A DNA stretch of 64,000 nt from Ulota crispa (taxonomy: Eukaryota; Streptophyta; Bryopsida; Orthotrichales; Orthotrichaceae): assembly GCA_963920765.1 (NCBI GenBank), contig OY987243.1, positions 9,610,001 through 9,674,000 on the forward strand, written 5' to 3'. A program made the position numbers and the translations under genes. The notes under the pieces were generated by a model, which saw only the letters and a program-made list of their open reading frames with translations, did not search any database and was not told the DNA's origin. Position 1 is the stretch's first letter. Every line of letters begins with the position of its first letter. Below, piece after piece: positions 1-64,000 of this stretch.

Positions 1-284
1 AAAATTTAGCATATTGTCTCGTTTTGCAAAATAGTGAAACTCGAACTTCATATTATTTTAAAAGGGCCAAATTGAGCTCGGATATAATGTTTGACTATAT
101 GGCCACAAAGCAGGTTCTCAACCCCTTAGCATTTGACTCTTCAAAAAATAGACAAAAACGATTAGATTGAAAGAACTTTTTAATTGCCCACATGATCTCA
201 TTTCTATACTTTCAAAAAGATTGCACATGTATTAATGCAAAGATTATAAAATTGATAGATGAGCTTATTTTGTTTACTAGTAGT
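1..284. other. AT-rich flank left of the CACTA element
   Basis: No gene or repeat is recognised here. The short open frame that begins at 259 runs into the transposon terminus and has no recognisable protein features. Confidence 0.5.
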
Positions 285-689
285 CACTAGTAGGAAATGG
301 GGAAAAACACAATTGCACTTTTATAACTTCTTGTCAAAAGCAATTGCACGGCAACTGAAAAGAGAATCGAACAATAAAAATGATAACGTGGACTCTCTCA
401 AGTTGTATTACAGTTGTGTTTACAACTATGCAAAATTATGATACAACTGTGTTTGACAATTTTGTCCCTCACCAACAATTTTAGTGAGTTTGCAGATGAA
501 AATTAGTGATGCAGTCCATATTTTTCATCATAGTCGTCTTGTAGTTGTGTTTTGATTTTGATTCTACTGCAATACTACTCACTAACAACTATGCTACAAC
601 CGTAATTCATTTTTTTTATTACATTCTCTTTACTTCAATCATTTAAATGAATTTTGCAATTTCTTTTTGCCCTGGACAATTGTTTATGC

Positions 690-1790
690 TCAAACTGACC
701 TTTTTGAGGTTAGTGTGAATGGGTTATGTTGGGGCATTGGTAATGCACTCGCAATGTAGTTGCTTTAGCATTTCTTTGCTACTATGCGACAATTAAAGAA
801 CGACTGAAGTACAACTATATATATTTTTAAATTCCCTCATTTTAAAAATCGGTTTAAATAACTTATTTCTGACAGTCTTAGATGTCATGGGCAGCAATGT
901 CAGGTGCAATTACGCCTTTTCAAGTTCAGTGTGAATGGGTTATGTTAGAGCATTGGTGATGCAGTTGCAATGTAGTTATCCTAGCATTTCTACACTACTA
1001 TGGGGCAACTAAACAATAATTGAAGTACAACTGTTTTTTTTAATTCCCTTAATTTTTAAATTTGGCTTAATTAACTTATTTCCGACATTCTTAGATGTCC
1101 TGGGTAGCAATGTCATGTGCAATTATGCCTTTTCAAGGTTAACGTGAATGGATCATGTTAGGACATTGGTGATGCAGTTGCATTGTAGTTGTTCTTGGGT
1201 TTTCCTATTTGTGTTTTACTACTTAGAAACAACCGCATCACAACTACCACTCACATTTTTTTAAACTTTCTTTATTCTTTGCTCCTCCAAAATTTTCATG
1301 CCATTATTTATTACCATAAGCAATAAGGTTAGTTGCAATTATGTCTTTTGATGTCAATGTGAATGCACTCTTTTAGAGCAGTTGTACTACAATTGCTTTT
1401 TAGTTGTTCATGAACTCTTTTTGCTACTGCACTACTATTCAAATACAACTAGACTATGAGTGCCATTTTTTTGAGAATTTTTTTAAATTTTTTTTTGTTC
1501 TTTTAAATTTCTGTTGACATTTTCTTGCTATCTTGGATAGCAAATTCTATTGTAATTATGTTTTCTAATGTTGGTGTAATACATTTTGTTAAAGTAATTG
1601 TATTGTAGTTGCATCATACTTGTTTTTGGATTCTATTTATCACTATAGTGTCACTCAAAAATAATTGTACCACGACTGATACTCATATTTCTGGCAATAT
1701 TTTTCTTATCTTTTGTCCATGTAAATTTTTTTGCCACATTTTGCTGCCAAAGGCATTAATGTCCATTCCAGTTATATTTTGTGTTGTTGA
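690..1790. repeat. Five diverged tandem copies of a ~215-bp unit within the CACTA subterminal zone
   Basis: The recurring phrase GTGAATGGGTTATGTT and variants appears near 709, 924, 1138, 1350 and 1569, giving a period of 212-219 bp. Each unit contains the short GTAGTTG word and a shared ATTTCTGACA/TTAGATGTC segment in the better copies. Copies decay in similarity from left to right. Confidence 0.65.
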
Positions 1791-2446
1791 TTTGCATCAA
1801 AGATGAATAATCAAAGTTTTAAAGTGATCGTAGGTTAATTTTAAGATTTTTTTAACTCTTTTGTATAGATAATTGTTATACAACTTATACTTCTATCAAC
1901 TAACAAAGATATTTAAAATATAGAAACAAATTTTTAACAAATATTTGCAAATTCATATCTAATGAATCTTTTGTTGAAAAAAATTTAAATTTTTTATTTT
2001 CCATATGAGCATGTTATTTTTTTGAAGACTTTTTTTACATATTAACAAACCTTTCATGTTTTTTACATTTATTGTGTCAATTACTTTTTTGTTTTTAAAA
2101 TTTTCCATTTAAAAAAGTACAATATTTAGATTAATTTCCATTTTCAACTTTTCTATTTTACAAGTATGTGATGTTATTGATTAAAAACATAGTTTGCAAA
2201 GTCAAGCACCGCAAACATCATTGTATATTGCCAATAGTAATTGCTTTACAATTGCAATCAGTTTGAATACCATTCTTATGTTTGTGTTATAATTGTTTTT
2301 GAGTTGCTAATGTAAAGTGACAAACATTCATTCAATTAAACAATTGCACCACAATTGTAATTAATTGTAATATTATTAATTGCAACTATATCCTAATTAT
2401 TTTACAACTGTTAATAAGTGGTAATGAGCATGCAAACAAATAAACC

Positions 2447-2857
2447 ATGGAATTGATATGTGCACACCCAAGGTTTGATATATGTCTACTTGAAGAGGGG
2501 TCAATTTTTAGATATTTATCATCAACAAGCAGAATTTGGAAAGTTCAAATTCAAATTTCAATTTGGAGACCTTGATTTAGTTTAGATCCACAAAGAAAGA
2601 TAGAATTAAACAACACCTAGTAGAAAGACTTAGTTAAGGGGCAAATTATTATTTTTACCCTTGTTTATAAAAAATAAGCATTTCCACTGGGCATTGTATC
2701 ATTCTTTGTGGCTCTAGGCAAAATCAAGATCTCTAAGTCCAAATCTGAAATCAAACTTTCCAAATTCAACATGTTGATGATAAGTATCTAAATTTAGCCT
2801 CCCTCCCCCTCTAGATGTGCATATATCAAACCCTAGATATGCACACATCAATTCCAT
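2447..2857. mobile_element. Foldback MITE, family GGAATTGATATGTG (copy 1)
   Basis: The ends are ATGGAATTGATATGTGCAC and, in reverse complement, ATGGAATTGATGTGTGCAT. Both arms continue with a GGTTTGATATATG segment and a second conserved block about 110 bp in, so most of the 411 bp is one imperfect palindrome. AAAC flanks both sides and may be the target duplication. It is related to the elements at 19314-19693 and 41357-41747, and is nested in the CACTA element. Confidence 0.65.
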
Positions 2858-5800
2858 AAACAATTGCCCTATAATAAACAACAACTTAATAATATTCAAA
2901 GTTTTCAATGAAAGTTATGACCATTAATACAAAACTCATATAATTTTTTTATGATTACCCTACTTGTTTTTAATTTTTTTTTTTTTCACAAAAATTATCT
3001 TCACTAAAAACTACCTATTTCCTTTCATATTAATTAAAAATAATAATCAAATATTAATACAGATTCTTAAATTTAGATATTAAGTCTAAATTAGTTATGA
3101 TTATGATCTAAAATTTACATAGAAGTTTTTGCATATTAATAAATTTCAATAAGTATAAATTAAAACATCACCAACAGCACTATTATTTTATTATGCATTT
3201 TTATTTGTTAAATTTATTAACGTGAAGCTTCAAAAATCTCAATTTAGTAAATAGTAATGTTAACCGGATTTTTGTATGTTAAATTGGTAGTAAAAGAAAC
3301 TTAAAATATGGTGAGTTCATTTTAAAAAGTGAAAAACTTACCTTGAAAACATTATTAGTTTATTGAAAATTTTAATTTAATTTTTTTGTTTTAAAATAAT
3401 CAACCAATCAACTTCTCAAAAGCACTTGCAATTGATTTGAGTTAATTGAAATTTTTGTAATTGATAAATTATTGGCTTTATTGATCAAAATCAACTTTCC
3501 AAATTTTCTAAACTTCTAAATTTTCCAAAAAAAGATTTTGAATTTCTAAAAGGGTTAAAAATATATGTGTTTAAAAATATATACTGAAATAAAATTAAAA
3601 CACTTTACAATAGATTATAAAGCTCATGTATTCCAAAAATAAAATCATGGATTAGCTCAAGACGTTAATTGAGAGTTAAGGATTATTTAAAATTTATCTT
3701 TGTTCTTTTAATTTTTTGGAAAATCACAGAAGGTAATAATCAAATGCTTCAATTTAAAAAAGTCCAATTTAGATATGTAGAAGATATGAAACATTGTTAT
3801 TAAATTTATAACAATCTTTGATTTTAAATGCTACTTTATTGACTAAAATTCAAATGCAATTAATGATTGTAATAATTGTATTAAAAGACATGCAAATATG
3901 AAACTATCACAAATTTAATTTGCCTATTTTAAAATTGTATTTCTAAGCTTAATCACCTTAACCTTGTAGTGTACTTCAAAACTTACAAAAGGCTAAATTA
4001 GATTTGCAATAGCAATATTAAAAGAAGCAATATCACTAAAAGTTTCTAATTAAAGTTTTTGAAAATCGAAATGAATTATGTTCCAAAAATGCTAATATTA
4101 TCAATAATTCTAGTTATTTTTTGAAGATAGAAGATCTAGAGTACAAAATTTCACTTACTTCTTCCAAAATAATTCACTAGATTCAAGTATTAAATGTTAG
4201 AACTTCAAAAATCGCAAACTAATTTGTTTTCTGTGCTTCCCAATTTGGATTTTAAAATGTAAGTAATCCATTTTGAGGTAAAAATGTGATTTAAGCACAT
4301 TTTTTATGTTAAATTTGCCAAAAACACATTTTCCTTGGAATTATAACAGCATGCAGCCCTAAAATTGGATTGTATTTTTAGACTCAATCACTTGAAAAAA
4401 AAAAATGCAATACATGACTATGCTGCAACAACTATACAACAACTGCACAATTGTAATAAAGTTATTTTGCAGTTGTGAAGTTGTTTCACTGTTGTTTCAC
4501 TATTGTTATATAGTCATTTAGTTGTTGTGCAGTTGTGGCGTAGTTGTTTATTGCTTGTTTTCTTTTAGTAAATGTGGACTCTTGATTTAGATTAGGGTTT
4601 GTAGTTTGGAGGGTGGAGATGTGGCCGTCACCCTTGAACCCTTGCACCCAAGGAAAAAAAGGCTTGGATGGTTCCTCTCTTCCATTCATTCTTCTCACTT
4701 GTAGGGCAAAGCTATGCCAAGATTTTTTGGGAATGAAAGTCACTTCTCTTTTGTATTAGCTTGTTTCATTTGCTTGCTGTAAGTTTGAATTTGATCTTTA
4801 TTTTTTGAAAATTTTTAGGGTTCTTCCTTATGCTAGTAGCTTTCCAATGACACCAAGCACGCTAGATTCTGAGTTTTAAAGAGTTTTTGGTAGAATTTAT
4901 AGTAGAAGGATGTTTACTACAATGGCAGTTTTCAACCCAACTTCAAAAATCCACATCTTGGTGAGTTTTAGCTCAATTTTTGTGCAAATTTGTATGCTAG
5001 ATATGTGGTAGAGTCTAGTTTTTGAAAGAAATTGATACCCCTATCTTGAGTTGTTAGTGAAATGTTGATTGCTTCTTGAATGCATAGTGGTTTTCAGCTC
5101 TATGTGAGCAACTAGGTAGTTTTCAGAAAATCATATCTCATTGTGTATATAGGATCTTGTGATGTGGCTTATATGGTTGCTAATCCTTGTTGATCTAAAT
5201 TTCAGAAGTGGTTTTTTGCAACTTTTAGGTTCATTTTGAAGTTTTGACAAGAGTTTAGAGAAAGTAGGGTTTGTGTGCTTATATCACACTATTAGCAAGA
5301 CTTTGCAATTTATAGAAGCACAATGTGCAATTAGAGTGCAACTACAGTAGATTTTAGGATTTAGGTTAATTCCTATTGCAATTGGTTTGCAATTAAATTT
5401 CAATGTATTGACTACCAATTTTTGCAAATAATATGTGACCTTGTCAAATTTGGTTGACAACTGTATTACAACTAGTTATAAATTGTGCTACAACTATAGC
5501 ATAACTGTCTTGCAGTGTTGTTGCATCCCTTTCAATTGCTTTGCAATTGCATTACAACTACATTACAACTGCATTGTTAGAAATTTTCATGTGAAATTGT
5601 TGGATTGACAATTGAATAGCAATTGAAACTTGTTGACTATTTATTGTTGTATGGTAGTTGTATGCATGATTGTAATTACTTAGTGTACATTTTCCTACAA
5701 AAAATAATTACAACAAAATAAATAAAAAACAAGTAAAAAACAATTACAAAGTAACTATTAAAATAGTCAGATATTAATATTTACAAAATTAGTGTAAATA

Positions 5801-6580
5801 ACCACAGTACAACTACACAACAATTACACTACAAGTGCATTACAATTGTGCTACAATTATAAAACAACAAAACTACAACTATACAACAATTACACTACAA
5901 CATATATCAACCATATTATGACTGCATTACATAATTACAATACAACTACAATACAACTAAACATTATATATACATAAACCCTAGTACAACTAGACTACAA
6001 CCACACAATAATTTATTACAACTAACAACAACTTCATAACAATTGTACTATAATTGCACTACAATTGTCTTACAACTATGTCCAACATGTGTCATATTTT
6101 TCAAAAAAAATCTAGGTAAATGAAATAACAAAAAATTGACCTCAACAAATGAAAATTTGACATATGTCATAGGTGGGTCCCCCTGACAAGTATGTGACAG
6201 AGGGAATTTATTGCAACGTTGGGAACCGTGCAAAAGATTTCTTGCCACAAAGGAAAAAGAAGGGCAAGGGGCCTGAGGTAGTGAAATTTTCAAAGGATAG
6301 AGGATGATTTTCATGTGGATGAAATATTTGTAGTTGTAAAAATGTCACTGCACTGAAATAAGTCCCAAATGACTAAGAAGTGACTCTAAGACAATTGCGT
6401 TAGTGATACAACTGCTGGGAGTCATTTAAAAGTCATGCCATGTCCTTTACGACTCTAAAGCAGTTGTAAAATGATAGTTGTCTTTTCCCCCAATTCTACT
6501 AGTGTAATTGAAAAATGATATGCTTATACTAAACTTAAAGACCCACATTTGAAATAACTTTGTCATAAAATGATAAGTTA

Positions 6581-6873
6581 AGGTAGGAAACTAGATTTTG
6601 GGGAGGTGAAACTTTTTGAAATATTTTCAATAAATTTTCCTTGAAAGACAAGAGGAATTGGCATCTAACCCAAGTTGTTTCATAATTTTTGGAGCTTTGT
6701 GGACATAGTTATGAAATTTTGAAGTTGAAGTGCATAGGACTCTAAAATTGTCCTCCTCTTCAAATGCATTCCACTAGTACATTTTGAAGCCTATAAAAAA
6801 AAAAAGTACAAAGGGCGTACATTTGAGAAAATGAACGGTTTTAATGCCCATAAGATTTCAAAGCCTCCTACCT
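6581..6873. mobile_element. TA-flanked MITE, terminus AGGTAGGAGGCTCA (copy 1)
   Basis: It begins AGGTAGGAAACTAG and ends in the complement of AGGTAGGAGGCTTT, with TA on both outer sides. Length is 293 bp. The interior shares the CTTGAAAGACAAGAGGAATTGGCATCTAA-type segment with the copies at 17094, 25476 and 33762. A TA duplication suggests the Tc1/mariner superfamily, but no transposase is linked to it. Confidence 0.7.
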
Positions 6874-6904
6874 TAAACCAACTTTGGGTCTTAAAAGCTT
6901 AGAA

Positions 6905-7020
6905 CCCCATATTTGATGAATATGGAGTTGCATGTTATATATGGAGTGTATTTAGACATTGCATTGGTCTAGATACTCTCCATATATAACATGCAACTCC
7001 ATATTCATCGAATGTGGCGT
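6905..7020. repeat. Near-perfect palindrome, ~57-bp arms
   Basis: The left arm around GATGAATATGGAGTTGCATG and the right arm around CATGCAACTCCATATTCATC are reverse complements over about 57 bp with few mismatches. The centre is near 6962 and there is almost no loop. It is probably a short foldback MITE, and transcription would give a long hairpin. Confidence 0.75.
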
Positions 7021-7233
7021 TTTAATCTATGTGGATCAAACTTCAAATTCTTGTAAAGAGATTCCATCATATTGTTTATTTTCTTCAAAAATAACAAATA
7101 AGAAGTAAATTGAGTATCTATTATGATGACATTCACATGACTAAAAAGTACACAATGGTTAAATAATAAGTCACATGCTAAATTTTACGGTGTTGTTTAC
7201 TAGATATAGTGGTTATGACTCATTGGTACAAAT

Positions 7234-7303
7234 TATGAATCACAAGGAAATATTTCTGACCTAAATCATATGAATCACAAGGAAATATTTCTGACCTAAA
7301 TCA
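7234..7303. repeat. Two tandem copies of a 35-bp unit
   Basis: The unit beginning TATGAATCACAAGGAAATAT occurs at 7234 and again at 7269 with essentially no differences, indicating a recent local duplication. Confidence 0.85.
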
Positions 7304-7906
7304 TACTAATAGAAAAACTACAAGGACATCATTTACAATGAATACAAAATTATGTACAATATTATAGAAAAATTATCTATAGTAGCCCGAGAAAGTTTGG
7401 AAATTGGAATCATGATACATAAGCCACTATGATATAAGAAGTTTGGATTAGGAGTTAGAAAAGGTCCAATTAAATGGTTAAACAACCAGCTGATTCATCA
7501 TATAGATGGTTCAAATGCTTAAAATTACTTTTTATTGCGTACGACTGCTCCTAGTTTAGGGCTTTCTATTGGAACAAATTTTCAAACGAGTTTTCAAAAC
7601 ATATTATTTTTAAATACCACAGCTTATTGCACTACCACAAAGAATCTTGTCATGATAGTTTGCACCATGGGATAAGAAATTCAAAACATATGTTCTTAAA
7701 TTCAATGATTGAATTTGAATAAATTTTGTAATGACCCAATTTCAAATTTTGAAATCGAAGCAGCTTAATTTTTTTAGCAATAAAACATTCTCTAGGAATG
7801 GAACCTTCACTTTTAGTACAGAGTTCTTAGAAGGCTAGACTATGTTTTGTAGATTCATTTCTCATTTTATACATTTCTATGTGAAAACTTGCTTGGGTTT
7901 CTAAAT

Positions 7907-8156
7907 AATGCGTTATTCATTAAATTGGGAAAAAGTTTACGTATTGGAACATTCGAACTCTTCACTTTTAAGAGTTTTTAGGTGATTTCAAGTGAAGATT
8001 ACGATGATTTCTTCAAGTCCTAACATCAATGACGAGATACCTTAGAGGAATTATCAAAAAAATCACTTCAAATCATCAAAATATCCTCACACATGCAAAA
8101 TTTAGTATTCCCAAAATACGTTTTGGAAAAATCCCCAATTTAATGAATAACGCATT
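7907..8156. mobile_element. MITE with TIR AATGCGTTATTCATTAAATT
   Basis: The left end AATGCGTTATTCATTAAATT is repeated inverted at the right end, about 20 bp of near-perfect terminal repeat. TAAAT flanks both sides (7902-7906 and 8157-8161), a likely target duplication. Length is 250 bp. A relative with the same ATTCATTAAATTGGG core lies at 43947-44192. Confidence 0.7.
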
Positions 8157-8161
8157 TAAAT

Positions 8162-9590
8162 CCATACTTTCAAAGTGCTAAAAGAAAAACAATTGTTCAT
8201 TAAAACCAATTAATTTATTGACAAGGATATCTTAGCTAATATTTGTATTACATGACATTAGCTACCTGAAGACTATCCAAAATTAGGTGATAATGGATGA
8301 AATTGTCAATGTCCTATTCATGGTTGTCCACTAATTAGATAGAAGTCAACAATAATAGGGGGCTTCAGACATCAACTATTTTTGGTGACTCACGTTGCAA
8401 TTCACCTCTATGAATTTACTAGTGAACCTTGATGTGACTCACCTTTGGACTTCACTCCTAACGTGATGCATGTGAGGAGTGAACTTCATAAACTCATTTT
8501 TGTGGCTTTGCAGGGCTCATTCACCTGCGTCCTCAAACCCCCAAACTTCTTTTGCAAAAATTTCTGCAAACTCACGGGTGTCTCAGACTTTGCGCGTGCG
8601 AGGGAACAAAAACAATTCACTAGTGAGCGGAGATCCGTGAGGTGAGAAGTTCAAAGGCCAGATTTCATGTTTGAAGCCCCCTATTATTTGGTTTTATGGG
8701 TGAACTTGCACACATGAATGACTATATTTCACAATATGCATGTTATTCAATAAACAAATGAATTGGGAATTAAAATATAAACAAACAAATTTTAAAAAAT
8801 TAAAAATCTATGGTGTATATTTAATTAGGACATTGATCATACAAGATTTTTAACAAACAAATTTATCACGTTGGGTCCATACAATTACTGTAATGATATG
8901 TCTAGTTTGTCATTGTGCATCACTAATGTATGATGTTTTTGTGTTAGCATGTGTTCTTGGAAAAAAATGCTAAGTATGACTTCAAAGAAGGCAAAAAAAT
9001 CCATATTCTAAGTTCAAGAGTTTGTCAAAAAATCAAACATGAATTGCCAAGTTTTAAAAAAAGACCTCGCCTAAATTTTTGAACAATTAAACATCACAAG
9101 GAGGTCAATATGGGATATGCAAGATATTTCAATCTACGGTGCTTCTTATAGCCTTCACATGGGAACAGGCAAACAATTGTAAAAAAACCAATAACTTCCT
9201 AAACTCATAAATCTGATTTTGTAAAAAAATCAAGTTTACATATTCAAATCAGTTGGTCTAGAATCTAGTTTCAATGTATCTTACATAAAACTAATATCTC
9301 ACAAGTGATTCAAATCCAACCTTGGTGCACAGTCATTTAGGTCCTTTTTAAGACCAAAAATAGTAATTGCCTTCATCACAATGCTACTCTTTGATATTTT
9401 GCTAGGGGCGCTTGGCATTTTGCTGATTTTCTAACACATGGTCAAAAGATGTTTGGTGTTCTGTATTAGGAGCATCCTTTATTTTTTCAACTTCCACCAA
9501 AAAATTCTAAAAGACTTTGGAAAATACATGGTTGGAGGGTGCTTGGTGTTCTATATCTTGGGTGTCCTTTGTTGCTTTAGTTTACACCAA
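8162..9590. other. Gene-free AT-rich stretch
   Basis: No gene is recognised. Around 8440-8640 there is a slightly GC-richer segment with a 66-codon open frame that lacks any recognisable motif. From about 9410 to 9600 there are two imperfect copies of a ~110-bp sequence beginning near TTGGTGTTCT. Confidence 0.4.
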
Positions 9591-9608
9591 AAGTTCTAGA
9601 AGATTCTG

Positions 9609-10365
9609 GTGTGCTTGGAGGTGTGAAATTAGACAAAAGAGGCATTTTGAGCTCAAATTTTGGTTTGCCACTCTCAAGTGCAAATGGAGTTGCCAGTTCA
9701 ACAAAAGAAAAGTGACTTGCTTGTTGTTCTTTAAAGCACATGCTTTGCTGATTTGCACTAGATTTTGCAAGGGATATGAGAGTATTTTATTTCTTCAATA
9801 ATTTAAAGAAGAATGTCTTTGGGCAATCGAAGGGAGCAACTTGGAGAGCAGATGGGATGGGTTACTCCCATGTCTTGTATTGTATTATACAAGGGGGAGA
9901 GGTTTGGTGATGTGTCACTTTTTTTTTTTTTTCTTGATTTGAGCAAGGTATTTATAACTCTAAGGTAATGACCTAGTGGGATTCATTTATTTTGAGTAGC
10001 CATATCTTTTGGAGTTCTTCTTCCATTTGTGGAGTTTTTCTTCCATCAAGTAAAGCTAGACATGATCTCATGGGATCAACCATTATGTAATTTTTTTGGG
10101 AAAAAACCTACATCAAAGTCCAAAATTCATATTGTGAAGTGCTGCCCACATTTGCAAGTATGAGATTCTCAATGGCGAGAATTTTGCAAATTTACTTGGA
10201 TTTGAAATCAGGTTGGCTTCAAACATTTGATTTATAGTTGGATACAGAATGACCAAGTTAGATTGTGTGATTGCTTGTACAACTTTCCAAAAATTCAAAA
10301 GGATGTGTTGAAGGTTTCATATTGGAATTATATTAATTTTTCTTAGCAAGAGGCTTAGGGGTTAA
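9609..10365. mobile_element. TTAA element, family C, left end lost
   Basis: The right end is GCTTAGGGGTTAA, with TTAA at 10362-10365. The body is similar to the complete element at 59688-60448, sharing for example GGTTTGCCACT near 9665 and 59785. No TTAACCCC start is found on the left, so it is 5'-truncated or overwritten by the repeat before it. Confidence 0.55.
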
Positions 10366-10841
10366 ACCATCAACAATTTTTCTGGAGTGTGTTTAATGGC
10401 AGACATTTCTTAATCTAGTTAAGGAAAGTGCTATTGCAGTCAAAATCTTAAATAAAATCAAAACTAAACTAAAGAGATTTCATTCAACAATTGCCTTAGA
10501 AAGTTATAATGGTATAGTAACAAAATGTTAACACAATTAGTGAGATTCCAAAATGACTTCTAAAATTGTAGGTATAGTTGAAGATACATTTTTTTGAATA
10601 ATTATAGACCATTAAAGATATACATATCTCCAATAGAGATCAAATAAATTTTAAAGTTAATATTATTACTAGGAGTCTTCAAAATTTTGAACCAAAAAAT
10701 AGAGGAGTTTGTTGACTTTCTATCATCTAGTACTTCAATACAAAAAAGGAATTAATCCATTAGTGCCTTGTAATAGTTGTCATACTTTTACTTCAAGATA
10801 GAAACCTAAAAGATCTGTTAGCTCCTTATATTTTTTTGTTC
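10366..10841. other. Gene-free AT-rich stretch
   Basis: Nothing recognisable was found between the TTAA elements on either side. Confidence 0.4.
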
Positions 10842-11791
10842 TTAACCCCTAAAGGACCAAGGGGTTTTTTCAAGAAACATTGTCAAAAACTTTGTTTTGT
10901 GAGTATGTTGATAAAAAATGAAAATATTTTTTGGAAACTTCAATCATATAAAACTATAATAAAATATTTATCCAGTGAATGGTAAGAATATTAGCACATT
11001 TGACTACATGGATTGAAAGATTATAAGATTTAAAGTGAGAAAAATAACTTTTATTCATTCTTGAAAAGCAAGGTCAATAAACTTTGAGCCCTCCTAGAGT
11101 GAATTTCTACACAAAAATGAGCTTCTTGACCATTCATAAGTATATGATTTTAGATCTAATCATGAAAAATTTTAGAAGCAAATACAGAATCTAGTTTATT
11201 CAAAATCACCCTCCAATGCAAGGAGATAAAGTGAATTGGTAATACACTAATCATTTTTTCATGATTTCTTGTGCAATGAAGAAGTTCTTTATTTGAAAAC
11301 AGAATGGTGAAAAATTAGAGACAAAAATTTGAAACATGTGAAAAAAACTTCAAGAATTTTGACTTTAGAGATTGCAAGATGATAGGGCCTGAAGCTAGAA
11401 GAAAATGTTTTTTCTTGAAATTGCCCAAATACAATTAATAAAGTTTTACTCCTCTTAGAATGTGATTTGATAGCTCAATTTTTTTTGTTTTTTTGACAAT
11501 TGCATACCATATTTTATTAGTTACATACATGCCAAATTTCAAAAGTTTGTGAGAGTTTTAACATAAGATTCTTAAAAGATGCTCAAACTGCTTGAGTTAC
11601 CCAAATTCTTTAGGGCAAAGTAACTTTTGAATTACGCATCCAATTGGGGAAAAAATTACATTTCTACTTGGAGAATACAAATTTACACTTTGTGTAACAA
11701 TTTTGAGAACATTCAATAAAAATTAACTTTGTATGACCCTACCCAAGTTCCCAAGTATATGTTGAACAGACACTTGGTCCTTTGAGGTTAA
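10842..11791. mobile_element. TTAA element, family A (~0.95 kb)
   Basis: It starts TTAACCCCTAAAGGACCAAG and ends CACTTGGTCCTTTGAGGTTAA, so the termini are inverted repeats of CCCCTAAAGGACCAAG with TTAA on both sides. The body has no coding capacity. The sub-terminal CCCAAGTTCCCA phrase is shared with 21960-22878. The right TTAA is shared with the next element. Confidence 0.75.
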
Positions 11792-12007
11792 CCCTTGAAT
11801 GCCAATCGGCCATCTTTGACAGTATGTACGGCCGTATTTGAGCTGCTATGAGAGTTTTCCAAAAAAACTTATGCACCCACCATCGTACAATCCCTTCAAT
11901 ATGAATGATTTTAACACTTAATTTCAAGCTAATTCAAACTTCTAAATATTGGTTGCGACCCTATTTGGTACTGTATCTCTAGAGCCCAAGGGCCCTTCAG
12001 GGGTTAA
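11788..12007. mobile_element. Short TTAA element (220 bp) abutting the previous one
   Basis: It starts TTAACCCTTGAATGCC and ends GGGCCCTTCAGGGGTTAA, whose reverse complement is TTAACCCCTGAAGGGCCC. It uses TTAA 11788-11791 as its left boundary, the same four bases that close the element to its left. Confidence 0.7.
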
Positions 12008-12732
12008 AACACCAGGCTCCCCAGATGGTTGATTCTGTACTCCCTCCCGTTTACTTTATTTTCGCACTAACTTACAGATTATTCTTAAAAATTGTGCCCA
12101 TTGTCTTTAGTGCATGTCATTTCAAATAAAAGCCTTGTTCAAGGTCTCATGGGCCATGGCTACTCAGGCATTCCAAGAATCCACAAATACTGTATGATGT
12201 CAAATATCCATAACAAGCGTCAAACTCTAATGAAAGACACCCCTGCCTAACCGAGAAGGCTGAGGCCCTGAGATCCAGGGCAATTCTACAAAGGGACCCC
12301 TTCATACATGTGTCTCAAGGCCAGGTGACACCAAAATAAAACGATGTTTTGTAAAAAGAAAGGTGCCCGCCTATACTTCTTTGTGTAAAAATAGATTTCT
12401 TGAATATTTACATCCAATTTTCTAATATATTCCAAGCCAATAATTTTGAGTGTCCAAAAACCAATGTCTCCAACCTTGTGCTCTTGAATGGTGGAGAGGT
12501 TATCTTTAGAAGAACAACATATGAAACATTAAGCAAAGTGAGTGACCCCCAATTTTTCAAAAAAACAACATATTTCTTCATTCATTCCAAATCAATTGTG
12601 TTGGCATGTGTGGCCATAGCATCAAGAAGCATTCCTTTTAAATGACTAAATTTAGCAAAGAGCTTGTCAATTGGATTCCTATTGTCATAAAATTGTGAAA
12701 ACCCTCGGTTTGAATTTGAAATCTTTGCACAT
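12008..12732. other. Intergenic stretch with a solo Stowaway end
   Basis: TA followed by CTCCCTCCCGTTTAC at 12038-12054 matches the 5' terminus of Stowaway MITEs, but no matching right end was found nearby. An 81-codon open frame at 12400-12645 has no recognisable motif and is not called as a gene. Confidence 0.45.
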
Positions 12733-13590
12733 TTAACCCCTAAAGGACTTAATCCATTTTGAAAAGGTCAAACTTCATGTCTAAGCTCAATTTTGCATTT
12801 TAAACTGTGTTCAAACAACAATTTTATACTTTTATTCCTTGAAACTATGAATGATATATCACTTCAAGAAATTTCAATTTGTTTCATGAAAATTTGTAAT
12901 TGTCATCAAATTTCTTTCAAAAAATGAACATAAATAAGTTAAAATAGCAAAGAAAATCCAATTACTTGAATTTTTTTCAAGAGATGCAAGTAGCATTAAA
13001 GATTAGTGTGAAAAAAATTCAATTAGTTATTTTACTTTTTACACCCAAAATAGCCACAACAAAGAATTTAAAATTAAATTTGACTATCAAACCAAGTTCA
13101 TCCTTTTATTTGATTAATTAATATGATTTTGTTATTTTCTACTGGAAGAGACATTCATTTTCTATTTAAGTTATTCTTTTCAATAAATTTGATGGAAAAT
13201 TTGAATTATTGTGATTTTTTAAAGCTATATGTGGAAATAAAATCATATCAACGAGAATACATATTTAAAAAATCTATAATTTCTACCATAAATGAATGGT
13301 AGAATGAGAAACATAGTTTTGTAGTTTAAATTTAAAATGCATTTAAAGAGTAGAAAATATGAATAAAACACACACCAGCTTGTGTTGTATTTAACACTTG
13401 GAGCTTTCAATGGCAATAACTCTTTCAATTTTTGACATTTTTTAAAATAATTATATAGACTAGAAAGAAAACTTGTCAAGTTTCATTTTCTTAGTTGTAA
13501 CCATGTACCAATAGTTGATATTTTAAAAGTTACTATGAGAGTTGACCAAGGTGCATCCACTTTCTGAATGCATAAACCCTAAAGGGTTAA
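12733..13590. mobile_element. TTAA element, family A-like (858 bp)
   Basis: It starts TTAACCCCTAAAGGACTT and ends AACCCTAAAGGGTTAA. The outer ten bases form the inverted repeat CCCYTWARGG, and TTAA is on both sides. It is AT-rich with no coding potential. Confidence 0.6.
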
Positions 13591-13621
13591 CAATGTTCTT
13601 AGTGAGTGATCTTGGCAATTT

Positions 13622-13693
13622 GAGCTGTTCATGAAATCACACTTGCTTACTATAGAGCTGTTCATGAAATCACACTTGCTTAGTATAGAGCTG
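13622..13693. repeat. 33-bp tandem duplication
   Basis: The unit GAGCTGTTCATGAAATCACA... occurs at 13622 and 13655, and a third partial copy (GAGCTG) begins at 13688. Confidence 0.85.
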
Positions 13694-14026
13694 ATTACTT
13701 TTATATGACCATGGGACGTGTGCTCCTTTCTTATCCAAAAACCTCTAGCAACAGATGCAAGTTGCTGGGGACTTCTTTATACAGGAGGTTTGATGATGAG
13801 GAGGTGCCATGATCAAAGTAGCCCAACCATACTGAGCCTTTTGTCTCGAAGGAGGAGAAACTACACGTTCTGTAGCCCTCGAAAGCTGGCCTCTGCCCTT
13901 TGGAGTTTGGAGTATTCCACTGATGCTTTCATGACAGCATCTCCAGTGGTACGTCAAACAGCTCTGCAATGTCAATGGAAAGGAGAAAAAAAAGATAAAA
14001 AAAGAGAGTATCGTTGCTTCTTTTTT
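13694..14026. other. Slightly GC-richer unassigned stretch
   Basis: Both strands are open for 76-131 codons, but the peptides show no recognisable domain and the right edge runs into a transposon end. No gene is called. Confidence 0.35.
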
Positions 14027-14964
14027 TTAACCCCTAAAGGACCATTGTCTCTTGGGGACAGGCTGGATTTTGGGCATGTATCTATGGCTAAAATACTTTG
14101 TGTGATTTTCTGAAATTTTTATTGAAAATGGGGAATTCAAAAATCTATATGAGCATTTAATTGTTTCTTCATTTGGACATTTGACAAAGAAGTTATGCAT
14201 GAATTTATGAAAATTTGGGGAGGACTGCCTGTCCAGGCAACCCAAAAGCTTTTTTAAAAATTACTTTTTTTAAAAACTCAAATTTGAAATTGGTTCTTTA
14301 GATTTTTTTTATTCATGAGAAGCTTTGAATCATTCAATTTCAATCAATGACATGAAAGTTACAAGGAGTTTTTGTTTGCAGGCAATTATGGAATCTCTAC
14401 TCTAAAATAAACTTTGAAGTCCTTTATTTTACTCAATTTTCAACATTTTGGAAAAAAAACTAAACCAAAGGAAGAAAATTGTTTATCACAACATTACCAC
14501 CATTGGGATTAGCATTTTTCATTTCCATGATTAAATTCTTGACAATTTAGTGTTTTGACTCATTCTCTACTTCTTTTTACTTACTAATTTTTCCCATGTG
14601 TTGTGTAGTTCCAATTGATTTGAAAATTCTCCCACACATACCTAACTTGATCTCCTACATGGAAAAAATAAAGTGCAACTTTGGGTAGAGCAATTTTTGT
14701 GTTATAAGAGTGGTCAAAGGCTTCTGAAATTTTTGGATAGCATGGAAAAAAACTTATTTTTTCACTTTAGATGTAAATATCTCACTCCTCTCCTCTTGGA
14801 GTCAGCTGATTTTTTTCCCACAAGTACCTCTTCTAGTCTAGGCAAGATCCTACAATTGGATTCCCGAAAACAAAATATAAAATCCCTTTATTCTAAACCT
14901 CCTAGAAGTGACATTTTTTTTCGTGATTTTGGCCAAAAAAAGGGCTTGGTCCTTTCGGGGTTAA
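14027..14964. mobile_element. TTAA element, family A (938 bp)
   Basis: It starts TTAACCCCTAAAGGACC and ends GGTCCTTTCGGGGTTAA, whose reverse complement is TTAACCCCGAAAGGACC; only one of the 13 bases after TTAA differs. The sub-terminal block TTTTGGGCATGTA then GGCTAAAATACTTTGTGTG recurs in 15078-15806 and, inverted, in 42949-43916. Confidence 0.85.
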
Positions 14965-15077
14965 ACTGTAAAATCCCAAAATTGGCTTCTTCAGAAAAAC
15001 ATTCTCACTTTCAAGATTGTCAAATATTGAGTTTTGAACTGGATGTAATAATTTCACCTATTATTTTGAAAATTTAT

Positions 15078-15806
15078 TTAACCTGTAAAGGCCCAAGTGG
15101 CCCCTCGGGGGCCAAGTGGGGTTTTGGGCATGCACTTATAGCTAAAGTACTTTGTGTGATTTTTTGAAACTTTTATGGAAGATGGGGAATTCAAAGATTT
15201 GAACGGGCATCTAATTTTTTTTTTCAATCCGACATTTATTGAAAAAGTCAAAAATGACTTTCTAGAAAATGGGAGAGGGCGGGCATCCCAAACACTTTTT
15301 TAAAATTTTCATTTTTCAAAAATAAAAATATGAAATAGGTTCTTTAGACTTTTATATACGTGGGGGGCTTTGAATCATTCAATTCTGATAGATGAGATGA
15401 AAGTTATGAGAAGTTTTAGTTTGTTGGGAGGTGTGGTTTTTTCTCTCAAAACCACACCTCCCAACAAACTAAAACTTCTCATAACTTTCATCTCATTTAT
15501 CAGAATTGAATGATTTAAAGCCCCCCACGTATATAAAAGTCTAAAGAACCTATTTTGTATTTTTATTTTTTTTAAATGAAAATTTTAAAAAAGTTTTTGG
15601 GCCACCCTCCCTCCCTCGATTCTAGAAATTCATTTTTGACCCTTGAATAAATTTTAAAATGAAGAAAAAGTCTAATGCCCTCGCAGATTTTTGAATTCCC
15701 ATTTTCCTTAAGAGCTATAAAAAATCACACAAAATAGTTTAGTTGTAAGTACATGCCCAAAATCTCACTTGGCACCCGCGAGGCCACTTGGGCCTTTAGG
15801 GGTTAA
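15078..15806. mobile_element. TTAA element forming one giant palindrome (729 bp)
   Basis: It starts TTAACCTGTAAAGGCCCAAG and ends CTTGGGCCTTTAGGGGTTAA. The whole element is an inverted repeat: two ~360-bp arms meet near 15442 at GGGAGGTGTGGTTTT and its complement. Arm sequence matches the left ~400 bp of the family A element at 14027. It looks like a foldback derivative made from two left ends, and its transcript would fold into one long hairpin. Confidence 0.85.
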
Positions 15807-16255
15807 GCTTTGATGAATAGTGCCGAATAGTTGCAGAGCAATGACACATGCTAATTTTCTTCGCATCTCCGCACCATTGTGATAGTTGCAGAAAATCAAA
15901 GCTCTGGAAAATATCCACAGCCACGCTTGCTCTGTCTCATGACTTCAAACTCATGTTACACCGGAGGTGCTCTAAGTTATCATGTGTCTATAATTTTGTG
16001 GATAAAATTCAAAGACCGGCTCCTCAAAAGAGCACTGGGCTTCACATGGGATCCCTTGACCCAGCATCTCCACAGGACAAACTTTTAACTTTCCCTTTAT
16101 CACCCGCTGAAAACATCAGATGCAATACACTACTAAAAGTCAATCCACACGATTTCTCATCTCCCAAGTCCCATTGAATTTTCAAAATCTCTGTTCCCTT
16201 GAGAGGTTGATTGTTGGAAGTTACTATTGCTCACCATCTTCCAAGTCTAGTTCAC
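15807..16255. other. Unassigned stretch between TTAA elements
   Basis: Open frames of 60-109 codons overlap here in two frames. None shows a recognisable domain, signal or compositional bias, so no gene is called. Confidence 0.35.
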
Positions 16256-16449
16256 CCAACCCCAGAACGGCCCTGAGGCTCCAGACTTACGGAAACCGTA
16301 TCCGTATAATATTATTGTTAAAGTAAACGCCTTCTGTCACATTTGTGCATTAGAAATTGACAAACAGACGCATGCCCAAATATTCGTAGTTGTACACTCT
16401 ACACTTCAACATACGGCGACAGAGGGCGTTTGTGCCGTTCAGGGGTTAA
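16256..16449. mobile_element. Short TTAA element (~194 bp)
   Basis: The right end GTGCCGTTCAGGGGTTAA complements a left end resembling CAACCCCAGAACGGCCCT at about 16257. The left TTAA has decayed to CCAA. The terminus CTGAACGGC and the inner GAGGGCGTTTG are shared with the 150-bp element at 61054-61203. Confidence 0.6.
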
Positions 16450-16863
16450 AGCATCTTTAAAGTTGCTCTTCAAACTTGACATTTCAAAAGATAACATTAA
16501 TTTATGAAGAGGCCTCAAAATTCTTGTTCTACAAAAGATAACATTAATTTATGAAGAGGCCTCAAAATTCTTGTTCTACAAAAGATAACATTAATTTATG
16601 AAGAGGCCTCAAAATTCTTGTTCTACACCTTGCATTTCAAAAATGGCTCTTGCACTTCAAATGTGAATCATAAATAGTCATTTGATCATTAGCCATGGAG
16701 AATATAGGATAACTCTTACTAATCTTAAGATGGATAGTGTTTTGAAGAGCCATTGCTTGACACACTGGGATGGAAAGCCATGAAAAAATTTGAGGGGCTC
16801 GCATCACTTACCATCCCCGCTTGAAGTGTGTCAGACCCCTAGAGGGCAACATTGCAGATGCTC
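16449..16863. mobile_element. PIF/Harbinger-like MITE, TIR GAGCATCT
   Basis: It is bounded by TTA on both sides. The right end GATGCTC complements the common plant MITE terminus GAGCATC, and the left end reads AAGCATCTTTAAAGTTGC. The left TTA overlaps the TTAA of the preceding element. It contains the 47-bp tandem trimer. Confidence 0.55.
16485..16625. repeat. Three perfect tandem copies of a 47-bp unit
   Basis: The unit CAAAAGATAACATTAATTTA... repeats head to tail three times with no differences seen. There are no spacers, so it is a minisatellite and not a CRISPR. Confidence 0.9.
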
Positions 16864-17093
16864 TTAGAAATGCAATATGGTAGCACAATTTGAAAATATT
16901 GGCGCCAAGAGTTTGGACTTCTCTCCAAAATGGGGTGCAGAAAAATTCGTTCCAATTTTGAAAGCCAAGTCTCCCAAAGAAAAACGACACAATTACATTT
17001 AAACCATTTTTGTATTTACTTTTGACCCTTTACAACCCAGCAAAGTTGGAAAATTTAGTTGAACAAGTGTTCATGAAGTTGGGACATGATATA

Positions 17094-17418
17094 AGGTAGA
17101 AGGCTCAAAAACCTTCTAGGCTCTAAAATTGCTCACCCTCTAAAATGTTCTCAATTTGTACATGTATTTTTCATAAATTTTCATAGTGTATAGTGGATGT
17201 ACATTTGAGGAAATGCATCATTTTAGAGTCCTATGACCTTTCCACTTCAAAATTTCATAACTAATTTTACAAAATTCCAAAAAATATGAAACAACTTGGG
17301 TTAGATGTCAATTCTTCTTATCTTTCAAAGAAATTTTACTGAAAAAATATTTCAAGAAGTTCTACCTCCCAAAATTCAATTTCAACCCTTAGATGGTCGG
17401 TTTATGAGCCTCCTACCT
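17094..17418. mobile_element. TA-flanked MITE, terminus AGGTAGGAGGCTCA (copy 2)
   Basis: It starts AGGTAGAAGGCTCA and ends TGAGCCTCCTACCT, with TA at both outer edges. Length is 325 bp, and it lies in the opposite internal orientation to copies 3 and 4. Confidence 0.75.
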
Positions 17419-17420
17419 TA

Positions 17421-18115
17421 TGATGTGAATTGCTTCTATAGTAAGGTGGCTTTCCTTTGCCACAATCATGCATCAAGGAGGTCTCATTTATTGGTTCTAT
17501 TAGACAGACCGTGGCAAAAGTTAGGCAAAACCTGTAAATAATGTTTGAACATTACAGTAGCAACACCCATAAGTGTGAGTTTAAGCTTTATAGGGTATGT
17601 ACCCAGGTTGGACAAGCTTAAAAAAAATATTGCTAGATTAGAAAGAAGGAATGAAAAATCTTGGTATCAATTTCAAAGTTTCAATTGCAAGCATTTGTCC
17701 ACAAAGATTTTTCAAAGTCCTAAATCATTGAAATTGTATAGTTGTGTGTAAGAGATGCTAAAAACAATGCTTAGTGGTTCATAAATAGTGAGATGAGGCA
17801 CTCAAAATTATCATGTTAGTCACCCACAACCACCACTTTGTTACCCACAACCATCACTTCATCACCCATAACCATCACTCTATCACCCATAACTATTTGA
17901 ATTATACCTTATTGTGCCAGTGACGCCCATGGCGACGGTCATGGTTAGTGGTGCTTCTACCTTACATGCAAAAAATTACTAGAAGTCAATACTTTGTTGA
18001 CAAATAAATTTGTCATACCCTAAAGTTAAACAAACAACACTCAAGACATGGTTATCATCTATAGATTCCCAACTTATCTTCTTTTTCACTGCAACTAAGC
18101 CAGCAAGTCTGGATC
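17421..18115. other. Gene-free stretch with short local repeats
   Basis: Around 17818-17895 the phrase CACCCACAACCACCACTTTG recurs four times with variations, a small decayed minisatellite. The 68-78 codon open frames have no recognisable features. Confidence 0.4.
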
Positions 18116-18349
18116 TTAATCCTTAGATGACCATAGGGCATAGTATATACGCTGATGTATAATTGTCATTTGCTACCATTATTATTATTTAATTTGGAAT
18201 CTCAAGTAGCTCACTAGAACCGCTTTAATCTAATCTCCAACTTCTTCATTGATCTCAAATATAATGGAGGTGTGGATCCATTCCAAATACAAGAAAAATA
18301 CCACGTATTATACTAGTAGCAAGGGGCCTTCCAGTCGTTTAAGGGTTAA
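18116..18349. mobile_element. TTAA element, family D (234 bp)
   Basis: It starts TTAATCCTTAGATGACC and ends CCAGTCGTTTAAGGGTTAA. The interior matches the inverted copy at 56829-57056 over its full length, sharing GGGCATAGTATATACG and GGAGGTGTGGATCCATTCCA. Two copies of nearly equal size and sharing both boundaries confirm the element ends. Confidence 0.8.
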
Positions 18350-18443
18350 CCCTCAACCCTAAACCCTTGTGTACCCAGGGGACCCACCAATACTCCCCCA
18401 GGCAATGTCTAAATCACGAAAAAAACCCTAAACGTTTAGGGTA
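18346..18443. mobile_element. Possible short TTAA element with telomere-like CCCTAAA words
   Basis: TTAACCCTCAACCCTAAACCC begins at the TTAA that closes the previous element. A candidate right end AAACGTTTAGGGTAA lies near 18430-18443. The CCCTAAA words also resemble plant telomere repeat, so an interstitial telomere-like patch is an alternative. Confidence 0.3.
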
Positions 18444-18680
18444 ACCATTTAGGATAACTCCAACCCCTACACAATGTTACAAACTACATACAAAGAAATA
18501 AACATAAGCCACAATCCGATTCCCGTCACTACAGCAAAAAATATTAAATATTATAGAAACCGGACACCGAGGTTCACCTTTTGTATCTCAAAAATACATT
18601 GTAGAGATTCTGTTGGAAAATTGTCTGCAAAGAATTCCAGGAAAATTTCAAAGTGGTGAACTCTGTACTTATTTTTATAT

Positions 18681-19313
<633 letters not shown>

Positions 19314-19693
19314 GGGAATTGATATGTGTACTACACCCTTTCAATTATTGTACCACATTTCACAGTAAATTTTAGATTTCTACCATCATAAAGCTAAATT
19401 TGAAAACTTGGAATTCAGATTTGGACTTAGAGATCATGATTTAGTCTAAAATCATGAAAAATAGTTGCAATTCAATAACACCCAATGAAAAAATTTAGCT
19501 AAGGAGAAAAATGTTACTTTTACTTTTGTATTAGCTTTTTCATTGGGTGTTGTTGAATTGCAACTATTTTTCATGGTTCTAGACTAAATCATGATCTCTA
19601 AATCCAAATCTGAATTCCAAATTTTCAAATTCAGCTTTATGATGGTAGAAATCTAAAATTTACTCTTTGGATGTGGTACACATATCAATTCCC
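19314..19693. mobile_element. Foldback MITE, family GGAATTGATATGTG (copy 2)
   Basis: It starts GGGAATTGATATGTGTAC and ends with the complement. The two arms, for example GAGATCATGATTTAGTCTA and its complement, pair over about 180 bp each around a centre near 19505. It is sandwiched between the ATAG microsatellite and an (AT)n tract. Confidence 0.8.
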
Positions 19694-19717
19694 ATATATA
19701 TATATATATATATATAA
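19694..19717. repeat. Short (AT)n microsatellite
   Basis: A run of alternating AT of about 24 bp directly follows the foldback MITE. Confidence 0.85.
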
Positions 19718-19847
19718 TTTTTGATGTGGTGAAGCTGTCATTCCAACTCCCAAAATGCTTGTTTCCCTTACATTACTGACTCTGGCTTTACATAGATGGC
19801 ACTCATGCTCGGTACAGACTAAGGTAGGAGCATCCATAAGCGTCAAT

Positions 19848-20825
19848 TTAACCCTTAACCCTTTAAGGATCATGCGACCATATTTTGGTCGCTGGGAGAG
19901 GTTTGGAATTTGGTCTTGAAGAACGCATGTGATCACAAGAACTTTGCATTCATCGAAAAAATTAACAATGTAATTGGATATGTGAGTTGACAAATAATGG
20001 TGTTTATATGGCATGGCTTCAAAATGTGTATCTTTTTTTTTTTTGTCAAAGATGGATCAAAGCAACAATGCGGTACATCAAACATCCGAGAAGAATGTCA
20101 AATTTCAATTGCACAATTCTAAAAAAATTCAAATTGCTTAAGAAATACACTTGTATTGTTTTCCTACACGATAGTAGTATAATTGTAGTATTTGAAAATC
20201 TACTAAAATAGTGTTGTCATTTTGACTTTAAAATTTGTCATTCTACATTTAAAGCCAATTCTTGATTGTTTTCTTCAATTGGATTTTCCAAAATAATAAT
20301 CAAATTTCTTGTAGAACCATTTTAGGGTAGGAAAGAAAGTGGGGTTTTTGACCCTTTTTGTCCACTTAGCTACAACTTGTGATTGCTATTTTTGTCTACT
20401 TTCTGTGAAACCAATCTTATTGTAAAGGTGGGAAACCCTACTTTTTAGAAATGTAAGGCTCTTTTCAATCAAAGCCTACATAAAGAGCTAACATTCAAAA
20501 CCACACAAGCAAGAAACACAAGAGATTTTCCGCATATGGCTCACTCAATCATTATAATGTTTCACCTCCAACGGTAAATCTAGCTAAAATTTTGGTGCTT
20601 TATAGTAAACAAGGTGTACTTCCCATTCATACAGTTGGATTGCTGAAAATGGGTCCATATTTGAGTCAATTGCACATCTAAGCTTACAGCCTCTATTTGT
20701 AGTGGATTTTGTGAAAATGGGTGTGGCCCTTAAAGGGTTAAGCGTCAAGGTGGACGTATTGCGTCTATCGGGAATACACGGAGGCCGTGTATCCACGGTC
20801 ACCCGCCCCGGCCTTTAAGGGTTAA
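19848..20825. mobile_element. Tiny TTAA element (95 bp) split by a second TTAA element
   Basis: Read across the inner insert, it starts TTAACCCTTAAGCGTC and ends GGCCTTTAAGGGTTAA, giving the inverted terminus TTAACCCTTAA. Its own segments are 19848-19858 and 20742-20825; the remainder is the inserted 19855-20741 element, which landed in the TTAA at bases 8-11 of its left terminus. Confidence 0.7.
19855..20741. mobile_element. TTAA element, family B (887 bp), innermost of a triple nest
   Basis: It starts TTAACCCTTTAAGGATCATG and ends GGCCCTTAAAGGGTTAA. The full-length sibling 35741-36631 (891 bp) lies in inverted orientation, with matching ends (AAGACCATATTTTGG next to one terminus) and matching interior near TTCTTGTAGAACC. 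No coding capacity is seen. Confidence 0.85.
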
Positions 20826-21111
20826 GGGTTTTGAACATGACACGTATTAATAAACATCTAGCAAATTATAGAATCCTATTAGGAATAAAAAAATAATGAG
20901 TTTGCACTTTCAAATGTATTATTTAGATACTGTGAGAATTAGTTGAGAATTTTTAAAGAGCAAATTGCCATTGCACCCATAACCAACATTAAGGTTTCAT
21001 GTTCACATATTGTACATCCTTGTAATTACATCTATTCATTTCCACATAATTTCCAAGATTTCAGAGGTGATGGTTGTGGGGACACTAATGCTTATGCGTG
21101 TTCCTACTTTA

Positions 21112-21659
21112 TTGGCAAGACAAAGTAGCAAAATTGGCACCCCTGCCAGTGGTTCGTCTGATAGAATTTTTTTGTGTAATCTTACGTCATCCAAGAGTGT
21201 GCTTTTGCCGGACAAGTTTGGTACCACCCTTGTAGCAAATCTCAAATTTTCAGTATCTTGTCCGCTGGCGTGGATAATTGGTTGGTGAAGATGAATTTAA
21301 AAGTACTAGACAAACCCTCAATCTGAACCCTGCAGCGGAGGAAAGCCAAATTCCAACCAATCACGCGTTAGAAATCTTTGCCGGTCGCTAGTCTGAACCG
21401 GGCCTCAATGGTTGTAAACTTAAAGCCAGAAAGTTATGGTACAGATTGGTGATGAATTATCCCTCTTTCATTTCATTAAATGGAAAAGTGGGAAAAGTGG
21501 GGGGATGTTGTGGCTTCCAGTACAAATATGATTGCGTTGATGCCATCCACAATGTTGACTTGGGGGGGGGGGGGGGGGGGCTTATAACAAACGACTGAAC
21601 GACACCAAACTTGTTGGATTCCAAACTTCACTCCTAGTATGTTGTTTCTATTATGTTTG
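21112..21659. other. Unassigned intergenic stretch
   Basis: It is slightly GC-richer at 21130-21420, with 60-90 codon open frames on both strands and no recognisable domain. A tract of 19 consecutive G lies at 21562-21580. Confidence 0.4.
21562..21580 (+). repeat. Poly-G tract (19 G)
   Basis: Uninterrupted G run in otherwise AT-rich DNA. It can form quadruplex structures and is a likely length-polymorphic or assembly-sensitive site. Confidence 0.9.
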
Positions 21660-21959
21660 CATAAGAAATGAAGAACTTGGTGGCATACTTTAATGCTTTT
21701 TTTAATGAAAAACCTATAGATATTTTTTTTATTTTCATCTCAACATGTGATGAATTTGGGTTTTTGATGAGATCATTGAAATTGTTCAGGCGTTACACAA
21801 ATGTATTTGTCATGGGAATTTTTTGTGTGAGATTCATCAACAAGATACATCTGAGGAAAAAACGTATGCTCTTATTGTGTGAATATGATTTTGAGTGGAC
21901 AAGTATATGTTCATCCTTTGATAAATTTAATGAAACCAGATTCAAAGAACGCTACATAT

Positions 21960-22878
21960 TTAACCCCTAAAATTCTTTTGTATTTAGAGGTCCAAAACTG
22001 CTTCAAAATACTAGTCCCCAAAGCATGGTCAAAATCTTCATTAAAATTTATTTTTGAACAAATTTAATCGTAGGATCCTTTGGTTGACTTGCACAAGTAC
22101 ATTGTCCCAAAATTTTAAAATGAACATCCCCATCAATTGCAAGATCAATGTGCCCAAATTTCAAATGTACGCTTTTCTAATCCTTCTAGAAGGTGAAGTT
22201 TTGTTTTTCAAACGTTTTAGAGAAAAACACATATGTTGAATTTCTTGTGCAATTTTGGCAATATGTTGGAAAACAGGTTGAAAGCATATATAAAAAATAA
22301 TAATCAAAAATAATTTTGGATTCATTTTCACAAATATTGTAAAGTGAAGGGCATTGATGAATGAAAGATATAATTGATATGCTAATAAATTTTGGAAGAA
22401 TTTGAAAATTGTTAATCCCAATGGTGAGAATGCTCTAACAAACCATTAGTAATTTTAGTTTTCATTTTCATTTGAAAATTTTCAAAATTGAGAGTAAAAG
22501 ATAACTTTATACATTTTTACTACCCTCTTCCTACCTTCATTGCCCGCAAAATGAAACTACTTTTAACTCTTACCTCATTATTTGGAATTGAGTGATTCAA
22601 TTTTTTTTGAGTAGGTATCAATCTATACAATTCTATAAATAAAAAAATAAAAAATTTAGAATAATTTTTTTGCTGCCCAATTTGACATTAAAATTGAAAA
22701 AACCTCCTAACTTATGCATTACTTATTGGAATGACATGAAATAAAGCTTCACATGTAGATTATGATGAGTAGCATTCATCCTAAAAAACTATGAAAAATT
22801 TCTAAATTATGATGTCAATAAAGCCTGCCCAAGTTCCCATAAAGCCCAAAGTGGGCTCCTTGGTCCTTTAAGGGTTAA
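21960..22878. mobile_element. TTAA element, family A (919 bp)
   Basis: It starts TTAACCCCTAAAATTC and ends CTTGGTCCTTTAAGGGTTAA. The right sub-terminal CCCAAGTTCCCA phrase is shared with the element at 10842. Only about nine bases of the left terminus still match. Confidence 0.7.
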
Positions 22879-24274
22879 GTAAAGATCTTCAAAGAGGCCA
22901 TCACCTAACATTTGCCACCACCTTTTTTTTTGGGTTTTGGCAGAAAGCCAGATTGGCTATGTTATATTTTGAACTGTTGCCCATGTGGCGAGTACTTCAT
23001 ATTTGTCAATGAATTGTTGTGGCGATAGTGGATTGTAGGTATGGTGAATCTGGCATAGTGTGCTAAAAATTGGTGACAATTTCTGGCACCAAAGGATTTT
23101 TTTTGTGCTAAAGTGGCTATATTGCTCAAAACTATTGAGTTCTCCAAGCACTAGAGATAATTATATTCAAGCAAAAAGGGAAAATTTGCTAAAAAGAATA
23201 GTGTCATCTAGCACTTGGTAGATTTTTTGTAAGAAAATGGACAATGCGATTCCATATTTGCACATGTTAGAATATTTATAATATAAAATTTCATTCATGG
23301 AGGCAAGGTTGTCCTATAACTTGTAGCAATTTGGCGCTTGAAGTAAGACAAGAGATGTCGCATGATCTCTAGAGGTGGCAATGACTATGGCCAAAGTTGA
23401 AGCTTTATGGCCACACCCTTAAAACCCTAAGTTGTTGTCTCGCTACTTTTATTTTATTTTCTTTAATTTTCCCTTATGTTTTTTCGCTTGCTTTTTTCAA
23501 GTGGTGCTTTCTGGCCCCATGGTGCCAAAAAAAAGGGGGCTGATTGCCACTAGCAATTTAGTTATTACTTAGTTACTTGTCAAAATTCATTGTAGAATTC
23601 ATCTTCTTAATGAAATACCATGGATGCCACTCATTACCTATGTCATATTGCATACTTGGCATAGCTACCTCCAATAAGCTTTTCATTCACATTAGTGTAG
23701 AATGTACAAACTTGTCCAAAGATGTTATTTTATTTATTTTGGAAAATGGGGATGTCAACAAAGCAACGCCTATTCAAAACACTATTCATCCTAAGTTTAG
23801 TGAGCTTTATCTAGGTTTATATGTTCAATTTTTGCTGAAAGAGCGACACATATCCAACAATGCAAGTAGACAAGGAAAATTTGAATAGAATTGGATAGAA
23901 TCAACAATGTGTGCGCATTCATCTATAAACCCTACTAGTGTAAGTACCTTTCATCCAAAATTTGGCTAGCCTAGTTCTTACTTGAGGAGGGGTTTGATGA
24001 TTTCATCCATTTTTCACCCAATATTTCTAGTGTTATGATTGTTGGTCACAAATTGGAGTAAGATTTAAGCATTTTTTGCCCAGAAAACTAACACTCAGCT
24101 TTATCCTATATTCTTCTTGGTGAATGGTCAAATGACTATTTATAAGACACACTGGAAGAGCAAAGGCTACCTTTGAAGTGCAAGGGTGGAGAACAAGAGT
24201 TTTGAGGACCCTTCAAAAATACATGTTATCTCTTGAAGTGTCAAGTTTGAAGTGTAACGTTGGAGATGCTCTAA
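22879..24274. other. Gene-free stretch with one MITE right end
   Basis: No gene is recognised; open frames of 60-103 codons show no motif. Around 24110-24270 lies sequence ending AACGTTGGAGATGCTC then TAA, the right end of a GAGCATCTCCAA-type Harbinger-like MITE. Its left end was not located. Confidence 0.4.
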
Positions 24275-24943
24275 GAGCAGCAACCTCAATGGTAAGATTG
24301 CATATGAGAGTAGTAATAGAGTTTAGGCATTGATTTAGGGGGCTCATGTAGATAGGGTGTTTTATTCAAAGTAGAGAGATCCAATAGCTCATTTTAATTA
24401 TGAATAATTTGCTACCATGGAGGGGAGGGGCAGACATTGGTGATGACACCTATCTTCTAATTGAAAACCTAATTATAACACTAACAAACTGAAATATTGA
24501 GTTGGCATGTGAAGGGTGACATGCACATAGTGAAATTTCACAGGCTCAAGCTCAACTTGCATTGAACATTGAACTTTGACACACACTGAACTCGCATTGA
24601 AATTTGACAAATGCTAAACTTGGGGGCTTGAACTCTAACATGCTCCAAGTGATATACTTAATTGACATGTTCTTTGGCATGAGCTGTGACATGCAGTGGA
24701 GCCACTCTAAGTAGTTCTCTTCTCTTTTCTTTTTCAATTAAGCCCACTTGTCATTATGATGTTATTGATTACACTTTTTTGCTTCACTTGGCGTGCATAG
24801 TAACCAACTCCAAAATACTGCTTCAAAACTCTTCTTTGGTGCACACTCCATCATTGTTTATTGGTTCTATTGGGTTCCTTTTTTCCTTGTCATCTCTACC
24901 TTTGTGATGCAAGTTCTACATAGTGTGGCCATTGAGGCTGCTC
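24275..24943. mobile_element. PIF/Harbinger-like MITE, TIR GAGCAGC, TAA duplication
   Basis: The left end GAGCAGCAACCTCAATGG is inverted at the right end (CCATTGAGGCTGCTC). TAA is present immediately outside both ends (24272-24274 and 24944-24946), fitting the TWA target of PIF/Harbinger. The left TAA is shared with the right end of another GAGCATC-type element. Confidence 0.7.
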
Positions 24944-24996
24944 TAAGGGGCACAAATAGGTCCTAATTGATTTGTGGTACAGAGAAGGTGGCTTAT

Positions 24997-25150
24997 GGCC
25001 TCCTTCCATGTGAGGGGGTAGCTAGTGGATTTTAATTAGAGGACCGATAATTGGTTGGATCTGAATTCCAGTTTTCTGAACACCGATTCGACCGATTATC
25101 AATCCACTAATTTTAACTCCACCGCCCACCTCCTCACATGGAAGGAGGCC
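24997..25150. mobile_element. Short palindromic MITE (154 bp)
   Basis: A perfect 19-bp inverted repeat, GGCCTCCTTCCATGTGAGG and its complement, bounds the segment. A further inner repeat (TAGTGGATT) extends the symmetry. Superfamily is unknown. Confidence 0.7.
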
Positions 25151-25475
25151 CTTACTTTCTTGAAATGGTAACAATGTTTGCCATGAGTGCTTTGAGAAGG
25201 TGAGCAATGTATTGGCCCTGCAAGTGCCATGTGCCATGTTTTGCGGTGTGAGGCAAGGGTGCTTTTTCACATTTCAAAAATTCTCAAATTTCAAAATTTT
25301 ACTATCCAGAAATTTAATTTTGGAAATTTGAATTTAGATTTGGATTTAGAGACCCTGCTTTAGTCAAAGGGCCCAGGAAGATATTTCAATTGAACAATAA
25401 AAAAAAATAGGGGGCAAATAATTACTATTACCATCGGCTTCACATTAAGAAACAAGACGCATGGCACTCGAAATA
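25151..25475. other. Remnant of the GGAATTGATATGTG foldback family
   Basis: Segment 25285-25440 resembles the interior of the foldback MITEs (dark match around TTAGATTTGGATTTAGAGA) but the ends are lost. No gene is seen. Confidence 0.4.
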
Positions 25476-25804
25476 AGGTAGGAGGCTCATGAACCGACCA
25501 TCTAAGGGCTAAAACTGAAATTTTTGGAAAGGTGAAACTTCTTGAAATAATTTCTAGTAAATTTTGCGTGAAAGACAAGAGGAATTGGCATCTAACTAAA
25601 GTTGTCTCATATATTTTGGAGCTTTGTGAAATTAGTTCTGAAATTTTGAAGTTGAAGTGACATATGGCTCTAAAACTGCCCACCTCCTCAAATGTACACC
25701 ACTTATACATTGTAGAAGATTATGAAAAACAACATGTACAAACGGAGTACATTTGAGAAGGTGTGCGGTTTTAGAGCGTGAGCGCTTTTTAGAACCTCCC
25801 ACCC
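25476..25804. mobile_element. TA-flanked MITE, terminus AGGTAGGAGGCTCA (copy 3)
   Basis: It starts AGGTAGGAGGCTCATGAA and ends GAACCTCCCACCC, a slightly decayed complement. TA precedes the left end; the right TA has changed to AA. Length is 329 bp and the interior matches copies 1, 2 and 4. Confidence 0.7.
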
Positions 25805-25999
25805 AATGTTTTTTTTGAACCTCATGAGTCCACCTTGTTAGAAATTGAACCAATGCTCTTCTCTCCCTCTCACAATTCTCCATTCCTATGAGGGCATGTG
25901 GCATCTGGTAGGTGAAAAAAAAACACTGCTCCCACTCCCACCTTATTGCTCTTCCTCTGAAAAGGCAAAAAAAAATATTATAAATAATTAAAAACGCAT

Positions 26000-27382
26000 T
26001 CTTACTGGAGGATTGGATCCCTAGCTACGGAGCAGATTAAAGAGGCATGAGGCAGAATAGTTATGACGGGACAAGCTGGGACCCACCATGGGCAGAGACG
26101 AGTTCTGCCAAATTGGAAGAGGGTCTGACGAAGTCGCACCCGGGCCAGATGGGCAGAATGGATTCGATCAACCGGGTCTCGCCGGGTCCCACCGGGTCCC
26201 ACGGCGTCGTACGGGGAGGAAACCTGGCAGCGTCTTCTCTCTGGGACGCTGGACCCCTCGACTCGGACTCTCCACTCTCCAGAGTTCCAGACTCCAGAGG
26301 CTTCGGGAGCGCGACGGTTCCCCTGTTCCGTTCTGTTGCACCCGCAGCTTCACGCCTTCAATCCTCCATCATCCTGGAGGCTGGAGTGCTGCTGGACTGG
26401 AGCCTGGAGGGGCCGGAGCGGATCACATGACGACGCAAGCACGCCGGCAGGATCACCCCGTCCCCGGTCATTCAACACTCGTCAGCAATCGACAGACAGG
26501 GGTGGGTGGGTGGGTGGGCCCCATGCGCAGGCGCCCTTGCCCGGACGGACGTCGGTCTTACGCGCCCGAGGCGTCCCGATTGACCGACCGGAGTAGCGAC
26601 CGACGGAACACTCGCAAGTGATACTCGCAACTTCTCGCACCTCCGCCATCTTCGTGGGCGGGCGCCTTGTCCTTGTAGGAGTAACTTCGCCCTCCATCTT
26701 ACGTGGATCTCATTTTTGCCATTCTCCGTCCTCTGCTTTCGTCATATACTGTACTAATCGTTCCCTTCTTGAGCATAATCCAGCTGACCCGCTGCGCATA
26801 GATAGCGGAGCAGTCGCAACCCGAGCGTGTCATCCGGAAATGATGTTCGCGGTTTTGTAGTTGCAGCAGCAAGCCTACAGGCTGCGCTTTGGTGCTGTCG
26901 ATTGATCGGCATCATCGATTCTTCCCTCTCTTCTAAGTCAGTCGATTGATTATTCGCGCGGTGCTCGTTCTTGCTTTGTAGACTGGGCACTGGTCTTCCC
27001 TTCCGGTGTCAGATTGATCTCTGCCGGGGCGCAGGCAGGCTCGCATCACTTGGTGTGGGTCATCACAAGCGTGAATATTCGCTCTTATCTGGTTGTTGAC
27101 GACGTTTGATATAGAAACGCGGCGCCAGCCCCATTTTGTGCTCCTCCGTCACATACTACAAGTGTGGGTTTCCTTCCCCACTTGTTGTCGCTTCCAAGAT
27201 CCATTTCTTCACACATAGTGGAGCGGGGTGTTCTTTTTGAGAGTTGTCGTTGCCACTGCCACTGAGAGTTTCGGGCGGTCACCGACTTGGAGGATTCTAC
27301 TTGCCAAATAGAGGACCCTTCGATAGGGTTCGAGTAGCGCCGTAGGGTATCGCTTAGAACTTCAAGATTTCGTCGAGGCGTC
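26000..27382 (+). promoter_or_regulatory. GC-rich island: promoter and 5' leader of the HMA-domain gene
   Basis: Base composition changes sharply near 26000 from AT-rich to GC- and CpG-rich and stays so up to the start codon at 27383. Several frames are open for 60-177 codons on both strands, as expected by chance in GC-rich DNA, and none has a recognisable domain. The transcription start cannot be placed. Confidence 0.5.
26499..26518 (+). promoter_or_regulatory. Potential G-quadruplex motif
   Basis: Five G runs (GGGG then four GGG) are separated by single T, a classic short-loop quadruplex pattern, about 870 bp upstream of the HMA gene start codon. Confidence 0.7.
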
Positions 27383-28856
27383 ATGGCGACTTTGCTGGGG
27401 CCGGAGGTGCGTAACCATGACTACAACTCTTTTGTTTCTTGCGTTTGACGTCCAAGGAGGAGGCATTTTTTTTCTTCTTTGTTTGCAGTTATTGTGTGAC
27501 TAACTTTAGGTGGTGTTGGTGATTATTTGTGCAGTCATTCTACGGCCGGCACGAGCCGTCTTGGATGGGCCATCACAGACCCTATTTCGTGGACGGTCCT
27601 TACGTGGGCTTCCATGACGTGCATGTGTTTTCGCAAGACGGGTTATATGCGTTTAGCCCCTATGCACCTCCATATCCGGAGCCGCTGGCGAGGATACCTC
27701 GCGCCTCTAGTGCCATGGCCGCGTTCGGCCATTACACGGACGCGCCGTTTCTGGAGCCGCTGGGCCGGCCTGGTCCACTTCGATCCTCTAGTGCCATCCC
27801 TACCTTTGCCTTCCACGATGTGCCTCATGGCCCAGCAAGGTCATCGTCGAGTTCCATCCCTCCGCTTCGAGAATCTCGTCCCAAGCAGCAGCAGCAGCAG
27901 CACAAAGTGGCTCCTGTAAGCCTCAATCAATCTCTTCATCCCTTCCGGCAAGATCTGGCTTGTTTATATTTGTCTTAACCAAGTATTGAGGCCTGATATT
28001 TTATCTTCTGCATTTCAGGAAATTGAGTTGAGAGTGCCGATGACAAGCAGTAATTGCGAACAGAAACTGAAGGAGGCTTTATGGAAACTACCAGGTAAGA
28101 ACACACGCTTCTTTGGCCATTTGGAGGCGTCTGTCTCTCTTTGAAAAGAAACTTTGGTCATGGGGTTTCCAAGCAGTGACTGACTTTTAGTTATGGGTAA
28201 TTGTTGCAGGCGTTACTGGTGTTATGGCCGACAAACGCTCATCGATGGTGACAGTGAGCGGCAAGGTAGATCCTCAAGTAGTGTTGAAGCAAGCGCAGAA
28301 GGTGAAGAGGAAAGCCGATTTCTGGACAAAGGATATTTACAGTCGGGCGTTCATCGACTTTATCCAATCGAAGACCGGCCGAGCTGAGCCGGAGCTCGAG
28401 GTGACGTCGTCATACCATCAGCACGCCCTTTCGGAGGAAGGCGACCTCCATCACCACGCTTACGAAGAAAGCGAGAATTTATCTTCCTACGAGGAGTATG
28501 CTGGGTATTCAGAGCACGACGAGCTTGAAATGGAGCGCCCCTCTTCGCACACCCATTTCGAGAGCCAAGAGTACCACAACCAGTTCAACTATGGTTCACG
28601 CACCGACATGGACATGCCCTATGGTATGCCCGCGTCAAGTTCATTCGGCCATGTCGAGCACTCTTACGGAACCGTGGATGATAGACCACGCTATGAATCA
28701 TCGCCTTACTACGAGCATGCACAGACTTCGTTCGAAGAGCGAGTGCCATACTACGAGAGGTACGGCGATTCGAGCTCATATAGGCCTAGTCAGGGATATG
28801 GTCCATCCGGACTGTCGAATCCAGGGTACGTCAAGCACGTCATCAGCGACTACTGA
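27383..28856 (+). CDS. HMA-domain (heavy-metal-associated fold) protein, HPP/HIPP-like, with degenerate metal site
   Basis: Four exons give a 375-residue protein: 27383-27406, 27535-27915, 28019-28094 and 28210-28856. The introns (128, 103 and 115 bp) all have GT-AG ends and the frame is continuous. Residues 136-199 resemble a ferredoxin-like HMA domain (ELRVPM, then LKEALWKLPGVTGV, then VTVSGKVDPQVVLKQAQKVKRKADFW), a plant HPP/HIPP hallmark. The family's metal-binding CxxC is here SSNC: the first cysteine is Ser145 and only Cys148 remains, so copper/zinc binding in the usual way is doubtful. The N-terminal 135 residues are rich in Pro, His and Ser with a short poly-Gln. The tail after 200 is rich in His, Glu, Ser and Tyr and ends VISDY, with no CaaX prenylation box. 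Transcription probably starts in the GC island upstream. Function is unknown; a protein-interaction role is inference. The 8-residue first exon is supported by a good donor (GAG/GTGCGT) and phase, but is the least certain part. Confidence 0.8.
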
Positions 28857-29400
28857 GCAGGTGATTCATAAATCTGGTGGTTGACAATGGGACCACCACA
28901 GCAGCAGGGCAATTGTTGACAAGCACAATCATGAAGCACTATCGATCGACCTTCTCCGGACAATGTGAAAACAGCAATCGCGGCTTCCTCACTGACCCTC
29001 TTACCGACCCCTAATCACAGTACCGAGTGCTCCAGAGTTTTGGTAGTTTGTTGAATCGCCGGTGCTGATTAGAGCAATTATTATTCCAATTTTGATACCT
29101 AACCCTTTTAGTGTAACATCATGGTGATGAGTGACCTCGATCATTCAGGTGCACAGGGTTCCATCCCTTTTAGTTGGAGGGGCGCCTGCACGCTTAAATC
29201 AGCCAAGTGTGGTGGCGGAGCCTCACCTCGCCCAATGTTATCGGCCAGACAATTTGTACAATAGTAAATCTTTTTACACACTTTACAGTCTCCTGATTCT
29301 CCTGCTTCTGCTGTGTCGTGAAATACGTTGAGATCGTTTGTGTGTTGCCAGCCATTCTCTTCGTTTTTTGAGTCCGTCAATCGGTTCATAGGTCGATCTC
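28857..29400 (+). other. Probable 3' UTR and downstream region of the HMA gene
   Basis: Mixed composition follows the stop codon. TGTAA-type and AT-rich segments around 29110 and 29255-29280 could serve polyadenylation, but no single signal is convincing. Confidence 0.4.
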
Positions 29401-31874
29401 AGTCGTCTGAGATTGCTCCGTGCAGGATCTGGTCAGCGACGCATTCTTGCGCTTCGGCCTCATCATGGTGCGTCACTGATTTTTTGTGTTCGCCCTAATT
29501 CAGTTTTCTCAGCTTCCCCCTTGATTGCTTTACCATGTTCCATTAAATGCTGCTGAGATTTAGTACAACGTTATCTGTCTCTCTCTCATCCTTCGTTAGT
29601 TTGTTAATGACACGACGAGTGTACCCTTCCGAATGGATGTTGGAGCACCTAATGCCGTTGCTTAGAACTCACAAGTTTGCAGAGCTTAGACAAGGTACAA
29701 ATCTCACTTACTCACATCTTACATTTGCTATTCTTGCAACGGTTGATTGCAAGTGTGGGTTAACTAACAATAGGTTTACATGGGTATTGGTGTGATCGTA
29801 CAAGTATGGAATCTTCCACTATGAACAACTTATCTCCTTCTGCAGTGAACTTCACAGCAAGCTTCAGAGCTTGTATTAATCAGCACAAATAGAGAACAGT
29901 GGTAGGGTACACGTCAAGAAATTGGTTATTTTGCCTGAGTTGCCTCTCATGGCCGAACAGTTGAAACCACCTAAGCATCGATCAAAGAGTAATCATCCAC
30001 TTATTAAACTGCTGCCCACGTGTCGCAAGGCGGGATACGGGGATATTTAAGGCTGGTATGCGCTCTGCGTGCCTGACAGCCTGGTACCATGGATCCAATG
30101 TTAAATATTCAACTTGCGCATCTGGTGACGTGGCATAGAGAACGTCGTGGTGGCTGCTCGTTGAGTGGTCGGCGTATTTTCTGGGCACACTAAGCCTAAC
30201 TTACATCAGGATGCGAACTCGTCTCCTCCTCGGGGGTTGAAGTTATTATTTTTTTCTTTCATTCTTTTTTACGTGGGGTCCACTGTCCTGCCTTTCAAAA
30301 TTGCGTGCTGAGATTTGAATGCATCTCTGGGACCTGATTCGCCAAGTTGCATCGTGTGCATGCGTGCAACTTTCTCCCAAGGACTGGTGGCTACGGCAAG
30401 GAAATGACTACCACCGCAAGTGTGATATTCTAATTCCTACCCTTGCTGACTTGGGAATTTTAACTCTTCTACGTTGACACTTTCAAATGGATGATCCTAT
30501 TGCTCAAGTAACCAACCAACCCAACAGGCGTCTCAAAACAAGGTCTTTTAGTGAAAATTTGCAAGTATCTTCCTAAGAAACCCAAATAATCTACACACGT
30601 AGCAAGGTGCGCAAAAATACAAGCATGGGCTTTCGTGCGTGACATAATGAGGAAACTAAATTGTCAAGAATCAAAATTTCTACCGGAAAAAGGTATGAAA
30701 AATGCCCAAAGGGATTGACGTGCAAAAAGTACCTAACTTTGAAACCCAACTACGGGCACACGATGTCTTTGCCGAGCCAATAATCCCAAATGCTCTTCAA
30801 CTTGAAATATTCTCTACCAATGCTACGAACGTAAACTCTTGTTACTTTTGAGATCACATGATTTTCATCACTTCACCTGAAAGGGCAAGGAGCCTTAAAT
30901 CCCATTTTTCAACTAACTCGCACAGACGGCCGGAGTGAATTGACCCCCTCAATGCCCCTTGTCTGGATGAATGTGGCAGCGGAGCTCTGTCCATCTCACA
31001 TCCATGTCTTGGGTCAGGGAGGAAAGCTCTTTGATTCTAAAAGGAATAGTTTGCCCTTTTTTTTTTTTTTAGTGTTCAACCTTATATACTCTTCCCGAGT
31101 TGTAAACTAAATCAGGGATTCTGAATCCAAATGTGAAGTCAAAATTTCCAAATTCAATCTCATAATGATAAATTTCTGAACTCTCAGAATTTCTGAAATG
31201 TGAAAAAGTGAAGCTTTTTCATCTTGGCTCCACAACCTCCTAAAACAGGTGACTGAGCTCCCAGCCCCATTTCATCCAGGAAAAGGACAATTGTCATCCG
31301 AAGAAGCAAAACAATTACTTCTTTTGTATGTAGAGATGTTGTTAGTGCAATTCGGTAGTAAGGAACGAATACAGAACCTGGGGTGTCTTTTGACTCGTGA
31401 GTGCATCTGTGCAATCAAAGTAATGCTGATGTGGGCTCCTGTGATAGGAGGGATGTTGATTTTTGGGGTGGAATGATGAGGGTGCAGGGGTACAAAGATG
31501 AGCACATCCTTTTCGCAAATACATATGGCGCAAATGGCTTGCCCTGTCTCTCTCTCTTTTCTGGCTGTCTCTCTTGGCTACTGACGTTTTCTAACATTGC
31601 TTTCTGTCCCTGGAACATGATGCCCTTCTGCACCACATAGTTGGAGACCCATACAATCCACGTTCCCCTTTCACCGCACCCGTCTGGCTCTCTTGGTCCC
31701 ACTCTTGGTGGAAACCCTCAGCTCTGGTTCCTGAGGGACGGTTCTCACTTTCGTCCCACGTCCTATCTCTGCATGTCCCAGGTACAGTGTCAGACCCTGA
31801 CTTTGTTGCGTCGTAAAGGACAAAACAAAGTAATAAAACAATGCTCAAATATTTAATGCAAAACAACATTGTTA
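29401..31874. other. Unassigned region of intermediate GC, no gene recognised
   Basis: Several 60-104 codon open frames overlap on both strands, but no domain or splice-consistent gene could be built. Around 31080-31190 there is a remnant of the GGAATTGATATGTG foldback family interior. Confidence 0.35.
30011..30134. promoter_or_regulatory. Promoter-like cluster: two ACGTG boxes and a TATTTAA
   Basis: CCACGTGTCG (30016-30025, a G-box/ABRE-like core), TATTTAA (30044-30050) and GACGTGGC (30127-30134) lie within 125 bp in a locally GC-rich patch. Such motifs are typical of plant promoters, but no downstream gene was recognised on either strand, so function is speculative. Confidence 0.3.
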
Positions 31875-32209
31875 GAGCATTTTCACCACAACTGCAGGAG
31901 TTCATCCCAGGGAAACATCCCGACTATAGTTTCCTACATTGATTTGAGATGTCTTTGACCTAAGTCAACAATAGTGTTCAATCAATGAGAAACCTTCTTG
32001 TTTGAAAAAGTAGATAGATTCTCTATCATGACTTACTCAGCCTATTAATTGATGAAAGTTAAGTAGTATTTGCAAGAGTTGCCCTACACGGGGAAAGTGG
32101 AAATTTTGCAATGCAGGAGGGAATAGTTTGGCAAGTCTGAGTATCACTTGTCCCCTTTTCATCTAAAAGTGACTCTAACACGTGTTTTGCTAGACAAGTG
32201 AAGATGCTC
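31875..32209. mobile_element. PIF/Harbinger-like MITE, TIR GAGCATYTTCAC, TTA duplication
   Basis: It starts GAGCATTTTCACC and ends GTGAAGATGCTC. TTA lies exactly outside both ends (31872-31874 and 32210-32212). Length is 335 bp with no coding capacity. Confidence 0.7.
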
Positions 32210-32334
32210 TTAGGACTTGACTCTCACTTCAAGTCTATGTTTTTGTTACACCCAATCCTTGGAATAAGGTCCCCCATTTTTTATATCAAACTTTTCAAAA
32301 GTATTGAATATGCAAACATTTCTAAAAGCACTAA

Positions 32335-32795
32335 TGCCGGGGGCCTCACAGAGCGGTAAACCGGCATTTTAAACCGGATGTTTGGAAAGACGTCATTTCC
32401 AACTTGCGGTTTCTAAATTTCAAGCCTCATAGGACCAGCTAGACCATTGCTTTCTCAATTACTTTTCAAACTTTTAGTTCACATTACTCTTGACCTATGA
32501 CCTTGGGAACCACATTTCAAGCTTAAATTAGAGCTAGGACTATGCTTAAGTTCAAGCGAGGGGACTCTTATAACGAATCATGTGGAGGAAGTGCCATTTG
32601 GCATCCTTACATAGATTTGTTAACTAAAAAGGGAGCTCCTGCTGAAAACGTCGGTTTCACAGCTTCAGAACCGACGTTTCCAGCAGGAGCTGGAAAACAG
32701 AAAAGTGGCTTGAAAAAGTAGCAATCTCAGCCTGGAAAAGGGCTCCGACTGCAAAAACGCTGGTTTGAAACCCTATGTGGCCCGGCCTTGAGATT
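32335..32795. mobile_element. Inverted-repeat element, GCCGGG-type ends, containing a strong hairpin
   Basis: The left part (GCCGGGGGCCTCACAGAG...AAACCGG) and the right part (complement GGCCGGGCCACATAGGG...AAACCAGC) are imperfect inverted repeats about 35 bp long. No target duplication could be defined. The superfamily is unknown. Confidence 0.45.
32634..32691. repeat. 23-bp-arm hairpin with 12-nt loop
   Basis: The left arm 32634-32656 (AGCTCCTGCTGAAAACGTCG...) and right arm 32669-32691 are complementary at 22 of 23 positions. The single difference would be a G-U pair in RNA on one strand. It is compact enough to form a stable stem-loop. Confidence 0.85.
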
Positions 32796-32799
32796 TGAG

Positions 32800-33761
32800 A
32801 GATACTGGAAAGTTTTAAGTCCTCACTGGATTAGTCTTGAGTTACTGCCTCTCAACCAATCAAAGCTTGAGAAATTGATAATATGTGGGACATAGAGCCT
32901 GCATTAGTGCTCATCATCTCATTTTTTACTTTGCTATATATTAGAATTGGGTTCTTCCAACAGTAAGGACAATTTTTTGCAATCACTGGCATGGATTTTC
33001 TTTTTAAAATTTAAAATTAGTGTAGTTTGCAGTATTTGTTAAAAAAACTGAAGCTATTTACATCCATAAATCAGTAAACTATAGATAAAGCAGCATGTGT
33101 TCATTCAATGGTACAACTTTCATTCAAATGTGACAACGCAATCGTTTCATTTGCTCAAAAAAGAAAAATTTCTTCCTAAGAGTTTCAATTGTTTTTCCAT
33201 CTAAAATTGCAAATATGGAAAATATCATTGCGAACAAAAACTTTGAAGAATCACTCTATATCAACCAACCGATGTGCACATCATTACAAGATTTTAGTGG
33301 TGTTAATATGTCCATGTTACAACATGGATTAGCAAAGAAATGTGACAGTGTAAATCGCAAGATCTTACAAACAACATACAGTATGTCATCTAATGACTTT
33401 ATTGAGGATACCAAAAAGGACATAGTCATTTACACATGAACTATTTAAAAAACTATAGAGTACCATGATAATAAAACATTATAAACTCGGATATGTTTCA
33501 ACCAAGAGATGTACAATTTTAATTTCAATAAGAATACTGTATCATCAGTACAGTGATAATCTAATATTACTTATTAATTCAATGATATCACTATTGTTAT
33601 AAAATTATTAGAGAACATTTCTCACTAGCCAAGTTCTATTTTATCACGCTCCACGTAACTATATGTGACTATTGGGATTGGAGGGAGTTTTTCAACTCAA
33701 CTGAGTACATCTCATCCCTAGGATTCTGCACAATAAGAGAGGAAGTGATGGTGTGAGAGTA
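32800..33761. other. Gene-free AT-rich stretch
   Basis: A 74-codon open frame at 33215-33439 has no recognisable motif. Nothing else is seen. Confidence 0.35.
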
Positions 33762-34088
33762 AGGTAGGAGGCTCATAAATGGAGCATCTAAGGGCTGAAA
33801 CTGAATTTTGGGTAGGTGAAACTCCTTGAAATGATTTTCAGTAAACTTTCCTTGAAAGACAAGAAGAATTCGTATCTAATCCAAGTTGTTTCATATTTTT
33901 TGAAACTTTGTGGAATTAGTTATGAATATTTGAAGTGGAAAGGCCATAGGGCTCTAAAATGGAGCACCTCCTCAAATGTATATGGGCTGTACATTGTTGA
34001 AGGGCTATGAAAAACAAGATATACAACATACATACATTTGAGGAGGTGCTCCAAATTTGAGCCTGCTCCAAATTTGAGTCTCCTACCT
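33762..34088. mobile_element. TA-flanked MITE, terminus AGGTAGGAGGCTCA (copy 4)
   Basis: It starts AGGTAGGAGGCTCATAAA and ends GAGTCTCCTACCT, with TA on both sides. Length is 327 bp, with the same orientation as copy 3. Confidence 0.8.
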
Positions 34089-35740
34089 TACCTGTTCATG
34101 AAATTTAGAGTGTGTTCATGCCACGTAAGGAAGAATGTTCTTTTGAAGGTGGTACTCCTTGTTAGCATGTGGCGTAGCATAAAAGCGAACCATTGTACAA
34201 CATTAGAAGAAAAGAGTGGTGGAGGCCGGAGGGCAGTGCCCACGGATTTTGAGCTTCCTCTGCAAAAATCCTTCATTTTTCATTTTGAAACGGTTTTTGA
34301 GTGCATACATCTGATATTCCTGTATAGTCTGTATTGTAATTAGGAGTTTCCTGAAGATTTAACCGATTTTTATTTGGTTAATTCAAATTTTAACTAGTTT
34401 TTTGACATTTCATTTGGCTGACTTTCTATTGTTTTTTGGATCTCCCTGCTCATTGGAGGAGGGCATGCTACTGCTATAGTCTTTTGAACATTCTTACAAT
34501 TCCTCTCCTCAATCTCCTTAATCTTTCAATAACACTATCTTGTAGTACAATGGTGCCTCCATAGGATTAACCTATGTAACAAAAATGCTTCCCTAACATG
34601 ACTCTCCCTGTCCCAGTCAAGCCAGGAACATGTGTTCTTTGCCTGGGTAAGAAAAAATGTTTCCATAAGAAAAAAGCACCTCTTGCATTAATGTCCAAGG
34701 GCTGCTTTATGAACAAAAAGTGTTTATGTAAGAGAAATTTGCCTTTATGGTGCCCCACATGCAGGGAGGAAGTCTAGAAACATGGCTTTGCTACGGTGAA
34801 TGCTTCTGTAAGATGAAAATAAATTTTGTCCGGATGCCTTCATGTTAACCAGGCACTACTGTATAAGGGCCCCCATGTGGCAACACAATACAAAACATCT
34901 TGTTCCAACCTATTTCCAATCAATTGACATTTGGTTTTGTTGACAATACCAGGCATAAGTCCTGTAAATTTGGCTACAAGATTGAAAAACCAAGATTTGG
35001 AGAGTAGGTTTAAAATTGAGGATAACTAACCATGTCATTGAAGATTATTTCTTCTAATTATTTATAAAAAAATCAAGAGAGGGATTAGATTTTGAGAAAA
35101 TTTCAGATGTTTGGATATCCTTTTCTTAAGTCTCTTCCTTTGTCACTAAAAAAGACAAACTTGTATGTAGCTACGATACGGGTATCAAAGTTCTTTTTTT
35201 CTTTTTTGACATTTTCTTCAAAAGAAGTAGCAGGTGGAAGTGCATTCAAACTGAAGTGTAACCAGGATTATTGTGAACCAGTTGTTACACCAAAACTTGG
35301 AATGCATGCTGTATGGATGACTGGGTTCATGTCCCCCAGATGTGGTGGTTTTGTCTTGGTACAGTACTAAAGACCAAAACAACCCCAATGCCAAACATAT
35401 CTGAAAGCAATGGTGCAGTTGGGACTTGGCCATGGCTCCATGCCAAGCGGTACTGGTACTGCAGGTGCGTTTATTAGTTGGTTTTCTCATCATTCAGTAT
35501 CAGCAGCTTGCTGCGCTTATTGGTGCCAGCAGGCTCTTGTGGTACATTGCACTTGTTGCACTCAGGAAGTACTAAGAACGCCAAGGTAGAAAACTGGGTC
35601 CTGCTCACCTGAATTCCTTGCTCATAAACTTTACACCAAACATGTGAATTATGTGATATGATTCTTTCTTCACTCCCATGGTCTTCCAAAGGACTAAATA
35701 AATTGGAACCGTGACCCCCATATGTGATTTTCAAAGTGAG
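34089..35740. other. Gene-free stretch
   Basis: Open frames of 60-101 codons on both strands carry no recognisable domain. No repeat family was recognised apart from simple A/T runs. Confidence 0.35.
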
Positions 35741-36631
35741 TTAAAACTTTAAGGACTGCACCCAGTTTCAGAAAACCCACTCAAAACAAGGGCGACAAAT
35801 TTAGATGTGCAGTTGAATCAAATATGACCTAATCTGAACAATCCAATCGTACAAATGTGAAGAACACCTTGTTTTTTTGGTCTGGTATCAAAATTTCAGC
35901 TAGATCTACCATTGGAGGTGAAATATTATAATGATTGAATGAATTATATGTGGAGAATCTCTAGTTTTTCATGCTTGTCTGGTTTGGATGGTAACGCTTC
36001 ATGCAAGCTTTGATTGAAAAGAGCCTTACATTTCTAAAAAGTAGGGTTTCCCACCTTTCTAATAAGACTAGTTTCACACAAAATAGATAAAAATAGCAAT
36101 CACAAGGTGTAGCTAAGTGAACAAAAAAGGTAAAAAATCTTACTTCATTTGCTACCCTACAACGGTTCTACAAGAAATTTGATAACTGTTATGAAAAATC
36201 CGATTGGTGAAAACACTCAAGAGTTGGCCTTAAATGTAGGGTGACAAATTTTAAAAATGAAATGACAACACCATTTTAGTAGATCTCTAAACACTACAAT
36301 TATACTATTACCATATAGGAAAACAATACAAGCGTATTTCTTAAGCAATTTGAAATTTGACCTTGTTCTTGCATATTTGATGTGTTGTGTTGCTTTGATC
36401 CATCTTTGACAAAAAAAATCAATACATATATTTTGAGGCCATGTTATATAAACACTATTATTTGATAAGTCACATACCCAATTTCATTGTTATTTTTTAG
36501 ATGGATGCAAAATTCTTGTGATCACAAGTATTCTTCAAGACCAGTTTCCAAATTGTTGAGCGATTTTGATATACATGCCAAAAACTACTCCTTGCAACCA
36601 AAATATGGTCTTGTGGTCCTTAAAGGGTTAA
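35741..36631. mobile_element. TTAA element, family B (891 bp), inverted sibling of 19855-20741
   Basis: It starts TTAAAACTTTAAGGACTG and ends GGTCCTTAAAGGGTTAA. It matches 19855-20741 in reverse orientation along its length. The left terminus has two changes in CCC. Confidence 0.8.
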
Positions 36632-36759
36632 TGTGGCTGGAAATGCTACTAAAAGTGCTAAATCTTGAAATTCAGCTCAGTGTTATGTACTTTTAATAGC
36701 AAGATGAGAAATTTTGTACTTTTTTTTGCTAAATTCAATCATGATTGTGAACTCTAGTC

Positions 36760-36839
36760 TTAACCCCTCAACGCCCCAGCAACAAAATTTGGCTCCCTTT
36801 TCCGTGTGCTTTGTGATACCCGGGGCGTTGAGGGGTTAA
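36760..36839. mobile_element. Minimal TTAA element (80 bp)
   Basis: It consists of TTAA, CCCCTCAACGCCCC, a ~44-bp core, GGGGCGTTGAGGGG and TTAA. The 14-bp terminal inverted repeat is perfect. It is the smallest clear member of the TTAA group here. Confidence 0.85.
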
Positions 36840-36952
36840 AAGACGAGGAGGCTAGGTGGGCATGGAGAAAAATGTAAGTTAGTGAACTTGATAAATGAAT
36901 AGGGAAAGGCATGAAAGTTAAGAGCTTGGCACTGTAGACTCTAACTTAGTTA

Positions 36953-37261
36953 AGGTAGGAACACCCATAAGCGTCAGTGTCCCCGTAACTGTCACCTCTG
37001 AAATCTTGAAAAAGCCGTGGAAGTGAATAGATGTAATCATGTGTACAACATGTGAACATGAAATCTTAAAAGTGGTTATGGGTGCAATGGCAGTTTGCTC
37101 TTTAAAAATTCACAACTTATTCTCACAATACCCAAATAATACATTCAAAAGTGCAAACTCATTTTTTTCTATTCCTAATAGGATCCTATAGTTTGCTAGT
37201 TGCATATTTATAGTCATCATGTTCAAAACCCTTAGTTTGACGTTTATGGGTGCTCCTACCT
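36953..37261. mobile_element. TA-flanked MITE, terminus AGGTAGGAGCACCCATAAGCG (copy 2)
   Basis: It starts AGGTAGGAACACCCATAAGC and ends with the complement GGGTGCTCCTACCT, TA outside both ends, 309 bp. It is uninterrupted and serves as the empty-site reference for the nested copy at 19822-21109. Confidence 0.85.
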
Positions 37262-37596
37262 TATGCTTGTGTTGCAATAGAGCTACAGACTCTAGAGAAA
37301 GTGTTGGGAATAGAAAACACAACGAGGACACAAAAGAGATATATCAAAGCATGCGAGGAGAAGAAGTAACAAGTGTAATTATCCAAATAGGGTTTGCCTA
37401 CTGTATACAAGGGAAGACCAAAGATAGAAAGTAAAATTCCTTCTCTACTATTGGTCCATGGGATCCCTTTACTAAAATAAACTCCTATGAACTCTAGTTA
37501 AGTATGTGGAGAGCGTATTAATAGAATACTTATCTCAACAGCTTGAATGAGTGAAGTCAGGGAAGGGATTTCACTTGACTAGTAACTTAACTTAAG

Positions 37597-37842
37597 TTAA
37601 CCCCTAAAAGATGTTGCTGTTTTGTATATAGACTCTCGTCTTGTCTACGGATGGGGTATTTGGATAGCACATGAATCCCATTGAAGTTGAAAATTTCAAG
37701 CCAAGTCAGAAACATAATACTAGTCAACTAGGATTTTTTGGGGAATTTTTGACATTTATTGTAAACTTTTTTTTCAAATACTAAACAATTCTCCTACAAA
37801 TACATACAACACTTTTGGTAGGCAACATCCTTTAGGGGTTAA
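37597..37842. mobile_element. TTAA element (246 bp) with 20-bp TIR
   Basis: It starts TTAACCCCTAAAAGATGTTG and ends CAACATCCTTTAGGGGTTAA. The terminal repeats differ at one position in about 20. Confidence 0.85.
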
Positions 37843-40800
37843 CTCCACTGAACATAACTGCCTTCCCTTCAGCATGACTCAGAGTTAGGGCAGGCTGAGC
37901 AGCAGGTGTCAAATTGGATGTCAGAATTTGAATTGCCCCTCCTGAGTGACATTGAAGTATTGAACTGTAAGATATTAATTCAACTTGGATTGCTCATTAA
38001 TGTCATTTTGGTCAGTGCACGACGTATTTAAGGCTGATTGGATTATGAGTAATCTTAGTTTTGAAAGGACAAATGTGTGTTATTGCCGGTCAAAGTAAAA
38101 CAAATAATTTCAAATGCGGATAACTGAGCAGGGCTTTTTTTATTTCATTTTTTAAGAAGTGTGAAGGTGGCTATTTAAAATGCTATAGCGGTGCTCCAAA
38201 TTTCAACATTCATCCACATATTGGTTAGAAAATATCACATTAGTATATATTATATGTCTAAAATTTGGTTTTCATCCATAATTTGGTAATTTCATCCTAT
38301 TTATAAAAAAAAAATTGAAGACGTAACGAAATCACCTAAGTATTTTGGCATTTTTTTAAATGTTTTTTAGCCAGATTTTTTTGGGTGCAATCTGGCATCA
38401 AAAAGCCAAGAAAAAACCCTTTCTAAGGTAGAAATACCAAAAACCGATAAATTAAACCACGTAGCCTATGACATATGGGGAATTTCTTGAGAAATTGAGT
38501 TCAATCTGTGCAAATACAAGGATAAGGAAGAATGCAACTCTATATATATAAAGAATGAATGTTTTATGCAATATAAATGTGGATTCTTCATTTGGACCTA
38601 TTCTTGTTTTATAAGTTCACTTAAAATGGTTACCTCTAGAACCTTGTTATGAAACAAGTGTGAACCAATCAAATGCAAGAAATTGTATCTTTTCAAAATC
38701 TTTTTCAAGGCCATCTATTGTTGGTTTCAAAATAATCTACTCTACCATAATTATTGGGGAGTAATAGTTTATGGAATTCCTAACATACCCCTCTTTTGGT
38801 GAATTGAGTGCCATTCTAAGTGCAATGATTAACCTGTATAATTGTAAGATGTAAGACAAGAAATTTCAGTCAACAAATATGTATATTATCTCAAACTTTC
38901 TATGATTGTCATGTTAGCTATAGTTGACTTCATTTTTAAAGCTATTTTTTTTGCATGAGTATAGTGAATTTTGAATATGGGAGGTGCGTTTTTGACATGA
39001 CTATCCTATACCACTTTTTGGGTGTGAGAGTTTTTTTGACATGACCATAATCATGTAGTCATGGATTGTGACTATAGTAGATGTGGCTACTTTAAACATA
39101 CGAGGTATAGAAGTAGACTTTCTTTGAGGATCTTTTTCTTAATCCTCAACAAAACAAAAACCATCTAAGGATTTAAAAAAGAAGAAGCTAGAACCTGCTG
39201 TCTCAACTTAAGGATTTTTGCAAGAGCGGCCAAGCACTATGTGAAAGAATTCTTATCTTTGTCATAAAATTACAAAACAAATATACCAATTGTATAGAAT
39301 CATTTATAATCCATGCTGCATGTATTGGATTTCAATTAAGCAGCCGCCCTTTAGCTCAATTATAGTCAATTTTGATTATGGGAGTAGCCTTTTGGCATGA
39401 CAATAATCCACTGCAATTTTGGTAAATAACTTTTTGGCATGACTATAATCATTTAGTCAAGGGTTGTGATTATAGTCAATGTAGCTATTTTAAACATAGA
39501 AGGTATGAAGGACTCCAAGTGCTATTCATTGAATTTAATTATTGTATTATTTTGCACCTCCAACTATGGTTAGAGATAGACAAACATGAAAGTAGAACTA
39601 GTGTTGAAACTAAGCTATAGTGGTATGGCAAATTTGCAATTGAGAAGGTCCTAAAAATGGGTAGTTTTTTCCTTTTTGTGATTTATATGCACAATTTTAC
39701 ATTGTGGATAATTGGGATGACTGTTCTTGCCATTTTCACACTTGGTTTGGTCATGTGAGTCCATGTCTCACTACAATGATTATTTCAATGCATTATTGTA
39801 AGATGTACAACAATCATTTGAACGTATTTCAATAAAAGTTAGCTATTTCAAAGTATCACTCTATTGTGTGTAGTAATTACATCACTTTGAGTCTTTAGCT
39901 ACATTCAAATGCAAATAGTCACCTTTGAAATTGCTAATCTTGGGATGTCTCCTTGGTGGTAGATTACCAAAAAAACTTGATTATGAAAGACTATGTACTT
40001 TTTCAAAGAAATTGCAAAAAATGCATGTGAAAGTTTGCATGCATTTGAGTCAAAAAGGGTTTATGTTCTATGTTCAAGTTTGGCAAAGTAACCACAAAGA
40101 CAATGTTTGGTTTTGTAAAAATAGTCTTTGCTTTCCACAAACATTGTGCATATAAGTTTGCAAATAATTTATGATTTTCAAAGAGTTGTCGTTAAAATGT
40201 CTACTGGGTCTTGCACTTAGCATAGGTGATGACAATGAATAATTCTATCTAATTTTACATCCAAACTTCTCTAACAACACTTTTTTTTATTCTCTTAGCA
40301 AAGAATGAATACTAAATAATTAAACCTAGTATTGGTTAAATAGGCTTTACAAGTAATGTAGTGAACACATGTTGGAACCTTAGAGTTAAATTTAATAAAT
40401 TGGCAAATAATAACATAATTTGCTAGTAGTTGCATAATTTAGCAAAGGCAAAACTCATTTATTAAAACAATTAATGTAAAGATTGCAAGAAGGTATGGTC
40501 ACAACCAATGTTTGACCGATAAGAACCAAGGAAAGAGTTTTATAGGATAAATAAACTAATTTTAGATTTGAAAGAAACTTACAAAAATTTATCTTTTCAA
40601 AAAACTGTTAACTCCACAGTCCACACTATAACATAATGATACATTTTTTTAATAGACGGATTCATTTACTCTCAATTAGTTCATCAATTTGGCATTGTTG
40701 TTATCTTTCTACTACTTAACATTATGGTTTTCTTGCATGACATGCCATATTAGACTTCAAATAAGTTATTCATTTACTTATGGACTTTGTGAAAGAGAGT

Positions 40801-41356
40801 TGGACTATGCAATTGAGATATCTCTAGATGAGTAAATAAATGAACAAACTATCATGAAATCTTTCAATTTTAAGAAAACTTTTAAGAAAAAATTGTTAGT
40901 ATTTAGGCATTCCAAGTTTCTTGCAAGAAATCTCCCAATGACTTTGTTTTTATGTTGTTGTTTGTGGACTTTATGAATTCCTTTTCTAGTTGAATATGGC
41001 ATATTTTCATTTTCTATTCCAAATAAGGGATTCACAATCCATAAAAAAAAATACAAATTGTGATTGCCTTAATCACTTCAAAAGTCATTGTATACTCTCA
41101 TTATCATACTAGTCTATTATGTCACAAGAAGTGTGTACAAATGTAATAATAAATATTTGTTTGTCTTGCATCATATCAAATATTTCTTTAGCACTATTTT
41201 TTATTTGCAATACAACTGTTTATCACAATTTTACATACATAAATAATATTATTTTGATTTAGGGATTATTCATTGTGACATGGATCATTACATAATAAAC
41301 CATGTGAATAGAATCAAACCTCAAAGTTTAATTTTGCATTGTCATAATTTAAAAAA
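37843..41356. other. Long gene-free AT-rich region
   Basis: No gene, RNA or element boundary is recognised in 3.5 kb except a dispersed duplication at 38955-39510. The longest open frames (76-83 codons) have no motif. Confidence 0.4.
38955..39510. repeat. Diverged direct duplication (~150 bp, ~405 bp apart)
   Basis: Segments about 38955-39110 and 39360-39510 share, in order, TATGGGAG, TTTTTGGCATGAC-type phrases, ATAATCAT.TAGTCA and TAAACATA.GAGG. It is an old duplication of unknown origin. Confidence 0.6.
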
Positions 41357-41747
41357 GGGAATTGATACATGTATCACTCCTTCTTGACTAATCTACCACA
41401 CCCTACCAATATGGTTTGTATTTACAATATTAAAATAGACTTGAAAAGACAACTTGACATGGAAGATACATTTTCATTTTTATTTTCAGCTCTTAATCCT
41501 GCTTATAGTATCAATTTAAAAAATCTAAATCATGTTTAGTTTAATTCTTATGTTTTTAAATTGATATTTTGAGCGGGACTAGGAGCTAAAAAAAAAAAAA
41601 AAAAATTCATCTTTCATGTCAGGTTTTATTTTCATATTAGTGATGATTTTCTTGTGGTCTACTCCTATTTTAATATTTTAAATATTGATCATATACATTA
41701 GGGTGTGGTAGAATGGTCAAGAAGGGGTGGAACGTGTAGCAATTCCC
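41357..41747. mobile_element. Foldback MITE, family GGAATTGATATGTG (copy 3)
   Basis: It starts GGGAATTGATACATGTATC and ends GTAGCAATTCCC. The arms pair around a centre near 41530 (for example TTCAGCTCTTAATCC and its complement-like counterpart). An AT-rich microsatellite follows within 15 bp, as in copy 2. Confidence 0.65.
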
Positions 41748-41759
41748 TTTGAAAAATTA

Positions 41760-41787
41760 TATGCATGTATATGTATATATGTATATA

Positions 41788-41854
<67 letters not shown>
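41760..41854. repeat. (AT)n microsatellite with degenerate ATGT left part
   Basis: A run of TATATGTA variants grades into about 55 bp of pure AT. Confidence 0.9.
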
Positions 41855-41856
<2 letters not shown>

Positions 41857-41857
<1 letters not shown>

Positions 41858-42874
41858 AGTTTAGGTACCTGTTGTACCAATGTAGGCAACACCTTGATTT
41901 AAAGTAAAGTTTTAGTATGAACCATTTTTTGCATGTATCCCTCTCTCTCCTATTGGTCCTTTGCTAGAAGGACTTAATGTACACCACTCTATACATGTAC
42001 CCCTCTCTCGTGTGGTGGTTAATAATAAAGTATGACATATCACTGGAAGTTACACCACAACACTCTCTTTTAACCAATTAGACTGAGCCATTTCACCAAA
42101 CGTTAACAATAGGTCACTTGCAGTTGCACCACAACACTCTCTCAACCAATCAAAATGCGGAAAGGTTGTATTCTATTCAAAATTCTATTACTTGGTTGTT
42201 ATTTTCTATGTAAAGAAAAGGTTATATTCTATCATTTATAACGATATACAATGACTCCCAAAATTGTCTCAATGTTTGCTTAAACGCCAAGTTTTTTTCA
42301 ATATCTCCATTATATATAAAAGGCATTTTATCCTGAGATTTTTTGTGTGTGATCTTCGTGCAATCACAATGAAGCATACCAAATTTCAATTACTAAAAAC
42401 CAAAATCATGTTTTTGGTAAATTGTGCTATGTCAAAATCAAGAAAGTTTATTAAAAAACATTGGTGATGAATTTTTGAGATTTGATTGCATGGGTATGTT
42501 AGAGACATCCATAGGCACATTTTTGCTACAAAAAAATATATCCAAACCAATTCTAAAAACATTTTAATTTCAGTCCAAATTTAGTAAAGATGATAATTCT
42601 TCATGGAATTTAATTTTTGGCAAAATATCTCATACTATATGCTAAAAATTGCATTTAAAAAAGTTTTTGGGCTGCCTGATCTTGCCCATTTTCTAGAAAT
42701 TCTTTTTTAGTTTCTTCAATAAATTTCAAAATGAAGAAAGAATTAGACGTCTACATAAATATTTGAATTCCCCATCATCCATAAAAGTTTCAAAAAATCA
42801 TGCAAAGTAGTTTAGCCATAGGTGCATGCCCAAAATCTCATTTGTCCCCCGTAGGGACAATGGTTGTTTAGGGG
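41857..42874. mobile_element. TTAA family A right half (boundary only on the right)
   Basis: From about 42660 to 42878 the sequence matches the inner end of family A (TTTGGGCTGCC, CCATCATCCATAAAAGTTTC, GCATGCCCAAAATCTCAT) and ends TTTAGGGGTTAA with TTAA at 42875-42878. No convincing left TTAACCC end was found. The remaining sequence to the left is unassigned. Confidence 0.5.
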
Positions 42875-42948
42875 TTAAAGTTGTGTATTTTGTAGAGTTA
42901 CTTTCTTTGGAATCAAGTCTTCTTTGCATGAGCAATATTACTTTATCC

Positions 42949-43916
42949 TTAACCCCTAAAGGACTGAGCCCTTTTTTCTGCAAAAGTCTTTGAAAACCGC
43001 CACTTCTAGGGCAATGATTAGAAAGGTAAAAAGAAATATATTTTTCTTAAATCCAACCGTAAGTTCTTGCCCTAAAAAATGGGAGGTACTTTTGGGAAAA
43101 AATTCAGCTCATTCTAGATTTAGAGGAGTGAGATATTGACATCTAAAGTGCAAGAATTTTTTTTTTCCCTGTTACCCAAATTTTTTAAAAGCATTTGATC
43201 TCGCCTATATCAAAAAAACTGCTCTACAAAAGTTGAGGTATATTTTTTCCATGTAGAAGACCAAGTTAGGTAAGTGTGGGAGAATTTTCAAATGAATTGG
43301 AGGTGTGAATCATACTTTGTAAAATCTTGCAATGTTGTAAGACCATGAAATTTGCATATACACTGGGCAAAACTAGAGAATTTATGTAAAGTTTAAAAAT
43401 CTGAATTACTTTGATCCAAATGGTAAAAGCAAGGGAATCTTAGTCTACCAGCTTGGAAAAAAAAAAAAAAAAAAGAACACAAAGAGCTCAAAATACTAAA
43501 GTACAAAATTTTACAAGGGGTAAAAAGGATGGAGGTTTGGGAGTCCCATACCTATTGGCAAACTAAAACTTCTCGTAACTTTCATCTCATCAATCAAAAT
43601 TGAATGAATCAAAGCTTTCCATATATATAAAAATCTAAAGAACCAATTTCAGGTTTTTATATTTTCTAAAATGAAAATTTTAAATAAGTTTTTGGGCTGC
43701 CCATACTAGCTGCCTTCTCCTGTTTTTCAGTTATTCATGCATAACTTCTTCAACAAATGTCAAAATGAAGAAAACATTAGATCCACAATTGCACATGCAC
43801 ATCTTTGAATTCCCCATCTTTGACAAAAAAAATTCAAAAAATTGTAAAAATTGGTTTAGCCATAAGTACATGCCCAAAGTCCCATTTGTCCTCCAATGGG
43901 ACAACATTCGAGTTAA
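42949..43916. mobile_element. TTAA element, family A (968 bp), inverted relative to 14027-14964
   Basis: It starts TTAACCCCTAAAGGACTGAG. The right end GGGACAACATTCGAGTTAA has lost about six bases of the terminus compared with its neighbour ending at 42878. The interior is collinear with the reverse complement of 14027-14964. Confidence 0.75.
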
Positions 43917-43946
43917 TACATATCATTTTGTTTAGCCCTCTAATGC

Positions 43947-44192
43947 CATATTCATTAAATTGGGAAAACAATGGATACCATTCTGTGCCTCACCTTAATC
44001 TAAAATAGTCACCTTAAACCATATTTGAAGGTAACAGATTCAGTTTGAGCCACTAAGATTTTTTCCCTCGCAAATTCCGCCTCTCAGGTGAGGGCACGTG
44101 TACCCAAAAAAAGCTAGAGCTCAAATTAAGGTGACCACCTTAATCCTTCAAAAATCTCACTTTGTAAGCTTTTTCTCAATTTAATGAATATG
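43947..44192. mobile_element. MITE with TIR CATATTCATTAAATTGGG
   Basis: CATATTCATTAAATTGGG at the left is inverted at the right (CAATTTAATGAATATG). Length is 246 bp, like its relative at 7907-8156. Confidence 0.65.
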
Positions 44193-44970
44193 ATGTTGAC
44201 TCTATTTAGAAATCAATAGCCAACATTGCATTTTATGACATTGTTCATGTTTGAGACAAGCAGTGGGGAATCAAAAAACCAAACATAATTATTAGGCATA
44301 ATCTTGTCTTGTAATAAAAAAACAAAAATAAAAACACAAAAAATTGCAATTTTAGAGAAAGGCAAAATTTAAGGATTTAAACCTTTGAATTCTTTTTCAA
44401 TTGCAATGGCCATGTGGCAGCATTATTAGAGATTTAAATAGTTTCAAAAATTTCAAATGCTCCTTTTCAGTTCATACACATGAAATTAAATTTAGTTTGA
44501 AAGAGTTTTGAAAACATTGCCACTCTTTCATTTGTAATGGGTGAATTCCACATTTCTTGTTAGTGTGAATACAAGTATAGGGTTTACATACATGTATCGA
44601 ATCATTTTGAACCATTTGGTCTCAAGATTTACAATTATTATCACTTGAACTTATTTTTATTGGCTCAAATTCCACCTTTGAAATGAAGCCCTATGAAATT
44701 AACTACTTAGCATGTTTGGTGATATTTTTTGGGCTTTTATGCTTAGTTGTTGCTAAGTTAGCATTACAAACTTGATTTAGTGATTTTTGATTGCAAATTT
44801 TTGCCTATCATTAAGCTAGAATCATTAATAATATCAACAAAAAGATTTGGTTTTTTTTATAAATGGGACTACTTGGGCAACTAGGCTAACTTGTTCTTTA
44901 CTTACAATTGCATTGACACACTTCATGTCAATCATTTTTCTAACCATTTGTGACAATGGTCCTTTAGGGG
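44193..44970. other. Unassigned, closes with a solo TTAA-element end
   Basis: ACAATGGTCCTTTAGGGGTTAA closes at TTAA 44971-44974 and matches the family A terminus, but the left boundary is not recognisable. No gene is seen. Confidence 0.4.
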
Positions 44971-45134
44971 TTAAGCTCAAGTATAGAATGAAAAAAGTCA
45001 ATTCTCACAAGGCTTTTCCCTTTGTATTTACAACATTAAATCTTAAATGCAGTGGTTTTACAAAATAAATTATCTCTTTTTTTCTTTTTCTTTTTGTTGT
45101 TGAAGAGTCATGTTTTGAACTAAAAAGCTAGTAT

Positions 45135-45681
45135 GTAACCTCCAAGCGCTCAATTGACCATTTTTTTTGGTTGCTACCCATTTTTGCGGGCTGCCAAGAT
45201 GCAAAAATGCTTTAAAAAAATAAAAAAAAAACACTCAAATAGAAAAGCAAGTCTACTTTCCAACCCAATTTGAATATTGTCAATTCAAGTGAAAGTTCAT
45301 CAAGGAGAATTTTCCAAAGATAAACATTTCAATATTTGCTAGTGTTATAAAATTTACTACATCAAGAAATTAATGATGTTGTCTCCTTCAAAAAGATTTC
45401 TTTTTTGTATTTTAGAATAGAATGTCTATTTCTAACCAATCGTATCAAATTTTAAATTCTATGAATAAAATTTGCAATTTAGATGAGTATTAAATGGTAA
45501 AATGCTTTAAAATTCATTTACTGAGAGTCCGTTTTTTTTGTAATGTTTAACCATATAAATTATTACTGAACATCATGATTCTTGTTTACTGTTTTGAAGC
45601 AAACTTCATCAAATTTCCAAAAGTTTTGTTTTATAACGCATCCATGTTTTGGCTCTCACCCCTCGGGCATTTAGAGGTTAA
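45135..45681. mobile_element. Probable degenerate TTAA element (~547 bp)
   Basis: The right end GCATTTAGAGGTTAA complements a left end GTAACCTCCAAGCGCTC in which the TTAA has decayed to GTAA. About twelve of 20 terminal bases agree. Confidence 0.4.
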
Positions 45682-46497
45682 AAGGGAATAGCTTGTAATC
45701 TTGGCACAAGATGGTAGTTGCAAAGATTTTTTTTTTTTGAGACTTGTACAAAACAAATGCTGAATTCACACAAGAATCTAGTAATGCATAGATGGATGAA
45801 AAATCAAGTCCCTATATATACTGTTTAGTTTTGTTAGCTATTCAAAATTTGAATGCCTAGTCCGTAAGGATACGGAAGACCAATTTTGATAAAATCCACA
45901 AGAAAACCCACAATGGACCAATATCCAAGTATGGAAGCGTGCTTTCTTTCCAAAAGTATGTTTGATAAATTTAACTTTACTAAATTCAAAGAACAACCAC
46001 AATTATTTAGGGTTTGGATTGATTACTAACTTGACAAATTTCGATAGTTAAAATTATGTTGAAATCGACTAATTGTAAAAAGTTACCACAACTATGCGCC
46101 TTGTTATAGCAATTTCTAGCTATAAGATGTGTTATAGCAATCATTAGAAATTGTGTTTTTCTCTCCAAATGGAACATGCAACATATCCTTGAAAAAGGTA
46201 TTGTTGATAGCTTTCCAACATTAAAGCATGCATCTAATTTAGATAAAACTTCACTAATAAATATTTGATAAAGATTGATGGTAGGACATTACGAGTTTCA
46301 CCATGTTTTAGATTTGTTAAGAACAAGTCATTTTTTCTCCTTCACTTATGTCCTCCCTACCCATGTGGAAAGTAACTCACAAAACTTTGATAAAAAGTGT
46401 GGAAGCATCCTTTACCAATTTTAATTATAAACATCTTGAAACTTCACGGCCAACTTGACGGACACATGAAAGTCTGGCCTCAGGGTATTCAATTTTA
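45682..46497. other. Gene-free AT-rich stretch
   Basis: No gene or repeat boundary is recognised. Confidence 0.4.
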
Positions 46498-47397
46498 TTA
46501 ACCCCTAAACTACCAAGGCCATTTTCTGCCAAAAATCACTCAAAACTGTCTTTATTGCTGCATTCATCAAAATTTTCAACGAAATATTATTCTTGAAAAT
46601 TTAACCATAGGATCTTGTAATGAACTTGTAAAAGAAGAAGTGGTAAAAATTTTGTGACATTTGAGTGTACGGATTGAAAGTTATGAGCATTTGAAGGGAA
46701 TTTTTTTGTTTTTTGTTTTTTTTTCCATTGTGCCCAAAAAATTCAGATGGCTTTGACTGATGTTTGCTGATTTTTTTTGCACTACGGACCTTGAAGTTGT
46801 AATTTTTTTCTTGTAGGTAATCAAGTTAGACCTTTGTACACCAATTTTCAAGGCATCAAAGACACAAAACACATCCTAAAATATATTGCAATGCCACTAT
46901 ATGACAAGTTTTGCAAATACACTATGACATTTTTGAGTGAGGTTTCCCACCACATGTTTTTAGATATGAGTAATCTAAATGGTAAGTTTGAAGATGAACA
47001 TGTATTTCAAATGTCAAAAAAAGAGAGAGAGTTAAAAACCTCAAAAACTCTAAAGTTTAGAAGCTCCCAAAGCCCAATTTGACCTCCTAATTGGAAATGA
47101 AAGGGGAAAAATGGGGACCACGAAAGCAACATGTGGCAACCCCCTTCCTTGCTCCCCCCTTTAAAGTTAATATTTTCTCCCTTGCCCAAGTTGCCCCTTG
47201 AACTGCTTTTGGCCAAAAAAATCCCATAACTTGTGAACCGTGTGATACAATCACATGGTTTTTTGCATCCCACTAACCTTATACATTCCTACACACTCAT
47301 AAAAAGTTTCAAAAAATCATGTAAAAATTTGAGATCACACAAACCTATTCAAAATCCTGAAAATCCCTCGAGGGGACTTTGGGGCTATAGGGGTTAA
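46498..47397. mobile_element. TTAA element, family A-like (900 bp)
   Basis: It starts TTAACCCCTAAACTACCAAG and ends GGGGCTATAGGGGTTAA. The right TTAA (47394-47397) is also the left boundary of the next element. Confidence 0.7.
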
Positions 47398-47752
47398 CCC
47401 CTAAACATCCAAAAGGACGTTTTTTGTCCTTTGCCTCTTGAAAAAACATTCTATATGGTAGAAGAAAGGAAATTTTCATTTGATTTTTACCCAGAAGTGA
47501 TCATAAACACATGCTTTGTCATGGAAGGCAAAAAATAACTTCATCAAATACACTCATATTTTTAGACAATCCAAATTGTGAGAAGATCCATATTGCCCTT
47601 CTTACAATTTTGTGAGGTCAGCATGTACTGTTGACATTTGTAGCGAGCTGGGCACTTATTACACCAATCATAGTTTTGAAATCCTTGAAAAACACTGTAG
47701 AAGTCACTGTAGCGGACTGGCCACGAGGATGAGCCTAACGTTTAAGGGTTAA
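47394..47752. mobile_element. TTAA element (359 bp) abutting the previous one
   Basis: It starts TTAACCCCTAAACATCC and ends CCTAACGTTTAAGGGTTAA. It shares its left TTAA with the neighbour. Confidence 0.65.
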
Positions 47753-47994
47753 TATATGAACTTGGGACGTGCTGCCTCCAGTTTTTCAGATTAAAACCAA
47801 AAATTGCCTCTACTTTGTATCTGGTTAATTGTACTTTCTATCACCTTCATAACGTAATTCACAGTGGGCATCCAAATGTGATTTCCTTGATCTTCCGGTA
47901 CTAAAATCTAAGTTCCTACCTTACCACCAAGTTGAAAAATTGGAGGTTGCCCTCTCCGGGTCCATATAATGTGAGCGCACCCATACCCGATAAC

Positions 47995-48941
47995 TTAACC
48001 CCTAAAGTCATAAGCTAAGTTTTTCACCAAAATCATTCCAAAATTGCCATTTCTAGTATAAGTATCAAGTTTTAGAGAAGAATCATTTTTTGACACATGT
48101 AATTGTAAGATCTTGTAATACACTAGTATCCAAAGATGTGAAAAAAATTTAGAAACTATCATCATGTAAATTGTACAATATTTGAGTTTGAATTGACAAA
48201 AAGCCATTATTAGTCCTTGCAAAAATTTGGGCAGCTGCACTTCACGAGGTCATATTTGTATGAAAAAAATTCCAAAATGGTTGCGCAATTTTTTGAAGAT
48301 TTTCTTCAAAGAAAGTTGGGTACACACTTGAAAACTTTCAAATCATTTGGAATTGTACAACATATAGGGAAAAAATAGTAAGTAAAAAGAAGTAGCTAAT
48401 GATTCAAACCATTAAATTGTTAAGAACTTAATTATGGAAATGAAAAATTATAATCCCAATGGTTGAAATGTTGTGATAAACAATCCACATCCTTGGGTTT
48501 TGTTCTTTTTCCAAAATATTGAAAATGGAGTAAAATAAAAGACTTCAAAGTTATTTTAGAGTAGAAAAACCATAATTGCCCAAAAACAAAATCTCCTCAT
48601 AACTTTCATCTCAATGATCAAAATGGAATGATTAAAAGCTTTCCAAGTATATATAAATCTAAAGAACCAATTAATTTCTATTAAAAATTTCAAAAAATGT
48701 AATTAATAAAAAAGATTTATGAGCTACTTGGGTTGCCCGACAAGCAGAAAAAACAACATATCATGCAATAACTTTTGAATCATGATGTCAAAAGTTATGA
48801 AAATTGTTGGACCTTAAAGCTACTCCTTAGATACATCATGTGTGAAAATTTCAAAAAAATAAAAGTGAAAAACCCATTGGTAGTGAGTTGCCCGAAATTG
48901 TTATGTTGCCAAAAAAAGGTATTCAAGACTGTAGGGGTTTA
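47995..48941. mobile_element. TTAA element, family A-like (947 bp), right TTAA decayed
   Basis: It starts TTAACCCCTAAAGTCATAAG and ends ACTGTAGGGGTTTA. The interior contains family A phrases (AACTTTCATCTCA, then CTAAAGAACCAATT). Confidence 0.6.
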
Positions 48942-49722
48942 GCAATTCTGCGGCAAATTGCAACAAATTACAAGGAGTTTGAGGTAGTACATATTTTTCC
49001 CGGGTAAGACAATAAGAATTTTTGGGATTGCAATTATTTTATAATTTCATTTGCAAAAGTGAAATTACCGTGAATTTTGGGAGTCAAAAGTGTTTTGGAC
49101 CCATTGTCAACATCCAAACTCATTGAATTTTGATAATAACCAAACTACTTTTTGCTCATTACTTCCTACTTTCCTATTCACCACTTGGGACGTGTGTCAT
49201 GACTTAAATGGTCCCAACCTTGACAAGGAAAGAAAAATGCATTCCAAGGCTTGGTTGAAAACTTGTCTTGGTTGAGATTGGAAATAACACACCCTATAGG
49301 TTGAGTATGGGACAATGTTGGTTGGGTGCACTCACCTCACTAATAAGGTAGAAGCACCCAAATGCAACACTAGCCTTTTAGCGACATTTAAAATTAAACC
49401 TAAAAGTAAGCACTCCTGCATCCAAAGAAGACATGCATGCCCCTAAATCAAATACACAAGTTGACATAAGGGAACAAAAATTGTGTAAGTGGCAATGTAT
49501 GATTGGGTGTGACATGGTCTTTTTTTTGTCGCTAGTGTCCACAATAGGTCAATCTAGGGAGTTACATTCAACAAGTCAAATTTGTTTATATGATCTCAAA
49601 AAATTCCGCAAACAATTTTGCTTGAATGTGTACTCATTTCCTAATAATCACATGCCATTACATTCTCAAAAGACCCTCCAAATTACCACATCTGAGGAAA
49701 GTGTCGCATTTGGGTACTTCCA
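48942..49722. other. Gene-free stretch with a solo MITE end
   Basis: AAGGTAGAAGCACCCAAATGC near 49344 resembles the AGGTAGGAGCACCC terminus without a partner. The 112-codon open frame at 49433-49771 runs into a MITE and is not called. Confidence 0.35.
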
Positions 49723-50025
49723 AGATAGAAACACCCATAAGCGTCAATGTCCCCATAACCGTCACCTCTGAAATCTTGGAAAATCTGTGGAAGTGAATAG
49801 ATGTAATTATAAGGATGTACAACATGTGAACATGAAACCTTGATGTTGGTTATGGGTGCAATGGCAATTTGCTCTTTAAAAATTCACAACTTATTCTCAC
49901 AATATCCAAATAATACATTCAAATGTACAAACTCATTTTTTTTATGATCTTGTAATTTGCTAGTTGTTTATTAATAGTTATCATGTTCAAACCCCTTAGT
50001 TTAACGTTTATGGGTCCTCCTACCT
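49723..50025. mobile_element. TA-flanked MITE, terminus AGGTAGGAGCACCCATAAGCG (copy 3)
   Basis: It starts AGATAGAAACACCCATAAGC and ends GGGTCCTCCTACCT, 303 bp. It is collinear with 36953-37261 and uninterrupted. Confidence 0.75.
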
Positions 50026-52300
50026 TACCTTATGGCAGTATCCTCAGCGACTCATTAGGGTTAATCCCTGAGCGCCCAGCCCGTATCCTCCAAAATCTAT
50101 GGCGTGCACGAATAGGTGGAAATCGAGTCTCGGCATTGTCGTCAACGTGGAGGTCAGGTTCTTCGTGAAGTAAGTTACCTCTTTGCGATTGTTCATTTTT
50201 GCAGGATAAAGCCCCTGTCTTGGCATGTTAGGGTTTCATTTTTATTATATCGGAGCTAGAGGGAAGCTTTGCAAGCGTTGGATAGACTGGCAGCAGCATG
50301 CAGGAGAGTCCGAATCGTCCAGAGATTGTGGTATGTTATGCTTTTTCTCGGACTGTAGCAATTGTTGATGGTGAAATCACAAGCATGCTGGATGCGGTGG
50401 ACGTTTCTTTTTTTTTAGAGCAAGTTGAAAGAATTGAATTGAGTCAACAAGAGCGAGTTAATGCGACTCCCGGTTGTTTAGGAAGCGTTCTTTTTGTTTT
50501 TGAAAACCCTAAGAGTATTGTGGTAGTCTCGTGAACCGTCGTATCTTAGGGTTTGTTAATTGGTCGTCCATGAACCTATTCTTTCCTGGTCGTATCGGAG
50601 CACAACAATGCTACTCGTATTAATACCCTTCTTCAGCTGCGAAGGAATGTAAGTGTGTGGATACTTAGTAATTCTGTCTCGTTAGGTTGACGCGAGGCTC
50701 ACGTGTGAAAATGCTGGCTAGCGATGAGCTTTCTCCCGGTCGTCTCGGTAAAGAAGTCGGAGCAAGATAGGACATTTGCTTTTGCGACGTTTCTGCATGC
50801 CATTTAGATTGTACACGAAATTTGGTGAATTTATTACTAAGAAGCTGAGCTGCAACGGGAAAGAGCAAGTGTTTACAGCAGAGAGGACAGCCGAGGGAGG
50901 GGAGTAGAAATGGTCTTGTTGTTAGTTGTTTCAAGGGGTAGAGAGCGGTAGAGAAGGTTTTAAGCAGGTCTGATATGGAGCAAACGAGAAGCTGGCTTAA
51001 TCAGTTCCAACCAAGAGGGGATAGGGTGAGTCCAAGAAAAAGAGCCTGACGGGAAGCAGCAAGGATTTTCTGAAGAATCTCCGGCAAGGGGGATGCGAGT
51101 GATGAGTTGCCCTCAAGTAAGCTTATCACCAGGCAGGCAGCTGCTAAGCAATATATCGAGAATCACTACAAATCGCAAATGAAGAATTAGCAAGACCAAA
51201 AACTACGGTACTTTTGCTTTGATTTCCTCCTCATTCCGCCTCATGGAACTTCTGTCCGTTATTATTTCTTGTCATGTACCTCAAGCACTCTCATCTGTTT
51301 GAAAGAAAATTATAGAAGCGGTGAGGAGAATCGAAATTCTTGAGCTGCTTATGCTCTTTTGATTGCATTGCAGTCTGCATGTTATACTCAGGAAGAGAAA
51401 TGACATAGTGGACAATATTGCTTTGGATGAGAATTAATGTTGGATGCAATTTTCTGTGTAAGCTTATTTTTCATTATGCTAGCTGTATTTCTCCCCGACT
51501 GTGCTTCTGAATTGAGATTCCGTAGTGTGTCAGTATTGCTTTCCTCTTACAAGCCCTTGTCCTTTTCATCTTTGGTGATGTGTTTGTTCAAACATCTTGA
51601 CATAAGCTCTTCTAAATTTGAGGCAATGGAAGACCTACTTTATTTTTAAGTCTTAATTATCACTCTCCTCGGATCCTCCGGTTGCACATTACTAGTGCTG
51701 TCCTGTGCTTGGTTCGGTGTTACTAAATACAAAACCAATGAAATAAAAATAAAATGAATAATGATTATACTTATAACAGTCGAAATCACTACATGTTGGT
51801 CTAATGAAAGACCAAAAGAACTTTGTTATAGTATCACAATGCCAATTGCTGTCATGATATTATAATATCAGTTATGGATATAACGCAATTACAACAAAGT
51901 ATTGTTTTAACATTATAACGACTAATGTTCAAACATTGTAATTTCAATTGTTTATTGTTTCTATACAATATCAATGCTTGTAATAATGACAGTATTTTAG
52001 TGCAATACTAATGTATATTGAAATAACATTATTTCAATACTCCTTGGAATGACTTCTGTTGTTTCAAAATGAAAACAATGTTACATACCGAAAATGATCA
52101 AAACAATGTCAATATTGTTATACACTACTTTGAACTTTGAGATGTACTTGAGGTTCTCATATGGAGGTTCTCATATGGAGCTTAATCCAGTTGAGGTTGA
52201 TATCATTGCAGAGCTCTGTTCCTTGAGGTGGCTTGCAGTCTCGGGGTGGGGTGTCTGTTCTGGCGTGGAACAGCGGTTTCTGCTTGTGACAATTCAAGCT
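50026..52300 (+). promoter_or_regulatory. Possible promoter and leader of the dikinase gene
   Basis: A GC-richer patch at 50040-50330 contains a plausible donor (GAA/GTAAGT at 50167), and acceptor-like CAG sites occur near 52213, so a 5'-UTR intron is possible. In 51760-52130 the DNA is AT-rich with many ACAATRTTG-like words. A 15-bp tandem duplication (GGTTCTCATATGGA twice) lies at about 52152-52180. No other gene is recognised; the 78-codon frame at 50298-50534 has no domain. Confidence 0.3.
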
Positions 52301-55300
52301 ATGGCTGGCACCGGGATGATGCAATGCGGGCAGCTGGGGCTGCGCGGCAGCACCTTGCAAGGGATGCGCAAAGCGGGCGTCACACAGAGCAACGACGCTG
52401 TGAGAACCACAACAAGGCACCGTGGCAGGAGCGTGGGAGTGCGGTGTGGGGAAGGGGTGAAAGTGCGCGTGCGTTTGGATCACCAGGTGCAGTTTGGCGA
52501 ATGGCACGCCATCCTGGGGTCGGCAAAGAGCATCGGTGCGTGGCAGGAGAAGGTGCCCATGAAGTGGACGGAGTCTGGGTGGGTGGTGGACCTGGAGGGG
52601 AAGCCCGGGGAGACTGTGGAGTACAAGCACATCATCGTCACGCATGACGGCAATGTCATCTGGGAAGAGGGGCCGAATAGGACCATCTCCTTGCCGAATG
52701 CCGGAGACGTGGAGCTCGTCACGCACTGGGGCGAAACGCAAGAGCAGTCGCAGTTCCTCAACGGTCGCTCTCAGAACGGACACGCTCAGAATGGGCACGT
52801 CGGGATGCTGGAAGAAGAGCAGCAGCAGCAGCAGCAGCCCCAGGAGAGCACTAGCGTGGTTGAAGAGGCCGTGCATGAGATCTCCACCTCCTTCGTGAAG
52901 TCGTGGCAGGGAGCCTCCGTGAAGGACCGCAAGGATAGGTCCGGGAGCTGGGATACCACGGGCTTGGATGGGCCAGCGTTGGCGATCGTCGAAGGTGACA
53001 AAAGCGCCAGCAATTGGTGGCGCAAGCTGGATGTGGTGCGTGGTCTTCTGTCTGGAGAGGCCGCAAAGACGGAGCGCCTGAAAACGCTTGTGAACGCTGC
53101 AGTGTATTTGAAATGGATCAACACAGGGCAGATTGTTTGCTACGAGGACGGTCAGCATTACCGCCCCAGCAAGCACGCTGAAATCTCCAGGAGAATTTTC
53201 GTGGAGCTTGAACGTATTGCTGGTTCGAAGGATGTCGGCCTGAAGGAGAAGCTAGTGATCCAGAAGATTCATCCCTGCCTGCCTGCTTTCAAAGCCGAGT
53301 TCACCGCGTCTGTTCCCTTGACGAGGATTCGTGACATCGCGCACCGGAACGACATTCCCCATGATTTGAAGCAGGAGATCAAGCACAACATACAGAACAA
53401 GTTGCACAGGAGTGCCGGCCCGGAGGATCTAGTGGCCACGGAGCTCATGCTTGCACGCGTGACGAAGAATCCTGGGGAGTACAACGAAGCCTTCGTGAAC
53501 GAGTTTCGGACGTTCTACGCGGAGCTCAAAGATTTTTTCAACGCGGGGAGTTTAACCGAACACCTGGATGGGCTGCGATCTTCCACTGACGACTCGGGTC
53601 TTCCTATCTTGGACCACTTCCTCTCCAGCAAGGCGAACCTGGACGCAACGAACTCCAGTGAAAACGTCTTCGATAGAGTGCTGGGAACGCTACATGCACT
53701 GATTTGCCTCCGGGAGCGGCTTTTGCAAGGGCTGGAGAGTGGGCTTCGAAACGACGCCTCCGACGGAGCCATTGCCATGCGCCAGAAGTGGCGTCTGTCG
53801 GAGCTCGGGTTGGAAGACTACTCGTTTGTGTTGCTGAGCAGGTTGATTAATGCTTTTGAAAGCGAGGGAGGTGCTGCATGGCTGGCCGAGGAAATCAAGG
53901 GTGCAAGAGTGGGCAAATGGGCACCGGCAGTGACCAGCCTTGCCATGGCCATCCAGCAACTGGGGTTGTCAGGGTTGCAGAAGGAAGAGTGCGCTGCAAT
54001 CAAGAATGAGTTGCTGACATGGACAGCTACGGGCGTGCCCAATGGCGACACGACGGCCTGGGTCCTGAGGTTGAAGGCCACCATCGATCGTGTGCGCCGC
54101 GTTGCGGAAAGCTACACCGACACCGTCTTGCAGCTCTACCCGGATTACGTGGAGAAGCTTGGCAAAGCCCTAGGAATTCCAGAGAACACCGTGAGGACCT
54201 ACACAGAAGCGGACATTCGCGCAAGTGTTGTGTTCCAGATTGCGAAGCTGTGCTCGTTGCTGCTCAAGGCTTGCCGACTGACCGTCGGAGGGGATGGCTT
54301 TGACGTGATCATGCCGGGACGAGCCACTGGTGTCCTGGTTGAGGTCGATAGAATCGTGCCAGGATCCCTGCCATCGTCGGCTACTGGCTCCATCATATTG
54401 CTGGTGAAGCACGCCGATGGTGACGAAGAGGTGAAGGCCGCGGGCTCCAACGTGGCAGGGGTGATTCTGCAACACGAGCTTCCCCACTTGTCTCACTTGG
54501 GTGTCCGTGCTCGTCAGGAGAAGGTTGTGTTCGTGACGTGCGACGACGAAGAGAGGTCAGCGAACCTGCGCACACTGGTGAAGAAACAGGTTGCGCTCGC
54601 AGCGTCGGCTGAATCAGTCCAGGTCGGATTGCATGATGGTTCACCTCAAGAGACAGCAGCATCAAGCTCCGATTCAGTTGAGGCAGGCGGTGATTCTACA
54701 TCGTCGCATAAAGCCAGTGCTGCAACGAAGCAGAGCGTGGTCGTCCGAAGCCCCGCGGGTACAGTTCTGGACCTTTCAAAAGCGACTACAGAGAATTCCG
54801 GATCCAAGGCAGCTGCGTGTGGCGAGCTAGCGGTTTTAGCCGAACAGGCTAAGATATTCCGCAGTTCTCAAGGAGTGCCTGCAGCCTTCCGTGTGCCCAG
54901 AGGCAAAGTGATCCCTTTCGGAGCAATGGAGGACACCCTTGAGAACTCGGGCTCCTCCCAACAGTTCCAGTCGCTCCTGGAGACCGTGGAGACGGCTGCA
55001 TTGGAGGGAGGAGAACTGGACAAAGTCTGCAACGAATTACAGTCCCTCGTTGCCGGCCAACGACAGGCTAAGTCGATTCTAGACGAGCTGGCCGCAGATG
55101 GCTTCCCCACGAATGCTCGGCTCATCGTGCGGTCAAGTGCAAACGTGGAGGATTTGGCTGGAATGTCCGGAGCTGGATTATACGAGTCGATTCCTAACGT
55201 GAAGCTTTCGGAGCCGGAGAATTTCGGCAAGGCGGTGGCGCGAGTGTGGGCGTCCCTGTACACAAGGAGGGCCGTCTTGAGCCGAAGAGTGGCAGGAGTG

Positions 55301-55765
55301 CCGCAGAAGGAGGCGTCGATGGCGGTCCTCGTGCAGGAGCTTCTATCTCCGGAGCTCAGCTTCGTGTTGCACACGGTGAGTCCAATCGACCAAGACGAAG
55401 CCGTGGTGCAGGCTGAGATTGCCGTCGGGCTGGGCGAGACCCTGGCGTCTGGAACCAGAGGCACACCGTGGCGTCTGGCAGCCAACAAGTTCGACGGGAC
55501 GGTGAAGACGCTGGCATTCGCGAATTTCAGCGAGCAGATGATGGTTCGTGACGAGGCGAACGAGGCTGACGGCAGCGTTGTGAAGGCGGTGGTGGATTAC
55601 AGCAGCCAACCCCTGTCCACCGACGCCGAGTACCGACACAACATCGGCCAGAGCCTTGCCACTGTGGGCTTCTTCTTGGAGAAGCAGTTCGGCGATCCCC
55701 AGGACGTCGAGGGCTGCGTCATCGGCAAGGACGTCTACATCGTGCAAGCAAGGCCGCAGCCTTGA
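52301..55765 (+). CDS. Phosphoglucan, water dikinase (chloroplastic), single-exon reading frame
   Basis: The enzyme transfers the beta-phosphate of ATP to C3 of glucosyl residues in starch already phosphorylated by GWD1, helping plastid starch breakdown (known for the PWD/GWD3 family). In this 1154-residue protein, residues 1-50 are rich in Arg, Ser and Thr and low in acids, a plausible transit peptide ending near VRC. Residues 53-150 are a CBM20 starch-binding domain (GEWHAILGS, GAWQ, VEYKHIIV, WEEGPNRTI). A short poly-Gln follows at 174-179. A long helical region leads to the phosphohistidine domain with SHLGVRARQ; His732 is the predicted catalytic histidine. The C-terminal nucleotide-binding domain (about 820-1154) contains RSSANVEDLAGMSGAGLY from 944 and ends VYIVQARPQP, as expected for PWD. 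The frame is open upstream to 52094, but that part is AT-rich and unlike the family, so ATG 52301 is preferred. There is no intron, whereas Arabidopsis PWD has many. No stop, frameshift or missing motif is seen, so it looks functional. Confidence 0.92.
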   Translation: MAGTGMMQCGQLGLRGSTLQGMRKAGVTQSNDAVRTTTRHRGRSVGVRCGEGVKVRVRLDHQVQFGEWHAILGSAKSIGAWQEKVPMKWTESGWVVDLEGKPGETVEYKHIIVTHDGNVIWEEGPNRTISLPNAGDVELVTHWGETQEQSQFLNGRSQNGHAQNGHVGMLEEEQQQQQQPQESTSVVEEAVHEISTSFVKSWQGASVKDRKDRSGSWDTTGLDGPALAIVEGDKSASNWWRKLDVVRGLLSGEAAKTERLKTLVNAAVYLKWINTGQIVCYEDGQHYRPSKHAEISRRIFVELERIAGSKDVGLKEKLVIQKIHPCLPAFKAEFTASVPLTRIRDIAHRNDIPHDLKQEIKHNIQNKLHRSAGPEDLVATELMLARVTKNPGEYNEAFVNEFRTFYAELKDFFNAGSLTEHLDGLRSSTDDSGLPILDHFLSSKANLDATNSSENVFDRVLGTLHALICLRERLLQGLESGLRNDASDGAIAMRQKWRLSELGLEDYSFVLLSRLINAFESEGGAAWLAEEIKGARVGKWAPAVTSLAMAIQQLGLSGLQKEECAAIKNELLTWTATGVPNGDTTAWVLRLKATIDRVRRVAESYTDTVLQLYPDYVEKLGKALGIPENTVRTYTEADIRASVVFQIAKLCSLLLKACRLTVGGDGFDVIMPGRATGVLVEVDRIVPGSLPSSATGSIILLVKHADGDEEVKAAGSNVAGVILQHELPHLSHLGVRARQEKVVFVTCDDEERSANLRTLVKKQVALAASAESVQVGLHDGSPQETAASSSDSVEAGGDSTSSHKASAATKQSVVVRSPAGTVLDLSKATTENSGSKAAACGELAVLAEQAKIFRSSQGVPAAFRVPRGKVIPFGAMEDTLENSGSSQQFQSLLETVETAALEGGELDKVCNELQSLVAGQRQAKSILDELAADGFPTNARLIVRSSANVEDLAGMSGAGLYESIPNVKLSEPENFGKAVARVWASLYTRRAVLSRRVAGVPQKEASMAVLVQELLSPELSFVLHTVSPIDQDEAVVQAEIAVGLGETLASGTRGTPWRLAANKFDGTVKTLAFANFSEQMMVRDEANEADGSVVKAVVDYSSQPLSTDAEYRHNIGQSLATVGFFLEKQFGDPQDVEGCVIGKDVYIVQARPQP

Positions 55766-56383
55766 CACCCACCCCTTTACAGTCCAGAGCTTTACCATTA
55801 CTCCCTGGTGGTTGATTATAATGCAACCAGTATCCGAGAATGCTTTTTTGTGTACTCTGCCATAATTCCTCTTAATGCTGCTCCTTCGTGGCTCTAGCAT
55901 ATTGATTCTACTTTGGTCACACAATGGCTTCCAGTGTGCATTCCGGGCACATTGCATATGCCAACTTAGGCGAGCTTGCAATAAGTTACTGTATGAGTCC
56001 TTCCGAAGGATACAGAAACGGACCATAGTCCATTACAGTGGGCTTAACTTTTTTGAAGTCACTGCGTGTTGTTTGAGAGTGGAGTTGAGGAGCTTGTGCG
56101 GCACGAAAACCTTGAGTCGTGGTAGTGACGTCATATTTGGACGTTCGCCTTTCATCGACGGACCTGCTGTCACTTGTTACAGTGGGGAGTTTTTGGGACA
56201 TTTTTTTAAAGCTTGCAGGTATGTTCATTTCTTCGTGCATTTGACCTTGTATGAAAAGAGGACGATGCATGGACGAGGCACTCTCATTTGCGGCGCTCTC
56301 TGGTGAGTAATTCGACCAAGATAACTTACGGCAGAAGAATCCAACTTCAATTGTGCATCTTAATTGTTAGACCTTAACTAGTA
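55766..56383 (+). other. 3' region of the dikinase gene
   Basis: Moderately GC-rich sequence continues to about 56330, consistent with a 3' UTR. No poly-A tract adjoins the stop codon. Open frames on both strands show no recognisable domain. Confidence 0.4.
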
Positions 56384-57180
56384 CTCCCTCTGCCCCCTCT
56401 AAAAACGTCCAAAAAGCTTCTTTGCGAAGGATTAATGTGTTTTAGTCTTTGTGCTTGTTACACATACATTCTAGAATCAATGCACCATCTAGCAAATGCA
56501 AAATCTCCAATTTTGATGTTGATGTTTAGACACCCAAATTTCATGCAAAAAGTACCATATTTGTGTATAGTTTGTGAATGTTGTTAGCTCCTCATTATTT
56601 TAGTCTTTGTACTAGTGACACATGCATTCTAGAATCAGTATACCATTTACCAAACGCATGCAAAATCTCTAGTTTTGATGTTGATGTTTAGACATCTAAA
56701 TTCCATGCAAAAGTACCACATTTGTGCATGCTGCTAGCTCATTATTGATGATTTAAAGAATAGTAGCAATAATGGTACCTTACATGGGCAAAGCCAAGCT
56801 TGCTAGGGGAGGAATGCTCTCTAATTGCTTAACCCTTGAACGACAAGAAGGCCCTTTGCGGCGAATACAATATGGTGTATTTTTCTTGTGTTTGGAATGG
56901 ATCCACACCTCTATTACATTTGAGACCAAAAAAGAAGTTGGAGTAGATCAATGTGGTTCTAGTGAGCTACTATCCCAAATTAAAAAAAATTGTTGGTAGC
57001 AAATGACAATTATACGTCGGCGTATATATTATGCCCTATCGTCATTCAAAGGTTAACTTGCCTCCATGAGATCATTGAACATGACAAATGCTTCCTCAAT
57101 GTTAGAAATTAGCAAAAGGGAGCTTTTTAGTGGTACAAAAACCGTATCTAAATTGGAGCTTTTCAGAGGGACAGAGGGAG
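56384..57180. mobile_element. Stowaway MITE (Tc1/mariner-type) with nested TTAA element
   Basis: It starts CTCCCTCTGCCCCC and ends GGGACAGAGGGAG, with TA directly outside both ends (56382-56383 and 57181-57182). This is the canonical Stowaway terminus. The interior has a ~140-bp imperfect tandem duplication (about 56440-56583 and 56599-56731) and a 228-bp TTAA element at 56829-57056. Confidence 0.9.
56829..57056. mobile_element. TTAA element, family D (228 bp), nested in Stowaway
   Basis: It starts TTAACCCTTGAACGACAAG and ends GTCATTCAAAGGTTAA. It is the inverted sibling of 18116-18349, with matching interior throughout. Confidence 0.85.
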
Positions 57181-57791
57181 TATAGATGAGCAAAGAACTA
57201 CAGAGCTTCTTGGATTTTTTTATAGAAGAGCCACTAGTTTCCTAGTCTTTGAAATTTACAATTTGGGAAGAACAACATTGTTTTTAACTAGTGATTTTTT
57301 CTTTTCTTTATAAGTACGAATATTAGATTTGGTCAATCTAACCGCAATCTAAGTGCTAAACTTAGAATATTAACATTTTTGTTACATTTATGTAAGTGAA
57401 CAGCTTCTAAGTTTATTTAACAGAAATGTGTGTTTTTTTTCTTATATCATGCCACACAAATCATGGGTTATGAGAGTATTTATTGCGTTTTCACTGTTTA
57501 TCTTCTTAAAGACCAAAATTGGAAATTATAGACTGGATTTAACACTTTACTCACCAATTCTTGTTGATAAATGTCTAAATATAAAACCTGATATTCTTGT
57601 TCAAATGGACACTCCTGATTTTTGTCTTCGTGTCCAGGATCCAAGATGGTTTATACTAAAAAAATTTATCTTGTTTTCTTACTGGCATTTGCTTGTTTGT
57701 CAATTTAAGAAGGTTATTAAGTTTTGTTTGTAATGATCAATTTTTGATTAGAAAAGTTGTTTTTCCAAATGAAGTGTAGTTAGGGTATGTC

Positions 57792-57895
57792 CACACTTGG
57801 TGCTAGGAGGGGTATTGGCGGAGGAAAATTTGAGGCATTTGGGCACACTTTTAGATTACATTCATATTGCTAATACCTCTTCTAACACCAAGTGT
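57792..57895. mobile_element. Short inverted-repeat MITE (104 bp)
   Basis: CACACTTGGTGCTAGGAGGG at the left is inverted at the right with about 22 of 28 positions paired. No target duplication is clear. It lies 8 bp from the Tc1/mariner element. Confidence 0.6.
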
Positions 57896-57902
57896 GAATA
57901 TA

Positions 57903-59493
57903 TAGTGACTCACAAAATTGAGTCAGTGTTTGGATGTTTTTCATTAAATAAGCAATATTATCATATGGAATGAATAATCCAACAAGTAAAAAATTGTTTC
58001 AAAAAGTAGAAGCTTTATCGATCATTCACATGGAAATAAAAATAAAAACACACATAATATATGGAAGCACTAAATTTTGAAATCAAACCCTTCACTGACT
58101 TAGTTTTGGACTTGTGTGTCTATACACACTCAAAAATCAATTTACTTGCCCTATGCATAACCAATTGCTTGCATTTTTTGTGGCATGCTCTCATAAAGGT
58201 TCTCACACTCAGTACAAGAGATAGAATGGAAAATCTCAAACCCACGCTCTCACAATTCTAAAATACCATTTGGACGTGTTGATTAACAATTGAGCTTCTG
58301 TTTTAGTGTTGCCCATAGGTGTTTTATAGGGTTTAGGTTAGGTGATTGAGTATGTCACTTTAAAACGTTGAAAAGTTGTTTAAACAATACTCTTTCATTG
58401 ATTTTGTTGTATGTTTTGGATTGTTGTCATGTTAAAAAATGACTTTGCATCTATGCCATACTTTGAAAAAACATCATTGGAAGATTAGTCTCTAATACCA
58501 CAAAACAAACATATTGATTTATTGTACCTTCTATCTTGCAAATCAAACCAAGTCTAATTGCACTTATGCAATCCCAAATTGTTGTAAAACCTTTTCCATG
58601 TTTCACACTTTTCTTCATTGTTCAATCTATATGACCATCTTTGTCTCAATCCCAACATTAGTAATGACCATTTAAGCATAAATGATTGATTAGAGTCTCA
58701 TCTCAAAAAATCACTTACTTCCAATTTGCAATAAGATAATTTTCAAGAGATTTGACAAAATTTAAACAAACTTAAATATTGTTTTTTGAAAAAAATGGTT
58801 TTTTCTTCTTCACATAAAGCCTTTAAACTTGCAAATTCAATGCACATTGCATTATCTAGACACTCATTTCATTGTTATATTGTTGCCTAACTAATTTGAA
58901 TTGTTTTGGAGCAATAATAAATCTTCTACCTGTCATTACTCTCACACATACCCTCCCTAAGTGGTTTAAAATTTTAGTTGATTATCCTTCTATAAATAGT
59001 TTAGTATAAAAAAGGCGTTTCTTTTAGATTCTCTCAACATTAGATTGACTAACAACAACTATTTTGTTAAATTTTTTGTGATTTTCCTATTTTGTAGCAA
59101 TGATATTACACTATTTTTATTTATTTTAAATAATCACCTTATCATGTTATGGAACAATTAAAAGTGCAATATACTATTAGAAAAGGAGTAGAAACACTCT
59201 TTCCTACTTATAACACTCACAACTAAATTTAAGTTCTATGATATATTGTCAATATAAGGAAGAGATGGAGATATAGACATGCAAGACCAAAAGTGAGTCA
59301 GTGAGTGACTCTCTTTTGAAATGAAATATCTCAATCACCCTTGCACATTTTTCATTGATGTTTCCTTACATTAGTAGGTACTTGAATAACTTTAATCTAC
59401 TCTTTCTAACACTTGAAAATATGTATTAATGCACTTGATATGACAAATTATATTAAGTAACAGTAAACACTGACTCAGTTTTGTGAGTCATTG
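57903..59493 (-). mobile_element. Tc1/mariner element, full length but inactive (1.59 kb)
   Basis: The termini TAGTGACTCACAAAATTGAG (left) and, in reverse complement, CAATGACTCACAAAACTGAG (right) form an inverted repeat of about 26 bp continuing GTCAGTGTTT. TA lies outside both ends (57901-57902 and 59494-59495). The length is typical of Tc1. A broken transposase occupies the middle on the minus strand. An extra GTGAGTCAGTGAGTGACTC motif near 59294 may be an internal direct repeat of the IR/DR kind. Confidence 0.85.
58262..58720 (-). pseudogene. Decayed Tc1-like DD34E transposase
   Basis: Read on the minus strand across several frames, recognisable blocks appear in family order: VKHGKGFTTIWDCISA (the VKHGGGSVMVWGC-type block), KIEGTINQ, HDNNPKHTTKSMKEY (second catalytic Asp, about 58431) and SPNLNPIKHLWATLKQKL (about 58345 downward). 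The last block normally reads PIEN, so the catalytic Glu has become Lys. The blocks are in different frames with stops between them, so no intact transposase can be made. Confidence 0.85.
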
Positions 59494-59687
59494 TACCTTT
59501 AGACTCTTGGAAACCCTTCTCTCCAATTTTTCTCTCCTTCCAAGAGTATAAGTACATTTGGATGGATGAGAAAAAAAAATCTATCCATATGGATGGGATA
59601 TGTTTGACTTTTGACCCCTCAAACCACAAATGCAAGTTTTGAATAATAAACAAATCAAAAGATGAAAAGACATATCTCTACCATATT

Positions 59688-60448
59688 TTAACCCCTAAAG
59701 GACCAAAGAGCCCAATATGGCCAAATGGGGTTCTTGGAGGTGTAAAAGTAGACAAAAAAGGCATTGCATGTTCAAGTTTTGGTTTGCCACTTAAGTCCAA
59801 ATGGAGCTAAAAGTCCAACAAAACTTTTTGTTCAACTTGTTGTTCCTTGAAGCTTCTAGATTTTGCACCTAGACATTTAAATTTGCTATTTTTAATACTA
59901 AAGCTATTAGTGGAAGTGTATATAGGCATTGCACATTGCATTGTGGATGGGATGGGTTGGAAGCCCACAATCTCATGTATAGGGGAGAAGGTTGGTGACG
60001 TGTCACTTTGTTTTCTCTCGATTGGACAAGGTTTTTGTAGCTCTAAAGTAGTGAGCCAGCTAGATCCACTTACTTTGAATGACCATAAGTTTTGGAGTTT
60101 TTTCCCATTAGAGGAGTTTTTTTTCCCCATCAAGTATAGTTGGACATGGTCTCATGGGATCAATCATAAAAATAAAAAAAATTGGGAAAAAATCACATCA
60201 AAGTCCAAATCCATATTGTGAACTACTACCCAAATTAACAAATATGAGATTCTCAACAATGGGCATTTTGCAGATTTACTTGGATTTGAAATCAGATTGG
60301 CCTTAAACTTTTGATTTATAATTGGATACAGAATGACTTGTTTGGATTGTGTGATTACTTGTGCAACTTTCTAAAAATTGAAGGAATGTGCTAAAGGTTC
60401 CATATTGGAGGTATGCCAAATTTTCATAACACAACGCTTAGGGGTTAA
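59688..60448. mobile_element. TTAA element, family C (761 bp)
   Basis: It starts TTAACCCCTAAAGGACCAAAG and ends ACGCTTAGGGGTTAA. The terminal match is about nine bases. The interior is collinear with 9609-10365. Confidence 0.7.
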
Positions 60449-61053
60449 GAAATGTTTGTTACCTTGTATTTCTTTGAAAATCCTTTGCCTATTTTTTCAT
60501 AATTTGAAAAAGGAGAGACTTACAAGACGGTAACAAACAAATTTTGCAAGCAAGCTCATTCTTGGAGGAAGGGTATGAACTTTTTCAATAGCTCTACCTC
60601 TAGACTATTAATCTTACGTAACACGTCTTACAAATGACCTTCCACATAGTAAGAGTGTTCTAAGTAAATTTGTTTTGAAATTCTATCCAAGTCATAAATG
60701 CTATAATACATTCCTTGCTGCAACAAAATGAGAAATAACAGTATAATTATCAGCCTTCTACCCTCACACTCAATGATTCTAATCGTAGAAAATACAACCC
60801 AAAGGAACAAAAAATGTTGATAAGCTGAGAGAATCGCGCATAAATTTGTCAAGCTCAAATTGTTCAAGTTTTGTGCATTAGAAGCGTTAAGAGTGTGTCA
60901 TAATACCAAGAAAACGAGTTCTAGCTCAAAAAAATTGTTTAATTTTACTGAAGGCAAGCAAATTACGAAAAAAAAATTGGGTTGACCCACAACCCCTTTG
61001 ATTGAAGGTACCTAAAACTTCACCAAAAATATGTAAGGCATATCCAAGTCTTA
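60449..61053. other. Gene-free stretch
   Basis: Open frames of about 80 codons on the minus strand carry no recognisable motif. No repeat boundary is seen. Confidence 0.4.
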
Positions 61054-61203
61054 TTAACCTCTGAACGGCCCTCGGGAGCTGAGCTAAGGGCCCATATTTT
61101 TTGAAACTACCCTTGCAATCAAACTGCTGAACAACGCGTTCCACTAGATCAGTATATGGTGGACATATGGCCACAGAGGGCGTTTGGGACGTTTAAGGGT
61201 TAA
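61054..61203. mobile_element. Short TTAA element (150 bp)
   Basis: It starts TTAACCTCTGAACGGCCC and ends GGGACGTTTAAGGGTTAA. It shares AGAGGGCGTTTG near the right end with 16256-16449. It lies about 500 bp downstream of the prolidase stop codon. Confidence 0.75.
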
Positions 61204-61699
61204 ATGCCTCTGATCCTCTACAAACAGGAGATAAAGTTGAATGCCTGAAAAATATCAAGCTGTGTATTACCCTATGAGTCGAGACAAGTGCTTTGAACAA
61301 GGTGTGCCAAACAATTGACACTCGACTGTTGAAATCTTAAGTAGCATCAGGTTTTCACGACCATATCACTTATTAACTCAACATTCCTCCAAAAAATCAT
61401 TACAATTCAGAGGCGTGAAGTAACAAAGTTGCTCACTCTATCCATGACATCAGTAAATTTAGTTTATTTACAGAAACATGTAAAGCATTGTAAACAAAGC
61501 ATTACAAATGAACAACCTCGAATAATCCAGTACTAAGACCTTGCAGCATCAGTATATTCTGCTCAACAGCACAAATCACCTTCCCGGAGTCAATTATTCA
61601 CAACAGTTCTTTCTGACAAAGGTTGCAGACCTGAATCCCAATAAGAAAATCTGAACAAGCAGACAGAAACGACAGGTGCCGTTGCCCACATTCAGAAGT
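61204..61699 (-). other. Probable 3' UTR and downstream region of prolidase
   Basis: No gene on either strand. AT-rich sequence at 61440-61520 may hold the polyadenylation site of the minus-strand gene. Confidence 0.4.
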
Positions 61700-63747
61700 T
61701 TAGGTTGGCCAACTTCTGCCTTTAGTGACAGCCTCAACATCCTCAATTTCACGCGGACATATGGTAAGATTTTCACATCCATTTGAGGTGACCAGGACAT
61801 CATCTTCCAACCTCACACCACCAGAGTGACGAAACGCTTCCAGTGCCGACTTCGCAAAGAAATGACTCCTGTCAGGGTCCTCCAAGGCGGGTACCAGGAG
61901 GGCCTCAATGAAGTAGCATCCAGGCTCAACGGTGATCACCATTCCCTCCTCAAGAGTCCGCACTGTCCGCAACGATTTCAGGCCTGGCTCACTGATCCGT
62001 TCTGTTCCTGCAGGATAGCCGCCCGTGTCATGCGTGTCAAGCCCCAGGAAGTGGCCCAGCCCGTGGGGCATGAATACAGCTCCCAGTCGTTTCTCCATCA
62101 TCGCTTTCACATCCCCTTGCAACACACCATTCTCTTTCAAAGTCTCAAGAATGCAAGACTCCGCCAGCTTGTGAAGATCCACCCAGCTCGTTCCTGGTCT
62201 GCTTGTTGCAACAGAAGCTTTATCATAAGCATTTGGTAATTGTATCTCAATTTCGGAACAGAAAAAATACCTCAAGGTCCCACGGATCAGCTTAACCCCG
62301 AAGTGCCCAACCAAGACATAGAAACTCCACTTGAAAGCCTTAGTTAAATAAGGCAACTTTCAAAAACATATTATCTCCTCCAAGAATATTAGGTTACAAT
62401 TTCTTATTTTCTACTGGTACATTTTGTTGCCTTCCTTGAAGCTCCCTAACTGATTTTTTCAACTCCCAAAGATATGGAACCGGGCTACATCTGGCTATCT
62501 GAGCACTTTGGACTAAATGATTTTTGTTCCGGAGTTTGCATCACATTTACCATGACGCGAACAAAGCAAGATAATCACAGCAGAAAGAGATAATTCCACC
62601 ACCTTCGAAGTCCCTTGGCATACAATGCACACACCTCAAAGATGTTACAAATGTAAGCCCCCAGGTACCTGATTGCACTTATAACAGCTTTCTGCGCCTT
62701 GAGAACTGCACCATAAACGATTTTTTGGTTGTTGGTGAAGGTTCCATTCACTGGGAAGGAGCAAGTAATGTCCGCACCATAGAAGTGGTACTCAGCACCC
62801 ATATCAAGCAATGCCATATCGCCATCGTCAAGAAGTCTATCATTGGGTGCAGATGCATGGCCGTAATGTAGGACCGAGCTGTTGGAGCCCGTGGCACAGA
62901 TACAAGGGTAAGAACAATGGCGGCATCCTCCATAACGATATACATGGTGAAGAAATATGGCTTCAAGCTCGTGTTCCTTCATGCCTGGCTTACACTCTTG
63001 CATCACTTGGACATGGGCAGCAGAACTAACCTGGAGATCCCAAATTCAAGGTGTTAGGGTCCAACGAATGACAAAGATTGCAATACACCAACACAAGAAC
63101 ACCACTGAAAGAAATGAACTCTACAACTGATTGGAAGAAAAGCAAAGCACCTTGCACACGTAGCGCATTAGGTCAATTTCAAGGGGAGATTTGTGCACAC
63201 GGCATTCGCTGAGCACGGGATGCAACTCCTTCTTGTCCAGGGGAAAATGCTCCATGTCCTCAAACTGAGCGGGTTGTGAGAAATTCCCACTGTCAGAGTT
63301 CTTGCCATGTAGAAGATACAGCAACCAATCTGATCCTTGCCGTTTCGAGGCCAAAACCTCCGCAAGCTCGTCAACGTAGTGCACCTCATCCACTCCATAC
63401 AAAGCTTTGAAAAATGAAGGAGGTTGGATGTACCCTAGCCAAACGGCGTACTCCTCATCCAGCCGTGGACAATACAGAACCGACGTCTTGGTGTGTAAAT
63501 CTACAGTACCAAAGAAGCCAGGCTCCTTCACACCAAATAAGTAAGCGAAGTAGCTCTCTTGTCTGAATAGGGGAGTATGGTCGGTGTCGTAGCGATTCTG
63601 TTCCTCCCCTCCCTGCAGCAGGATCACTCCGTTCACATCTCGTCCTAATGATCTGAGCTTGTCGCTCATCTTGCACCACAGCTTGTTTCTGTTCACAGCG
63701 TGCAGCTCCATGTTCACCTCCATTGCTGCCATTCTTTCAACACCCAA
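61700..63747 (-). CDS. Xaa-Pro dipeptidase (prolidase, M24B peptidase)
   Basis: Prolidase cleaves dipeptides with C-terminal proline, recycling proline in the cytosol, and uses two metal ions (Mn) in the M24 pita-bread fold. Three exons on the minus strand (63151-63747, 62669-63030, 61700-62198) join with GT-AG introns of 120 bp (phase 0) and 470 bp (phase 2) into 485 residues, close to human PEPD (493). The N-terminal domain contains GVILLQGGEEQNRY and LFRQESYFAYLFGV. The five metal ligands are all present: Asp275 and Asp286 (LLDMGAEYHFYGADITCSFP), His369 (PHGLGHFLGLD), Glu411 (TVEPG) and Glu451 (GGVRLEDD), each one less than the human number. No transit or signal peptide is evident, so cytosolic location is inferred. 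The start could also be Met6 or Met9 of this model. Arabidopsis has a similar-length homologue with more introns. No defects are seen. Confidence 0.93.
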
Positions 63748-64000
63748 AGTTGCTGCTTGTCAATCCTTCTCTAAAATCACTCCCTTCTCAATATGGGCAA
63801 ACCCCCTTCTGGGAAAAACTGGGTGCGTCCCGAGACGGCACACTGCCTTCTCAATATGAATGCGCTGCTACATTCTTGAACCTGGGTGGAAAAGGCAGGT
63901 AGTACGCTTAGGGCCAATTTACATTAGGAGTGAAACCAAGGAAACTCAAACATTGAGCAATCATATTGGTGAATAGCTAAAAATTGGTTAAAAGGGCTAT
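63748..64000 (-). promoter_or_regulatory. 5' flank of prolidase
   Basis: Upstream sequence of the minus-strand gene to the window edge. No clear TATA box or other element could be assigned. Confidence 0.3.

What the first reader, a model, noticed from the sequence alone, without database searches (positions are those of the whole stretch)
10842..61203. Swarm of piggyBac-like TTAA MITEs in a plant genome
About 22 segments are bounded by TTAA and have inverted termini of the type CCCYTAAAGGNCC. The sizes cluster (80-250, ~360, ~550, ~760, ~890, ~730-970 bp) and at least four families have two or more copies. They cover about 20% of the window. TTAA duplication plus CCC ends defines piggyBac-type transposition, which is well known in animals, fungi and some protists and algae but, as far as I know, not established in land plants. 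No transposase is in the window, so a source element must exist elsewhere.
Basis: partly seen in the sequence, partly recalled or inferred. Interest (0 to 1): 0.88.

Follow-up and report, generated by a model that had tools for sequence, protein, structure and literature searches.

The report
piggyBac transposon swarm in a moss
The window is full of short, gene-less jumping elements of the piggyBac type, best known from animals and fungi, and the same moss genome holds matching piggyBac enzyme genes, so a kind of DNA transposon that a review of land-plant transposons does not list is abundant in a land plant.

Summary
The finding holds. The window lies on chromosome 2 of the moss Ulota crispa: two contig lengths equal the published assembly's longest scaffold and N50 to the base. 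It has 36 near-consensus ends against 0-1 in five simulated controls; 31 of them bound 18 elements that I pair, one nested in another, covering about 18%. Genome-wide there are 18,588 exact TTAACCCYTAAAGG sites against 3 for the reversed pattern. A TTAA duplication is shown for one window insertion by six letter-for-letter empty sites. PF13843 gives 120 matches. Four transposase-bearing 5.0-5.7 kb elements end in TTAA-CCC inverted repeats on both sides, one with a perfect 19-bp repeat. Another, on chromosome 8, ends in exactly TTAACCCCTAAAGGACCAAGG, and 5 of 20 window segments align with its arm to the last base; its left end was not found. DDD residues are intact in 21 of 32 rows and a cysteine-rich motif follows in 17 of 30. 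This is piggyBac: new as a well-supported, high-copy land-plant case, not a new mechanism. Activity is unproven; most examined copies are decayed.

The parts
9607..10365 (.). degraded copy of the 59688-60448 family; only the right end (10365) is clear; not among the 18 paired elements
   Evidence: 72% to 59726-60448 over 769 columns; end TTAACCCCTAAGCC, 12 of 15
10842..11791 (.). 950-bp non-autonomous element, shares its right TTAA with the next one
   Evidence: TTAA both sides; full-length copy in L003; bases 1-472 align at 58% to the right arm of the L038 transposase element
11788..12007 (.). 220-bp element
   Evidence: ends TTAACCCTTGAATGCC / TTAACCCCTGAAGGGC
12733..13590 (.). 858-bp element, right end less sure
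   Evidence: 11/16 end identity
14027..14964 (.). 938-bp non-autonomous element
   Evidence: 15/16 end identity; full-length 89% copy in L005; bases 489-938 align at 72% to the right arm of the L038 transposase element, to the last base
15078..15806 (.). 729-bp fold-back element, almost wholly one inverted repeat
   Evidence: 84% inverted self-match over its whole length; full-length copy in L007
18116..18349 (.). 234-bp element, same family as 56829-57056 in reverse
   Evidence: 82% with both boundaries the same
19848..20825 (.). outer element (95 bp without the insert), split by the inner element 19855-20741; carries the proven TTAA duplication
   Evidence: empty sites inside a high-copy repeat
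19855..20741 (.). inner 887-bp element, inserted in the TTAA inside the outer element's left inverted repeat
   Evidence: 14/16 end identity; same family as 35741-36631; bases 1-37 weakly like the left end of transposase element L040 (78%, E 0.004)
21960..22878 (.). 919-bp element
   Evidence: full-length 88% copy in L006 with the same ends
35741..36631 (.). 891-bp element, reverse copy of the 19855-20741 family
   Evidence: 80% over 842 columns
36760..36839 (.). 80-bp element
   Evidence: 16/16 end identity
37597..37842 (.). 246-bp element
   Evidence: 15/16 end identity
42654..42878 (.). 225-bp remnant with one good end (42878); not among the 18 paired elements
   Evidence: matches the 14027 and 15078 elements and L007
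42949..44974 (.). 2.0-kb element or composite of nested elements
   Evidence: 16/16 end identity; bases 1-602 align at 71% to the right arm of the L038 transposase element
46498..47397 (.). 900-bp element, shares TTAA with the next
   Evidence: bases 1-440 align at 60% to the L038 right arm
47394..47752 (.). 359-bp element
47995..48941 (.). element of about 947 bp with a decayed right end (TTTA for TTAA); not among the 18 paired elements
   Evidence: bases 1-922 match L008 from its left end (71%); TAGGGGTTTA near 48941; bases 1-380 align at 59% to the L038 right arm
56829..57056 (.). 228-bp element
59688..60448 (.). 761-bp element
61054..61203 (.). 150-bp element

Best explanation
These are non-autonomous piggyBac-superfamily elements (MITEs and somewhat larger deletion or fold-back derivatives) of the moss Ulota crispa. 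They were moved by cut-and-paste into TTAA sites by piggyBac DDD transposases encoded by elements of 5.0-5.7 kb elsewhere in the same genome, which have the same kind of ends (TTAA-CCC-YT-NANNGNCC). Shown: ends, copy number, TTAA duplication at one insertion, transposases with the DDD residues and a cysteine-rich motif, and an end and arm shared between one transposase element and five window segments. Inferred: that these transposases did the moving in trans, that excision is seamless, and that many copies are decaying by methylation-linked C-to-T change.
For: End statistics; 9,337 + 9,251 exact ends genome-wide against 1 + 2 for the reversed control; 8 of 8 loci anchored on a left end (the first eight on C1) have a facing right end 708-1,112 bp away (no chance control was made for this). 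Empty sites: the window reads CCATAAGCGTCAAT[TTAA]CCC...GGG[TTAA]GGGTTTTGAACATGA; six of 100 listed genome copies read CCATAAGCGTCAATTTAAGGGTTTTGAACATGA, and two window paralogues also lack the element. Transposases: 120 PF13843 matches (four places give two each), all over cut-off, best 1.3e-73, none in 14 control genomes; open frame P0001 matches the solved chains 6x67 'Transposase' (4e-20) and 9c0f 'piggyBat transposase' (6e-17). Two-ended transposase elements L043, L044, L071, L072 with TTAA at both ends; L040 with a mutated right TTAA. L038 element: right end exactly TTAACCCCTAAAGGACCAAGG, and 5 of 20 window segments align with its arm to the terminal base (400-619 columns, E 5e-92 to 5e-9). 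DDD intact in 21 of 32 aligned rows; cysteine-rich pattern downstream in 17 of 30, one (L032) probably spurious, with no antisense match (the pattern is recalled). Host.
Against: The empty site is shown for one insertion only; a joined-flank search of seven of 17 sites gave no junction-spanning row (40 scored of 2,967 candidates). The left end of the L038 element was not found in the 4.7 kb read upstream of its transposase domain. No copy was shown to be both two-ended and fully open, and none is shown to be active. Five two-ended transposase elements plus part of L041 gave only three weak matches (E 0.002-0.01) to the 20 window segments, so most window families still lack a named partner. L042 showed no end pair, and L039 and L041 no left end.
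Confidence: 0.96

Rival explanations
1. Kolobok-type elements: another superfamily that duplicates TTAA, mobilising similar MITEs.
For: Kolobok also makes TTAA duplications (passage of PMC9587614).
Against: Kolobok termini are 5'-RR; these begin CCC. The transposases found inside elements with these ends are PF13843, DDD, many with a piggyBac-type cysteine-rich motif. A Kolobok transposase was not searched for.
Confidence: 0.02
2. The small elements were moved by an unrelated transposase, and the piggyBac genes are bystanders with chance similarity of ends.
For: Most window families have no named transposase partner with shared interior.
Against: Five of 20 window segments share 400-619 aligned columns of arm with the L038 transposase element, up to the terminal base; L071 has a perfect 19-bp TTAACCCCTAAATGCCTAA repeat around its transposase.
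Confidence: 0.02
3. Contamination: the elements belong to an animal, fungus or alga living with the moss.
For: piggyBac is best known from animals and fungi (general knowledge).
Against: Transposases lie on all of C1-C11 of what is, by length, the Hi-C-scaffolded Ulota crispa assembly; ends were seen on C1 (listing), in the window (C2) and in fetched loci on C3, C4, C5, C6 and C8. C1 and C4 also carry plant LHC genes and C4 a LEAFY gene; the window carries glucan-water-dikinase and aminopeptidase P domains.
Confidence: 0.01

Closest known systems
piggyBac superfamily (solved transposases 6x67 and 9c0f, piggyBat)
   Same: TTAA target and duplication, CCC termini, DDD transposase with PF13843 core and a following cysteine-rich motif
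   Different: host is a moss; transposase only distantly similar (phmmer 4e-20); elements of 5.0-5.7 kb with long non-coding arms; several deep families in one genome (64-78% DNA identity for most of the matching pairs of transposase loci, one pair 90%)
piggyBac MITEs of animals (mPok1 and mPok2 of Daphnia, start of the abstract of PMC4912750 seen)
   Same: small non-coding elements that go with an autonomous piggyBac element
   Different: about 18,600 exact end motifs in a plant; fold-back forms such as 15078-15806
Kolobok superfamily
   Same: TTAA duplication
   Different: 5'-RR termini and a different transposase (recalled)
Plant Stowaway and Tourist MITEs (Tc1/mariner, PIF/Harbinger; recalled, not looked up)
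   Same: role and size as high-copy plant MITEs
   Different: TA and TWA duplications and other transposases (recalled)

Membership tests
piggyBac superfamily | insertion at TTAA with a TTAA duplication, single TTAA in the empty site | tested here: met
   one window insertion against six exact copies among 100 listed and two window paralogues; TTAA before 25 of 34 degenerate ends
piggyBac superfamily | terminal inverted repeats that begin CCC | tested here: met
   36 ends in the window; L043, L044, L071, L072
piggyBac superfamily | transposase with DDE_Tnp_1_7 core | tested here: met
   120 matches, all over cut-off; P0001 8e-60
piggyBac superfamily | three catalytic aspartates | tested here: met
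   all three in 21 of 32 rows (30 of the 120 matches plus two open frames); of 16 changed residues 13 are D to N, as C-to-T decay would give
piggyBac superfamily | C-terminal cysteine-rich domain | tested here: met
   recalled pattern found in 17 of 30, 14 of these 177-207 nt after the core; 13 without a match, one match (L032) probably spurious
piggyBac superfamily | transposase element with the same ends as the window elements | tested here: met
   L038 right end identical and arm shared with 5 of 20 segments, but its left end not found; L071 two-ended with TTAACCCCTAAATGCC
piggyBac superfamily | footprint-free excision | not testable with these tools
   needs an excision assay or polymorphic sites
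Kolobok superfamily | TTAA duplication | tested here: met
   as above
Kolobok superfamily | 5'-RR termini | tested here: not met
   ends are 5'-CCC; criterion from a passage of PMC9587614
Kolobok superfamily | Kolobok transposase between such ends | not tested
   not searched
MITE | small, non-coding, high copy, ends of an autonomous element | tested here: met
   17 of 18 window elements under 1 kb and 708-1,112 bp in eight other loci; genome-wide ends; arm shared with a transposase element for 5 of 20 segments; no transposase-like frame was looked for element by element

The most novel reading that the evidence does not exclude
piggyBac is a long-resident, high-copy DNA-transposon superfamily of mosses, with many anciently diverged transposase lineages and thousands of MITEs, overlooked because land-plant repeat classifications do not expect it; the intron-bearing copy at C1:1180709-1181995, whose left inverted repeat was not found, may already serve the host.
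Probability: 0.4. Interest if true: 0.78.

Novelty: new member of a known kind. Interest (0 to 1): 0.64.

Why it matters
A 2022 review of transposable elements in land plants counts six TIR superfamilies (passages; 'piggybac' has no occurrence in it by the listing), and a 2008 paper names five for plants without piggyBac (passage). A moss with about 18,600 exact piggyBac end motifs changes that list. It gives natural plant piggyBac ends and transposases to test as genome tools, next to the insect piggyBac already used for marker excision in rice (discussion passage of PMC5505980), and lets one ask whether the superfamily is ancestral to mosses or came in by horizontal transfer.

Tried and rejected
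Joined-flank genome search for empty sites: only pieces matching their own place or one flank in other repeats. Direct comparison of window elements with five two-ended transposase elements and part of L041: three weak matches only; the link came from the flanks of L025, L026, L034 and L038. Left end of the L038 element: not found. Pairing 47995 with 50064: rejected in favour of a decayed end near 48941. A first splice of L039 was out of frame in its first exon and is not used. I first took the host for a Hypnales-type moss from chromosome number (note); exact scaffold lengths gave Ulota crispa, Orthotrichales. Preference for inserting into other elements: two abutting accepted pairs (11788-11791, 47394-47397), one doubtful (18346-18349) and one nested insertion are not clearly above what 460 TTAA sites would give (rough reckoning), so not claimed. 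No structure was predicted, since sequence evidence sufficed. Rfam: nothing at gathering scores in the window. Telomere repeat: none in the window.
Full report
Observation. The window is dense with TTAA-bounded ends. TTAACCCYTNANNG occurs 25 times on the two strands against a mean of 0.1 (maximum 2) in 200 first-order Markov copies of the window, and exact TTAACCCYTAAAGG 10 times against none. Leaving TTAA out of the pattern, TTAA still precedes 25 of 34 degenerate and 10 of 11 exact matches. Thirty-six sites match at least 13 of 15 fixed positions of TTAACCCYTRAANGNCC; five controls gave 0, 0, 0, 1, 0. At 11 of 15 the scan is near noise (70 against 32-53). I pair 18 elements, one nested in another; 31 of the 36 ends belong to them and 5 are unpaired. 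They cover 17.9% of the window, 14.7% without 42949-44974. One family recurs in the window with both boundaries the same, two more with one boundary the same, and 15078-15806 is nearly a single inverted repeat.

Genome scale. The window is C2:9610001-9674000 of a 274.8-Mb genome with 9,337 forward and 9,251 reverse exact TTAACCCYTAAAGG sites; the same pattern read backwards has 1 and 2. That is one per 14.8 kb against one per 6.4 kb in the window, so the window is about twice as dense as average. If exact ends are 10 of 36 ends elsewhere too, the genome holds very roughly 67,000 ends (inference). The first eight forward sites on C1, fetched with 1.5-kb flanks, all have a facing TTAACCY end 708-1,112 bp away (8 of 8), and four of these loci hold full-length copies of window families.

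Host. C1 and C4 are 41,373,197 and 25,686,176 bp long; these are, to the base, the longest scaffold and the N50 of the Ulota crispa assembly cbUloCris4.1, GCA_963920765.1 (passages of PMC11803377). Its chromosome table fits C2-C10 to about 10 kb; the held copy is not identical in make-up (274.8 Mb in 157 contigs against 275.2 Mb in 408 scaffolds; C9 1.6 kb shorter than the printed N90). Ulota crispa is a moss (Bryopsida, Orthotrichales). Independent support: the LEAFY exon on C4 differs from PDB chain 4bhk at 2 of 105 residues, with the next chains far behind (that 4bhk is from the moss Physcomitrium is recalled), and an LHC protein is nearest to 8htu and 7xqp apart from one large multi-domain chain (species recalled). 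The main text of the genome note has no word beginning transpos, repeat or piggybac.

Target-site duplication. The outer element 19848-20825 lies in a repeat with two other window copies that lack it. Genome-wide 2,921 copies of the junction 33-mer exist within two mismatches. Of the 100 listed (all on C1, no mismatch, the pattern allowing only C or T at that base), 13 have TTAA at the site and 87 CTAA; six are letter-for-letter what the window would be with one TTAA and no element. Inside this element's left repeat sits the 887-bp element 19855-20741, itself in a TTAA, so two rounds of TTAA insertion are visible.

Transposases. PF13843 gives 120 matches at 116 places, all over cut-off, on C1-C11 (a lower bound), and none in 14 control genomes. 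In 30 of these plus two open frames, the three aspartates are intact in 21 of 32. A C..C...C..C...H motif follows the core in 17 of 30 (13 without; one match probably spurious; none antisense). An open frame (L041) matches solved piggyBac-type transposases, though its third aspartate is asparagine. Transposase elements with both ends: L043 5,027 bp, L044 5,102, L071 5,746 with a perfect 19-bp repeat TTAACCCCTAAATGCCTAA, L072 5,556, and L040 5,656 with TTGA for the right TTAA. Of the eight extended loci, L042 showed no pair and L039 and L041 a right-type end but no left end for the transposase.

Link between the two. Flanks of the transposases L025, L026, L034 and L038 match window elements 14027, 42949 and 46498. 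Following L038 to its right end gives TTAACCCCTAAAGGACCAAGG exactly, and 5 of 20 window segments align with that arm to the terminal base: 42949 (1-602, 71%), 14027 (489-938, 72%), 46498 (1-440, 60%), 10842 (1-472, 58%), 47995 (1-380, 59%).

State of the elements. Two transposase copies 90.5% alike differ by 328 transitions and 51 transversions, with CG and CHG sites changed about three times as often as CHH (0.40, 0.34, 0.12, a rough measure); in 30 domains 64 of 117 in-frame stops are TAG. Three MITE pairs show weaker bias (ts/tv 1.3-1.8, few CG or CHG sites). This fits decay of methylated elements (inference). Nothing here shows present activity.

What is in print. [quoted passage not shown] a 2022 land-plant review speaks of six TIR superfamilies (PMC9033089). 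A 2017 moss paper discusses only the insect piggyBac as a tool, not yet tested in Physcomitrella then (PMC5505980). Against full novelty: a 2015 survey lists PiggyBac among superfamilies found in all groups studied (PMC4438587), two papers say that piggyBac-like elements occur in 'plants' (PMC8086355; PMC10813416), and a fern repeat table has 1,230 PiggyBac hits of 122 kb (PMC6890710). My searches that held a piggyBac term (for most only the top of the listing seen) showed no paper describing piggyBac elements with ends and transposase in a bryophyte; most subscription papers are not held.

Verdict. A true piggyBac swarm in a moss, ordinary in mechanism, unusual in host and number.

Noticed in passing
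L039 (C1:1177000-1185500), core at 3710-4996: A piggyBac transposase gene split by introns, with all three aspartates readable by eye and a cysteine-rich motif; a right-type end lies at 7005 but no TTAACC lies in the first 3.6 kb. Either a well-kept element or a gene kept by the host.
   Followed up: partly
window 36952-37263, 49722-50027, 20823-21111: A roughly 300-bp repeat of unknown kind whose 33-mer junction occurs 2,921 times in the genome within two mismatches.
   Followed up: partly
window 6563-6875, 17092-17421, 25473-25777, 33760-34090: Another ~300-bp repeat family, 76-83% alike, with end-like TCAACCCTTAGATGG at 17382 and TTAGCCCTTAGATGG at 25512.
   Followed up: no
window 18551-19344: A long array of a 4-base unit (GATA) that stays open in three reverse frames.
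   Followed up: no
window 52073-55765 (+): One uninterrupted 1,230-codon frame for a glucan water dikinase with starch-binding, phosphohistidine and PPDK_N domains, apparently without introns.
   Followed up: no
window 61700-63759 (-), end-like site at 62292: Aminopeptidase P-type gene (AMP_N and M24 domains) with an unpaired TTAACCCCGAAGTGCCC inside one of its open frames.
   Followed up: no
L009 against L018: Transposase copies differ mostly by transitions, with CG and CHG sites changed most often, as methylated plant DNA would.
   Followed up: partly
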